Below are positions 1-49,104 of a stretch of 49,104 bases of DNA, one piece after another. Each line of letters starts with the position of its first letter. The first letter of the stretch is position 1. The position numbers and the translations under genes were made by a program. Location: NCBI RefSeq assembly GCF_000934845.1, contig NZ_JXIQ01000097.1, positions 1 through 49,104 on the forward strand, in the 5' to 3' direction. Under the pieces are notes generated by a model. That model saw only the letters and a list, made by a program, of their open reading frames with translations. It ran no database searches and had not been told where the DNA came from. This stretch comes from Mesobacillus subterraneus (GTDB lineage Bacteria; Bacillota; Bacilli; Bacillales; Cytobacillaceae).

Positions 1-61
1 ATGCCTCAATTTTCCCGCAATTACAAAAAAGGGTAAACATATAAATTCTGATACTACAAAA

Positions 62-95
62 AAGCTGGCGACCTTTAAGTTAGTCGCCAGCTTTT
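62..95 (-). terminator. Rho-independent terminator of the fix operon
   Basis: An inverted repeat (AAGCTGGCGAC and GTCGCCAGCTT) with a short loop lies 14 bp past the fixX stop. On the minus strand it is followed by a run of T. It could also stop a plus-strand gene: the first 36 bases of the window are an open frame ending in TAA, possibly the tail of an upstream gene, which cannot be judged from here. Confidence 0.85.
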
Positions 96-108
96 GTTGG
101 TTTCTTAA

Positions 109-393
109 TCATGCGAGCCTAAACACAATTCCGTGGCCGCCTTTTGGATACTCCCATTTGATGTTCTGGTACGGACAGCCAATCCGGCAGCTTCCACATT
201 CATGGCAACCTTCATAGCCTACCTGCATTCGTATTCCTTCCCATTTGTAAACCTCTGCAGGGCAAAATACGGTGCAAAGCTTATCAGGGCACTGTGTCAT
301 GCAGACGTCATGGTCCAGAATGGTCAGATGCGATTTCGTGTCACACTTAAACCTTAAAAGAAATTGTTTTTCCTCGATGTTTGTTGTTGACAT
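109..393 (-). CDS. fixX: FixX, ferredoxin-like subunit of the ETF:quinone oxidoreductase complex
   Basis: A 94-residue ferredoxin-like protein, last gene of the fixABCX operon. It has eight cysteines in two groups: C31, C35, C40, C44 and then C63, C66, C69, C73. The second group is a classic CxxCxxCxxxCP cluster motif. This is the usual FixX size and pattern, and in the family it passes electrons from FixC towards ferredoxin or quinone. The ATG overlaps the fixC stop as TAATG, so translation is coupled, and a GGCGGTG ribosome site lies 5 bases upstream. The strict gene order fixA-fixB-fixC-fixX makes the assignment firm. The electron route is family knowledge, not seen in the sequence. Confidence 0.92.
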   Translation of the reverse strand: MSTTNIEEKQFLLRFKCDTKSHLTILDHDVCMTQCPDKLCTVFCPAEVYKWEGIRMQVGYEGCHECGSCRIGCPYQNIKWEYPKGGHGIVFRLA

Positions 394-1688
394 TATTTCA
401 CCGCCTTCCAGGCACGATAGATATCTTGCATGACCTTAAAGGATCCTTTTTCTGCCGTCACACTACGCATGATTTCCTTTTGTTTTTCTCTCTTGGATGT
501 CCCATCTACTGTGAAGAATTTGCTCATTGCTTTGTTCATCATTGGCAGGTATTCCTTGAAGTATTGTGGGTATGTTTCAAAGGTATGTGCAGCATCCTTA
601 TACTTTTCAAGATCCTTGATGATAAAGCTTCCGAATAATGCTTCTTTATAACGATTCAGGCTACGCTCACTGAAGTCGCCATCTTTTTGGGCTTCAACAA
701 TCGCTTCCGCAGCCATTTGTCCCGATGCCATCGCCATGTTTGATCCTTCACGATGAATGGCATTGACTAGCTGGGCAGCATCTCCTACGACAAGCACTCC
801 GTTGCCGGCAACTCTCGGCACGGAATGAAAGCCTCCCTCGGGAATCAAGTGGGCAAGATACTCAGCAGACTCTCCCCCTTCCAGATAGGGACGCACCATT
901 GGATGCTTTTTCAAATAGTCGAGCAGCTCATATGGCTTTAGCTTTGCTTTGATCATGCTAGAAAGCGTAGTTCCTACTCCGATATTCAAACTTTCTTTGT
1001 TTGTATAAAGGAAAGCAGTGCCTAAATTTCCTTGTGTGGAATCACCAAAAATCTCAATCGTCGTACCGTGGTTTCCTTCTAGATTGAAGCGATCATTTAT
1101 TTTTTCCTTTGGAAGATTGATGACTTCCATGACGGTCAGGGCCACCTCATCTGGCCGGAATTCCCGATGAAAGCCGAGTTGTTTGGAAAGCAGGGAGTTA
1201 ACTCCGTCTGCCAGCACAACAACATCTGCAAATACTTCTCCATCTGGGCGGTCGGTCCTGACACCTACGACCTTGCCATTTTCAACGATACATTCGGTAA
1301 CAACTGTTTCATTTATCAATAAAGCGCCTTGATCAACTGCTTTCTTTGCAAACCACTGGTCAAACTGTGCCCGCAGGACGGTAAAATTATTATAAGGTTC
1401 CTCTGCCCATTCGAGACCTTTGTAACCAAACTGGACAACCGATTCCTTATCCATCATCCAGAAACGCTGTTCTACAACTGGCCTTTCCAATGGCGCTTCC
1501 TTCCAGAATTCAGGGATGATGTCTTCCATCTGTTTTCGATAGAGGACCCCGCCCATAACGTTCTTTGAACCTGGATATTCCCCTCGTTCTATCAATAATG
1601 TTTTCAAACCATTTTTGGCGCAGTTGAAGGCACATGATGTGCCAGCAGGGCCAGCTCCTACGACGATGACATCAAATTTTTCAGACAT
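393..1688 (-). CDS. fixC: FixC, FAD-dependent ETF:quinone oxidoreductase
   Basis: A 431-residue flavoprotein with an N-terminal Rossmann FAD motif (VVGAGPAGTSCA, about residues 10-21) and a second FAD-binding segment VVGDAAQLVNAIHREG near residue 300, typical of the FixC/ETF-QO family. In this family it takes electrons from the FixAB flavoprotein and reduces membrane quinone. The short form without a fused ferredoxin domain matches FixC, with FixX supplied as a separate protein. It overlaps fixB by 8 bp, and GGAG lies 9 bases before the ATG. In bifurcating FixABCX systems this subunit is the high-potential branch; whether this complex bifurcates cannot be read from the sequence alone. Confidence 0.92.
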   Translation of the reverse strand: MSEKFDVIVVGAGPAGTSCAFNCAKNGLKTLLIERGEYPGSKNVMGGVLYRKQMEDIIPEFWKEAPLERPVVEQRFWMMDKESVVQFGYKGLEWAEEPYNNFTVLRAQFDQWFAKKAVDQGALLINETVVTECIVENGKVVGVRTDRPDGEVFADVVVLADGVNSLLSKQLGFHREFRPDEVALTVMEVINLPKEKINDRFNLEGNHGTTIEIFGDSTQGNLGTAFLYTNKESLNIGVGTTLSSMIKAKLKPYELLDYLKKHPMVRPYLEGGESAEYLAHLIPEGGFHSVPRVAGNGVLVVGDAAQLVNAIHREGSNMAMASGQMAAEAIVEAQKDGDFSERSLNRYKEALFGSFIIKDLEKYKDAAHTFETYPQYFKEYLPMMNKAMSKFFTVDGTSKREKQKEIMRSVTAEKGSFKVMQDIYRAWKAVK

Positions 1689-2709
1689 AGCTCATTTCTC
1701 CGCCTTTCTCTATGCTGAGCTCCTGGAACTGCTTGATCAGCTTTGGCACAATTTCCAATGCATCACCGACTATGCCATAAGTAGCGACATCGAAAATTGG
1801 TGCATTCGGATCTTTGTTAATGGCAATGATCAACTCGGAGTTTTTCATCCCTTCCACGTGCTGAATTGCCCCGGATATGCCGATGGCAAAATAAATTTTT
1901 GGAGTTACCGTTTCACCTGTCTGGCCAACTTGTTGCTCATGCTTCAGCCAGCCTGCTTCTACGACATCCCTTGTCCCGCCAACACTCGCGCCAATGACTT
2001 CTGCTAGTTCGTGAATCAACTGAAAGCCTTGGATATCGCCCATTCCTTTTCCGCCAGCGACGATGACATGTGCTTCAGCAAGGCTCGCTTTTTTTGTTAC
2101 GTCCTTCACAATTTGAAGCACTTTTGTGCGCATATCTTCTTCCTTAAGTTCCAGTTCTTCTTCGATGATGATTCCTTTACGGTCTCGATCAGGCTCGATA
2201 GCCTTCATAACTTTTGGGCGTACGGTTGCCATTTGCGGCCGGTGTTGTTTGCAGAGAATCGTAGCCATGATGTTTCCGCCAAATGCCGGACGGCTTGCTT
2301 CCAACAACCTTTTCTCCGCATCTACGTCCAGCATCGTTGTATCTGCTGTCAACCCTGTGCTTAAATCGGTTGCAACCGCACTGGCGAGATCCTTTCCATT
2401 TGGTGTCGCACCATAAAGGAATATTTCGGGTTTGTATTTTTCTGCAAGTATACAAACTCCCTTCATGAACGATTCAGTCCGATAATCTTTCAAGACTGGA
2501 TGGTCTACAACATAAACTTGGTCTGCTCCGGCATATATTACGTCGTTGGCTAAAGGCAAAACACCTTCGCCGAGCATCACCCCTGAAAGCGGAACTTTCA
2601 GCTTGTCTGCAAGCCTTCTGCCCGCACCCAATAATTCCAGCGACACTCCTTCGATCTTTCCGTCATTTACTTCAATGAATACCCAGACTCCCTGGTTTTC
2701 TTCTTGCAT
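1681..2709 (-). CDS. fixB: FixB, electron transfer flavoprotein alpha subunit
   Basis: A 342-residue ETF alpha subunit. The C-terminal FAD-binding domain is clear: VIVAGGKGMGD, then GGTRDVVEAGW, GQTGETVTPKIYFAIGISG and IIAINKDPNAPIF, the standard alpha-ETF signature series. The start was placed at the ATG encoding MQEENQG because GGGGGA sits 8 bases upstream; a longer frame begins with TTG 27 bases earlier but has no better site. It pairs with FixA and follows it by 27 bp. It holds the FAD that shuttles electrons to FixC. Adjacent fixC and fixX favour the FixABCX group over the ordinary fatty-acid oxidation ETF. Confidence 0.92.
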   Translation of the reverse strand: MQEENQGVWVFIEVNDGKIEGVSLELLGAGRRLADKLKVPLSGVMLGEGVLPLANDVIYAGADQVYVVDHPVLKDYRTESFMKGVCILAEKYKPEIFLYGATPNGKDLASAVATDLSTGLTADTTMLDVDAEKRLLEASRPAFGGNIMATILCKQHRPQMATVRPKVMKAIEPDRDRKGIIIEEELELKEEDMRTKVLQIVKDVTKKASLAEAHVIVAGGKGMGDIQGFQLIHELAEVIGASVGGTRDVVEAGWLKHEQQVGQTGETVTPKIYFAIGISGAIQHVEGMKNSELIIAINKDPNAPIFDVATYGIVGDALEIVPKLIKQFQELSIEKGGEMSYV

Positions 2710-2736
2710 CCTTTTATTCCCCCTTAAAAATCGCAA

Positions 2737-3564
2737 TCAAGAGTTGGCTGTATTTACTTTCAATAAATCTTTTCGTTCAAGCAAGATTTCCATCAGCTGC
2801 TCTACTTGAGAATCCGGATTTCCTTCCAATCTTTTTCCACCTTCGAGCTTAGGAGGACTGAACATTTTTCCGACAATCGTTGGAGACCCTTTTAGTCCAA
2901 GCTGTGTTTTATCAACATCCGCAAGATCGTTCACGGACCATATTACTGGTTCATACCTGGCTGCCTTGATCATGTTTGGCATCGGTGCATACTCTATGGC
3001 ATTAATTTCTTTTTCCACTGTCAATAAGCAAGGAAGCTGTGATTGAAGGACCTCATAACCGTCGATTTGCTTCCGCTTAAGAAGCACTTTTTTGTCTTCC
3101 TTATTAACCTCGGAAACTTCGATAACATTTGTGATTGGCGGTATATCAAGACGCCGGGCAATTCCTGGACCTACTTGACCTGTATCCCCATCAATTGCAT
3201 GCTTTCCGCATAGGACAAGGTCGATCGGCTGCTGCCGTGAAATTTTCTCGAGCGCTTTTGCCAGAGCATAGCTTGTAGCCAGTGTATCGGCACCCGCGAA
3301 TGCTCTGTCGGAGATCAAATAACCTTGATCTGCGCCAATTTCAACGCTCTTCTTGATGACAGCGACTGCCTGTGGCGGCCCCATGGACAAAACGGAAATG
3401 GTACCACCTGTTTTCTCTCTGATTTTTACAGCTTCCTGAACAGCATGGGCGTCATAAGGATTCAATATCGCAGGTGCACTCCTCCTGTCCAGAGTGTTCG
3501 TCTTCGGATTGATTTTAATAATCTTTGTGTCGGGCACTTGTTTGACACATACAACAATGTGCAT
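2737..3564 (-). CDS. fixA: FixA, electron transfer flavoprotein beta subunit
   Basis: A 275-residue ETF beta subunit, first gene of the operon. It starts MHIVVCVKQVPDT, the typical beta-ETF opening, and contains the nucleotide-binding stretch DLVLCGKHAIDGDTGQVGP. AAGGAG lies just before the ATG. In FixABCX enzymes this subunit helps form the site that accepts electrons from NADH. A catabolite-response-like site lies 24-37 bp upstream of the start, suggesting carbon catabolite control of the whole operon. No nitrogen-fixation genes are in the window, so the name reflects homology rather than a role in nitrogenase. Confidence 0.92.
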   Translation of the reverse strand: MHIVVCVKQVPDTKIIKINPKTNTLDRRSAPAILNPYDAHAVQEAVKIREKTGGTISVLSMGPPQAVAVIKKSVEIGADQGYLISDRAFAGADTLATSYALAKALEKISRQQPIDLVLCGKHAIDGDTGQVGPGIARRLDIPPITNVIEVSEVNKEDKKVLLKRKQIDGYEVLQSQLPCLLTVEKEINAIEYAPMPNMIKAARYEPVIWSVNDLADVDKTQLGLKGSPTIVGKMFSPPKLEGGKRLEGNPDSQVEQLMEILLERKDLLKVNTANS

Positions 3565-3587
3565 ACTCTCCTTTTCCCTCCTTTAAT

Positions 3588-3601
3588 TGTAAACGATTAC
3601 T
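3588..3601 (-). promoter_or_regulatory. Probable CcpA cre site before fixA
   Basis: On the minus strand the sequence AGTAATCGTTTACA matches the catabolite-response consensus TGTAANCGNTTACA at all but the first position. It lies in the leader just upstream of the fixA ribosome site, a position where bound CcpA would repress or block transcription. The match is visible; CcpA binding is inferred. Confidence 0.55.
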
Positions 3602-4157
3602 TTTGGCTGTTTTCTGTATAGATCGTTCTTCTTTATAAGGTTAGTCTCGTCGATCAAAAATGGAAGGAACGAGTACATCAGAAAACAACGATTTATGAAC
3701 GGCAATATTGACTGTTTCTTCTTCTGTGAAGAAGTATTCAGTCATTACAGCCAGATAAAAATAAAATGCATGTAATACGATATATGTATCACATTACAAG
3801 CATAGTACCAACAAGAAAAAAAGTGAAAAACAAAGATGTGAGGATGTCAGCTTTGATAAGCATCATTCACAGTTTTAGGCTTTCTGCGATCGTAATGGAC
3901 CGCTCCTTTTCGGGCAGCATTGGCTTGTCATGGAGCAAAATTGATCAATAAGTTGTTGGGGAGTGTTGTATCGTGATGATAGAAACCTTTCTATGTTAAA
4001 AATATAGAAAAGAAGCGAATAAAAATATGATAAAAATCACACAAAACCAAATTATCGTGAAATTTTGAGCAAATTATTGCAGGTTTTTGTTCTATAAATG
4101 TTTTATTAGAACGGAGATCTCATTGGTGGTATGGTAGAATTAGCCTAAGATGGAACC
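3602..4157. other. Long intergenic stretch upstream of the fix operon
   Basis: About 560 bp without a convincing gene. It is AT-rich and must hold the fix promoter, but no -35/-10 pair stands out. Short frames exist, for example a 25-codon hydrophobic peptide on the minus strand near 3780-3870, but none has a ribosome site. Nothing further can be supported. Confidence 0.4.
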
Positions 4158-4178
4158 ACCGCCTGATAAGCGGTGGCC
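4158..4178 (-). terminator. GC-rich stem-loop after the Spo0E-like gene
   Basis: A perfect 7-bp stem, CCACCGC and GCGGTGG, with a 7-base loop lies just past the stop of the Spo0E-like gene. The following T run is poor (TTCCATCTT), so it is a weak terminator or an mRNA-end hairpin. Confidence 0.5.
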
Positions 4179-4192
4179 TAATATCCATTGAA

Positions 4193-4441
4193 CTAGTATG
4201 CCTGTGACAGGATAGATCGTTTTTTGGTAAGCAGGAGCGCCTGTCTGTACAGAATATTTGTTTTTTTTCGCTGCAAACCTATCTTCCTGCATAATATTTG
4301 ATATTCATAAATCAAAGTATCAAGTTCCTGACTGTAACGTACTGCTTCATCACTTGTGAATCCATTTTCGAGGGCAACAGTTATCATCATTTCCCGGACG
4401 CGATTAATTTCGTCCATTAAAGCATCTAGCATTTGGTACAC
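4193..4441 (-). CDS. Spo0E-like aspartyl-phosphate phosphatase
   Basis: An 82-residue protein with the Spo0E-family signature: an N-terminal helix with INRVREMM, then GFTSDEAVRYSQELDTLIYEY. The SQELD motif is the hallmark of these small phosphatases, which in Bacillus remove phosphate from Spo0A and delay sporulation. A longer frame opens at a TTG at 4546 and would add a hydrophobic segment. The GTG at 4441 is preferred because GAGGAG lies exactly 9 bases upstream, while the TTG has no site. The C-terminal half (residues about 45-82) is basic and longer than in minimal Spo0E proteins. Target specificity is unknown. Confidence 0.75.
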   Translation of the reverse strand: MYQMLDALMDEINRVREMMITVALENGFTSDEAVRYSQELDTLIYEYQILCRKIGLQRKKTNILYRQALLLTKKRSILSQAY

Positions 4442-4658
4442 TTCTATTTTCTCCTCTACTACTTTTTGCCTTACAAAAAAATAGATTACTTGAAGAAGTA
4501 TTGCAAATGCTTGTGAAAATGTAAATAGAATCGCAAAATTAGACAATTTTCATTTCAAATATTTTTTTATTCGACAAAATTTTTGGTTAGTAACCGTTCT
4601 GGTGTGGATCCTAACCATACATTTAATGTAATGGCTGAAGGCGAGGAGGTTTTGCTTA

Positions 4659-4778
4659 ATGTTGTCCAATATTAATTGGCCCGTCATTTTGATTATGCTA
4701 GGAATTATGGCTTTGGTTATATTCACCATCGTATTCGCCATCGTCAAGTTGATTTCTATATTTTCACAAAAAAAATAG
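4659..4778 (+). CDS. 39-residue single-pass membrane peptide
   Basis: A very short gene with a near-perfect ribosome site (GAGGAGGT, 8 bases before the ATG). The peptide starts MLSNINWPVI and has one hydrophobic span of about 24 residues (roughly 8-31), followed by a short basic end, SQKK. It stands alone between the Spo0E-like gene on the other strand and its own terminator. Codon-level support is limited by length, but the ribosome site, uninterrupted membrane helix and downstream terminator agree. Function unknown; small membrane regulators and toxin-like peptides look alike at this size. Confidence 0.6.
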   Translation: MLSNINWPVILIMLGIMALVIFTIVFAIVKLISIFSQKK

Positions 4779-4836
4779 CATACGCATGGTCTGCTGTGGC
4801 TATTTCCAAATTTGTTCTAAACCAAAAGCTGTACTG

Positions 4837-4872
4837 ATTCGACCATAGCATGAACTGTGGTCTTTTTTTTGT
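4837..4872 (+). terminator. Terminator after the small membrane peptide
   Basis: Arms GACCATAG and CTGTGGTC form an 8-bp stem with one G-T pair, directly followed by eight T. It ends the short transcript that starts upstream of 4659. Confidence 0.75.
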
Positions 4873-4924
4873 TAGACGAACAATCTTTTATCTGTCAGCT
4901 TCCTGCTGATAAAAGCCACTCGAA

Positions 4925-5055
4925 CGAAACCGATCAGATAGCTTCTTGTAATCATCGGACGGCCGACCGGTGAAGTCATTCTTTGACTTCATTTGTAGGA
5001 CTGAAACGTCTCGGGGAGTTAGGCGCTGGAGCTAGACAATTCTCGCTTCCCTAAA
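4925..5055. repeat. Dispersed intergenic repeat, copy A
   Basis: This stretch is clearly related to 21944-22066: both read CGGAnGGCCnrCCnGTGAAnTC, then TTCTTTGACTT, then AGGACYGAARCGT, and both end in CTAGACAATTCTCG. An internal inverted repeat (GAAGTCA and TGACTTC) could fold. No open frame covers it. It looks like a non-coding, palindromic, REP/MITE-like family. Confidence 0.6.
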
Positions 5056-5088
5056 TCTGTAGCAGTTTTATTGGCGAAGATAGATCCA

Positions 5089-5409
5089 TCACTCCGGTTT
5101 TTCCCACATTTCTTCCGAGTTCAATTGATAAATCCCATTTTCGCGATTCATAAAGGAATGGATGATGAATTCCCGCCTGATGGTAGCATGATCGTCATGA
5201 AACTTTTTAATGTACTCGTTCAGCTCTTTTTCTGGGTATTTCTTATCTGCTTCCAAACCACGGACCATGTATTCAAAAACCATCAGCTTCTTCTTCCGTT
5301 GGGCGGGTATATTTTTTAATTTGCCGTCTTTTGTCATGAAATTATCAATGACTTTCTGCCTTTCGATGTTCTGATCGGTCAATGTTTCCACCTTCTCTTC
5401 TTTTTTCAA
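5089..5409 (-). CDS. DUF2087 family protein
   Basis: A 106-residue soluble protein with the DUF2087 pattern: a short acidic/basic N-terminus, then FMTKDGKLKNIPAQRKKK, YMVRGLEADKKYPEKELN, and a C-terminal DHATIRREFI segment. In other proteins this domain follows an HTH domain and resembles a winged helix, so a regulatory role is possible but not shown. It starts with TTG, with GGAG 8 bases upstream. It lies 56 bp behind the histidine kinase on the same strand, with no terminator seen between them, so the two are probably co-transcribed. The link to kinase signalling is only inferred from position. Confidence 0.7.
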   Translation of the reverse strand: MKKEEKVETLTDQNIERQKVIDNFMTKDGKLKNIPAQRKKKLMVFEYMVRGLEADKKYPEKELNEYIKKFHDDHATIRREFIIHSFMNRENGIYQLNSEEMWEKPE

Positions 5410-5465
5410 ATGGTTGACTCCGTCAGTTTTATATGCAACTCGTTAAATCGGAATCTAATGATCCT

Positions 5466-6731
5466 TTAATCAGATGTTCCTTCAGTGATTGGCAAATACA
5501 AATGAAAAGTAGTCCCTTGTCCCAGTTCGCTTTCCACTTCGATCGTGCCCCTATGTTCTTCCATAATTTTGAAACTAACCATTAGTCCGAGACCTGTTCC
5601 GGTTTCTTTTGTTGTGAAGAATGGTTCCCCAATCTTTTCCATGTTAGCAGCGGAGATTCCCTCTCCTTCATCCTTAATGGAAATATGTATTTTATTACCT
5701 GGTGCGTTACTGACTTCAATGTATACGAATCCACCTTTTGGCATGACTTCAATCGCGTTTTTTATGATATTGATAAACACTTTTTTTATTTGATTTGGTT
5801 CGCAAAAAAGCTTCGGTAAACTGTCGTCATAAAATGTCTTGAATTGAACGTCATGGAGAACAGCCTGCGCTGTCAGTAGATCAACCGTTTCCTTCATGAT
5901 TTTCGCTATATCTTCTCTAACATACTTAATAGCCTGAGGCTTGGCAAGAATGAGAAACTCATTAATGATCGAGTCAATCCTCTGCAATTCAGACTTGATC
6001 ACCTGGAAATAAAGAGAATATTGGTCACCAGAACTATTTTCTAGCAGCTGGATGAATCCTTTGAGTGCTGTCATTGGATTGCGAATTTCATGGGCGATTC
6101 CGGCTGCCAATTCTCCTAGTATATTCAAAGTGTCGGAGTTTTGCAGCTGTGCTTCCATTTCGAGTTTTTCCGTAATATTCCTGAAGTTTATCAAATTCAT
6201 ACTGTTTTCCAGATGCCGATTGGCTGTGTATTCTAAATGCCTCAGCCTGTCATCATCATAAGGAATCGTAATCCTTCCATCCAGCCTTCCTTTTCGCAGT
6301 AGTTCTTCCATTTTTTCATCAAGAAATGTCTCGGTTAAGCCTAGCCTTACCAAAAGCCTTCGAAAATTTTTTTCTTCCAGGTCTTCGGGCTTCAATCCCA
6401 GCTTCGATATACCAGAGGAATTGATCTCATATTGCTGGCAATTTTCATCCCAGAGAATCATCCCATCATATGAACTCTCAAAAATTTTCCTGAACTTTGC
6501 TTCGTTTTTTCGTATTTCCTGTTCCATCCGGTATCGATCACGGAATAAGCTTTTTACTAAAACCTCTTTGCTGAGAATCTTTTCATTAAAAGCAGTTGGA
6601 GTAGAATTTGCAGCCACATCGAGTTCATTCTGATCTTTTACGATTTCTTTTAATAAGGAATTTTCTTGTTTTAATGCGGCTATTTTTTCCTTCAGTGCCT
6701 TAATTTCATCCGGTTTGTTAGCACTATCCAC
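5466..6731 (-). CDS. Cytoplasmic PAS-domain sensor histidine kinase, sporulation-kinase type
   Basis: A 421-residue kinase without membrane segments. A coiled coil (about residues 7-75) leads into a PAS domain (75-190). Then comes the His box GIAHEIRNPMTALKGF with the phosphorylated H214, followed by the ATPase motifs NIIKNAIE (N box), DEGEGI (G1), PFFTTK (F) and GTGLGL (G2). The layout matches the Bacillus sporulation kinases KinA/KinE and related phosphorelay kinases. No response regulator is adjacent, as expected for an orphan phosphorelay kinase. The start is a GTG with GGAGG 7 bases upstream. Sensed signal unknown. Confidence 0.85.
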   Translation of the reverse strand: MDSANKPDEIKALKEKIAALKQENSLLKEIVKDQNELDVAANSTPTAFNEKILSKEVLVKSLFRDRYRMEQEIRKNEAKFRKIFESSYDGMILWDENCQQYEINSSGISKLGLKPEDLEEKNFRRLLVRLGLTETFLDEKMEELLRKGRLDGRITIPYDDDRLRHLEYTANRHLENSMNLINFRNITEKLEMEAQLQNSDTLNILGELAAGIAHEIRNPMTALKGFIQLLENSSGDQYSLYFQVIKSELQRIDSIINEFLILAKPQAIKYVREDIAKIMKETVDLLTAQAVLHDVQFKTFYDDSLPKLFCEPNQIKKVFINIIKNAIEVMPKGGFVYIEVSNAPGNKIHISIKDEGEGISAANMEKIGEPFFTTKETGTGLGLMVSFKIMEEHRGTIEVESELGQGTTFHLYLPITEGTSD

Positions 6732-6894
6732 CAGAAAGCCTCCTTGTCGGTTTCCTATTACTAGTGATTTCTACATTGAGGTTAAAAATCCCTTTATTTC
6801 GTGGTTTTTTCCCGGTATTAACGACACTTTTTGCGTAAAACCTAGCAGACTATCCAAAATAAAGAAACTGAATACTATATTTATTCTTTCTTAA

Positions 6895-6926
6895 AAAAAA
6901 AGCCGAGAATCTCGGCTTTTCCTTTT
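6895..6926 (-). terminator. Terminator of the 2-oxoacid oxidoreductase operon
   Basis: Perfect stem AAAGCCGAGA / TCTCGGCTTT followed on the minus strand by nine T, immediately after the stop of the alpha-beta gene. Confidence 0.9.
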
Positions 6927-6927
6927 T

Positions 6928-9222
6928 TTATAGATATTCATTTTCGTGTTTGGCCTTTAGACGCTGCCATCTTTTTTCCACTTCTGTTTCGAATTCGATC
7001 AGCATGTCTTTGTTTTCTTCTGTTAACAAGTGCTTTGTTTTTCCCATGTATTTTAGCCAGTCTGACAAAGGAATTTTCTTGTTTTTCGCTTCAGGGTCAT
7101 ATGTTATGTTCGTAACCCCCTGCTCAACTTCATACAGCGGGAAGAAGTTGGAATTGACAGCTGCTTCGACGATTGTCTGTCCATAGCGATCTTCTGACTT
7201 CCAGTTAAGCGGGCATGTGATCAAAAGCTTGCCATACACCGTTCCAACATTTTGGGCATACCATTGTGCCTTTGCCGCCTTTTTCAAAAGATCCTGCGGG
7301 AACGCCTCTGTACCTGTGAAAACGTAAGGTATATTGGTGGAAGCCATGATTTGGGCAGTATCCTTATGATGGAACGCTTTGCCTTTTTGGGCCTTCCCTA
7401 CATTCGAAGTGCTAGTCATATGTCCAAACGGCGTAGAATAAGAAAGCTGAGAACCCGTGTTCATATATCCCTCATTATCATATTCCAGCATGATCAGCTT
7501 GTGGCCGCGAAGCGCTGTTCCGATTGCCGATCCCATGCCGATGTCCATGCCGCCATCACCGGTTACCATTACGAATGTGGCATCTGCTGACACTTCGATT
7601 TCACCGCGGCGCTTTAATTCTAGGAAAGCTTCGAGCGTTCCCGACAAAGTTGCCGCCCCGTTTTGGAACAGATTATGGATCGTCGTCTGTTTATGGGAGG
7701 TGTGAGGATACGCAGTTGTAACAACATACGCACAGCCTGTTTGGAATAGGATGACAAGATCTCCTTCTATGCCTTTGAAGAACATTTCAAGGCCGCCGAA
7801 AATTCCGCAACCAGGGCAAGCGCCATGACCGGATGCGATCCGTTTTGGCTTTGAAGTCAGCGCCCTTAATGGTGGAATTTTAACATTCAATTTGTTTTTC
7901 TCTTCATCCCTTGTTACCTGGATCAATCCAGACTTATACACATCACCATGCTGCGGCTCAATGACAGGCTTTAGAATTTTTTCAGGTTCGCCCGAAATAT
8001 GACCGTAGTAGTCAAACGGTTTTTCGGCGTAGCCTTTTTCCATAGCTTCCATTGCCATTGCGAAAAATGCTTCGGCATCATCTGCATAAAAGTCCTTCCC
8101 GCCCAAGCCGAACACTCTGCTTAGGACGATCGTTTCATTACTCTTGTCTTCCTGAAGTGCGGACTTGATTTCATGTGTCAGGTTTGGACCATGACCGCCA
8201 TAAGAATCAGCTCTTTCCCCAACGAGAAGAGATTTCACATTCTTTAAAGCTTCCCTGATTTCCTGAGCAGGGAAAGGACGGATGATGTTAGGGCTGACGA
8301 CCCCAGCTTTGATTCCTTTCTCCCTAAGCCTGTCGACAACATCCTTGGAAGACTCTGCAGCTGAGTTTAACAGAAATAACGCTACCTCCGCATCTTCCAT
8401 TTTATAGAGATCGAGAATATCATAACTGCGTCCTGACAATTTTGCATATTCTGCAGTCACTTCTTTAAAAACATCTTTCGCCCTGTATATCGCTTCTGAT
8501 TGCTGGAAGTGGTTGTTGATCAGGTCATCGCCATTCATATGCGCTCCGATCGTTAACGGCTTCTTTGGATCTCGGGCAAAATTGTATTCAGTCGGTACCT
8601 CTCCAACGAATTTTTGGACGACTGCACGGTCTTTGAAATATTTCACCTTCCGCTTTTGATGCGACGTAAAGAAGCCATCGTAAGCAATCATCACCGGCAG
8701 GCGGACATCAGAATGCTCCGCTATTTTCAGCGCCATGATATTCATATCATAAACTGCCTGTGGCGTTCTTGCTGTAAGAATTACCCATCCAGTATTAAGG
8801 GCAAAATACAGATCCGAATGATCACCACGAATATCTAACGGACCGCTGATGGACCGTGTAACAAGATTCAGTACCATTGGATACCGTGTGCCCGATTGGA
8901 CTGGAAGCTGCTCTAGCATATACATCAAACCGTTCGCGCTTGTTGCGTTGAATACACGCGCTCCTGTTGCTGCCGCTCCATAACAAATACCAGCTGAACC
9001 ATGCTCGCCATCTGCTGGGATCAACTTGATATCATGCTCGCCCCTTGCTTTCATCAAATCGAGAAACTGGGCAACTTCGGTAGACGGAGTAATCGGAAAA
9101 TAACCCATTATATGGTAGTTAATCTGTGCCGCGGCCATTGCCGCCATTTCATTTCCCGATTCAAAAGTGGTCACCTGTTCTGCTGTGCTCATTGCTTTTG
9201 CGTTCTCTTCAAGAATGGACAT
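6928..9222 (-). CDS. 2-oxoacid (probably pyruvate):ferredoxin oxidoreductase, fused alpha-beta subunit
   Basis: A 764-residue fusion. Residues about 15-420 form the alpha subunit (GYFPITPSTEVAQ, ADGEHGSAG, TRSISGPLDIRGDHSD). Residues about 455-764 form the TPP-binding beta subunit. The beta part has the four [4Fe-4S] cysteines in ACPGCG, TGCAYV and ITCPLNW, and the TPP motif GDGGMDIGMG followed by YDNEGYMNTG, which is typical of pyruvate-type enzymes. With the gamma-delta partner it converts a 2-oxoacid plus CoA to acyl-CoA and CO2, reducing ferredoxin. The start ATG overlaps the gamma-delta stop as TAATG, and GGAGGGG lies 7 bases upstream. The exact substrate is not proven. Confidence 0.85.
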   Translation of the reverse strand: MSILEENAKAMSTAEQVTTFESGNEMAAMAAAQINYHIMGYFPITPSTEVAQFLDLMKARGEHDIKLIPADGEHGSAGICYGAAATGARVFNATSANGLMYMLEQLPVQSGTRYPMVLNLVTRSISGPLDIRGDHSDLYFALNTGWVILTARTPQAVYDMNIMALKIAEHSDVRLPVMIAYDGFFTSHQKRKVKYFKDRAVVQKFVGEVPTEYNFARDPKKPLTIGAHMNGDDLINNHFQQSEAIYRAKDVFKEVTAEYAKLSGRSYDILDLYKMEDAEVALFLLNSAAESSKDVVDRLREKGIKAGVVSPNIIRPFPAQEIREALKNVKSLLVGERADSYGGHGPNLTHEIKSALQEDKSNETIVLSRVFGLGGKDFYADDAEAFFAMAMEAMEKGYAEKPFDYYGHISGEPEKILKPVIEPQHGDVYKSGLIQVTRDEEKNKLNVKIPPLRALTSKPKRIASGHGACPGCGIFGGLEMFFKGIEGDLVILFQTGCAYVVTTAYPHTSHKQTTIHNLFQNGAATLSGTLEAFLELKRRGEIEVSADATFVMVTGDGGMDIGMGSAIGTALRGHKLIMLEYDNEGYMNTGSQLSYSTPFGHMTSTSNVGKAQKGKAFHHKDTAQIMASTNIPYVFTGTEAFPQDLLKKAAKAQWYAQNVGTVYGKLLITCPLNWKSEDRYGQTIVEAAVNSNFFPLYEVEQGVTNITYDPEAKNKKIPLSDWLKYMGKTKHLLTEENKDMLIEFETEVEKRWQRLKAKHENEYL

Positions 9223-10235
9223 TAAGATACCCCTCCAGTCACATAAGGATAATTTTGTTTTACTTGGTTTTCCTCAGCATAGCCAATCATTTCCCTCAAT
9301 TCGCTTAATGCCGTTGTCGGACATGCTTCCACACATTTCAAGCAACCTTTGCAATATTGATAGTCGATTCCCTTTAAAAACATTTGCTTACGGCCTCGTT
9401 TGTCCTCACCTGCTTCCCAGACAAAGCAGTAATCAGGGCATGCAGTGTCACATGCCGCGCAGTTGATGCAGGCTGCCTGGTTAAATTGTGGCAGGAATCC
9501 TTGTCTGGAACCGCTTAAATCTTTGAGAATGCTGTTTGCCTGTGCAGTAATGACTCCGCCGAGTTCCTGTGTTTCATATCCAAGCAGCGGTATCGGACGC
9601 TTGAAATCCTTGCCTTGCGCTCCTTGTTCAGACTCGTATGTTTTAAAGTGGACCTCGTTATAGCCTCTTTCGAATGTTCTGATGTTGGATTCCACAAAAT
9701 GCGGGTATTTCTTTTCGAAAGTTTTCCGGATTACATGCTTCATTGCTTCAGGATCTAGGAAGTCAATAATCCGGTATAAAGCTCCAAGCATTGCTGTATT
9801 CACTTTTGTCTTTTCCTCGACTGCGATGGACAGTGCATCGACAATTGCCAGTGTTCCATATTGCAAATGAAGGTCTTGTTTGATTTCATCAAAATCACGT
9901 GTTGAATTAACAAGCAGAATTCCATCCGGGCGCAAGCCACTGACAACATCTATTGTTTTGTACAATGCTTCATGGAAGACACCAACAACATGAGGCTCTT
10001 CTATCGGACTATGAACCCTAATTTCTGTTTCCGGATCACAAAACCGGACAAAGCTTTTCACCGGTGAACCTTTCTTCTCCGAACCATACGAAGAAAAGTT
10101 GGAACCGTTCAGCCCAAGACCGAGCACTCCTGCCTCAGCTAGCATTTTTCCGGCAAGGTTTGCGCCAAGTCCTCCAATCGATTCAAGTCTGATCTCATAA
10201 AACCCAAGTTCATTTTTCTTTGATAAGATAGACAT
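9222..10235 (-). CDS. 2-oxoacid:ferredoxin oxidoreductase, fused gamma-delta subunit
   Basis: A 337-residue fusion. The gamma domain (about residues 8-190) starts ELGFYEIRLESIGGLGANLAG and contains NGSNFSSYGSEKKGSPVKSF. The C-terminal delta domain carries two [4Fe-4S] motifs, CINCAACDTACPDYC and YCKGCLKCVEACP. It supplies the CoA-side and ferredoxin-like parts missing from the alpha-beta polypeptide, so the two genes together form a complete enzyme. A TTG 15 bases earlier opens the frame but lies inside the ribosome site TTGGGGAGGGAG, so the ATG encoding MSILSKK is taken as the start. First gene of a two-gene operon. Confidence 0.85.
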   Translation of the reverse strand: MSILSKKNELGFYEIRLESIGGLGANLAGKMLAEAGVLGLGLNGSNFSSYGSEKKGSPVKSFVRFCDPETEIRVHSPIEEPHVVGVFHEALYKTIDVVSGLRPDGILLVNSTRDFDEIKQDLHLQYGTLAIVDALSIAVEEKTKVNTAMLGALYRIIDFLDPEAMKHVIRKTFEKKYPHFVESNIRTFERGYNEVHFKTYESEQGAQGKDFKRPIPLLGYETQELGGVITAQANSILKDLSGSRQGFLPQFNQAACINCAACDTACPDYCFVWEAGEDKRGRKQMFLKGIDYQYCKGCLKCVEACPTTALSELREMIGYAEENQVKQNYPYVTGGVS

Positions 10236-10320
10236 AATCTCCCTCCCCAATTTTCATGTTAAGGTAATTGAATGTTACCATTCCCCATCTTTCATTTTAT
10301 CGAAAGCAAGAAAAGAAAGC

Positions 10321-10336
10321 TGTGACATATATCAAA
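10321..10336 (-). promoter_or_regulatory. Crp/Fnr-type palindrome upstream of the 2-oxoacid oxidoreductase operon
   Basis: TGTGACATATATCAAA matches TGTGA-N6-TCACA at 8 of 10 fixed positions and lies about 85 bp upstream of the operon start. An Fnr-type regulator would fit an oxygen-sensitive enzyme. The match is short and unproven. Confidence 0.35.
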
Positions 10337-10388
10337 CATTTGAATTTTTTTATTGCAACACACCTAAAAACAACTCGCCTAATCCATA

Positions 10389-10397
10389 TGGTATAAT
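10389..10397 (+). promoter_or_regulatory. Extended -10 promoter candidate for the acyltransferase gene
   Basis: TGGTATAAT is a perfect TATAAT with an extended TGn. No good -35 is visible. Use of this promoter would give a leader of about 180 nt before the gene at 10583; that leader shows no known riboswitch motif that I recognise. Confidence 0.4.
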
Positions 10398-10582
10398 GAT
10401 TTCATGATATATAACAGAACGAAAAATGTATCAATACAGTATTAAGTCCTTAATCAGTTACAGTCTGCTGAATCAAAATTCATTTCCTTATTTTTTCATA
10501 TAAACTGCTTTGGTTTAGCATCATTCTTAATAGGGTAAAACAAGGGGAGTCTTTTTCGGGGGTCTCTAATTAAGGGGGAACT

Positions 10583-11626
10583 ATGAAACAGCGAGATTAC
10601 TATTATGACAATGCAAAGTTCATCTTGATTTTTTTCGTCGTCTTTGGCCATCTGCTGCGATCCTTTATCGAGGACAATGAAATGATCTACAATATTTATA
10701 AAGTCATTTATACTTTCCATATGCCGGCCTTCATCTTGGTTTCTGGCTTTTTTGCACGAGGCTTTAATAAAAAGGGATACGTTAAGAAGATCGCCCAAAA
10801 ATTGATTCTGCCTTATTTCATTTTCCAGCTGATCTATTCAATTTTTTACTATTTTCTTTACAGTAAATCGACCTTTACAATCGATCTGCTGAATCCTCAT
10901 TGGTCCTTATGGTTTTTAATCAGTTTGTTTTTCTGGAATCTGATGCTGATTGGCTTTGCTCGGCTTAGCGCAACCACAGGCCTTTTGATTGCTTTTGGAC
11001 TCGGCCTTGGCGTTGGATATGTCGACTGGATATCCAATTATTTGAGTCTTTCTAGGACCTTCGTCTTCTTTCCGTTGTTCCTGCTTGGATACCATTTAAC
11101 GAAGAATCATATCCAGGCTCTGACGAGACCTTCGTTTAAAATTGGCGCGCTCCTTTCCTTTACAGTTGTATTTTTAGGCTTTTACTTCCATCCCGAGATT
11201 GACTATAAGTGGCTTCTTGGGTCAAAGCCCTATTCCATGATGGAAGCTGCAACGATTTCAAGCATGTTTACGCGCTTAGGCTTTTATTTATTGAGTTTGC
11301 TGATGGTTTTCAGCTTCCTGTCGATTGTGCCTAAGAAACAATATTTCTTTACTGAACTTGGGAAAAATACACTCTATGTGTATTTACTGCATGGATTTTT
11401 CATCCGGACTTTCCGCGAAAGCGAGGTCCAGAATTTTTTCCATAGTCCCGAACGGTTTATCCTCCTGGTATTTATCGCCTTGGTGCTTACTTTCATCCTG
11501 TCAAGCAAGTACACAGCTGCCCTCGCCCAGCCGTTAATTGAATTTAAGACATCAAGGATCAACCGGCTCAAAACCAGATTTGCTGCGATCGTACGCCTCT
11601 ATCGCCGAAAGTTGTTGAGCCAGTAA
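10583..11626 (+). CDS. Membrane acyltransferase 3 family protein
   Basis: A 347-residue integral membrane protein with about ten hydrophobic spans. It opens YYYDNAKFILIFFVVFGHLLR, where the early D...K and the FGH histidine are typical of acyltransferase-3 proteins, followed by FHMPAFILVSGFFA, the second family hallmark. These enzymes move acetyl or other acyl groups onto sugars or cell-wall polymers at the membrane. The closest type is the fucose 4-O-acetylase-like group of Bacillus. GGGGGA lies 5 bases before the ATG. It is a single-gene unit with its own terminator. The acceptor is unknown. Confidence 0.8.
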   Translation: MKQRDYYYDNAKFILIFFVVFGHLLRSFIEDNEMIYNIYKVIYTFHMPAFILVSGFFARGFNKKGYVKKIAQKLILPYFIFQLIYSIFYYFLYSKSTFTIDLLNPHWSLWFLISLFFWNLMLIGFARLSATTGLLIAFGLGLGVGYVDWISNYLSLSRTFVFFPLFLLGYHLTKNHIQALTRPSFKIGALLSFTVVFLGFYFHPEIDYKWLLGSKPYSMMEAATISSMFTRLGFYLLSLLMVFSFLSIVPKKQYFFTELGKNTLYVYLLHGFFIRTFRESEVQNFFHSPERFILLVFIALVLTFILSSKYTAALAQPLIEFKTSRINRLKTRFAAIVRLYRRKLLSQ

Positions 11627-11646
11627 AGACCAATTAGTGAATGTTA

Positions 11647-11680
11647 AGAGTCATTCTGTGAGAATGGCTCTTTCTTTTTT
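11647..11680 (+). terminator. Terminator of the acyltransferase gene
   Basis: AGAGTCATTCT and AGAATGGCTCT form an 11-bp stem with one G-T pair and a 3-base loop, followed by TTCTTTTTT. Confidence 0.85.
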
Positions 11681-11769
11681 AAAAGTGGGATTTTAGCCTG
11701 TCCTTTTTGCCAATACTGAGATATAATTGGAAGTTGACTTACGGAGGATTATATAAAGGAGTTTTATTC

Positions 11770-13536
11770 ATGAATATCGTCTTAACTACGCTAAACGCGA
11801 AATATATTCATACAAATCTTGCCATCAGGTATCTGAAGGCGTATGCTCAACCAAAATTTGATGCGAGCATTGTTGAATATACAATAAAAGACCCTGTCAT
11901 CAACATTGTGTCAGACCTGATCCAAAAGAAACCGGATGTGATTGGATTCAGTTGCTATATTTGGAATATTGAAGAAACGATTAAAGTCATAAACATGATA
12001 AAGAAAATTAATCCTGACATTTTGATTGTCGCTGGTGGCCCTGAGGTAACCTATGATGTCCAAGAATGGATGGAGAACGTCCCAAATTTTGACGTGATTG
12101 TTTTAGGGGAGGGAGAACAGACATTTAAGCAGCTTCTTGAAGGGTACTCAACCGGACAGGACTTTTCAACAGTGCCTGGGATTGCCTACCGGAGTAAAAG
12201 CGGAATCCAGCTGAACCCTCAGCGCAACAAGCTTGATTTAAAAGACCTCCCTACACCTTATCGCTTTGAAGAGGATGCTGCACATCTCTCCAAAAGAATT
12301 ACCTATGTTGAAACGAGCCGTGGCTGTCCATTCAGTTGTCAATTCTGCCTCTCTTCGATTGAAGTAGGTGTCCGTTACTTTGACAGGGAAAAGATCAAAG
12401 AGGATATCCGCTATTTAATGAAAAATGGCGCGAAGACCATCAAGTTCGTGGACAGAACCTTCAATATTAGCCGAAGTTATGCAATGGAAATGTTTCGTTT
12501 CCTTATTGATGAGCATCTTCCGGGAACTGTGTTCCAATTCGAAATCACTGCTGACATCATGAGGCCCGAGGTCATTTCCTTCCTGAATGAGGAAGCTCCT
12601 GCGGGTTTATTTCGCTTTGAAATTGGAGTTCAATCGACAAATGATTATACAAACGAATTAGTCATGAGAAAACAAAACTTTGAAAAACTAAAACGAACTG
12701 TAATAATGGTCAAGGAAGGCGGCAAAATTGACCAGCACCTTGACTTGATTGCTGGATTACCTGAAGAAGATTATCATTCCTTCAAAAAAACCTTCAATGA
12801 TGTCTTTGCGATGAGACCAGAGGAATTGCAGCTAGGTTTCTTGAAAATGCTGAGAGGGACTGGATTGAGACTAAGAGCCGCTGACCATGACTATGTCTAT
12901 ATGGACCATTCCCCTTATGAAATACTCGGAAATAACGCACTGGATTTCTATGATATCATTAAGATCAAGCAGGTTGAGGATGTGCTGGAGAAATATTGGA
13001 ATGATCACAGGATGGACCATACAGTTGAGTTCCTTGTCACGAGGATTTTCCCTTCCCCATTCGATTTCTTCCAGGAATTTGGCTCTTTCTGGGAAACAAA
13101 AGGGTGGTCGAGGATTGGACATCAGCTGGAGGATTTATTTAAACGGCTTTACGAGTTCCTGCAACAAAAAGAAGTAGATCACCTAGAGCAGATTGTCAGT
13201 TTAATGAAATATGACTATCTTGCCAGCATGAAATACAAGCCGCGTAAACCATGGTGGGAGTTGTCCTCAGATAAGAGACAACGGTCCGCCTTATATAGGG
13301 AAATCATCAAGAACCCCGAGGCTCTTGGCCAGCAGTTCGTGAATTTAAAGCTTAATGAAAAGGAACTATACAAGCATACCTTGCTTGTTGATATCAGCAT
13401 CCATTTTGCTAAACTGATCGAAGAAGGAATAGTAGAGAAGGAACGTTCCCATCTCCTTGTCTATTTTGATTCTAAATCAGAAACACCTCATTTTTTCTCT
13501 GTTGACAAAGAAAATTTGGCAGAAAAGAAAGCTTAA
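11770..13536 (+). CDS. B12-binding radical SAM protein (DUF4080 type)
   Basis: A 588-residue protein. Residues 1-125 form a cobalamin-binding-like domain (NIVLTTLNAKYIH, AGGPEVTYD, VLGEGEQTF). The radical SAM core follows, with cluster cysteines C186, C190 and C193 in SRGCPFSCQFC. A long C-terminal region is of the DUF4080 type seen in Bacillus homologues. The B12-binding domain lacks an obvious DxHxxG motif, as in many members. The frame is open from 11707, but AAAGGAG sits 8 bases before the ATG at 11770, and B12-radical SAM proteins commonly begin like this one. Probably a methylation or ring-rearrangement enzyme; substrate unknown. Monocistronic with a strong terminator. Confidence 0.85.
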   Translation: MNIVLTTLNAKYIHTNLAIRYLKAYAQPKFDASIVEYTIKDPVINIVSDLIQKKPDVIGFSCYIWNIEETIKVINMIKKINPDILIVAGGPEVTYDVQEWMENVPNFDVIVLGEGEQTFKQLLEGYSTGQDFSTVPGIAYRSKSGIQLNPQRNKLDLKDLPTPYRFEEDAAHLSKRITYVETSRGCPFSCQFCLSSIEVGVRYFDREKIKEDIRYLMKNGAKTIKFVDRTFNISRSYAMEMFRFLIDEHLPGTVFQFEITADIMRPEVISFLNEEAPAGLFRFEIGVQSTNDYTNELVMRKQNFEKLKRTVIMVKEGGKIDQHLDLIAGLPEEDYHSFKKTFNDVFAMRPEELQLGFLKMLRGTGLRLRAADHDYVYMDHSPYEILGNNALDFYDIIKIKQVEDVLEKYWNDHRMDHTVEFLVTRIFPSPFDFFQEFGSFWETKGWSRIGHQLEDLFKRLYEFLQQKEVDHLEQIVSLMKYDYLASMKYKPRKPWWELSSDKRQRSALYREIIKNPEALGQQFVNLKLNEKELYKHTLLVDISIHFAKLIEEGIVEKERSHLLVYFDSKSETPHFFSVDKENLAEKKA

Positions 13537-13543
13537 AGTGCCA

Positions 13544-13574
13544 GCGCAAGCGTTTCATGACGCTTGCGCTTTTT
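13544..13574 (+). terminator. Terminator of the radical SAM gene
   Basis: Perfect 9-bp stem GCGCAAGCG / CGCTTGCGC, 8-base loop, then TTTTT. Confidence 0.9.
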
Positions 13575-13575
13575 G

Positions 13576-13719
13576 TTATTTGCAATCCTTTTCGGTTTTT
13601 TGCTTCCCCTTTTTATTAGCAAAAGGCTGTTCATAAAACTTCCCCGCATTTATATCTCCAAATTCCATGCCGAATTCAACATTCACAGGTTTTTGATGAC
13701 GGCCATCCTGTTTTTTCAT
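13576..13719 (-). CDS. Small basic protein, second of a coupled paralogous pair, possibly a spore protein
   Basis: A 47-residue hydrophilic protein too short for ordinary gene calls. It starts MKKQDGRHQKPVN and contains EFGMEFGDINAGKFYE, which lines up with EFSAEFSHGEDPGKFA in the gene just upstream: both have EF-x2-EF, a turn, then GKF. Its ATG overlaps the upstream stop (TAATG), and GGAAGAG precedes it, so the two are translationally coupled. Size, charge and the EF-x2-EF motif recall small acid-soluble spore proteins (the gamma type has FGTEFASE), but this is only resemblance. The frame ends beside the radical SAM gene terminator. Confidence 0.6.
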   Translation of the reverse strand: MKKQDGRHQKPVNVEFGMEFGDINAGKFYEQPFANKKGKQKTEKDCK

Positions 13720-13880
13720 TATGCTCTTCCTTTCCTGCCCTGCTTTGAATTCCGGTTAGCAAATTTCCCTGGATCTTCTCCATGTGAAAATTCAGCAGAA
13801 AATTCACTTTCTTGAAGATTTTTCTTAGGAGTATTTGTATATTTAGCGACTGCATTTCTTTCTGCCTTTCGTTTAGCCAT
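13719..13880 (-). CDS. Small basic protein, first of a coupled paralogous pair, possibly a spore protein
   Basis: A 53-residue, strongly basic protein starting MAKRKAERNAVAKYTN and carrying ESEFSAEFSHGEDPGKFANR. GGAGGTG lies 5-6 bases before the ATG. A start 21 bases earlier lies before that ribosome site and is unlikely. No membrane segment and no cysteines. It is divergent from the DUF3905 gene and close to an alpha/beta SASP gene, both typical of spore formers. The paired paralogue directly downstream suggests a local duplication. Function is not known; a spore-core protein is the best guess. Confidence 0.65.
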   Translation of the reverse strand: MAKRKAERNAVAKYTNTPKKNLQESEFSAEFSHGEDPGKFANRNSKQGRKGRA

Positions 13881-14016
13881 TTTAACACCTCCATCTTTCA
13901 TTGTTTCTCAATCGGTCCTTTGCTATGTACGTTTTAATTTCCTTATTTTACAAAATGAACGGTCTTTTAAAAAAGCCAGATAAAACAAATGATAAACGTA
14001 AAAAGGAGGAGCAAAA

Positions 14017-14364
14017 ATGGCAAAGAAGGATCAAGAACTAGAACCATTAGATATCGATGAAACATTCCCCCATCAAATCAATGCTCCAAGCTTCAAGGAA
14101 ACTGGGATGAAAAGGAAAGCACCATTTACGAATAAGCATGGTGTGATCATTGGAGACAGCCTTTACGCTTCTGAAACTTCACCGCTGGAAAATTGGTCGG
14201 AAGAGACAGACCCTGCCATCATGGCCGGTGATGAATGGATTCATCCCACCAATGACATTGGCTGGAACACAGCAGAAAACAGAGAGCTTCTCGAGAAAAT
14301 GAGAAAACCACAGGGCTATCCATTCATGCATCCAACAAAAGATGTCAGCAAGGGACAAGACTAA
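14017..14364 (+). CDS. DUF3905 family protein
   Basis: A 115-residue soluble protein that matches the Bacillus DUF3905 family as I remember it: an N-terminal LDIDETFPHQINAPSFKETG, a middle HGVIIGDSLYASETSPLENWS, and a conserved DEWIHPTNDIGWNTAENRE. A strong AAAAAGGAGGAG ribosome site precedes the ATG. It is followed 152 bp later by a SASP gene and may be sporulation-linked by company, but no biochemical role is known. It carries no signal peptide or membrane segment. Confidence 0.7.
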   Translation: MAKKDQELEPLDIDETFPHQINAPSFKETGMKRKAPFTNKHGVIIGDSLYASETSPLENWSEETDPAIMAGDEWIHPTNDIGWNTAENRELLEKMRKPQGYPFMHPTKDVSKGQD

Positions 14365-14516
14365 AGGTTCAAGAAGGACAAAGCTTTCTCCTACAGGCGG
14401 GATAAATGAAGCGGATATTCCTTTCTATAAAAAGTTACCAGTCATGATCTTGCCGGCAATGTCCAAACTATTCCTACAGAGAGCTCTCTCTGAAATCATA
14501 AAAAGGAGATGATTAT

Positions 14517-14717
14517 ATGGCTCGAAATTCAAATAAATTGCTTGTTCCTGGAGTGGAGCAATTCATGGATCAGGTAAAATATGAGATTGCACAGGAATTT
14601 GGCGTTACACTTGGATCCGACACTGTTTCCAGAGCAAATGGTTCAGTAGGAGGAGAAATCACCAAACGTTTAGTTCAGCAGGCTCAAGCACAGCTTTCTG
14701 GACAAAAACAAGAATAA
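14517..14717 (+). CDS. Alpha/beta-type small acid-soluble spore protein
   Basis: A 66-residue DNA-binding spore protein. The two SASP signature helices are present: [25 protein letters not shown] and a C-terminal [12 protein letters not shown], with GGEITKRL in between. The [10 protein letters not shown] segment contains the germination-protease cleavage region. In the spore core these proteins coat DNA and protect it from heat and UV. AAAAGGAG lies about 7 bases before the ATG. A CAAACTA sequence near 14468 could be the -10 of a forespore SigG promoter, but its -35 is weak. Confidence 0.92.
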
Positions 14718-14748
14718 TGTAACCCGAAAAAAGAATATTGACATGGAA

Positions 14749-14783
14749 AAAAGTCCGGAATCGCATTCCGGACTTTTCTTATT
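14749..14783. terminator. Bidirectional terminator between the SASP gene and rsgI
   Basis: Perfect stem AAGTCCGGAA / TTCCGGACTT with a 5-base loop, preceded by A and followed by T on both strands. It serves the convergent SASP and sigI-rsgI units. Confidence 0.9.
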
Positions 14784-15852
14784 TTTTAATGAGATTGCCT
14801 ATCCTTTTCCCTGTTTCTCTTTGAGCGCTATTCTTGTTTTCGATCACGTTTCGTTTTATTTCTGGTTTGTATTTTTCAAGGTGAAGATCTGGCTTTATTC
14901 CCCCGTTATGAACGGGATGGCTTTTTTGGTTGCTATTGCCGTTCGACTCTGAATTCTTTTTTTCGTTTATTTTTTCCACAACTGGATTTCCTTGCTGTTT
15001 TACATCCGAACTGCCCTTTGGAAGCACTGGTTTGACTTTCTTTTCCTTTCCTGGAGCTTCTTGCTTTTTCAGCTCTCGTTCCGGTTCCTTCCTTATCGGC
15101 TGCTGGACTTGACTCTCTTGTGCGGCCTTTGGCTGGGCTTTCTGTTCCTTTACAGGCGGTGCAGCAGCAGGCTCTTTTGCCGGAGTGATATTCTTCTCTT
15201 TATACACACCAGCCGTAATCCCCTGCTTAACAGCCTTCTCCCTATCATCATTTGTTGCTTCCACAACCTTAAGGTTCAAATTCTCTTCTGCTGTTGTCTG
15301 TTTAATTTCCGCCACTTTTTGTTCTAATTTTTGGTCCGCTGATTTTCTCGCCTTCGACTTATGAACTGTTGCGATGATCACTGCATTTTGATTAGTGAAA
15401 TAGCCATGGTCTTCTATTTTATCAAGAATCATCTTTGCAACAATGGCAGCATCTTTCTTCCGCCAATCCTCTATTTCTGTGATAATTTGTTTCCCTTCAG
15501 GATTGTATCCATTTATCTCCAGAACCTTTAACTCATCATTGACCGCCATTTCTATGCTCGGGTTAACATCGATGGACATATATGCATATACTTGCCCATC
15601 CTGGTAAATTGGCAGGACTGCGGCCATCATAAGCAGGAGCGCTGCAACCAGTATAAGCGACCTTGCTTTCAGGCTAGTGAAAAAAGGAGCGCGAAATTTT
15701 TTCCTTTTGTCCATTTCTGATTCTGGAAAAAAATCGATTTCCTCCCCGATTTGATAATCTTGCCGAAACTTTCGGGCGCGCAAAAACTCGCCTTCGGGGG
15801 TCAACAATGTTAGGTAAAGATCATTGATGGCAAGGATTACTCCTTTTCTCAT
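14779..15852 (-). CDS. rsgI: RsgI-type anti-sigma factor for SigI
   Basis: A 357-residue membrane anti-sigma factor. The N-terminal RsgI_N domain (MRKGVILAINDLYLTLLTPEGEF, residues 1-45) is cytoplasmic and binds SigI. One membrane helix follows at about 64-83. Outside lies a conserved domain starting VYAYMSIDVNPSIEMAVND, then a long low-complexity region rich in K, E, Q, A and P (about 225-350). The ATG overlaps the sigI stop (ATGA), giving coupled synthesis of sigma and anti-sigma, as in B. subtilis sigI-rsgI. The low-complexity tail probably spans the cell wall. Stress sensing by this tail is inference. Confidence 0.9.
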   Translation of the reverse strand: MRKGVILAINDLYLTLLTPEGEFLRARKFRQDYQIGEEIDFFPESEMDKRKKFRAPFFTSLKARSLILVAALLLMMAAVLPIYQDGQVYAYMSIDVNPSIEMAVNDELKVLEINGYNPEGKQIITEIEDWRKKDAAIVAKMILDKIEDHGYFTNQNAVIIATVHKSKARKSADQKLEQKVAEIKQTTAEENLNLKVVEATNDDREKAVKQGITAGVYKEKNITPAKEPAAAPPVKEQKAQPKAAQESQVQQPIRKEPERELKKQEAPGKEKKVKPVLPKGSSDVKQQGNPVVEKINEKKNSESNGNSNQKSHPVHNGGIKPDLHLEKYKPEIKRNVIENKNSAQRETGKRIGNLIKK

Positions 15853-16604
15853 GTCTCCAACACCCCTTTAATATAATCCTTTAAAAATACATAATCCCCA
15901 ATTAAAATAAGTGCGATGGCAATGATATATTTTCTGTTTCTCTCTATCGTCTTTCTGCTGACATTGACCAATTCTTCAAGTTGTTTGATTGGCATCCGCC
16001 TTTTTTCGAGCAGAAAGTTCTTCAATTCTTCATTTTCTACCATTGCCTTTGCAACGAGCATGGCGTTTTTTCGGGCATCCGCATGTTTTGGCGACTGCTC
16101 CAGCAAATCCTGGAAGGACAAATCAAACTCAGATAATATCGTTTGGAATTGGAGGATTTCTTCTCTTCTCAAGTCCTGTTCTTTCTTTTTCTGAAACTCA
16201 TCAAGTGATAAATTGTCTTCTAGTGTAGACCGGCGCTGTTCTTCTTCATTTGGATCCTGAAAGCTGTCAAAGCTCAAGTATTGACTCCGGCTCTGCTGGC
16301 GGATATAATCAATGACCCTTCGCTTAATCATGACTTCGGCAAAACTCAACAAAGAACTCCCTTTTTCAGATGAATATTTCTGAATTGCTTCATTAAAAGC
16401 GATGAGACCAATGCTAAATTCATCGTCAGACTCATGTATGTACCTCTTGCAGACAGACGAAACAGTCTTGGCAATAAACGGTTTGTAGGAATCAATTAAA
16501 TCTTCTCGAAGATCAGCATCCCCCTGGTGGATTTTCTCAACGGTTTCCTCCAGCGGTCTGCGTTTTTTCTTTGCCATAAACAATAAACTTAGCAATAGCC
16601 TCAC
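15849..16604 (-). CDS. sigI: RNA polymerase sigma factor SigI
   Basis: A 251-residue sigma-70-family factor of the SigI type. The conserved region 2 reads YKPFIAKTVSSVCKRYI, then DEFSIGLIAFNEAI and FAEVMIKRRVIDYIRQQ; the C-terminal DNA-reading part has KQLEELVNVSRKTIERNRKYI. The frame runs upstream to 16646, but the GTG at 16604 has GGAG 7 bases before it and gives the N-terminus VRLLLSLLF, which fits the B. subtilis protein. In B. subtilis SigI acts in heat and cell-wall stress. A SigI-type promoter lies about 145 bp upstream and a TATAAT at 16620-16625, so both autoregulated and basal transcription are possible. Confidence 0.9.
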   Translation of the reverse strand: MRLLLSLLFMAKKKRRPLEETVEKIHQGDADLREDLIDSYKPFIAKTVSSVCKRYIHESDDEFSIGLIAFNEAIQKYSSEKGSSLLSFAEVMIKRRVIDYIRQQSRSQYLSFDSFQDPNEEEQRRSTLEDNLSLDEFQKKKEQDLRREEILQFQTILSEFDLSFQDLLEQSPKHADARKNAMLVAKAMVENEELKNFLLEKRRMPIKQLEELVNVSRKTIERNRKYIIAIALILIGDYVFLKDYIKGVLET

Positions 16605-16748
16605 CCCATTTCTCCACACATTATACCATAACTGTCCATATATCATATGTGGTCAGGTAGGGAGAAAAACAGCATAAGGCGTTCCTGTAGTACTTGAAAT
16701 AGTCTAAATCCTTTCTTTTTTTGAGCGATCGCTTTATCACTAAATGGG

Positions 16749-16777
16749 TACGATTGTACCTGAATGGTTATGGGGGT
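16749..16777 (-). promoter_or_regulatory. Probable SigI-dependent promoter of sigI-rsgI
   Basis: On the minus strand ACCCCC is followed 19 bases later by CGTA. This resembles the ACCCCC / CGAA-like elements described for B. subtilis SigI promoters, including that of sigI itself. It sits just downstream of the terminator of the membrane-protein gene. The elements are visible; use by SigI is inferred. Confidence 0.55.
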
Positions 16778-16781
16778 TTCC

Positions 16782-16820
16782 TAAAAAAATAAAAATTCCA
16801 GTCTGCGATCAATCGGAATT
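16782..16820 (-). terminator. Terminator after the 163-residue membrane protein gene
   Basis: GGAATT and AATTCC arms, about 15 bases apart, followed on the minus strand by TTTATTTTTTT. The stem is short, so moderate confidence. Confidence 0.55.
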
Positions 16821-16850
16821 CATGTTTCTTCTTTTAAACAAACTCTGAAG

Positions 16851-17342
16851 TTATTGTCCATTACGATAAAATCTTAAAATTAGCTTCCTGATCAATAACC
16901 CGATCAATACACCTGGAATTACAAACATCATCGGTAAAAACACAGGGCCGGGAAACATTCCAAATATCTTGATTTTAGGCGAAATCATCAAACCGACAGT
17001 GACAAAATAGGCGGAAAAAACGAAAGGCAAAAAGGTGATTTTTTCCTCCTCCGGCATGACACTCCGATAGGAATCCCACATCGCAAACATATATAGACAT
17101 GGGTAAAACATCAGCCACTGATAATCCATTACCTGCATGGCCATTCCTGTTTCACCAAGGAAACTATACATTATTCCTTTGTTAAAATTACTTTTTACGT
17201 TAACAAGGAACTCGAGGGAAACGAATAATATGCCCTTCACAAGATTGCCCGTTAGCAGTTGGGTGAATCCCGGCAGTGCGATGCTCCACATTACCGCTTC
17301 TAGTTTGGTTATTTTCTTTTTTATCGTCACGACAAGATTCAT
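16851..17342 (-). CDS. Multi-pass membrane protein of unknown function
   Basis: A 163-residue protein with four or five hydrophobic spans. The N-terminal part (KLEAVMWSIALPGFTQLLTGNLVKGILF) recalls the PGxGQ-type turn of TM2-like membrane proteins, where a short loop joins two helices. The rest shows VMDYQWLMFYPCLYMFAMWDSY and a C-terminal hydrophobic stretch ending in RKLILRFYRNG. I do not recognise the family with certainty. The ribosome site is poor for the ATG at 17342 (AAAGGG directly adjacent); the GTG at 17330 is an alternative. It is a single gene between prfC and sigI with its own terminator. Confidence 0.6.
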   Translation of the reverse strand: MNLVVTIKKKITKLEAVMWSIALPGFTQLLTGNLVKGILFVSLEFLVNVKSNFNKGIMYSFLGETGMAMQVMDYQWLMFYPCLYMFAMWDSYRSVMPEEEKITFLPFVFSAYFVTVGLMISPKIKIFGMFPGPVFLPMMFVIPGVLIGLLIRKLILRFYRNGQ

Positions 17343-17462
17343 CCCTTTAGAATATTTATTGGACTTTCATTGTATGAGTGCGAAATTTCTTCCTGCTTCT
17401 ACTTATTTTAGATTGTCCAAATTAGGCTTTGAATTATCACTTTTCCAGATAATTGTTAAGAA

Positions 17463-17488
17463 AAGAGCCGGCCATTTGGCCGACTCTT
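17463..17488 (-). terminator. Terminator of prfC
   Basis: AAGAGTCGGCC / GGCCGGCTCTT on the minus strand, a stem with one G-T pair and a 4-base loop, followed by TTTTCTT. Confidence 0.85.
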
Positions 17489-17493
17489 GATCC

Positions 17494-19071
17494 TTAAGAT
17501 ACATCCATAGGGTTATAAAGTTTTACTTCAGGATTCTTATCCTGGAACCATCTTAAGGCAAATTCGTTTTCAAACAGGAATACTTTTTTACCAAAGCGGT
17601 CACTCACTAACAGGCTTCGAGTGCTAGACAAGTTCTCGTTCACATTGTCGCCTTCAATCCAGCGGGCAATTTTAGAGCCTTGTCGTTCCATCATAACTTC
17701 CACATTGTATTCATTGCGCATCCTGGCTTCAAAAACTTCGAATTGAAGCTGACCGACTGCACCAAGAAGGTACTCTTCCGTTTTTAATGTCTTAAACAAT
17801 TGGATGGCTCCTTCTTGGACAAGCTGCTGGATTCCTTTATGGAAATGCTTTTGCTTCATGACGTTCTTAGCTGAAACCCTGACAAAAAGCTCTGGTGTAA
17901 ATTGGGGAAGCTTTTCATACTGAAACCCTTCCTTGCCAGATACAATCGTATCGCCAATCTGATAGGTGCCTGAATCGTAAAGCCCAATAATATCGCCGGC
18001 AACTGCTTCCTCAACAGTGCTGCGGTCATCCGCCATGAACTGGGTGGACTGCGCTAGCTTTAACGTCTTTCCTGTCCTGCTTAGCAGTACGGTCATCCCA
18101 CGCTCGAACTTTCCGGAACAAATGCGAAGGAAGGCGATCCTGTCGCGGTGGGCCGGGTTCATGTTTGCCTGGATTTTAAAAATAAACCCTGAGAATACCT
18201 CTGAGTTTGGATCTACTTCGCCAACTGTGGAGTTTCTTGGCTGTGGAGCGGGTGCGAATTGAAGATAGGAATCAAGAAATGTCTGGACACCGAATGTTGT
18301 CAAGGCACTGCCAAAGAATACTGGCGTTAATGTTCCATCGATGATCCGTTCCTGCGAAAAATCATTTCCCGCTTCATCCAACAGCATGATTTCTTCTAAA
18401 GTCTGATCGAATAGGGAAGACTCTTTCAGAGAATGCTCCCCTTCAATTTCCCCGTCTTCGTTCAACTTCACAAAGCGTTTGTCCTCATCTACTCGAAATT
18501 GTTCAATTCGATTGTTGAATCGGTCATAAATTCCAAGGAACTCTTTTCCCATGCCAATCGGCCAGTTCATCGGATAAGATTCGATGCCAAGTACTTCTTC
18601 GAGTTCAGCTAGCAATTCCAGTGGCGCTTTCCCCTGGCGATCAAGCTTGTTGATAAAGGTGAAAATCGGAATCCCTCTCATACGGCAAACCTTGAACAAT
18701 TTGAGCGTCTGGTCCTCAATCCCCTTTGCTGAATCGATGATCATCACCGCGCTGTCAACCGCTGTCAATGTTCTGTAGGTGTCTTCTGAAAAGTCCTGGT
18801 GTCCTGGTGTATCGAGAATATTCACCTTAAAGCCATCATAATCAAACTGCATAACACTGGAGGTAACTGAAATTCCACGCTGCTTCTCGATTTCCATCCA
18901 GTCACTTGTCGCAAACTTCCCTGTCTTCTTTGCTTTAATCGTACCTGCGTCACGAATGGCGCCGCCGAATAACAGCAGCTTCTCGGTCAGCGTCGTTTTC
19001 CCGGCATCCGGGTGAGATATAATCGCAAATGTTCTGCGTGATAAAACTTGATCTTGTAATTTTTTCATCAT
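17494..19071 (-). CDS. prfC: Peptide chain release factor 3
   Basis: A 525-residue GTPase close to the 529 residues of E. coli RF3. GTPase motifs are clear: [16 protein letters not shown] (P-loop), [11 protein letters not shown] (switch), [16 protein letters not shown] and FINKLDR. The C-terminal half has [14 protein letters not shown]3 recycles RF1 and RF2 from the ribosome after termination. The open frame extends 78 bases upstream to a TTG, but AAAGGA lies 8 bases before ATGATGAAAAAA, so 19071 is preferred. Ordinary housekeeping gene, monocistronic. Confidence 0.93.
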
Positions 19072-19252
19072 TTGATGTTTCCTTTCTGTTTCAAGCAATT
19101 CCTTCAATGCTATAAAATCAATCTTATCTTTCTGGAGGGAAGTTTGCAATCCTGGAAATACATATCATAATTTTCAGTTAATTCTGTTCAGGTATTGCTT
19201 GCCTGCATAAACAGGTCGAATTTTGCCCAGTGGAATCAACCTTTTTACGTAA

Positions 19253-19279
19253 AAGAGCAGCCGATTGGCTGCTCTTCCC
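19253..19279 (-). terminator. Terminator of the 70-residue gene
   Basis: Perfect 10-bp stem AAGAGCAGCC / GGCTGCTCTT with a 4-base loop. On the minus strand it is followed by TTTACG, a modest T run. Confidence 0.75.
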
Positions 19280-19282
19280 TTA

Positions 19283-19495
19283 TTACATTCTCGCTTCGAT
19301 ATCGTTCATAAGCTCATCTATAGTGACAGTGATGTCATTCGTTTTCCTGGCTACTGCAATCGTGAATTCCAGTAACTCTTTATATTTATCTACTGGAATC
19401 ATTGAATTCGTCTTCTCGTATTCATTCATTTTAAGACCGAGATTTTGCAGGATCATAATTGCCTCTTCTATAGATCCTTTCTCCACTTCATACAT
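19283..19495 (-). CDS. Small acidic helical protein, function unknown
   Basis: A 70-residue soluble protein starting MYEVEKGSIEEAIMILQNL and predicted to be mostly helical, with no cysteines and no membrane segment. GGGGGA lies 6 bases before the ATG and a strong hairpin follows the stop, so it is probably a real gene. I do not recognise the family. It stands alone between prfC and the alanyl-tRNA editing gene on the same strand. The 200 bp upstream (19496-19713) hold no further gene. Confidence 0.6.
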   Translation of the reverse strand: MYEVEKGSIEEAIMILQNLGLKMNEYEKTNSMIPVDKYKELLEFTIAVARKTNDITVTIDELMNDIEARM

Positions 19496-19713
19496 TGTGA
19501 TTCCCCCTATTTCTCTGGTTGAATTTCATTATGAAGGAGTGAAACCTTTTTTTAAATGGTAATTTTTTCATTTATCGCTCAATTATTCAATGGGAATAGG
19601 TCTTTTATCTTATGATTTTAGAGATACCAGCAAAACACAAAAGGAAACAGCTTTTTTATAGTAATAAATTACCCCTAAAGAACTACGTCTTATTTCCTGA
19701 AATTTAAGTTTTT

Positions 19714-20883
19714 TTATTGGATGATAGTAGCAATCGCTTTGATAAATTCATCCCCAGGCATCCATTTTCCTCCTCCTTGAACAAGCTGATCGCTGCCTCC
19801 GCCTTTGCCGTCTATTATTAAAAGGGCATGTTTTGACCATTCTTTCAAGTTTCCCTGAGCGTTCTTACCGCGGGCAAAAACAAATTGGAGGTTATCCTCG
19901 TTTTCGGCAACTAATAGGAATACCTTTTCCTCTGCTTGTCCAGTGAGCAATCTTGCAAGCTTTTGAAGTTCCTGGATACTCCTGTTTTGATAAACATGGC
20001 TGACAATATTCCCCGAATTGGCTGCAATCAATTCTGCAGCTTCATATTGAAGCAATTGGCTGCCCATTTCCTCGATGGTCTTTTTCTGCCCTAGCAGTCG
20101 ATTGACAGACGACACCAAATCCTGTTCAGGTGCATTCAGCAGAATCGAGAGTTCCTTAAGGATTGCCTGCTTTTCCCACAGTATGCTCAACACCCTTTGC
20201 CCACATACAAACTCCACGCGGATTAGTTTCTTCTGTCTTTCCCATCCGAGGATTTTCAGATTGCCTGCTTCGCCTGTACTGTTTGGATGGGTTCCACCGC
20301 AGCCATTATAATCGAATTCTGGTATGATCACGAGCCTGATATTGTTTGCTACTGACAGCGGTTTTCTGAGCTTGTATTGCTTTACTTCCTCCCCATCGAT
20401 CCATTTACTAAAGATTGGCCGATTCTCTAGGATTACCCGGTTTGCCAGTTTCTCCACCCTATCAGCTTCCTCCGTTGACAGTTTCTCTGTTTCGAGGTCG
20501 ATTGTAAGCGTCTTTTTCCCTAAATGGAAACTAACTGTTTTATAGCCATACAGCTCTTCAAACGCTGCCGAAAGAATATGCTGTCCAGCATGCTGCTGCA
20601 TATGATCAAACCGGCGGTCCCAATCTATTTCCCCCTTTATTGGCATTCCTTCTTCCAGCGGTTCTTGTATGTAATGGCGTATCTCACCGTCGATTTCCTC
20701 TACACCGACTACCTTTATGCCGTTCAGAACACCAGTATCAAATGGCTGTCCACCACCTGTCGGGTAAAAAGCTGTTTGCGTCAAAACTGCATAGTTCCTG
20801 CCTGATTCATCCGCACCTTGCCTGACTAGCTCGGCTGTAAAGGTTTTGGTGTAAGCATTTTGATAATATAACTTATTCTCCAT
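19714..20883 (-). CDS. Alanyl-tRNA editing protein AlaX, long form with DHHA1 domain
   Basis: A 389-residue free-standing editing enzyme. It has the zinc site of the AlaRS editing domain: HAGQH (H98, H102) and CGGTH (C195, H199). The C-terminal DHHA1-like domain is marked by LLIIDGKGGGSDQLVQGGG near the end. Such proteins hydrolyse Ser- or Gly-tRNA(Ala) made in error. The length fits the long AlaX class that carries the extra C-terminal domain. The start is uncertain: a GTG 12 bases upstream also opens the frame, and AGAGGA lies only 2 bases before the ATG. Tandem array 1 begins 120 bp upstream of its start. Confidence 0.85.
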   Translation of the reverse strand: MENKLYYQNAYTKTFTAELVRQGADESGRNYAVLTQTAFYPTGGGQPFDTGVLNGIKVVGVEEIDGEIRHYIQEPLEEGMPIKGEIDWDRRFDHMQQHAGQHILSAAFEELYGYKTVSFHLGKKTLTIDLETEKLSTEEADRVEKLANRVILENRPIFSKWIDGEEVKQYKLRKPLSVANNIRLVIIPEFDYNGCGGTHPNSTGEAGNLKILGWERQKKLIRVEFVCGQRVLSILWEKQAILKELSILLNAPEQDLVSSVNRLLGQKKTIEEMGSQLLQYEAAELIAANSGNIVSHVYQNRSIQELQKLARLLTGQAEEKVFLLVAENEDNLQFVFARGKNAQGNLKEWSKHALLIIDGKGGGSDQLVQGGGKWMPGDEFIKAIATIIQ

Positions 20884-21002
20884 GTTCCTCTTCACGCTCC
20901 CGATGACAACTTATAAATCCCAGTATACCATTTTCTAGAGCAGGAACTTAATCAGAACGGAGATCGAATGCTAGGTGTATTTACGTGAAAAGGTCTTTTT
21001 TG

Positions 21003-21548
21003 CACCAATACAGCTCATTGGTGACCTCTTTTCCCAACTTCTGGTTTTTTCGTGCACCAATACGGCTCATTGGTGACCTTATTTCCCTAATTTCTGGTTT
21101 TTTCGTGCACCAATACGGCTCATTGGTAACCTTATTTACCTAATTTCTGGTTTTTTCGGGCACCAATTCAGCTCATTGGTGACCTTATTTCCCTAATTTC
21201 TGGTTTTTTCGTGCACCAATACGGCTTATTGGTGACCTCATTTCCCTAATTTCTGGTTTTTTCGTGCACCAATACGGCTTATTGGTGACCCCTTTTTCCT
21301 AATTTCTGGTTTTTTTGAGCACCAATACAGCTCATTGGTGATCTCTTTTTCCTAATTTATGGATTTTTCGAGCACCAATACGGCTCATTGGTGACCTATT
21401 TTCCCGATTTCTGGTTTTTTCGGTCACCAATACAGCTTATTGGTGACCTTATTTCCCTAATTTATGGTTTTTTCGGGCACCAATACGGCTTATTGGTGAC
21501 CTTATTTCCCTATTTCTGGTTTTTTCGGACGCCAATACGGCTTATTGG
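21003..21548. repeat. Tandem hairpin array 1: about 11 copies of a 52-53 bp unit
   Basis: Units start at 21003, 21055, 21108, 21161, 21214, 21267, 21320, 21373, 21425, 21478 and 21530 (last one cut short). Each begins with an inverted repeat, CACCAAT, a 7-base ACGGCTC-like loop, and ATTGGTG. In copies with CGGCTT the stem gains one A-T pair. A spacer follows: ACCTTATTTCCCTAATTTC, then a TGGTTTTTTCG segment. All parts repeat, so there are no unique spacers and it is not CRISPR. Changes concentrate in the loop and spacer; the arms are nearly invariant except ATTGGTA in copy 3 and the end copy. It lies between the 5' end of the AlaX gene and the 3' side of treC. Confidence 0.95.
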
Positions 21549-21659
21549 GTTCAAAAAAGATTTTCCATTAAGAAAATGCTGGGAATTTATCAGACTGCCA
21601 GCAAATTGGATGAGACTACTTAACTTTACAGCCGTCAAAAGGCAGTTGAGGTAACCTCT

Positions 21660-21839
21660 TTGTCCAAACTTGTATCCTTCTTGTTAACTGTCGAAACAAA
21701 AACGACTTTAAAAATTATGGAAGGTATCAATGTAGAACCTAAATGGACACAGTTTACAAAATTGGTATCAAATGAAGCTACTGTTTTACAGGTGAAGCAC
21801 AAGCATCTGATCGAGACCACCGAATCTTTTCAAATATAG
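21660..21839 (+). CDS. Possible 59-residue protein or gene fragment
   Basis: A plus-strand frame starting with TTG, with GAGGT 7 bases upstream. The peptide begins SKLVSFLLTVETKTTLKI and continues with EGINVEPKWTQFTKLVSNEA, a composition typical of real coding sequence rather than antisense noise. I recognise no family. It could be an intact small protein or the end of a decayed gene; an in-frame stop directly upstream rules out a longer version. It lies between array 1 and a truncated membrane gene. Confidence 0.4.
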   Translation: MSKLVSFLLTVETKTTLKIMEGINVEPKWTQFTKLVSNEATVLQVKHKHLIETTESFQI

Positions 21840-21876
21840 TCATAGTATTTAACCATTAAAATAGAGGTGATGTTTT

Positions 21877-21975
21877 GTGGTAAGAACTATTCTAATGATC
21901 ATTGGGGCAATTGTCGTGAGCCGTTTCTTGTTCAGTTTGTTAGCACATCCTGTGCCTCGGAGGGCCTGCCAGTGA
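21877..21975 (+). pseudogene. Truncated small membrane protein, 3' end replaced by a dispersed repeat
   Basis: GAGGTGA sits 6 bases before a GTG start. The peptide begins VVRTILMIIGAIVVSRFLFSLL, a convincing single membrane helix. From the codon after LLA the DNA becomes the dispersed repeat (the match with copy C starts at CACATCCTGTGCCTCGG), and the frame ends in PVPRRACQ. The simplest reading is that an element inserted into, or recombined with, a small membrane-protein gene and cut it off. Confidence 0.5.
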
Positions 21976-22066
21976 ATTCGTTCTTTGACTTTATTGGCAG
22001 GACCGAAGCGTGCCGCAGCTTGACAAGCGACTTGAGGGGCTTTCGTAGGATCTAGACAATTCTCGA
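21944..22066. repeat. Dispersed intergenic repeat, copy B
   Basis: It shares its left part with copy C (CCTGTGCCTCGGA and the segment after it up to CGTTCTTT) and its right part with copy A (TTCTTTGACTT to CTAGACAATTCTCG). It contains an internal inverted repeat, CCTGCCA and TGGCAGG. It therefore links all three copies into one family. Confidence 0.65.
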
Positions 22067-22095
22067 AGTGAATTTTATACTTTCTTAATCTTTCG

Positions 22096-22130
22096 AAAAA
22101 AAGGAGACCTAAATGAAATGGAAGGCCTCC
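22096..22130 (-). terminator. Terminator of the trehalose operon
   Basis: GGAGGCC and GGTCTCC arms (one G-T pair) followed on the minus strand by TTTTTTT, 10 bp past the treC stop. Confidence 0.8.
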
Positions 22131-22139
22131 TCTAATCTG

Positions 22140-23825
22140 TTATTTTGTTAAATGAAATACTATGGACTCATATGGACGAAGAGTAACCCGAGACAGATCA
22201 TTGTTCGTATCAGCATAATTTGAGAGCAGAACTTGTACATGAAAGCCATCTATTCTCACAGTATCTGGCAATTCAAAGACCGTATCTTTTCCATAAAAAT
22301 TGTTTACGACAAGCAACTTTTCATTCTTACCGTTTCTGACATAAGCAAATATCTCAGGGTTTTCTTCAAGGATCAGCTGGTAATCCCCAGATGTGATGAT
22401 GTCATATTGCTTCCGAAGCTGGATCAGCTTTTTATAATGATAGAAAACGGAATTTATATCTGCAAGCGCCTTTTCCGCGTTGACAGTCTGATAATTTTTA
22501 GCGGTGCCAATCCATGGGGTCCCTTTTGTAAAACCGGCATTCTTTTCGGCATTCCACTGAACAGGAGTTCGTGAATTGTCACGCGACTTGCTCTGAAGAA
22601 TTTTCAGGATTTCCTCCTCAGGCATGCCTTCTTCCAATTTCATTTGATACATATTCAAGGATTCTACATCGCGATAATCCTCGATTTTTTCAAAATAAGG
22701 ATTGGTCATCCCTATTTCTTCCCCCTGGTAAATATATGGTGTTCCTTGCATCATATGAATTGCCGTTCCAAGCATTTTTGCTGATTCCCGGTGATATTTC
22801 CCGTCATTACCATAACGAGAGACAATACGAGGCTGGTCATGATTGCACCAGAACAAAGCATTCCATCCTCCGCCTTTATGCATTTCTTCCTGCCATAAAG
22901 ATAAAATCCGTTTAAGTGCGAGGAAGTCGAAATCAGCGAGTGTCCATTTATCGCCATTTTGATAATCAACTTTTAAATGATGAAAATTAAATGTCATGCT
23001 CAATTCTTTACGCTCTGGATTCGAGTATTTGATACAGTTGTCTATTGTGGTCGATGACATCTCACCGACCGTCATGCTGTTATATTTCGAGAATACTTCT
23101 TGGTTCATTTCCTGCAAAAACTCATGAATTCGCGGGCCATCTGTATAAAATTTCCGACCATCTCCAGGAGGAACAGAACCGTCATCATCCGGAAAAGTTG
23201 GATCCTTTGAGATCAGATTGATCACATCTAGTCGGAAGCCATCTACCCCTTTTTTAAACCAAAAGTGCATCATCTCATATACATCATTGCGCAGCTTTTC
23301 ATTTTCCCAGTTCAAATCGGCCTGAGTCACATCGAATAAATGCAGATAGTATTGTCCCGTCGCCTCATCATACTCCCAGGCATTGCCGCCAAATTTGGAC
23401 TCCCAATTAGTCGGGGCGCTTCCATCGTCTTTTGGATCCTTCCAAATATAATAGTCGCGATAGCGGCTGTCCTTTGATTTCTTTGCCTCTTGGAACCACT
23501 CATGCTCAGTTGATGAGTGGTTGACAACGATATCCATGATTAGTTTCATTCCGCGTTTATGGGTCTCTTGAAGAAGACGGTCGAAGTCTTCCATCGTCCC
23601 ATATTGCTCATAAATCTTAAAATAATCTTTAATATCATACCCATTGTCTCGCTGAGGTGAATCATAGATTGGCGTAAGCCAGATGATATCCACCCCAAGT
23701 TGGCTCAAGTATTCCAGTTTGGCGATAATTCCCGGAAGATCGCCTGTTCCATTGCCAGTCGTATCGTAAAAACTTTTTGGATAGATCTGATACACAACCG
23801 ACTTCTTCCACCATGGTTCAGTCAT
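22140..23825 (-). CDS. treC: Trehalose-6-phosphate hydrolase (phospho-alpha-1,1-glucosidase)
   Basis: A 561-residue GH13 glycosidase, very close along its length to the B. subtilis enzyme (called treA/treC there). It starts WWKKSVVYQIYPKSFYDT and has the GH13 core motifs MDIVVNHSS, GFRLDVINLIS (nucleophile Asp), TVGEMSSTT (acid/base Glu) and NHDQPR. It cleaves imported trehalose-6-phosphate to glucose and glucose-6-phosphate. GGAGG lies 9 bases before the ATG. It follows the trehalose PTS permease gene by 33 bp in the same operon. Related oligo-1,6-glucosidases look similar, but the PTS partner and TreR operators settle the assignment. Confidence 0.92.
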   Translation of the reverse strand: MTEPWWKKSVVYQIYPKSFYDTTGNGTGDLPGIIAKLEYLSQLGVDIIWLTPIYDSPQRDNGYDIKDYFKIYEQYGTMEDFDRLLQETHKRGMKLIMDIVVNHSSTEHEWFQEAKKSKDSRYRDYYIWKDPKDDGSAPTNWESKFGGNAWEYDEATGQYYLHLFDVTQADLNWENEKLRNDVYEMMHFWFKKGVDGFRLDVINLISKDPTFPDDDGSVPPGDGRKFYTDGPRIHEFLQEMNQEVFSKYNSMTVGEMSSTTIDNCIKYSNPERKELSMTFNFHHLKVDYQNGDKWTLADFDFLALKRILSLWQEEMHKGGGWNALFWCNHDQPRIVSRYGNDGKYHRESAKMLGTAIHMMQGTPYIYQGEEIGMTNPYFEKIEDYRDVESLNMYQMKLEEGMPEEEILKILQSKSRDNSRTPVQWNAEKNAGFTKGTPWIGTAKNYQTVNAEKALADINSVFYHYKKLIQLRKQYDIITSGDYQLILEENPEIFAYVRNGKNEKLLVVNNFYGKDTVFELPDTVRIDGFHVQVLLSNYADTNNDLSRVTLRPYESIVFHLTK

Positions 23826-23858
23826 GAAATACTTCCTCCTCCATCTGGATCATTCAGT

Positions 23859-25277
23859 TCATTCTACTTCTTTCTTTTTCCTAGTCTTGGACATAATGAA
23901 GGTCAGTACAAACGGTACAACAAGCGCAATGGCCATTCCAATGAAGAACACTCCCCAATACTCCGTATAGATGGATAGGAATGCAGGCAGGCCACCGACT
24001 CCAATCGAAGGCGCCATGACACCACTCAGTGTAATGACTACTCCGGCAATGGCTGAACCAATAATAGCGGCAATGAAAGGGTATCTGTAGCGCAAATTCA
24101 CACCAAACATCGCAGGCTCGGTAATTCCAAGCCAGGCTGAAATAGCCGAAGTCATCGAAAGACCTTTTAATTTCTCATTATCTTTGTCAGCAAACATCAT
24201 CGCAAACGCCGCTGATCCTTGAGCGATATTGGAAAGTGCCACCATCGGCCAGAGGAAGGTGCCGCCAATCGATCCGATCAGCTGTAAGTCCACCGCAAGG
24301 AAAGTATGGTGCATACCGGTGATAACAAGCGGCGCATAAAGTGCACCGTAAATTAATCCACCAATGATAGGGGCAGCATCAAACAAACCAACAACCCCGT
24401 CCGTAATCAGATTGCCAATTGCAAAAGTAATTGGTCCGATCACGATAAATGATAAAAATCCAGTTACAAGCAAGGCAATTGGTGCAACTGTAAGTAGCTG
24501 GAAAGCATCAGGTATTCGCTTGCGCAAAAAGATTTCCATTTTCGCCAATACATAAGAAGCAAGCAGGACTGGCAATACTTGTCCTTGGTAACCGACTTTC
24601 TCAACGGTCAATCCAAACAAATTCCAGGTTGGGATTTCGCCTTTCTGTTGTGCTGCTCCATATCCCCAAGCATTCAGTAAATCAGGATGTACTAGCATGA
24701 GTCCAAGTACAATACCAAGCAGCGGGTTTCCGCCGAACTTATTGACCGCACTCCAGCCAATCAGACCAGGCAGAAATACGAACGCAGTATTGGCAATTAA
24801 ATTGATGATACTTGCAAAATCAGCCCAGCCTGTATAAACTTCGATTAGCGCTTTTCCTTCAAAGAAAATATCTTTCCCGGTTAGAATGTTATTGATTCCC
24901 ATTAATAAACCAGCAGTCACAATTGCCGGCAAGATGGGAATGAAGATATCTGCCAGTGTCTTGATCGCCCTTTGCAGCGGATTCAGGTTCTGGGCAGCTG
25001 CATCTTTGATGTCTTGTTTTGATGCTTCCCCAATCCCGGTAATCGCTACCATTTCTGCATATACCTTATCGACGAGTCCCTGGCCAATGACTACTTGGAA
25101 TTGACCGTTCGCCGAAAATGATCCTTTTACGAGATCATTGTTCTCTAATTTCTCCTTGTCTACTTTTCCTTCATCCTTTAAAGCAAAACGAAGCCTTGTC
25201 ACACAATGAGTAGCTGCGGCGATATTCTCTTTGCCGCCCACTGCCTCAACTATTTGTTCAACAGCTTTGCGATCCAT
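23859..25277 (-). CDS. treP: Trehalose-specific PTS permease EIIBC
   Basis: A 472-residue fused permease. The N-terminal EIIB domain has its phosphorylation cysteine in ATHCVTRLRF (C24). A linker follows, then the EIIC domain with about ten membrane spans, including GITEPAMFGVNLRYRYPF, the conserved GITEP motif, and ITGMHHTFLAVDLQL. It imports and phosphorylates trehalose; it lacks an EIIA domain and must borrow one, as in B. subtilis. AGGAGGAG lies 7 bases upstream of the ATG. Its promoter carries TreR operators. The regulator gene treR, usually third in this operon, is not present after treC. Confidence 0.92.
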   Translation of the reverse strand: MDRKAVEQIVEAVGGKENIAAATHCVTRLRFALKDEGKVDKEKLENNDLVKGSFSANGQFQVVIGQGLVDKVYAEMVAITGIGEASKQDIKDAAAQNLNPLQRAIKTLADIFIPILPAIVTAGLLMGINNILTGKDIFFEGKALIEVYTGWADFASIINLIANTAFVFLPGLIGWSAVNKFGGNPLLGIVLGLMLVHPDLLNAWGYGAAQQKGEIPTWNLFGLTVEKVGYQGQVLPVLLASYVLAKMEIFLRKRIPDAFQLLTVAPIALLVTGFLSFIVIGPITFAIGNLITDGVVGLFDAAPIIGGLIYGALYAPLVITGMHHTFLAVDLQLIGSIGGTFLWPMVALSNIAQGSAAFAMMFADKDNEKLKGLSMTSAISAWLGITEPAMFGVNLRYRYPFIAAIIGSAIAGVVITLSGVMAPSIGVGGLPAFLSIYTEYWGVFFIGMAIALVVPFVLTFIMSKTRKKKEVE

Positions 25278-25338
25278 AGTCGATCTCCTCCTGTTACCGT
25301 TTTCATTTAATATAAAAAAATCGCTTTACATCTGAACA

Positions 25339-25394
25339 CTTGTATATACATCATGTTGCGATTTTATTTTACTTGTATATACAAGATAAGTCAA
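25339..25394 (-). promoter_or_regulatory. tre promoter with two TreR operators
   Basis: Reading the minus strand, a -35 TTGACT (25389-25394) and a -10 TAAAAT (25366-25371) are 17 bp apart. The spacer is filled by the perfect 14-bp palindrome CTTGTATATACAAG (25372-25385), the known B. subtilis TreR operator sequence. A second, imperfect copy lies at 25339-25352. TreR bound in the spacer would block RNA polymerase until trehalose-6-phosphate releases it. Confidence 0.85.
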
Positions 25395-25523
25395 CTGCTT
25401 TACTCATTCTTTTTATATTCCCCAAAACAACTGATTAAAAACGACATTCTCAGCAGATGTCTATTCGAACAAAACCGAATGAACAAGGAGGACAGAAACA
25501 GGTTAGCAAACTGGCTAGGAACG

Positions 25524-25584
25524 AAAAACTAAAGAAACTGCCAACAGAAATTCATTTTGCTTCTGCGGGCAATCTCTTTAGTTT
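25524..25584 (-). terminator. Terminator of the sugar ABC operon
   Basis: AAACTAAAGA and TCTTTAGTTT form a long stem with an inner GCC/GGC pairing, followed by TTT on the minus strand, just past the last permease gene. Confidence 0.6.
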
Positions 25585-25590
25585 CTGTGT

Positions 25591-26460
25591 TTATCCTTTT
25601 GTTCCAGATGAGAGATTCGAGCCTTCGATAAAGTACTTTTGGAAAAAGAAAAACAAGAAAATGACTGGAAGCAATACTGTAACAGACATTGCCATTAAAT
25701 AATGCCACTGTGTTTGGACCGTACCTTTAAAGGTTTGCAAGCCTATCTGCAAAGTGTACATGCTTTCATCATTAATATACAGCAATGGTCCTAATAGATC
25801 ATTCCATGCCCCATTGAAAGAGAAAATCGCCACCGTGATTAAAGCCGGTTTTGTCAATGGAAGCATGATATGCCACCAGATTTGCAAATGTCCCGCTCCA
25901 TCTAGTACAGCTGCCTCCATCAGTTCATTCGGTATCCCTAACATAAACTGGCGAAGCAAAAAAATGAAAAAGGCACTGCCGAGGAATGCAGGCACTAGCA
26001 AAGGCAAGTATGTGTTTACCCATCCAAGTTTGGAAAACAGGATATATTGCGGCACCATTGTAACAAATCCGGGAATCAGCATGGTGGAGAGAACGAGAAT
26101 AAAAAGTGGATTTCTGCCTTTAAAGTGGATTTTAGCAAAACCGTAAGCAACCAACGAGTTCACTAGCACACTACCGATCGTTCCAACAGAAGCTAGAAAG
26201 AGAGTATTCAATGCCCAGCGAGTGAAAGGCGCAGTCTGCCAGGCCTCAATGTAATTGTTGAAATGGAACTCCTTTGGGAAAAATGTCGGTGGATATTGGG
26301 CAATCTCAGCAGGGGACTTAAGTGAAGTCGAAATCATCCACCATAATGGCAGCAAAATCAGCATACTGCCAGCAATTAACACAAATGTAACAAATGTGTA
26401 TTTAACCTTATCCTTAAACTTTTTCGTCTCGTAAAATTTTGGGGCAGACACGGAACTCAC
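25591..26460 (-). CDS. Carbohydrate ABC transporter permease, MalG type
   Basis: A 289-residue inner-membrane permease with six predicted helices. The ATPase-contact motif EAAVLDGAGHLQIWWHIMLP (about residues 190-209) is the standard EAA loop of sugar permeases. The C-terminus ends in the typical FFFFQKYFIEGSNLSSGTKG region. It partners with the frameshifted MalF-type permease directly upstream, overlapping it by 4 bp, and with the lipoprotein binding protein first in the operon. No ATPase gene is in the operon; Bacillus often uses a shared one (MsmX). The sugar is unknown. Confidence 0.88.
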   Translation of the reverse strand: MSSVSAPKFYETKKFKDKVKYTFVTFVLIAGSMLILLPLWWMISTSLKSPAEIAQYPPTFFPKEFHFNNYIEAWQTAPFTRWALNTLFLASVGTIGSVLVNSLVAYGFAKIHFKGRNPLFILVLSTMLIPGFVTMVPQYILFSKLGWVNTYLPLLVPAFLGSAFFIFLLRQFMLGIPNELMEAAVLDGAGHLQIWWHIMLPLTKPALITVAIFSFNGAWNDLLGPLLYINDESMYTLQIGLQTFKGTVQTQWHYLMAMSVTVLLPVIFLFFFFQKYFIEGSNLSSGTKG

Positions 26461-27448
26461 TTATCATTTCCTCCTTCATAATGCACCCATCTCTTACCGA
26501 GCTTCATATTCACTGAGGTCAAAATCATCACGATGAGAAATAACAGCCATGCCATTGCCGAAGCATATCCCATGTTAAAGACTTCAAAGGCGTTATTCCA
26601 CATATGCAAATTATAGAACAATAGCGAATTCCCGGGTCCTCCGCTGCCATTTTCCGTCATGACATATGCTTCTTGAAAAATTTGAAATGCTCCAATCGTA
26701 CTGGTGATAACATCAAAAAAGATAATGGGAGAAATCATTGGCAAGGTAATATAATAAAACTTTTGCCACGGCGAGGCCCCCTCCATGTCAGCTGCTTCAT
26801 ACATTTGCGGCGATACCCCCTGCATAATAGCCAGATACAAAAGCATTCCTCCGCCAACACTCCACATTTTCATCAATAGCAATGCAGGCTTGGTCCAATC
26901 AGGATCAAACAGCCACGCTGGCCCTGTAATTCCGATCCAACCTAGCATCGTGTTCACGAGACCAGTTGATGGACTCAATAGCTGCATCCAGAGAAGATAG
27001 ACTGCCACACCTGATAACACCGCCGGCAGATAATAGATGGTTCGGAAAAACTTCATGCCTTTGATTTTCTGGTTCAGGAGAACAGCCAGAATGATCGCAC
27101 CGGCAGTCGTCAATGGAACTGAAAATACAACATAATAAACGGTATTAAACAGGGAAGTACGAAATAAATCGTCCATCGTAAACATACTTTTATAGTTTTC
27201 TAACCCGACGAAATTCATTTTTGAGGTAATATTGTAATCAGTAAAACTTGCAGCCAGACTGAACAGTAACCCATTGTCAATCCAAGGAACCCAATGATCC
27301 ATGGGGAAATGAATAAGTACCCTGCTAGATTATCTTTTGCTTTTTTACTTAGACCTTTTTTCACAGTTGCTTCTGGATCTTTACTTTCCGTGGGCACTTT
27401 TGGCCCAACTTCTGTGTGCACTAATGTACTTTCAGATATTTTCATCAT
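26457..27448 (-). pseudogene. Carbohydrate ABC permease, MalF type, with an apparent frameshift
   Basis: Two overlapping frames together make one permease. The first, from the ATG at 27448 (GGAGG 7 bases upstream), encodes the N-terminus up to NLAGYLFISPWIIGFLGLTMG. The second continues as LLFSLAASFTDYNITSKMNFVG, the normal next segment of sugar permeases, and runs to 26457 with the EAA loop EAADMEGASPWQKFYYITLP. The switch falls near 27264-27280, where a few bases seem missing before LLFSL. Taken as read, the protein would end early. A sequencing error is possible, because the rest shows no decay. Without it the gene would encode about 330 residues. Confidence 0.75.
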
Positions 27449-27491
27449 TCCTAAACCTCCACTTGCAATTTCATTAACACTAGTTCTTATC

Positions 27492-27527
27492 AAAAAGAGA
27501 AGGGCAGTTGCGCCTTCTCTCTTTTTT
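27492..27527 (-). terminator. Internal terminator after the sugar-binding protein gene
   Basis: AGAGAAGG / CCTTCTCT stem with a 9-base loop followed by TTTTTG on the minus strand. It sits between the binding-protein gene and the permease genes, an arrangement that lets the binding protein be made in excess. Confidence 0.8.
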
Positions 27528-27530
27528 GCA

Positions 27531-28823
27531 TTATTTCTTCATTTTTTTAATATCTTCTTCCGCTTGCTTGAGTGCTTTTTCAGGTGCAGTTTTTCCTAAT
27601 AAAGCATTGTCAATATGCGGATTCAATCTGCTCATATAATCTGGGTAATCTATCGGTACCGGGAACATTTTTGTTTGCTTCAAATTTTTGACTGTCGCTT
27701 CATAAACCATTTTATCCGGCCCTTTTAGTTCATTTAGAGCTGACTCCGCAGCTTCACTATTCGCCACATTATCATAATTTTTGACGGCCCAGTATTTCTG
27801 AGCTTTCACATCTGTCAAATAGCGGATAAAGTCCATCGCTTCTTTTGGATGCTTAGAGCCTTTGGGCACTTCTACAACGAAACCGCCTCCTTCAGCCCAA
27901 TTTCCTGCACCTTTTTCTTTGGCTGGTATGGGCGCAACGCCAAACTCAACATCCTGACCATAATCCCGTAATTGAGTATAGAATGTACCTACATCGATCC
28001 ACATGGAAACCTTCCCTGCAATGAACGGATTGGACTGTTCGCTGCCAAATTCAGCCTGGAAAGCTTGGACTGTCCTTTCACCGAGCCCTTCCTTCCAATC
28101 AAGAATCCAATTTAGCGCCTCCACTTTTTTTGGGGTGTTAATGGCGAGTTCTCCATCTGCAATAAAACCTTTTCCACCATCTGCATTTATCATCCAACTG
28201 GAAGCACCAACACTTCCCCAAAGAGGATAGAACCCAATCCGATCATATTTATCGCCATTTTTCACATCCAATTTTCGAGCATATTCCTCCAGTTCAGACC
28301 AAGTTGCTGGTGGTTTATTTGGATCAAGTCCCACTTCTTTGAAAGCTTTTTTGTTATAAAATAGGAGACGTGTATCTGTATTGAATGGAACTGCGTATGT
28401 TTTTCCATCCTGTTCGACTGTATCCCACAAATAAGGATAAAACTGCTGTTTGAATGAATCATCCACATACTCACTAATATCCTCTACCTGTTTGTTTTCA
28501 GCACGCTGAGCTACGGTATTAATATCATTGACAATTACATCAGCTGGATTGCCGGCTGCAACGGACGCAAGATTCTTGGTCCAAATATCGCCCCAAGGCA
28601 AAAAAGTGTGCTTTACAAAGACTTTGTCCTGTGACTGATTGTAATCATTCACTATTTTTTCAATAATTGGCCTGCGTGTTTCTGATCCCCAGAATGTCCA
28701 GAAATCAATTACTACCTTCCCATCTTTCGTTTTTTCAGCTTCTGCACTTTGCTCACCTGAGCACCCAGCCAGCAAGCTGATAATCATTGTTACTGCTAGA
28801 AAGAAAGCTAGACCCCTCTTCAT
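27531..28823 (-). CDS. Sugar-binding lipoprotein of an ABC transporter
   Basis: A 430-residue extracellular solute-binding protein, family 1. The signal peptide MKRGLAFFLAVTMIISLLAGC ends in a lipobox, LLAGC, so it is anchored by lipid outside the membrane. After it come VVIDFWTFWGSE, the common start of mature sugar-binding proteins, and AGKVSMWIDVGTF near the middle. GGAGG lies 7 bases before the ATG; a GTG just before it is the alternative start. First gene of the sugar ABC operon. The ligand cannot be predicted from sequence by eye. Confidence 0.88.
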   Translation of the reverse strand: MKRGLAFFLAVTMIISLLAGCSGEQSAEAEKTKDGKVVIDFWTFWGSETRRPIIEKIVNDYNQSQDKVFVKHTFLPWGDIWTKNLASVAAGNPADVIVNDINTVAQRAENKQVEDISEYVDDSFKQQFYPYLWDTVEQDGKTYAVPFNTDTRLLFYNKKAFKEVGLDPNKPPATWSELEEYARKLDVKNGDKYDRIGFYPLWGSVGASSWMINADGGKGFIADGELAINTPKKVEALNWILDWKEGLGERTVQAFQAEFGSEQSNPFIAGKVSMWIDVGTFYTQLRDYGQDVEFGVAPIPAKEKGAGNWAEGGGFVVEVPKGSKHPKEAMDFIRYLTDVKAQKYWAVKNYDNVANSEAAESALNELKGPDKMVYEATVKNLKQTKMFPVPIDYPDYMSRLNPHIDNALLGKTAPEKALKQAEEDIKKMKK

Positions 28824-28918
28824 CACTGATCCTCCTGTAAAGTAAAGTTAATTCATAAATACAACCTCACTATTACCACTCTCACTGACTTTCTAAACTT
28901 TTTATGATGGAATGAAAA

Positions 28919-28947
28919 AGGTGCTTGCACCAATGGCACAAGCACCT
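28919..28947 (-). terminator. Terminator after the first YjcZ gene
   Basis: GGTGCTTG / CAAGCACC stem with an 11-base loop followed by TTTTTC on the minus strand. Confidence 0.75.
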
Positions 28948-28968
28948 ATTATCTTCTTATTCCAATCC

Positions 28969-29091
28969 TTAGAGATAACATGAGCAGCCGACGATAATCA
29001 ACAGGATAAACAGCACAACGATCAAGACAAATCCGTTGCCGTTTCCAACTCCTCCTACACTACAGCCGCCATATCCACCGTATCCGTACAT
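28969..29091 (-). CDS. YjcZ-family small membrane peptide (40 residues)
   Basis: The peptide has a glycine/tyrosine-rich start (MYGYGGYGGCSVGG) and a C-terminal membrane helix, FVLIVVLFILLIIVGC, the hallmark of the YjcZ family of Bacillus sporulation-associated peptides. GGAGG lies 7 bases before the ATG. It is the second of two similar genes in tandem. Exact role unknown; homologues are abundant in spore formers. Confidence 0.88.
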   Translation of the reverse strand: MYGYGGYGGCSVGGVGNGNGFVLIVVLFILLIIVGCSCYL

Positions 29092-29118
29092 TCTAAAACC
29101 TCCTACCCGAAGTTCAAC

Positions 29119-29217
29119 TTAGTAACCAAAACCCCAAGACGCTCCGATAATGATTAAAAGAATGAACAAAACAACAATTAAGGCAAAGCCTCCGCCGTAG
29201 CCGCATCCTTCTGACAT
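29119..29217 (-). CDS. YjcZ-family small membrane peptide (32 residues)
   Basis: A shorter paralogue of the next gene: MSEGCGYGGG, then FALIVVLFILLIIIGASW and a GFGY end. The membrane helix is almost identical to that of its neighbour (LIVVLFILLII in both), so the pair arose by duplication. GGAGG lies 8 bases before the ATG. No hairpin separates the two, so they are probably co-transcribed. Confidence 0.88.
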   Translation of the reverse strand: MSEGCGYGGGFALIVVLFILLIIIGASWGFGY

Positions 29218-29331
29218 CGTAACAACCTCCTTTTTTGTGTCCCTATATCCTATTCAACCGGGGATATTTGTGCAATTAAACAACAAAAAAATACTAGCCC
29301 AATTCGAAATGTGGGATAGGGGCACGCAAAT

Positions 29332-29367
29332 AAAAAAAGATTGCCATTTAAGTTGCAATCTTTTTTG
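29332..29367 (-). terminator. Terminator of the DUF59 gene
   Basis: GATTGC / GCAATC stem with flanking A and T runs (TTTTTTT on the minus strand) directly after the gene. Confidence 0.8.
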
Positions 29368-29376
29368 AGAATTAAT

Positions 29377-29676
29377 TTATAGGTCCAGTAAAAATTTTGC
29401 ATATCTTGTCATGCGATCCTTCGTCCATTTAGGGGCAGAAACCATTTTGATGTCGATATGCTCGAGGCCTTTCATCTGGTCTGTTAAATGTTCCCGGGCA
29501 GAGAGGGCGATATAATCTGCAAGCATACAATTCTCATTCCTGGTGGTCATTACGATTTCCACATCATGATCGTTTTTGACACTGACTTCATAGACGAGGC
29601 CCAGGTTCACAATATCGACTCCTAGCATTGGTTCTTTTACTTCCTCGAGCATTTTATAAATATCTTGCTTATCCAT
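29377..29676 (-). CDS. MIP18/DUF59 family protein, probable iron-sulfur assembly factor
   Basis: A 99-residue protein of the PaaD/SufT/YitW group. The conserved N-terminal pattern is present as VKEPMLGVDIVNLGLVYEV (related to the usual DPE...NIVDLGLI). The reactive cysteine region reads TTRNENCMLADYI, where family members usually have T...CP. The proline after the cysteine is replaced here by M, a variation worth noting. C-terminal: VSAPKWTKDRMTRYAKFLL, close to the PPW(S/T)xxxMS motif but with A for the first P. Such proteins help mature Fe-S proteins. GGGAGG lies 8 bases upstream of the ATG. Monocistronic. Confidence 0.8.
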   Translation of the reverse strand: MDKQDIYKMLEEVKEPMLGVDIVNLGLVYEVSVKNDHDVEIVMTTRNENCMLADYIALSAREHLTDQMKGLEHIDIKMVSAPKWTKDRMTRYAKFLLDL

Positions 29677-29861
29677 ATTGCGAACCTCCCTGCCTTCCCT
29701 TTTCTATTTATATGATAAAAGATGGCGGATCGATTTTGGAGCGACATAACTAGTTTTCATATTATTGTCAAGATTAAAAGGCTAATTTGTGTCCTTTCCT
29801 GATTTTACAATTAGGGAACGCATAAAATTGCAGACAATCGTACTGATAGCCTGCGGAAGAT

Positions 29862-31334
29862 TCAACCGGTTATTTTTTCTTTTTCCTGCTGTTTTTGTAA
29901 GTATAACAGTGTGTCTTTATCGGATGATGTAGGGAGTTCATATCTCGTTTGATATTCCTCAGGACCTTTACCGGTGATTAAAATCCATTCCCCTAAGCTT
30001 GCGTTTTCCCATGCATCGCGGATCGCTATCGTTCTATCGGTGATAACCATCCCTTTATTCATCCCATACTGTTTATTTAGTTCCTGCAGCTGATTCTTCA
30101 TTTCCTCTTCAGAAACACCATTCAAGTCATCGAAAGTCAAAATAAATTCATCACTCATTTCTGCAGACGCTTTGACCATATATTCTCTCTTTGTCGTATC
30201 TCGCTCTCCGCGAAATCCGAATATATGCTTTATTTTAACAGCATTATGTTCTTGTGCTGCCTGCAGACAGTATTCGATCGCATCCTTTGTGTGGGCATAA
30301 TCAATAATGAAGGTTGCACCCTCTGGATGTGAAATCATTTCAAATCTTCCAGGAACACCTGGGAAAGTCTTTAAAGCCTCCGTGATTGCATTAGGATGAA
30401 TGCCAATTTTGACAGTTGTCAGAAAGGCCATTGCGGCGTTATAGGCATTATGGAGACCAGGGGACGGCAGAGTCAATGGATAAACGATTCCGCCCATTTT
30501 TATTTTAAATTTGGTTTCCCCTTTTAGCTGAATATCTTCTATTTTTACATCATCGGTTTGAAGATTGCCCATTGTATAAGTAGGAATCTCTTTAGCGTTC
30601 AATCGAACAGTTAATATTTTTCCCCACTTGCACAATCGGCTGACAATTGCCGATCCTGCTGGTTTCATGTAATTGTACATTAGTGTTTTCGCCTCGAAAT
30701 AATCCTCAATCGTTGGATGGTAATCCAGATGGTCATGGGAAAGATTCGTGAACAGCCCATAATCCAGTTCCAGTCCTTCAATTCGATATTGCTTTAAGGC
30801 ATGTGATGATACCTCTAAAACAACAAACTCATCGTTGCTTTTGGCCAGCAATTCCTGAATTTGCAAAGCATCTGGGGTTGTATTCGAGGGCTTGTACACC
30901 TCATTGTTTATCAGATAAGACACCGTACCAAGCAAGGAACAGCTTTTGCCCGCATACTCTAGAATATGTTTTATCATATAGGAAACAGTCGTTTTCCCGT
31001 TTGTACCGGTAACGCCTATCACCGTATGCTTCCTCGATGGATGTTGAAAATAAGCACTGGCGACTCTCCCTAGAGCCATTCTGCTGTCAAACACCTGGAT
31101 ATATGGCACAGCCAAATGATGCTCATTTTCTCCTATCACGGCAGCAGCCCCTTTTTCCATTGCTTCTTGAATAAACTGATGACCATCAATTTGAAATCCA
31201 GAAATCGCAACAAACAAATCTCCTGGCTTCACTTTGCGCGAATCCATTTGGATGCCTGTCAATTCAAGGTCTGCACCATTTATGTATTTTTTTAAACTGT
31301 TGCCGAGAGCATCCAGTACTTCTGATAACCGCAT
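29862..31334 (-). CDS. MurE-like Mur ligase family protein with altered amino-acid motif
   Basis: A 490-residue ATP-dependent ligase. It has the Mur P-loop GVTGTNGKTTVSYMI, the NTTPDA segment that binds UDP-MurNAc-dipeptide in MurE, and PGRFEMI. Two normally fixed sites differ. The C-terminal GxGGDRD motif reads FGFRGERD, and the DNPR (or DNPA) motif that selects meso-DAP or lysine is absent: TSDNPRSE is replaced by TFDDLNGVSEEE. It is therefore probably a paralogue with another substrate, not the housekeeping MurE, and no division genes surround it. The start is set at MRLSEVLD, with GGGAG 9 bases upstream; an ATG 39 bases earlier has no site. Confidence 0.78.
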   Translation of the reverse strand: MRLSEVLDALGNSLKKYINGADLELTGIQMDSRKVKPGDLFVAISGFQIDGHQFIQEAMEKGAAAVIGENEHHLAVPYIQVFDSRMALGRVASAYFQHPSRKHTVIGVTGTNGKTTVSYMIKHILEYAGKSCSLLGTVSYLINNEVYKPSNTTPDALQIQELLAKSNDEFVVLEVSSHALKQYRIEGLELDYGLFTNLSHDHLDYHPTIEDYFEAKTLMYNYMKPAGSAIVSRLCKWGKILTVRLNAKEIPTYTMGNLQTDDVKIEDIQLKGETKFKIKMGGIVYPLTLPSPGLHNAYNAAMAFLTTVKIGIHPNAITEALKTFPGVPGRFEMISHPEGATFIIDYAHTKDAIEYCLQAAQEHNAVKIKHIFGFRGERDTTKREYMVKASAEMSDEFILTFDDLNGVSEEEMKNQLQELNKQYGMNKGMVITDRTIAIRDAWENASLGEWILITGKGPEEYQTRYELPTSSDKDTLLYLQKQQEKEKITG

Positions 31335-31535
31335 CTTCAAAAACTCCCTTTTTTCCGCCTGTAAATTACCCATCCGTAACGTAGAATCGGATAGAATTTA
31401 TCTCCTTTTATATTCCCCTAATTTTTTAAACTATTCCTCGTCTATCGTATAAGAAATCCCTTTTAAAAAAAATGAGCTGAAAGGAGCAGAAGGAGATAAG
31501 CGTATCATATCGGACATTGGAGCCAGGCCACACTA

Positions 31536-31565
31536 TAAAAGGCCGACAGTACTGCCAGCCTTTTC
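31536..31565 (-). terminator. Terminator of tgl
   Basis: GGCTGGCAG / CTGTCGGCC arms (two non-canonical pairs) with a 2-base centre, followed by TTTTA on the minus strand. Confidence 0.6.
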
Positions 31566-31581
31566 CAGTTTTTTAGGTTCA

Positions 31582-32310
31582 TTAATTGGAATATTGAGCC
31601 AAATACTTAGAGTTTAGCCTGCTATGTTGCTGTAGCATAAAGGCTGATGTGGTCGAGTCCTTTTTTCTGAGTGTGTTAAGCGCCTCGATCATTTCCTCTG
31701 CTGTTCCAATTCCAATTCCATGACCATAGTATAATTCCTTTCCAAGAAAAACCGCGTTTTCGCCTCTCCAAATCGGCATTTCATAATCTGGATTCATGAA
31801 ATAGACGACATCCCCGGGAATGAATTCACTCCCTTCCAAGGTGATGATCGCCAAATCATGGTCGTAATTCCAGTTCCAGACAAGCAATCCCCTGAATAGA
31901 TAGTCAAAATCCGTCACTCTGATGGAATCGAGGACCGCTTTGTAGAAAATAATCACCATTGCGGTAGAGCATTCAAACCCATATTCCTGCCCGTTCGTAA
32001 AAATGTCAGAAATGGCATCTGACGGTCTCACATTAGGATTCAGTAAATAGCCACTTGGACCTTTTGTCCAATAGACTGGATTGAATTTAGAGTATTTAAA
32101 TGAGGTAAAGGCTACCGAAGCATTTTTCAGGCCCAGCGCCGCTTCAATGATATTTCCCCTTAACCTAATTTCAAATAAGAGTTGAAAGTTTGTATCAAAC
32201 TCAAACAATGTCAGGCTATGATCCAGAGCTTCGAATATTTCCTTCTGTTTTCCAGACAGATTTTGCAGCTTTTGCTTCCCATCCGCATCTGGAAACCGGA
32301 TAATTATCAT
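31582..32310 (-). CDS. tgl: Spore coat protein-glutamine gamma-glutamyltransferase (transglutaminase)
   Basis: A 242-residue enzyme similar to B. subtilis Tgl in length and order of motifs. The catalytic cysteine is C114 in FECSTAMVII. Glu185 in IWRGEN and His198 in YYGHGIG correspond to Glu187 and His200 of the B. subtilis enzyme. Tgl cross-links coat proteins through glutamine-lysine bonds late in sporulation, so it would be made in the mother cell. Monocistronic. The N-terminal 30 residues diverge from B. subtilis, which is usual for the family. Confidence 0.9.
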   Translation of the reverse strand: MIIIRFPDADGKQKLQNLSGKQKEIFEALDHSLTLFEFDTNFQLLFEIRLRGNIIEAALGLKNASVAFTSFKYSKFNPVYWTKGPSGYLLNPNVRPSDAISDIFTNGQEYGFECSTAMVIIFYKAVLDSIRVTDFDYLFRGLLVWNWNYDHDLAIITLEGSEFIPGDVVYFMNPDYEMPIWRGENAVFLGKELYYGHGIGIGTAEEMIEALNTLRKKDSTTSAFMLQQHSRLNSKYLAQYSN

Positions 32311-32429
32311 GATGCTTCCCCTCCATATTCCAATAATTAAACATACATTCTAACTGTATGAAGGATTACGGCACAAAAGACATTGGACATCGGGTAAATT
32401 GGAATTGTGAAATCATTAGAAACGATAAT

Positions 32430-32455
32430 GTTTTAAATAGACTTAAAAGGGGTAC
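32430..32455 (+). promoter_or_regulatory. SigB-like promoter
   Basis: GTTTTA and GGGTAC, 14 bases apart, match the SigB consensus GTTTaa / GGGtAt closely. The start of the 73-residue gene lies about 95 bp downstream. Function inferred only from the sequence match. Confidence 0.5.
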
Positions 32456-32550
32456 TTTCGTTGTTAAAAGGTTTGATAATCACAAAAAACTCGAAAGCAT
32501 GGTTCCATTAGAACAGAAAGGGAGCCAGATGAAAAAGAGAGGTGAAAAGG

Positions 32551-32772
32551 ATGGTTAAAAAGTCAACTCCTGTAGATAACACGCAAAACATGGACAATCC
32601 AGAACAGTATAGTACCCGAAAAAAAAGTCTCCATGATACATTCAAAAGTGAGTTAACTGTTGATCCCATTCCAATCGAAGACCTTAATCAGGAAAAGCAA
32701 GAAGAAAAGGACGGTCATCATACAAAGGATTCATCTTCAAGCGAAAAGAAATATATGGATAGTGATCAATAA
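32551..32772 (+). CDS. Small very hydrophilic protein, possibly stress-related
   Basis: A 73-residue protein made almost wholly of charged and polar residues (starts MVKKSTPVDNTQNMDNPEQ, ends EKKYMDSDQ). No cysteine and no hydrophobic core, so it is likely disordered. GAGGTG lies 6-7 bases before the ATG. A SigB-like promoter upstream suggests a general stress protein, much as small hydrophilic Bacillus proteins often are. I recognise no family. A hairpin follows the stop. Confidence 0.6.
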   Translation: MVKKSTPVDNTQNMDNPEQYSTRKKSLHDTFKSELTVDPIPIEDLNQEKQEEKDGHHTKDSSSSEKKYMDSDQ

Positions 32773-32775
32773 AAA

Positions 32776-32799
32776 TTAGCCCTGGGAATCCAGGGCTAA
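32776..32799. terminator. Strong hairpin after the hydrophilic protein gene
   Basis: Perfect 10-bp stem TTAGCCCTGG / CCAGGGCTAA with a 4-base loop. The T run is better on the minus strand (TTTTTATT) than on the plus strand, so it is a weak plus-strand terminator. Confidence 0.6.
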
Positions 32800-32913
32800 G
32801 CTGTTTAATGACAGAAAAAACAATTATTGTTCAAACTTTTGTTAAAATTAACAGTAGATGTAGAAGATGACTTGATTCCATAAGAAGATTATAGTAATCT
32901 ATTGGTATAAAGA

Positions 32914-32931
32914 ATGTGAATTATTTCACAA
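32914..32931 (+). promoter_or_regulatory. Rex operator 1 upstream of ndh
   Basis: ATGTGAATTATTTCACAA fits the Rex consensus TTGTGAA-N4-TTCACAA with one mismatch. Rex senses the NADH/NAD ratio and controls ndh in B. subtilis. It could also be read as an Fnr-type TGTGA-N6-TCACA site. Confidence 0.65.
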
Positions 32932-32978
32932 AAATGATTATAAAAACCAATTCTAGGTTTTATTTTTTTTCATCGGTA

Positions 32979-32996
32979 TTGTGAAATATATCACAA
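32979..32996 (+). promoter_or_regulatory. Rex operator 2 upstream of ndh
   Basis: TTGTGAAATATATCACAA, a second Rex/Fnr-type palindrome, ends 26 bp before the ndh start. Two sites 65 bp apart (about six helical turns) would allow cooperative binding. Confidence 0.65.
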
Positions 32997-33022
32997 TGAT
33001 AAATCGGAAAGAAGGAGATCCA

Positions 33023-34255
33023 ATGAAAACTCCCAAAATAGTGATACTCGGTGCAGGGTATGGCGGCTTGATTACAAGCCGGCAACTGGAGAAATCACTG
33101 AGTGACGGCGAAGCAGAAGTAACGTTGATCAATAAACATGATTACCATTATATTTCAACCCAGCTTCATAAAACTGGCGCCGGAACGGCATCAGACGATA
33201 AAATCGCGCTGCACATTCCAAATTTGCTCAAGACAAATAAGATTCACTTTAAAAAAGGAACCGTTCAGAATGTTGACTTCGGTAAAAAGAAAGTCTATCT
33301 TGATTCTGGCGATAAAATAGAGTATGACTACTTGCTGATCTCTCTAGGTTTTGATGTCGCTACCTTTGATATTCCAGGAGTAGAAGAAAATGCCTTTAAA
33401 ATCAAAAGCTTTCAAAGCACAAAAGCTATTTATAACCATATTCTCAGACAGTTCGCTGCTTACAAAATTGATTCTGATCCATCTAGACTTACCTTTGCGG
33501 TAGCCGGAGCAGGTTTTACCGGTATTGAAATGGTGGGCGAACTCATTGAAGCATTGCCAAATCTTTGCCGCGCCTATGATATTCCTTTTTCCAAAACAAG
33601 AATCATTACTATTGAAGCTTGTCCCACCATTCTGCCAGGATTTGATCAAGAAGCAATTGATTTTACAACCACTTATTTTAAAAAGAACAATGTTGAATTA
33701 ATGACCTCTACTAAAATACGAAAATGTTCTCCAACTTCAATTGACTTGGACAATGGAGAAGTACTTCCGTCCAAAACATTGATTTGGGCTGCTGGTGTTC
33801 GCGGTAATTTCCTCCTAGAAAAACTAAATTTGCCTATTTCAAGAGGCCGTATTCCGGTTGATGAATTTTTACGGGTAAAAGGTGTAGAAAATGTCTTTTG
33901 CATCGGGGATGCTGCATTATGCATGAAGGATGAGAAAAATGCCCTTCCTCCGACTGCACAAGTGGCCTTACAACAGGCAGTTTTATGTGGTCCTAATATG
34001 ATTGCCAGCCTGAGGGGGGAACCGCTTAAACCTTTCATGTATCATCATAAAGGCACGGTCGCTTCCATTGGAAATAAGGTGGCCGTAGGAAAAGTGTTCG
34101 GGTTGAAAATCTCCGGTTCATTTGCTGCTTTAATGAAGCAGGTGATCGAGGCGCGCTACCTCTTAATGCTTGGTGGTCCTAGCCTCATCATTAAGCAGCT
34201 ACTTAAAATCAAAAAGCCTTATACAGATGTTTCCACTGTCTCCAATCAAAAATAA
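33023..34255 (+). CDS. ndh: Type II NADH dehydrogenase
   Basis: A 410-residue FAD enzyme that passes electrons from NADH to menaquinone without pumping protons. The first nucleotide motif is VILGAGYGGLITSRQL and the second VAGAGFTGIEMVGEL. Near the end come VFCIGDAALC and the quinone-side segment PTAQVALQQ, which fits the family's AxQ motif. A C-terminal amphipathic part (about 370-400) should bind the membrane. The frame opens earlier at a GTG inside Rex operator 2; GGAG lies 5 bases before the ATG at 33023, which is therefore the start. Rex sites upstream give feedback on the NADH level. B. subtilis has three such genes; which one this matches is not certain. Confidence 0.88.
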   Translation: MKTPKIVILGAGYGGLITSRQLEKSLSDGEAEVTLINKHDYHYISTQLHKTGAGTASDDKIALHIPNLLKTNKIHFKKGTVQNVDFGKKKVYLDSGDKIEYDYLLISLGFDVATFDIPGVEENAFKIKSFQSTKAIYNHILRQFAAYKIDSDPSRLTFAVAGAGFTGIEMVGELIEALPNLCRAYDIPFSKTRIITIEACPTILPGFDQEAIDFTTTYFKKNNVELMTSTKIRKCSPTSIDLDNGEVLPSKTLIWAAGVRGNFLLEKLNLPISRGRIPVDEFLRVKGVENVFCIGDAALCMKDEKNALPPTAQVALQQAVLCGPNMIASLRGEPLKPFMYHHKGTVASIGNKVAVGKVFGLKISGSFAALMKQVIEARYLLMLGGPSLIIKQLLKIKKPYTDVSTVSNQK

Positions 34256-34262
34256 CATACCA

Positions 34263-34301
34263 AAGCATCGGTGCAGTTCCTAGGAATCCTGCCCGATGCT
34301 T
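34263..34301. terminator. Bidirectional terminator between ndh and the M15 peptidase gene
   Basis: AAGCATCGG / CCGATGCTT arms, with an inner GCAG / CTGC pairing, between convergent genes. Confidence 0.75.
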
Positions 34302-34304
34302 CAG

Positions 34305-34871
34305 TTAATTTTGTGATGCAGTCAGCGAGTTTTGCGGAGGCCGTTTCCCACGTTGCAAATCATCAATCGTTAGTCCGAAACGCATTTCAAAATGAGGATA
34401 ATCTTTAAAGTGCTCCCAATCTCCTCCCCATTGAAATCCAAGTTCCTTGGCTATAGCAACTACCTCCATCCAATCCGATTTTCCGTTCCCATTTCCGTCA
34501 TAGGCTGTATCCCACAATGCTTTCCCTTGTTTATCCAATAAGGCAAAATCTATTGCTAGGCCAAAATTATGATAAGAATCCCCAGCTTTTGCGTGGGTGA
34601 CAATTTGACCATCTGTCGTCCTGCCCTTTTGATACAAAAAATCTTGTTCCTGGAAACTCCTGAATCCATCCGTCACAATGATGCTGATCCCTGAATCAGC
34701 AGCCGTCTTGACCAACGTTTCCTTTTTCTCCAAGACAAGCGGATGGAGGTCCTTTGGCAGAGTAGCATCTTCCTGTACTTCCGATCTATTAAGAAACTGG
34801 GAATATAACAGAAGCACCATCAAAATCAACAAGAAAGTGACGGATGCATTCCCAAACAGCTTTTTATTCAC
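34305..34871 (-). CDS. M15-family peptidoglycan peptidase, CwlK/YcdD type
   Basis: A 188-residue protein with an N-terminal membrane anchor (about residues 10-26) and an extracellular M15 domain. The zinc and catalytic residues are visible: R71 in DGFRSFQEQ, H101 and D108 in SYHNFGLAIDFA, and H160 in YPHFEMRFG. This is the VanY/CwlK pattern. B. subtilis CwlK cuts between L-Ala and D-Glu in the wall peptide; vancomycin-resistance VanY-type proteins share the fold, and the sequence alone does not decide the bond. Convergent with ndh. Confidence 0.85.
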   Translation of the reverse strand: MNKKLFGNASVTFLLILMVLLLYSQFLNRSEVQEDATLPKDLHPLVLEKKETLVKTAADSGISIIVTDGFRSFQEQDFLYQKGRTTDGQIVTHAKAGDSYHNFGLAIDFALLDKQGKALWDTAYDGNGNGKSDWMEVVAIAKELGFQWGGDWEHFKDYPHFEMRFGLTIDDLQRGKRPPQNSLTASQN

Positions 34872-34972
34872 GATAAAAATCCTTTCCGTAAATCTTTCAG
34901 TCTATTATAATACGAATTGGAGCCATTAAGGGTTTCATAGAAAAATAAAGGAATGCTTCCGAAAATTCCCTC

Positions 34973-35001
34973 TTGCTAACACATCTTGCTCATGATATAT
35001 T
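34973..35001 (+). promoter_or_regulatory. SigA-type promoter of a candidate small RNA
   Basis: TTGCTA and TATATT with exactly 17 bases between them. Transcription would start near 35008 and run into the structured region below. No reading frame with a ribosome site follows. Confidence 0.45.
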
Positions 35002-35007
35002 AATCAA

Positions 35008-35122
35008 GCGATGAGCTGAATTGTGTAAGCCGGTTGACACTCCTTCGCGGAAATGCACGATGTGGCGTGCAGTCAATCGCCTCAATACGCAGAAAGACGC
35101 CTTCTAGGCGTCTTTCTTTTTT
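35008..35122 (+). ncRNA. Candidate structured small RNA, about 115 nt
   Basis: Between two minus-strand genes there is a plus-strand unit with promoter, structure and terminator. The outer stem pairs GGTTGAC (35032-35038) with GTCAATC (35072-35078). Inside are a small TCC / GGA hairpin with a TTCGC loop and a perfect hairpin, GCACG / CGTGC (35055-35070), giving a three-way junction. A long terminator stem, AGAAAGACGCC / GGCGTCTTTCT (35091-35117), with TTTTTT follows. The T run is on the plus strand, not on the side of the neighbouring CNNM gene. No known riboswitch class recognised; no gene follows it in that direction. Confidence 0.5.
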
Positions 35123-35148
35123 ATGTCTTGCTTTCTGTTTAATCAATT

Positions 35149-36453
35149 TTACTCCTCTTTTATCTTGGTAACCTCTAAATAGGCAATATGGTATTCATCG
35201 ATCTCAATGATTTTGAAAAGAAACCCTTCTTCCTCAATCTCGTCACCAATTTCCGCATCCATATTCTTGGTCATGAACCACCCGCCAATAGTGTCCACAT
35301 CTTCTTCGGAAATATGGATGCCTAGCAGATCATTCACTTCATCAATCAATACTCTTGAGCTGAAAAGATAATGGCCTTCTTTTATCTTTCTAATTTCGGC
35401 TATTTCATCTACATCAAATTCGTCACGGATGTCCCCAACGATTTCCTCCAAAATATCCTCCACAGTTACGAGGCCAGAGGTGCCCCCATACTCATCGATC
35501 AAGATTGCCATATGGATGCGTTCTTTCTGCATCTTCACGAGCAAATCATGTATGGGAATGTTCTCAATCACCTTAATGACTGGCTTAATAAATGATGACA
35601 AAATCGATTCTTTTTGGAGCTCCCTTTGTGTCAATTTCGCAGTCAGTATTTCTTTGATATTAATCATTCCAACAACATTATCCTTTTCCCCATCGACTAC
35701 AGGGTATCGGGTGTATTTCTCCTCTTGAATCACATCAATAATTTTTTCCACATCGTCCGAAATGTCAAACGTAACAATTTCCGTTCTAGGAACCATAATT
35801 TCTTTAGCGATCCGCTCATCAAATTCAAAAATATTATTAACAAAGTTCAATTCATTCTGGTTAATTTCTCCACTTTCAAAGCTCTCCGATAATAGAATCC
35901 GCAGCTCCTCCTCTGAATGAGCTATATCATGTTCGGAGGCCGGCTTTATGCCAAATAAACCGACCAAAAGCCGGGCTGATCCATTCAGCGCCCAAATAAA
36001 GGGATACATTATTTTATAAAACAAAATAATTGGCTTTGAAAATGCCATGCTGATTGCTTCTGCTTTTTGGATAGCAACCGTCTTAGGGGCAAGTTCTCCC
36101 ACTACAACATGCAAAAAAGTAATCGAAGCAAACGCGATAGCAAACGATAAGAGACCAGATAATGACTCATTTAGATGCAAGCTTTCAAAAACGGGATGGA
36201 GCACCGCTTCCACTGTCGGTTCCCCTAACCAGCCTAAGCCAAGAGCCGTTATGGTAATCCCAAGCTGACAGGCAGACAAATATTCATCGAGATGCGTGAT
36301 GACATGTTTAGCTGATTGCGCCCCTTTCCTTCCTTCTGCAATCAGTTGATCAATCCGTGAACTCCTAACTTTCACAATTGCAAATTCAGTTGCAACGAAA
36401 AAACCAGTCAATGCAATTAACAAAATCACTAACAATAAATTCGTAATAATCAA
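35149..36453 (-). CDS. CNNM/CorC-type membrane protein with CBS domains (hemolysin family)
   Basis: A 434-residue protein. The N-terminal DUF21 membrane domain (residues about 1-190, four spans, with [14 protein letters not shown]) is followed by two CBS domains ([12 protein letters not shown] ... YTRYPVV and [14 protein letters not shown] ... [14 protein letters not shown]) and a C-terminal CorC_HlyC domain (about 355-430). Bacillus relatives such as MpfA export magnesium; others have unknown ion roles. The start appears to be TTG. The only good Shine-Dalgarno, AGGAGGTG, lies 30 bases upstream, with a hairpin in between (see 36461). Monocistronic. Confidence 0.85.
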
Positions 36454-36460
36454 TGGGCAA

Positions 36461-36490
36461 GCCTTACATATTGTAAGGCATTCACCTCCT
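36461..36490 (-). promoter_or_regulatory. Shine-Dalgarno separated from the start by a hairpin
   Basis: On the minus strand AGGAGGTG is followed by the perfect 8-bp hairpin GCCTTACAATATGTAAGGC and then, 7 bases later, the TTG start. Only with the hairpin folded is the spacing close to normal (about 12). An ATG 3 bases after the Shine-Dalgarno would instead give a 5-codon leader peptide (MPYNM). Confidence 0.5.
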
Positions 36491-36710
36491 ACAGAGCAGT
36501 TCCTTCAAAATTTCATTGAAATCATTCTTTACATTATACCCTTTTGTTTAACAGCTAACACCTTTTATTCACTTAGTCCAAGTATTCGAAACTTTTAAAA
36601 GTAAGAATGCATAATCTTAATTTAGAATTTTCCGCTTAACTATTTTTAAATTTTACCGAAAATAACAATAACGATATTTTCGCTAGGCAGAATCAAAAGG
36701 AGTGGACAAA

Positions 36711-38492
36711 TTGCGTTTTATGAAAAGAAAGATCGCTGTTAAAAAGAAAAAAGCAGTCGGACCCCTACTCAAAGGGCATATGAGTTTAAAGCTGAAGATC
36801 GTCTCCTTGAGTATCATTTCCATCCTTATCCTTGCAATTGCAACAACTTTATATGCCCAGTATACGATAAAGTCCAGTAATTTCGAGTCAATGGAAGCTG
36901 AACTCATGACCATTTCAAGCTTATTGGCGGATCAGGTATCCGTTGGAAAAGCTAATACCATCATCGGCAATCCATCTAAGAACAATCCCGGTGTCACTTC
37001 AATGCAAAAACAAATGGATCTAATTCTTAAGGAAAACCCCTTAATACATAATCTCTATTTGATCACTCAGGATGGAAATAAATTCATCGTTCCAACGATG
37101 AGTTCAGCAATGATGAAGGATGACCTCACCTATGGTTCACAATATTCCAGCGGAAAAGCGTTTGATCAAGCTGCAATGGAGGCTTTTAAGGAAAACAAAA
37201 GAACGACTACGGATATATTTAAGTCAGATACTGGGGCAAAAATGACCGGGTTTGCTCCCATTACCGACATGAGCGGAAAGGCAATTGCCTTATATGGGGT
37301 CGAGTTTGACGTTTCCCAAATCAATAAGAAAATCAATCGTGAAGTTGCAGGGATTTGGGTCATGTCGATCATTATCCTGCTCCTTTCAAGCACAGCTATG
37401 TATATCTTGGTTTCAAGGCTGATTAAACCATTAAATAAGATTAAAAATTTGACGTCGAATATTGCAAATGGTGATTTATCGCAAGATGACATCAAGGTAC
37501 GTTCAAAAGATGAGATCGGTGCCTTAGCAGAAAGCATCAATGTAATGACTTCATCGCTTCGCACCTTGGTTTCACAGGTGCAAGCAAGCACGAAGGAAGT
37601 TTCCAATGAAACAACAGGGTTATCAAGTGTTGCTTCCAGCTCTGTTGAAGCCATCAGGGAATTAACGGCAGCGAACCAACAGGCGGCAGCAAGTACACAG
37701 GAACAGAATGCCAATATTGAGGAAATGCAAGCAACATTGGAAGAAATCAATGCAGGAATTGAAGAAATTAACGCTTCCGCACAGCAGGCTAGCTTCATTG
37801 CCAAAAATTCAACTGCCACTTCCAAAGAAGGCACGAAAAGGATTGATGAAATGCTGGAGGGACTGGAATTAGTTGACGAAAACACAAATCATCTGGCTAA
37901 TATTATTACAGAGCTGGAAAAGCAATCAGACAAAATTACCCAATTCGTTAAGATCATTAACACCATTTCGGACCAAACAAACCTGTTGGCATTGAACGCA
38001 GCCATAGAAGCGGCAAGGGCTGGTGAACACGGAAAAGGGTTTGCAGTGGTCGCAAGTGAAGTCAGAAAGCTTGCTGAAGAGAGTGCGAAGTCAGCTGCAA
38101 CCATTATTACCATTGTAAATGAAAATGTCCAAAATACACGCAATGCAGTAGATTACATCTTTAAGACAAGAGAAGCAGTACAATACAATAAAAACCTGTC
38201 CACTCACGCCAAAGAAACACTGAAGGATATATATGAAACCACTTTAGAGATTGAGGATAACTCAAACAATATTGCTTCGGCGATTGAACAGCAGGTGATT
38301 GCGATCGAACAAATCACAAACTCACTCGACACCGTCTCACAGGCTTCCCAGCAGATTGCAGCAGGAACTAGCCGGACAGATCAATCGACTCAGGAACAAT
38401 TGCGAATCGCTGAAAATGTGAATGAAACAACGAAAACCCTGCAACAAACAGCTTTAGAGTTAGAAAAACTGACCGCCCAGTTTAAATTATAG
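36711..38492 (+). CDS. Methyl-accepting chemotaxis protein
   Basis: A 593-residue chemoreceptor. Membrane helix 1 spans about 30-50, and an extracellular dCache-like sensor with [15 protein letters not shown] and a [15 protein letters not shown] end precedes helix 2 (about 215-237). A HAMP domain follows ([20 protein letters not shown]), then the long signalling coiled coil. Its tip, [20 protein letters not shown] and [20 protein letters not shown], is the conserved CheA/CheW contact. The start is TTG at 36711, with AAGGAG 8 bases upstream; GTG at 36702 and ATG at 36720 are alternatives. Ligand unknown. Single gene with its own terminator. Confidence 0.9.
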
Positions 38493-38533
38493 AAAAGATA
38501 AAAAGGATGCCTGTGGCATCCTTTTTATCTTTT
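38493..38533. terminator. Bidirectional terminator after the chemoreceptor
   Basis: Long perfect stem AAAAGATAAAAAGGATGCC / GGCATCCTTTTTATCTTTT with a 3-base loop, shared by the convergent 156-residue gene, whose stop lies inside it. Confidence 0.92.
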
Positions 38534-38995
38534 CCTGAATCCTTCTTCTTCTAAATACTGTTTTGCTTCATTATAAGATAGAAATGTGCCATCCAAATTT
38601 AGGCCGGCATATACATTCCAGCTGTCTTCTTCATGAACTAAGATTAGCGTGTGATTCTCTGTATTGACCCAGCGCTCGTCTTTATAGTCTTCGATAATAG
38701 CTGATTCAATCGTATTGCTAGCTGTAAGTGACTCAATGGAGAGTTCAATGATCGTTTTTAGCTCGTCCCCAGTAAAATCGCGAATATTCACCATCCCCTT
38801 CCCATCAGACTCATATCCATCTAAAAATTCTCCATAGACATACCCATTTCCGTTTGGATGTAAGTGATAGACAACAATTTTCTTATCATAGCTGCTATCT
38901 GGATAATGAAAGTTCACACGGTTCATAGAAACATTTTTTCGTTCAAGCTCTTGGAAAGATTCAATAATGGAAAGTTTTTGATCAAAAGTCAGCAT
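38525..38995 (-). CDS. Conserved hypothetical soluble protein, 156 residues
   Basis: A soluble protein starting MLTFDQKLSIIESFQELERKN and with a well-structured middle, VVYHLHPNGNGYVYGEFLDGYE, then MVNIRDFTGDELKTIIE. Composition is normal and GGAGG lies 5 bases before the ATG; a longer frame from 39055 has no ribosome site. I recall similar Bacillus proteins but no function. Array 2 lies directly upstream of its start, so its promoter must be between 38996 and 39110 or inside the array. Confidence 0.7.
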   Translation of the reverse strand: MLTFDQKLSIIESFQELERKNVSMNRVNFHYPDSSYDKKIVVYHLHPNGNGYVYGEFLDGYESDGKGMVNIRDFTGDELKTIIELSIESLTASNTIESAIIEDYKDERWVNTENHTLILVHEEDSWNVYAGLNLDGTFLSYNEAKQYLEEEGFRKR

Positions 38996-39110
38996 AATTG
39001 CCTCCAGATTCAGAAAGATTTTATGATTCTGTTCATTATAACATTTGGCAAACACATAACAAAAAATTACTTTATTATTGTCAAAGCCTTATTCAGACAG
39101 AACCAAAGCA

Positions 39111-39711
39111 GTCCGGACCCATTGGACTTCTTCCCGAAACCTGTCCGAACTTTGGACTACTTCGGACTACTTTTGCCTGTTTTCCCCTAAACCTATCCGA
39201 ACTTTGGCTAACTTCGGACTACTTTGACCTATTTTCCCTGAAACCTGTCCGAACCTTGGCTAACTTCGGACTACTTTTGCCTGTTTTTCCTAAAACCTGT
39301 CCGAACTTTGGCCTACTTCGCTACTTTTTCCGGTTTTGCCTGAAACCTGTCCGAACTTTGGCCTACTTCGGACTACTTTTGCCGGTTTTGCCCGAAACCT
39401 GTCCGAACTTTGGACTACTTCGGACTACTTTTGCTGGTTCTGTCCGAAACCTGTCCGAACTTTGGACTACTTTTGCCTGTTTTCCCCTAAACCTATCCGA
39501 ACCTTGGCTAACTTCGGACTATTTTGACCTATTTTCCCTGAAACCTGTCCGAACCTTGGCTAACTTCGGACTACTTTTGCCGGTTTTTCCTGAAACCTGT
39601 CCGAACTTTGGCTAACTTCGGACTACTTTTGCCGGTTTTGTCCGAAACCTGTCCGAACTCCGACCTACTTTGGACTACTTTGACCTATTTTCCCTGAAAC
39701 CTGTCCGAACT
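39111..39711. repeat. Tandem hairpin array 2: about 12 copies of a 52-bp unit
   Basis: Units start (at GTCCGAA) near 39143, 39195, 39247, 39299, 39349, 39401, 39453, 39495, 39547, 39599, 39651 and 39703, with a degenerate copy at 39111. The spacing is 52 bp except for 50 and 42 where small deletions occurred. Each unit has the inverted repeat GTCCGAA, an 11-base CTTTGGACTAC- or CTTTGGCTAAC-type loop, TTCGGAC, then TACTTTTGCCTGTTTTCCCC or GACCTATTTTCCCTGAAACC. Two copies have ATCCGAA on the left arm. Copies 2-3 and 8-9 are almost identical over more than 100 bp, which suggests block duplication. Not CRISPR: no unique spacers. Confidence 0.95.
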
Positions 39712-39732
39712 TATTCCATTAATCTATGAGAG

Positions 39733-40641
39733 TTATTCATAATAAGTATCAGAAGTCCTACCAGTTGATACGTAGTTCTTCTTCAAAACTTTCGTAATTG
39801 TTTTCTTACTGATTTTTCCATCGCACCATTCATTGATAATCTGCGTCGTTATTTTAATTTCCGGAAAGAGAATTTTTAAATCTTGAATAGATCGCAGAAC
39901 AGCTTGTTCAATCCTTTCCTGTTCACCACATTTACCGCAAACCAAATCAAAATTTTTAATCTCCGTTTTAAATGAACCACAAATATGGCAGTACATCCCT
40001 TTTTTCAATTTTTCATAATTATAGTCTGGCAGAGTGGTATACGGATTTTTCTCATGATGCAATTCAAGTAATTTTTGGGCGAGTAGTTTATGATTCTGAC
40101 CTAACTTAGAAGGTGTATCATTTAGTTCTTTTAAAAAACGATTTATCTGGGTTGGTAAAATAATTGGCTGGTCCATAGGGGCTTGATATAGCGTGAATTC
40201 TAGGTTGTTAAAAACAAGAGAAGCCTGGACGAGGTAATCAAATTTGAGGTTTTGAAGTAGTTGACGAAATAGTGTCTCACTCGGCTTTAATTGGATAACA
40301 GAATTTTTGTATTCTTTGCCATTTTTCACTGAGTAAAGTCTATCTGATTCTAAATAAAAATCCCCTTCATGATATTTCACATCCAATAGATGGATCAACG
40401 CCCCACTAATTATTACCTTATCAATTTGAAAAAAAGAATTATTTACTTCAAGCAAAAGATCATCAATTATATACCTTTCTTCTGAAAGGTTATCAGTCAA
40501 CCGATCAAATTCAACCTCTCCTTTATATCCCTTTTCCAGATTTGCAAGATGAAATTTTTCTTTTGAGGACCACTCCATTCTAGTGTTTAAACACCTAGAT
40601 GCAATTAATTCCAACGATTCCGATCTTTTTTTAAGTATCAT
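39733..40641 (-). CDS. NERD-domain protein with a zinc ribbon
   Basis: A 302-residue protein with a nuclease-related domain at about residues 38-150. The motifs GYKGEVEFD, QIDKVIIS (D74) and LLDVKYHEG (D88, K90 region) match the NERD nuclease-like core. Near residues 215-240 is a zinc ribbon, CHIC (C218, C221) and CGKC (C235, C238), followed by a helix-turn-helix-like C-terminus (IINEWCDGKISKKTITKVLKKN). The mix suggests DNA processing or binding, but activity is unknown. AAAGGAAG lies 6 bases before the ATG. Its stop is only 22 bp from the last copy of array 2. Confidence 0.8.
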   Translation of the reverse strand: MILKKRSESLELIASRCLNTRMEWSSKEKFHLANLEKGYKGEVEFDRLTDNLSEERYIIDDLLLEVNNSFFQIDKVIISGALIHLLDVKYHEGDFYLESDRLYSVKNGKEYKNSVIQLKPSETLFRQLLQNLKFDYLVQASLVFNNLEFTLYQAPMDQPIILPTQINRFLKELNDTPSKLGQNHKLLAQKLLELHHEKNPYTTLPDYNYEKLKKGMYCHICGSFKTEIKNFDLVCGKCGEQERIEQAVLRSIQDLKILFPEIKITTQIINEWCDGKISKKTITKVLKKNYVSTGRTSDTYYE

Positions 40642-40725
40642 ATGCCACTTCCTTTCTTTAAGTTTATTGTAATCTAATTAGCCGTCCATCTTTATGAATA
40701 TTTCGTTAACATTTTCCCCGCATAC

Positions 40726-40761
40726 AAAACCCGCCTGAATTTGTTTCTTCAGACGGGTTTT
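40726..40761 (-). terminator. Terminator of yuaF-floT
   Basis: AAAACCCGTCTGAA / TTCAGGCGGGTTTT on the minus strand, a stem with one G-T pair ending in TTTT. Confidence 0.85.
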
Positions 40762-40765
40762 CCTT

Positions 40766-42298
40766 CTATTCTTCCTGCTTTACTTTTGCTTGAATTCCAT
40801 TCCGAATTTCATCTGTAGATGCTTCGATGCTGTTTTTGACATTGGCTTTTCCTGAGAAGTTCTCGATCAGTTCTTTGACATCAATACCTGATGATGCTTT
40901 TAGTGATTCCTGGAGTGTTGACATTAAATTCGTCGCATAGCTGGTTACTTTGTTTGCTCCGCCATTGGGCCCACTGCTACCAGTATCGACAACGGTAATT
41001 TTATCTATGTTGCCAAGAGGAGCTGCTATCTGCTTCGCGTATTCAGGAAGCATTTTTACGATCATATCGAGAATAGCTGCCTGGCCAAACTGTTCAAATG
41101 CCTCGGCAATCTTTTCTTTTGCCTCTGCTTCCGCGATTCCTTTCAGGCGGATGATTTCAGCTTCTGTTTCCCCCTGTGCTCGCTCGGCATCAGCCTTTGC
41201 GAGTCCATCCATGCGGATTCTTTCTGCTTCGGCACGAGCCATTGCTTCAATGCGGTATTTATTTGCATCTGCTTCGGCGATTTGTCTTGCTTTGTCTGCG
41301 GCTGCAGATTGCTCAACTGAGTAGCGGTCTGCATCGGCTTTTTTCTTGACCTCGGAATCATATTGCCGTTCACGGCGGAGAATTTCTTTTTCCTCGAGCT
41401 CGATTTGCTTTTGGCGCTCGATGATCTTGACCTGCATTTCCTGTTCTGTTACCTCTTGCTGGGCTCGGGCATTTTCGAGGTCATATGCTTGGTCGGCACG
41501 AGCCTTGGCAATGTCTTGTTCACGGCGGAACTCAGCCCTTTTCAACCCATTGATTTTTTCAGCTTCGGCGATTTCAGTCGCACGTTCAAATTCGGCTTTC
41601 TTCGCTTCTTTATCTGCTTCCGCTTTTTTGATGCGTGTTTCTTTTTCTGCATCAGCAGTTGCGATATCTGCATCACGTTTTACTTGGGCAATTCGAGGTT
41701 TCCCTAGAGAATCAAGGTACCCATTTTTGTCTCGGACATCTTTAATCGTAAACGAAACAATCACTAATCCCATTTTTGCAAGATCCTGGGAAGCAACGCG
41801 CTGGACTTCCTGGGAGAATTTATCACGATTTTTATAGATTTCTTCGACAGTCATCGATCCTAAAATCGATCGAAGATGCCCTTCTAATACTTCTTTCGCT
41901 TCATTTTCCCGATCTTCTTTTGACTTGCCAAGGAACTGTTCAGCAGCAGTGGCGATTTCAATAATGGATCCGCCAATTTTGATTATCGCAGTACCGTCTG
42001 CCATCACGGGTACTCCCTGTTCTGTGTAGACCTCCGGAGTTGTTACTTCAAGTTTACTGGACAGCAGGCTGAGCGGGCGAGATTGTTGAAACACCGGAAG
42101 GATGAATGTACCCCCGCCCCTGATGATCTTGATCTTATTATTCGATTCATCTGTATGCACATTGCGGCTGCCAAGGAAACTTCCTGTCACAATCAAGGCT
42201 TCATCCGGTCCAGCCGTTTTGTATTTTGTGATGAAAACGGCGACCAATGCGATGAGTAAAAAAACTACAAAACCAATTACGATAAACATTAGATCCAT
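40766..42298 (-). CDS. floT: Flotillin-like membrane scaffold protein FloT
   Basis: A 510-residue protein. An N-terminal membrane segment (about residues 2-24) is followed by the SPFH/PHB domain (GGTFILPVFQQSRPLSLLS, VPVMADGTAIIKIGG) and a long coiled coil (about 220-400) rich in repeated AEA, KKAEAD and QEVTEQEMQ segments. The C-terminus has PLGNIDKITVVDTGSSG, typical of FloT. It builds functional membrane microdomains. GGAGGAG lies 5 bases before the ATG. It is preceded by yuaF, 11 bp away, under a SigW promoter, as in B. subtilis yuaF-floT-yuaI; no yuaI homologue follows here. Confidence 0.92.
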   Translation of the reverse strand: MDLMFIVIGFVVFLLIALVAVFITKYKTAGPDEALIVTGSFLGSRNVHTDESNNKIKIIRGGGTFILPVFQQSRPLSLLSSKLEVTTPEVYTEQGVPVMADGTAIIKIGGSIIEIATAAEQFLGKSKEDRENEAKEVLEGHLRSILGSMTVEEIYKNRDKFSQEVQRVASQDLAKMGLVIVSFTIKDVRDKNGYLDSLGKPRIAQVKRDADIATADAEKETRIKKAEADKEAKKAEFERATEIAEAEKINGLKRAEFRREQDIAKARADQAYDLENARAQQEVTEQEMQVKIIERQKQIELEEKEILRRERQYDSEVKKKADADRYSVEQSAAADKARQIAEADANKYRIEAMARAEAERIRMDGLAKADAERAQGETEAEIIRLKGIAEAEAKEKIAEAFEQFGQAAILDMIVKMLPEYAKQIAAPLGNIDKITVVDTGSSGPNGGANKVTSYATNLMSTLQESLKASSGIDVKELIENFSGKANVKNSIEASTDEIRNGIQAKVKQEE

Positions 42299-42309
42299 AC
42301 CTTCTCCTC

Positions 42310-42831
42310 CTAAAAATCGGTCTCTAATTCTTCATATAATTTTACTTGCAGCACTCCGTTTTCAATGTCGATCACGAGTACTTTTTTGCCATAAGGAATA
42401 TTGGTGTTTGTGAAGCTGACTGCCGGTTTGGAGATGCGGCCACTTATATTCTCAAGCAAGACTTCCCCATATCCATCTGACGGAATCCCAGTGATGACGG
42501 TACCAATTCTTCCCCGCAAGTCACTCTCTTTGTAGACAAGTGACTCCTCAGCTTTCGATAAAGGAAGTAACACAAACACATTCATTAAAGTGACAAGAAT
42601 AAGAGCAATAATGGCTGCTGCTCCAGCAATCAACAAGCTGTTCAGCCTAGTGAAAATTTCGCTTAAATATCCCCCTGCAGAAAAAATTGTCACAAATGAA
42701 AAAATCAATGTCGGATTCACAAAAGGAATTGCTTCTGTCAGTCCTTCAAGGGCGTCACCGAAAAAAAGATAAAGAATCGTGATAACACCCGAAATCACCA
42801 ATCCGTATAAGTAAATTGTTTCTATCGGCAT
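42310..42831 (-). CDS. yuaF: NfeD-family membrane protein YuaF, flotillin partner
   Basis: A 173-residue protein with three or four membrane helices (about 5-25, 43-60, 70-95) and a C-terminal soluble OB-fold domain (ESDLRGRIGTVITGIPSDGYGEVLLE ... GKKVLVIDIENGVLQVK). This is the short NfeD type without the protease domain, coded next to flotillin as in B. subtilis. The start is the ATG encoding MPIETIYL, with GGGGTG 7 bases upstream; TTG two codons earlier is an alternative. A SigW promoter lies about 70 bp upstream. Confidence 0.88.
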   Translation of the reverse strand: MPIETIYLYGLVISGVITILYLFFGDALEGLTEAIPFVNPTLIFSFVTIFSAGGYLSEIFTRLNSLLIAGAAAIIALILVTLMNVFVLLPLSKAEESLVYKESDLRGRIGTVITGIPSDGYGEVLLENISGRISKPAVSFTNTNIPYGKKVLVIDIENGVLQVKLYEELETDF

Positions 42832-42899
42832 GCCCAATCACCCCTCGCTAAAATCGAAATTCCTACCCTCCCTTATTCCATATATTTCTTGATATGTAA

Positions 42900-42925
42900 T
42901 ACGATTGAACTGGAAAAAAGTTTCA
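42900..42925 (-). promoter_or_regulatory. SigW promoter of yuaF-floT
   Basis: On the minus strand TGAAAC and CGTA are separated by exactly 16 bases, matching the SigW consensus perfectly. B. subtilis yuaF-floT is a known SigW target, so membrane-active antibiotics or envelope stress should induce this operon. Confidence 0.85.
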
Positions 42926-42995
42926 AGCTTTATTAAAATGATTCATTTCTCCTTCACTGGATGCAAATTAGTCCTTGACCGAAAATAAGCTTAGC

Positions 42996-43045
42996 GAAAA
43001 AAGACCGCAAAGAGATTCGATGGAAATCGACCCTCTCTGCAGTCT
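42996..43045 (-). terminator. Terminator of the BCCT transporter gene
   Basis: AGACTGCAGAGA and TCTCTTTGCGGTCT arms, with an inner TCGAT / ATCGA pairing, followed by TTTTTT on the minus strand. Confidence 0.8.
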
Positions 43046-43070
43046 AAATCTGTTTGCAGGCTTCCTGGCA

Positions 43071-44633
43071 TTATTTTTTATTTTTATCCTGTTCATTGCT
43101 TGCCGCTTTCTCCAGTCTCCTGAATCTCCTTAAATCTGCCGGTCTAATTGGCAATGGTTCTTTTTTCAGGAGCTTAAGGATCGAAAATATCAACAGCAGA
43201 AGCAAGACTGTAAATGGAAGTGCGGCAATTAAGGAAGCAGTCTGTAAAGCTTCCAGTCCACCGGCGTATAGAAGGACTGCAGAAATAGCAGCCATTAGTG
43301 TACCCCAGACAATTTTAGCAAAAATGGGAGGATTTAAGCTTCCAGATGTGGTCATACTTGCAAGGATATAGGTTGCTGAATCTGCTGAAGTGACCAGAAA
43401 TGTGAAAATCAAAATAATCGATAGAATCGATAGGATGGTTGACATTGGTAAAACTTCAAATGTCTTGAATAAAGCAGATGTTAAATCAGCATCGACTGCT
43501 GCAGCAATACCCGTGTCATTCTGCAGATCATTCCATAATGCCGTCCCGCCGAATGCGGCAATCCATAGACAAGCGATCACAGGAGGAATCACCATGACAC
43601 CAAAAATATATTCGCGTATTGTTCTGCCCTTTGAAACCCGGGCCACGAATGCCCCAACAAATGGCGACCAGGCAATAGCCCATGCCCAGTAGAAGATTGT
43701 CCAGTCCCTTGTCCAGGTTCCTTCCTGGTAAGGCTGCAGCCTGAGGCTGTACTGAATGAAGTTGGCAAAATAATCCCCGATTGCAAGTGTGAAGCTTTCC
43801 AAAATAAAAACAGTAGGCCCGGCAATCAGAACGAACAATAAGAGAACCAGGGCAAGTCCTAGATTTAGATTGCTCAACATCGCAATTCCTTTATTAAGCC
43901 CAGTGGAAGAAGAAATCATATAGGCAATGAAAATGACTAAAATAATCCCCAATTGAATCATGATTGAATTCTCCGTATCAAAAACAGCATTCAATCCGCC
44001 ATTCATTTGCAGAACACCAAGCCCCACAGATGTGGCGATTCCCATCACCGTTGCAATAACTGCGAGTGTGTCAATCGTATTTTTCACTACAGGCTTTGTA
44101 CCTGTAATCGGCTCAAGAGCTGTAGAAACCAAGCCGTCTTTTTGTTTCCTGAACTGAAGGAAACCAATTACCAATCCAACAATCGCAAACACGGACCACT
44201 GACTTACACCCCAGTGAAAAAAGGAATATCCCATCGCAACTCTTGCTGCACTGCGGGATTCCCCTTCTATATTTGAAAACGGAGTAGCGAAGAAATGACT
44301 CATTGGTTCTGCGATTCCCCAGAAAACAAGCCCTGCTCCGAATCCAGCTGAAAAAAGCATGCCAATCCAGGTGAAAAAGGAGAATTCAGGTTTTTCTCCT
44401 TCACCGCCAAGGCGGATGGATCCATATTTACTAACAGCCAGTCCAATCAGGAATAAAACAATAATGAACACGGCAAGCAAATAGAACCAGCCAAAATTCA
44501 CCGTCGTAAATCGAAACAAATCACCAGCTACCGCGCCAAATCTCTTAGGCATGGCAGCACCAACTACGACGAACAATAAGATCACCGCAGCTGAAACTGT
44601 AAAAACAAAGTTCGATAAAATATTTTTGAGCAT
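43071..44633 (-). CDS. BCCT-family glycine betaine/choline transporter, OpuD type
   Basis: A 520-residue transporter with twelve predicted helices. The BCCT hallmarks are present: the glycine-rich GMLFSAGFGAGLVFWGIAEP in helix 3 and FHWGVSQWSVFAIVGL, plus the tryptophan-rich WTIFYWAWAIAWSPFVGAFVARVSKG, the substrate-binding segment of BetP/OpuD. It imports osmoprotectants with sodium under osmotic stress. The frame opens at 44708, but GGAGG lies 5 bases before the ATG at 44633. Dispersed repeat copy C lies just upstream, inside that spurious extension. Confidence 0.9.
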   Translation of the reverse strand: MLKNILSNFVFTVSAAVILLFVVVGAAMPKRFGAVAGDLFRFTTVNFGWFYLLAVFIIVLFLIGLAVSKYGSIRLGGEGEKPEFSFFTWIGMLFSAGFGAGLVFWGIAEPMSHFFATPFSNIEGESRSAARVAMGYSFFHWGVSQWSVFAIVGLVIGFLQFRKQKDGLVSTALEPITGTKPVVKNTIDTLAVIATVMGIATSVGLGVLQMNGGLNAVFDTENSIMIQLGIILVIFIAYMISSSTGLNKGIAMLSNLNLGLALVLLLFVLIAGPTVFILESFTLAIGDYFANFIQYSLRLQPYQEGTWTRDWTIFYWAWAIAWSPFVGAFVARVSKGRTIREYIFGVMVIPPVIACLWIAAFGGTALWNDLQNDTGIAAAVDADLTSALFKTFEVLPMSTILSILSIILIFTFLVTSADSATYILASMTTSGSLNPPIFAKIVWGTLMAAISAVLLYAGGLEALQTASLIAALPFTVLLLLLIFSILKLLKKEPLPIRPADLRRFRRLEKAASNEQDKNKK

Positions 44634-44676
44634 GTCAGCCTCCATAAGATCTATGATTTTTCCGTAATGCAAAAAG

Positions 44677-44785
44677 AAAAGCGCAAGCGCCTTGGTCAGC
44701 CCCGACAAACGCTGCCCGCCTAGAATGCCACGTCCTGTGCCTCGGATTGCCGACCAGAGAAGTCGTTCTTTCTTATTCTTTTTAG
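44677..44785. repeat. Dispersed intergenic repeat, copy C
   Basis: Left part: an AAGCGCAAGCGCCTTGG palindromic start. Right part: CCTGTGCCTCGGATTGCCGA and CAGAGAAGTCGTTCTTTCTT, which align with copy B and copy A. It lies between the amino-acid ABC operon and the BCCT gene. Confidence 0.6.
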
Positions 44786-44866
44786 TTAATTTGTATTCTG
44801 CATTCTTTTTCCCTTAAATATCCTCAACGCAACGAACTTTTCCCGCTTGTTCCCGTCCAATAAACA

Positions 44867-44888
44867 AACGCTTAGAAGCCTAAGCGTT
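44867..44888 (-). terminator. Terminator of the amino-acid ABC operon
   Basis: Perfect stem AACGCTTAG / CTAAGCGTT with a 4-base loop followed by TGTTTATT on the minus strand. Confidence 0.75.
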
Positions 44889-44894
44889 CAAACA

Positions 44895-45632
44895 TTAAAA
44901 AATATTGCTTAAAAACTCACGTGTGCGTTCTTCTGTTGGATTTTCAAAAAACTCTTCTGGCCGTCCGACTTCGACGATTCTGCCTCCATGCATGTATACA
45001 ACCCAATCAGCCACCTCGCGGGCAAATCCCATTTCATGTGTAACGACGACCATTGTCATTCCTTCTTCTGCAAGCTCCTTCATCGTTGTTAAAACTTCTC
45101 CAACTAATTCAGGATCGAGAGCTGAAGTTGGCTCATCAAACAACATGATGTCAGGTTTCATCGCTAGGGCTCTTGCAATAGCTACCCTTTGCTTCTGTCC
45201 ACCTGACAGCTTGGATGGATATACTTTTTCTTTATCGGCAAGTCCAACCTTTGCAAGTAGTTCTTTTGCCTCTTTGATCGCCTGTTCCTTGCTGACACCC
45301 TTCACATGGACTGGTGCCTCCATAATGTTCTCAATCACGTTTTTATGAGGAAATAGGTTAAAGTGCTGGAAAACCATGCCGATTTTCTGACGTACTTTAT
45401 TCAAATCATGGCTATCAGCATTAATTTCCTCCCCTTCAATGATAATTTGCCCATTATCTTTGATTTCCAAAAAGTTCAGGCAGCGCAGCAAGGTGCTTTT
45501 TCCCGAGCCGCTGGCGCCAATCAGGCAGACCACGTCACTTTCTTTGACATTTATATCGACATCCTTCAATACATGAAGATCGCCAAATGATTTATTCAAT
45601 TTCTTAACTTCAATCATATCCCGTCCGTCCAA
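44895..45632 (-). CDS. Amino-acid ABC transporter ATPase, polar amino acid type
   Basis: A 245-residue ATPase with Walker [10 protein letters not shown], signature LSGGQKQR, Walker [15 protein letters not shown] and switch VVTHEMGFA. It belongs to the GlnQ/TcyC-like group. GGAGG lies 7 bases before the TTG at 45632; the next ATG (45617, MIEVKKL) is a possible alternative. It follows the permease gene by 13 bp. The specific amino acid (glutamine, arginine or cystine type) cannot be decided from this subunit. Confidence 0.88.
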
Positions 45633-45645
45633 ATTTATTTCCTCC

Positions 45646-46305
45646 TTAGTCACTTACGGATAGTTTTTTCTCAAGCAATCTAACTACAATAGATATCAAA
45701 TAAACAAGGAATAGATAGTAAACGGCAACTATGAGCAAATAGGTCATATTGTCAAAATCGTTTGATCCCATTGTTGTTGCGACATTGAATAATTCATACA
45801 TTCCAATGAAGGCTGCTAGTGATGAATCCTTGAGGCCGATGATGAATTGATTCCCAAGCGGAGGCAGGGCACGGCGAAAAGCTTGTGGCAGGATAATTCG
45901 TCTCATGCTAAGGGATCTGCTCATTCCTAGAGACCGACCTGCTTCCATCTGGCCTTTGTCAATGGATTGGATAGTTCCTCGGAAGATTTCCGCAATATAC
46001 GCCCCGTTATGGAAAGCAAGACCAAGTGCTACTGACCAGAAGGCCGATATATTAAAACTCGTCATTCCAAAATAGAAGATAAAAATCTGGACAATTAATG
46101 GAGTTCCTCTAACCAGATAAATATAGGCATCCGCAATCCATTGCAATACTTTGACTCCTGAAATTTTTAAAAAGGCGAAAAATAGCCCAATAAAAATTGC
46201 GATTAAAATCGAAATTGCTGTAACTTGCAACGTGAGCATCATGCCTTTGAGAAAGACATCATACGTGGCAAAAAAAACATCTATAACATGCGTTAGGCTT
46301 GGCAA
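45646..46305 (-). CDS. Amino-acid ABC transporter permease
   Basis: A 219-residue permease with five membrane spans of the polar-amino-acid family. It has the conserved [17 protein letters not shown] and [19 protein letters not shown] and the [20 protein letters not shown] ATPase-contact loop. The start is TTG with GGGAG 11 bases upstream, a weak start; no better in-frame start precedes it. It lies between the binding protein and the ATPase in one operon. Confidence 0.85.
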
Positions 46306-46379
46306 AATACATTCAACTCCCTATTGGCTCATATTCATTCATTCATTCATGTTATCAAACAGGATATTTAAGCAGAAAC

Positions 46380-46404
46380 GAATGTGCGGGATAACCGCAC
46401 ATTC
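46380..46404 (-). terminator. Hairpin between the binding protein and permease genes
   Basis: Perfect 10-bp stem GAATGTGCGG / CCGCACATTC with a 5-base loop. With only a short T run it probably works as a partial terminator or mRNA-stabilising hairpin, which keeps the binding protein in excess. Confidence 0.7.
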
Positions 46405-46422
46405 GCCAAAGTTAACAACCTA

Positions 46423-47208
46423 TTATTCCGGTTTGACCGTGATGTCTTCACCAAAATAGTTTTCACTGATTTTTTTCAACGTTCCATTTTCTCTCAAAGT
46501 ATCCAAGGCTTCGTTGACTTTTTTCAGCAGTTCATCGTTGTCTTTGGCTATTGCAATTGCCTGCTCGCTTCGGCCAAGAAGCTCTTTTCCTTCAATCTCA
46601 AGGCCAGCGCCAATTGCTTCCTTACCTGTAATAAAGTCCGTTATAACAGCGTCGTGCCTGTTGTTGGCTAACGCTTCCAAAGCAGTTACGTCACTGTCAT
46701 AAAGCACAATATTATCTGTCACTTCTTCAGCAGATGTTGCATAAGTGGACCCTTTTGCAACAGCTATTTCCAATCCTTCTAAATCTGAAAGCTTCTCAAC
46801 CTTACTGTCAGGTCTGACAAAAATCTGCGGTCCCGAATAGTAGTATGGAGTAGAAAAATCAACATGCTGCGACCGTTCTTCATTGATGGTATGACTTGCC
46901 ACAGCAGCATCAAAGCGTCCTGTTTTCACACCTTCCACAATGCTCGCAAACTTGAATTTTTGTTGGTTCGGTTCTAGACCGAGCTCCTTAGCTACTGCTT
47001 CGGCGACATCGATGTCAAAACCAGTCATCTGTCCCTCTCCATTCGTTACGCTGAATGGCTTGAATTCACCCGAGGACGCAAAAGTGAACTTTCCGTTCTC
47101 AGCCAGCTTCATTCCGCCTGCACCTGATGTTGTTTCCTCGCTGCCACAAGCAGCCAGTAGACCTGAAATGGTCACAATAGAAATAATTAACGAAACTATT
47201 TTCTTCAC
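46423..47208 (-). CDS. Amino-acid-binding lipoprotein of an ABC transporter
   Basis: A 261-residue solute-binding protein, family 3. The lipobox is LLAAC after a 20-residue signal peptide (MKKIVSLIISIVTISGLLAAC). The body has GKFTFASSGEFKPFS, MTGFDIDVAEAVAKELG, DFSTPYYYSG and VAKGSTYATSAEE, typical of glutamine/arginine/cystine-type binding proteins. The start is GTG, with GGGGGAG 9 bases upstream. First gene of the operon. Confidence 0.88.
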   Translation of the reverse strand: MKKIVSLIISIVTISGLLAACGSEETTSGAGGMKLAENGKFTFASSGEFKPFSVTNGEGQMTGFDIDVAEAVAKELGLEPNQQKFKFASIVEGVKTGRFDAAVASHTINEERSQHVDFSTPYYYSGPQIFVRPDSKVEKLSDLEGLEIAVAKGSTYATSAEEVTDNIVLYDSDVTALEALANNRHDAVITDFITGKEAIGAGLEIEGKELLGRSEQAIAIAKDNDELLKKVNEALDTLRENGTLKKISENYFGEDITVKPE

Positions 47209-47586
47209 TGTTTAAAACTCCCCCTCATAATCTATAAACTTTTTATCTGTTAATCGGCATCATAAAATTATTTGAAAACCGCAACATTCAACCTTGCAAT
47301 CATCTACCCTCTTTTCTTCCGAACGAAACTTTTTCTGCAAAACAGTTCTTTTGACCTCTTACACAGGATAAGTTTACCTGGACAAGAATATATTTATAAA
47401 TATAATTGTAACAATCGTGTAATATTCATACAAAATCCTAATTGTCTGATAATTAACGAAAATAGGTGATAATACTTCTTCTCCTTCACTCAGCTTGGCG
47501 AGCCTCCCTATTCCCGTCCTATACTCATCGATGCGCTCGATTCTTCATTGTACGACAAGATATGCGGAAAAAACACACTATATAAA
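47209..47586. other. Intergenic region upstream of the amino-acid ABC operon
   Basis: About 380 bp with no gene on either strand. It must contain the ABC operon promoter, but no strong -35/-10 pair, riboswitch or T-box signal was recognised. The sequence is AT-rich. Confidence 0.4.
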
Positions 47587-47618
47587 AAAAGCCAGAACCA
47601 CTAAATGCATGGCCTGGC
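47587..47618 (-). terminator. Terminator of the 80-residue gene
   Basis: GCCAG...CTGGC arms with a nearby CCA/TGG pairing, followed by TTTTTTTATA on the minus strand. The gene's stop lies about 90 bp before it. Confidence 0.6.
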
Positions 47619-47704
47619 ATTACTCTAAAGATGTTATGAAGTTTTCAGAGGGGTAGACAAGAAAAATGGACGCGATCAAACTCCGGTGAAGTCAATAACG
47701 AACC

Positions 47705-47947
47705 TTACAACCACCTAAAACCTTTTCGTTCTTCTCCTTCTTCTCCCACATCAGAGTTGCTTTCTTCTTTTCTTTCATGATCTTCATCGGTATCAAGTGC
47801 CTGACTTTTTCGCGGACCATAAAAAGCGAAAGGGTGCCTTCTTTCCCCTTGCTGCTCTCTTTCCACGTCGTGAATGATTTTTACTTCCTTAGCATAGATT
47901 GTCAGTTGATCAACATGAATTTCCTTGCCCGGTTTTTCCTTTGACAT
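47705..47947 (-). CDS. Small hydrophilic protein, function unknown
   Basis: An 80-residue highly charged protein. The N-terminal half (MSKEKPGKEIHVDQLTIYAKEVKIIHD) looks like a short folded segment. The second half is acidic and low-complexity (DTDEDHERKEESNSDVGEEGEERKG cut into charged runs), ending in FRWL. GGAGG lies 7 bases before the ATG; an adjacent ATG one codon earlier is the alternative. I recall similar short Bacillus proteins near sporulation genes but cannot name a family. Confidence 0.55.
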   Translation of the reverse strand: MSKEKPGKEIHVDQLTIYAKEVKIIHDVEREQQGERRHPFAFYGPRKSQALDTDEDHERKEESNSDVGEEGEERKGFRWL

Positions 47948-48145
47948 CATTTCACCTCCAGTATTTTTGTTCAGTACTATTCTATTCTTTCTCTAGGGAA
48001 AGGGTATAGGCAATAACTTTTTCTCTTTTCCCATAATGAGGAAGTTAGATCTTGATTTTTAAGTTCCTGAGTTCGTTTATAATCATTCACCTGGGGAAAA
48101 ATTCAACAGACTATTTTTTAACCCTATGAAGGAGGTTCTAACTTC

Positions 48146-48625
48146 ATGTTCGGTTTTTCAGATTTTTTAAGTTTTCTCCTTGCCCTATTTTTCATTTATC
48201 CGATTGTTTCACTCGTCCATGAATTAGGACATTCCTTCTTTGCATGGCTGTTCGGCGGCAAATTCAGTTTTTCACTTGGACGAGGGAGAACAGTTTTTAA
48301 AAAAGGACCCTTTATCTTGAATAGCATGTATTTTTTGGATGCCTTTTGCGAATACGGCCAGTTAAAATGGAATAATAGGCTTACCCACTTTCTAGTCCAT
48401 GCCGGAGGAGTAATTTTTAATCTTGGCTCCGTAGTGGTCCTAAACATTCTGATTTCCAAAAATATCATAGAACCTCAAACATTTTTTGTCCAATATTCCT
48501 ATTTTTCAGTCTGGTTGGCAGCTTTTTCGTTGATACCAGTCGATTATGGAAATGAAAATTACAGTGACGGCCTTTCCATTTACCACGTCCTTAGAAACCA
48601 TAAATGGCCAAAATTAACCGGGTAA
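48146..48625 (+). CDS. M50-like membrane zinc metalloprotease, short form
   Basis: A 159-residue membrane protein with the zinc motif HELGH (H25-H29) inside the first membrane helix, as in site-2 proteases. Three or four hydrophobic spans follow, and a possible third ligand region, SLIPVDYGNENYSDG, occurs near residue 135. The usual NPDG or LDG motif is changed to NENYSDG. It is shorter than SpoIVFB or RseP and has no PDZ domain. GGAGG lies 10 bases before the ATG. Proteolytic activity is plausible but not certain. Monocistronic. Confidence 0.72.
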   Translation: MFGFSDFLSFLLALFFIYPIVSLVHELGHSFFAWLFGGKFSFSLGRGRTVFKKGPFILNSMYFLDAFCEYGQLKWNNRLTHFLVHAGGVIFNLGSVVVLNILISKNIIEPQTFFVQYSYFSVWLAAFSLIPVDYGNENYSDGLSIYHVLRNHKWPKLTG

Positions 48626-48634
48626 AGAAGAAAA

Positions 48635-48667
48635 GCCTGAATCCCTTGTTAATCAAAGGATTCAGGC
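48635..48667 (-). terminator. Terminator of the decayed tRNA-Val unit
   Basis: Perfect 10-bp stem GCCTGAATCC / GGATTCAGGC, followed on the minus strand by TTTTCTTC. The T run is on the minus strand, so it belongs to a transcript coming from the tRNA remnant. It may also stop the M50 gene on the plus strand. Confidence 0.65.
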
Positions 48668-48680
48668 GTCAGTTCCAATA

Positions 48681-48740
48681 TGATTCCTACTGGGTTCGAA
48701 CCAGCGACCTCTACCCTGTCAAGGAAAGCTCCCAAGTTGG
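48681..48740 (-). pseudogene. Remnant of a tRNA-Val (GAC) gene
   Basis: On the minus strand the run CCTTGACAGGGTAGAGGTC, then CTGGTTCGAACCCAG and AGGAATCA, matches the 3' half of a Bacillus tRNA-Val with anticodon GAC. The T arm is intact (GCTGG / CCAGT). The 5' acceptor strand and D arm are missing or scrambled, the anticodon stem no longer pairs, and CCA is absent. It is followed by a terminator-like hairpin. It is a pseudogene or an integration-site relic. Confidence 0.6.
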
Positions 48741-48894
48741 ATGTATTCCAAATTAATTTGAAGAACCCTTATTTGTCGGCTGTTTCAACGACCTATTTCC
48801 GATGTAAAATGGTGTGTTTGGAGGTACTATGAAAGAGTTTCACCCGCAGTTCACCCTCATAGTTAATTATTTAGATACGTTTCTGTACCAATAG
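48741..48894. other. Region between the tRNA remnant and the right-end fragments
   Basis: A 21-codon plus-strand frame (48829-48894, MKEFHPQFTLIVNYLDTF) has GGAGG 4 bases upstream but is too short to call a gene. Otherwise nothing recognisable is seen. Confidence 0.3.
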
Positions 48895-49104
48895 TTAGGA
48901 GATATTTTGTTTCATAAAGTGCCTTGTAAAATATGCTCTTGTATCTTCATGAGTCAAGGTTTCCAATACTTCCTGTTTTTCAATAAACTTAATCATGTTT
49001 ATTTCATCATCTATTGGCTTTAGACCTTGTATATACAAAGCGTGAATGTTTTAGTTCGGGTTGAGTAGCCTGTTCTTGTCTGCGCACCTTGTCTAGTGCT
49101 TCAT
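48895..49104 (-). pseudogene. Decayed coding fragments at the right edge, probably a transposase remnant
   Basis: Two minus-strand frames overlap. One enters from beyond the window and reads EALDKVRRQEQATQPELKHS before a stop at 49007; this resembles the ISL3-family transposase segment (LDxVRRxE, then an ELK-x2-R stretch). The other, from about 49051 to 48895, reads LKPIDDEINMIKFIEKQEVL and ends MKQNIS. Both have coding-like composition but different frames and no ribosome site, so at least one is a broken gene. The family call is tentative. Confidence 0.35.

Follow-up and report, generated by a model that had tools for sequence, protein, structure and literature searches.

Two tandem arrays in Mesobacillus subterraneus belong to large families of 52-base hairpin repeats between genes of some Bacillus relatives

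Results

The stretch of DNA analysed here (the window) comprises 49,104 nucleotides from Mesobacillus subterraneus (assembly GCF_000934845.1, contig NZ_JXIQ01000097.1) and carries two tandem arrays in the gene context given by the initial annotation, array 1 between the alpha-amylase family and AlaX-like genes and array 2 between the NERD-domain gene and a 176-aa ORF, all on the same strand (Table 1). Their similar period and copy number could also be confirmed, with a period of 53 bp, 10.4 copies and 89% match for array 1 and a period of 52 bp, 11.4 copies and 83% match for array 2, and each unit contains an inverted repeat, CACCAAT-7-ATTGGTG (7-nt loop) in array 1 and GTCCGAA-11-TTCGGAC (11-nt loop) in array 2. 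Cutting both arrays unit by unit gave lengths of 52–54 bp, mostly 52 bp, except for two shorter units of array 2 with 42 and 50 bp.

Table 1: Positions of the arrays, their neighbouring genes and the copied flanks within the window.
Feature	Position	Strand	Remarks
Flank of array 1 including the array end	20935..21035	minus	copies at C192, C143, C162, C31 and C7; at C52 by eye
AlaX-like (alanyl-tRNA-synthetase-like editing) gene	19714..20895	minus	adjoins array 1 on the other side
Array 1, family A	21001..21548	minus	~10.4 units of 52–54 bp; purine-rich strand on minus
Other flank of array 1	21543..21900	minus	whole or partial copies at C31, C52, C32, C172, C7 and C145
Alpha-amylase family gene (treC in the initial annotation)	22140..23825	minus	adjoins array 1
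176-aa ORF	38525..39055	minus	on the far side of array 2 from the NERD gene; no Pfam match
Array 2, family B	39133..39712	minus	~11.4 units, mostly 52 bp; GACAGGTTT-bearing (G) strand on minus
NERD-domain gene	39733..40641	minus	adjoins array 2; same neighbour site for arrays in other species (site cluster)

Both flanks of array 1 have copies elsewhere. The copy of the 21543..21900 flank at C31 encodes a 107-aa ORF, and as a Pfam search gave no match, an HPr-like identity for the ORF flanking array 1 was dropped; the flank in the window itself appears degenerate as judged by eye. Several contigs of this draft genome terminate inside such arrays.

The initial annotation had regarded the two arrays as one system with diversified hairpins on account of, among other features, a common TTTCCCT spacer core. 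The proposed core 20-mers are identical at 14 of 20 positions, the array-1 version being found exactly in 2 units of array 1 and the array-2 version in 3 units of array 2. All 11 exact matches to AGGGAAANNAGGTC in the genome lie inside such arrays, eight of them in array 1 or the closely related arrays at C32 and C192, the other three in these array-2 units. Dinucleotide shuffles reached the best 20-mer match of the two consensus units (13/20) in 112 of 300 cases and that of the core-bearing variant unit (14/20) in 38 of 300, so that the similarity is at chance level and the core was rejected as a link. What connects the arrays is the 52-bp period, the common stem architecture, the preference for the leading strand and the end-to-end arrangement of types B and D described below. 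The interpretation of the initial annotation is partly supported: a single type of array whose hairpins differ from locus to locus holds, although not by the core that had been given as its reason.

A genome-wide search revealed many further arrays, and both arrays of the window belong to large families of 52-base hairpin repeats located between genes of some Bacillus relatives. The family of array 1 (family A, 52-bp unit) was found in 17 of 20 genomes of the same genus and in none of 40 others. The hairpin of array 2 (family B) had at least three matches in 18 of the 20 genomes of the genus and, among 100 less closely related genomes, in 20. Within the genus the number of exact B hairpins ranged from 0 to 184 per genome, and G008 had neither a B hit nor a family-A match. 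Families A, B and a further family D show the same architecture of a 3-bp foot, a single mismatch, a stem and a loop, and the polar strand of B and D reads AAAGCTGTC-N19-GACAGGTTT. The period is 52 in all 29 B/D arrays of the complete genome G011 and likewise in the family-A arrays of relatives, and types B and D abut at one site at L096, L110, L125 and L134. Several species carry arrays at orthologous sites (median score of units at orthologous sites 0.68 vs 0.25), and the spacers are similar within one array and specific for the site. The two arrays of the window are part of a set of 52-bp tandem hairpin arrays that is scattered over the genome, has been inherited vertically for the most part and is apparently new to the literature; no description of it was found among the titles and abstract openings surfaced by literature searches. 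An origin from mobile replicons was rejected, as one G011 array used as query matched none of the 72,556 plasmids and 50,697 phages searched.

In both array families the purine-rich strand lies mostly on the leading strand of replication, regardless of the direction of the neighbouring genes. In G011, 28 of the 29 B/D arrays agree in which of their strands is the leading one. The 55 forward D-type matches all fall before 2.34 Mb and, of the 55 reverse matches, the 45 that were listed fall after 2.66 Mb, and the B type shows 28 forward matches before 2.34 Mb and 15 reverse matches after 3.27 Mb, the exception being 9 forward matches in one array at 3.319 Mb. The 28 of 29 concordant arrays correspond to p of about 1e-7 against an expectation of 0.5, but only to p = 0.012 against the 78% share of genes on the leading strand (84/107 ORFs). 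Among the 47 family-A loci listed for six complete genomes, 40 are concordant and seven discordant (p about 1e-6 vs 0.5; p = 0.37 vs the gene share). The listed B-type loci of G009 (3), G018 (2) and G019 (5) are all concordant, as are all six loci of G024 from another genus, and in G015 the arrays change strand between 1.56 and 2.00 Mb while the GC skew changes between 1.8 and 1.9 Mb. The strand bias flips at origin and terminus in the genus and in G024 but not in G065, a different genus, where the pattern used gave mixed orientation and no clean polarity. No clear orientation was seen in G052, and G049 has a single match, on the minus strand at raw coordinate 1.9 of about 5.6 Mb. With local GC skew, which is noisier than the whole-chromosome test, 72 of 85 B/D arrays agree and 13 disagree, including four in Texcoconibacillus and three in the genome of the window; a count without duplicate loci and without arrays whose orientation signal was weak gave 48 of 57. 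Since most arrays placed on complete chromosomes of the genus follow the direction of copying, a link with DNA replication is suggested.

Transcription does not explain this polarity, as the gene contexts of the G011 arrays point in every direction (++ 12, -+ 7, +- 7, -- 3) and of the 10 arrays with an upstream neighbour on the other strand 9 are still concordant. The array at L255 is located between a GNAT gene and a gene of the Glu/Gln-tRNA-synthetase family, both pointing the opposite way. A role as 3'-UTR or in mRNA stability was also rejected, because all gene contexts occur, none of them being depleted, and because terminator-like hairpins were seen by eye ahead of 9 of 13 arrays viewed, these nine representing only three orthologous sites; no obvious hairpin of this kind was seen ahead of array 2.

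Discussion

We tentatively favour, with somewhat less than even confidence, that the arrays are DNA-level elements acting in step with replication and read as a mismatched hairpin or dyad by a putative protein. The polar strand would be exposed as lagging-strand template and each unit would present, there or as an asymmetric dyad in the duplex, a stem carrying a single mismatch beyond the three pairs at its base. A putative host protein could then recognise many units in register, 52 bp or about five helical turns apart, and the array might act as a polar mark on the chromosome or as a loading site. Turnover of units would keep the copies within one array alike and loop and spacer would thereby become locus-specific, with the recognised architecture and the polarity persisting while these parts diverge. 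The polarity, the shared foot-mismatch-stem design, the period of 52, the longevity at orthologous sites and the more stable ssDNA folding of the polar strand in two B/D units (see below) all support such a DNA-level element. Against it count the variable load, the discordant arrays (also those by local GC skew), the mixed orientation in G065, the equal folding of both strands of the array-1 unit and the p values obtained with the gene share, as well as the analogy to trinucleotide repeats, which are prone to deletion when the lagging template carries the stable hairpin strand. On the unlikely side, in our opinion, is a broader version in which polar hairpin arrays all along the chromosomes of Bacillaceae would be read at the fork by a putative dedicated protein for origin-to-terminus addressing, the foot and mismatch being the code and the loop and spacer the identity of the locus. 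Long replication-oriented arrays that are independent of gene direction and have been retained at corresponding sites in different species would represent a novel class of landmark on the chromosome.

The arrays could also be functionless satellites, whose units would expand or survive only if a particular template of the fork carries the stable hairpin strand and would be lost by slippage in the other orientation. Such satellites would agree with a polarity following replication and not the neighbouring genes, with an array load differing widely between genomes and with homogenised, site-specific arrays. The folding of two B/D units points in the same direction, as their polar strand is more stable as ssDNA (-12.2 vs -8.1 and -7.7 vs -4.4 kcal/mol); both strands of an array-1 unit fold alike (-5.4 vs -5.1). 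However, a foot-mismatch-stem design common to three hairpin families, an exact period of 52 and the persistence at orthologous sites in several species are unexpected without selection or an active mechanism, and we consider satellites unlikely. The arrays would in that case be a natural record of the strand on which hairpins are tolerated during fork passage.

Highly transcribed noncoding RNA arrays, co-oriented with replication like rRNA genes and folding as RNA, would fit to the strong co-orientation and to the polar strand having slightly more G.U than A.C (169 vs 103 in 363 distinct units; G.T 13 vs A.C 4 at one D position), but this excess is weak and depends on related sequences. Upstream of the 29 G011 arrays sigma-A-like promoters are not enriched (mean best score 7.90, compared with 7.97 for the opposite strand and 7.76 for the downstream side), and the terminator-like hairpins preceding arrays also make this explanation improbable. 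A known Rfam family was rejected, as no array of the window reached the gathering score of a covariance model and five further loci gave sub-threshold scores only. The Y1 transposase family (IS200/IS605) shows an orientation preference, and REP-like elements spread by such an enzyme (IS200/IS605 or RAYT) on lagging-strand ssDNA would acquire an orientation bias. Hairpins, extragenic sites and the lagging-template polarity are in line with this, and Y1 transposases occur in 103 of 121 genomes including that of the window. Nevertheless, PF01797 was not found in the array-rich genomes G006 and G015 with their 107 and 141 B hairpins, and a RAYT/Y1 origin was therefore rejected as a requirement. 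Moreover, the exact B/D matches listed for G011 are all in tandem arrays with no solitary unit among them and no tag is conserved across species, so that we regard a spread by Y1 transposases as very improbable. A shared machinery making or reading the arrays, as proposed in the initial annotation, is something we infer, and it need not involve such a transposase.

Several known systems resemble the arrays in part. Bacterial VNTR or minisatellite loci are likewise tandem and intergenic with variable copy number, but the arrays described here have period, hairpin design and polarity in common from locus to locus and between species. CRISPR arrays also combine a regular period with a palindromic repeat, but have variable spacers, whereas the spacers are alike within each array here. 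BIMEs are extragenic palindromes grouped with REPs. The GTAG- and CGTC-tagged REPs are known extragenic palindromes (PMC3733652). REP and BIME are similar to the arrays in being many-copy extragenic palindromes, some of them clustered, with an imperfect stem, but differ from the long tandem arrays with a fixed 52-bp unit, replication polarity and site-specific spacers, which need no Y1 transposase and have no conserved tag. No GTAG or CGTC tag is present at the foot of the family-A consensi, and the B units often carry AAAGTAGTCCGAA in the genome of the window and mostly AAAGCTGTC in other species. Polarity along the chromosome is also known from Chi, a short and dispersed motif. An identity with the SRS of SpoIIIE was rejected, since GAGAAGGG does not occur in the 29 G011 arrays (19,376 bases). 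KOPS (FtsK) and SRS (SpoIIIE) share the origin-to-terminus orientation with the arrays but are short dispersed motifs, whereas G011 has 29 B/D arrays and at least nine family-A loci.

Results and Discussion

The tandem arrays form a family with a common period and unit architecture, which is conserved at its sites and, within the genus, oriented with respect to replication. On the minus strand the units read CGAAAAAACCAGAAATTAGGGAAATAAGGTCACCAATGAGCCGTATTGGTGCA in array 1 (family A) and GTTCGGACAGGTTT..AAAGTAGTCCGAAGTTAGCCAAA in array 2 (family B). The initial annotation had joined both arrays through a shared spacer core, which amounts to a 14/20 match between two variants; dinucleotide shuffles reached the observed value in 112/300 and 38/300 cases (not significant), so that this evidence fails and other evidence was sought. 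The idea of related arrays elsewhere was borne out by DNA searches of the own genome (GCF_000934845.1, 3.9 Mb, 208 contigs), which returned more arrays of both hairpin families, nearly all with a period of 52 bp; several contigs, including C32 and C192, terminate within arrays. More hairpin types with periods of 51–53 bp were present in a 400-kb sample of this genome picked without regard to arrays; examples are TTGACAACTTT..AAAGTTGTCAA at locus L174 and ACCCTTAT..AAGGGT at L183 and L188. A second array class with units of 21 or 40–42 bp (CGCCAATAAA, TATCAACGGTT, TTTGTCCTCATTCT) was seen in the own genome (L173, L183, L192) and in relatives (L235, L239, L242); 21, 42 and 52 bp correspond to about 2, 4 and 5 helical turns.

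Table: Positions of arrays and other features in the window and at fetched loci
Feature	Location	Positions	Strand	Remarks
Array 1	window	21001-21548		period 53, 10.4 copies (Tandem Repeats Finder)
Array 2	window	39133-39712		period 52, 11.4 copies (Tandem Repeats Finder)
Array 1 flanks	window	20935-21035, 21543-21900		both dispersed repeats in own genome
VanY/peptidase M15-like carboxypeptidase gene	window	34305-34871	-	
BsrF small RNA (RF01411)	window	35008-35115	+	93.6 bits
53-bp hairpin family, CCCTTAT / AAGGGT arms	L183	13477-13650		
same family	L188	134-406		
same family	L311	3162-3316		
52-bp array	L204 (G014)	127-331		AACCGGGCACATA..TATGTGCCCCGTT
Discordant array	L289 (G011)	9128-10036		at 3.319 Mb

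Families A (22 unit consensi), B (66) and a further type D (24) are built alike: tallying pairs at each position relative to the dyad gave a 3-bp foot (paired in 61–100% of consensi), one mismatch and then the stem. The tally was restricted to consensi exactly 52 bp long and present in 2.5 copies or more, and units had been selected on inner stem positions, the mismatch and foot playing no part. The mismatch is T.C in 14/22 consensi of A and G.G in 40/66 of B and 24/24 of D; it is the G.G mismatch that orients types B and D. These two types share the half-site AAASCTGTC, enclosing CGAA-N11-TTCG in B and an A/T-rich inner part in D, and can adjoin end to end within one site (L096, L110, L125, L134). 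The stretch separating GACAGGTT from AA..TGTC could be read in 57/85 arrays of the two types; this spacer is mostly 17 nt long, varies from site to site and is in most cases rich in purines on the G strand.

The hairpin GTCCGAA-N9-13-TTCGGAC was found in 45/121 genomes, counting the own one, at up to 184 matches per genome versus 0–2 for a reversed control pattern. It occurs in 18/20 genomes of the genus and 26/100 others, six of the latter having one match, no more than the control; carriers include Cytobacillus oceanisediminis 2691, Mesobacillus selenatarsenatis, Peribacillus kribbensis, Texcoconibacillus texcoconensis and several Bacillus sp. Family A (E <= 1e-6) was detected in 17/20 genomes of the genus and 0/40 others. 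Genome G014 lacks the B hairpin and has a 52-bp array with a single mismatch likewise at position 4. A record titled Chryseobacterium sp. ISL-80 (L096, L214) carries arrays of the same kind as the genus and is apparently a Bacillaceae genome under a wrong label.

Array sites that recur in different species, including the NERD site of array 2, were recognised by the neighbour genes they share. Unit similarity at common sites had a median of 0.68 (44 pairs, retaining some that are probably spurious and linked by a gene family, such as the L265 pairs with 0–0.21) compared to 0.25 for the remaining inter-genome pairs (n=3045) and 0.35 for intra-genome pairs (n=481). The arrays thus seem to be transmitted vertically, with units kept alike inside each array and different from one locus to the next. 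At one site type D is present in the genomes Coce and G011 (in G011 with B units at the array end) and type B in M. selenatarsenatis.

A link to replication was suggested by local GC skew, according to which 48/57 arrays are leading-strand oriented, and complete chromosomes bear it out. Of 24 window stretches of 2 kb, 22 have a negative GC skew, and the majority of large ORFs lie on the minus strand, which was therefore taken as leading; both arrays carry their purine-rich strand on it. The record of the congener G011 begins with a dnaA-like ORF, and AAAGCTGTCN{17,21}GACAGGTTT gave 92 forward and 80 reverse matches, with 83 up to 2.34 Mb forward and 17 from 2.66 Mb reverse among the 100 listed. 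Narrower patterns showed no exception for type D among 100 matches listed of 110, and for type B (all 52 matches) nine forward matches representing one discordant array; 10 further reverse matches fit neither and lie beyond 2.93 Mb, placed by list order only. Of the fetched G011 arrays 28/29 are concordant, and the discordant one has the most opposite-strand motifs of all 29 (26 against 6). In G015, whose record starts elsewhere than at dnaA, the arrays listed change strand between 1.56 and 2.00 Mb, and the sign of the GC skew changes at 1.8–1.9 Mb. The B-type loci listed are all concordant in G009 (3), G018 (2, with an assumed origin) and G019 (5), as are six loci of G024 from another genus, oriented by loop sequence instead of the mismatch. 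G016 had no B-type match, G065 from a third genus showed mixed polarity, G052 was ambiguous and G049 had a single match. For family A 40/47 loci listed (at most 10 candidates scored per genome, six complete genomes) are concordant, taking the midpoint as terminus for G009, G016, G018 and G019 and an assumed origin for G016 and G018, the start of the G018 record being masked.

If orientation simply followed the genes, about 78% concordance (84/107 ORFs) would be expected, which the G011 arrays exceed (p = 0.012) and family A does not (p = 0.37). The stronger argument against an orientation set by transcription comes from arrays facing away from neighbour genes. With the leading strand as plus, the 29 G011 contexts are ++ 12, -+ 7, +- 7 and -- 3, compared with ++ 64, -+ 16, +- 20 and -- 18 for the other neighbouring ORF pairs of these stretches. 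As genes were predicted by a simple script that takes the longest ORFs, individual contexts may be wrong; Pfam confirmed the GNAT and Glu/Gln-tRNA-synthetase genes at L255, spore permease and nucleotidyltransferase at L262 and the permease at L110. RNA genes co-oriented with replication rank next after the strongest rival, discussed below. By eye, a terminator-like hairpin separates gene and array in 9/13 arrays viewed, the nine representing three orthologous sites, and none was seen at array 2; sigma-A-like scores upstream of arrays were not above those of the opposite strand or downstream.

The strongest rival to an element read at the DNA level is a neutral model in which array survival depends on orientation. 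Y1 transposition probably does not generate the arrays at present. The array 1 flanks are joined without an array on contig C7, C143 has the second flank only, with one hairpin, and the C31 copy of one flank holds a 107-aa ORF with no Pfam match.

Conclusion

We infer that the element acts as DNA and that a putative protein recognises it. In replication the polar strand is the parental strand copied by lagging-strand synthesis; in both B/D units tested it folds more stably as a single strand than its complement, with no strand difference for the array 1 unit. Each of the two traits is known on its own, in tandem extragenic palindromes and in polar chromosome motifs. To our knowledge no known family combines them, and the literature searched, which left out most subscription papers, showed none.
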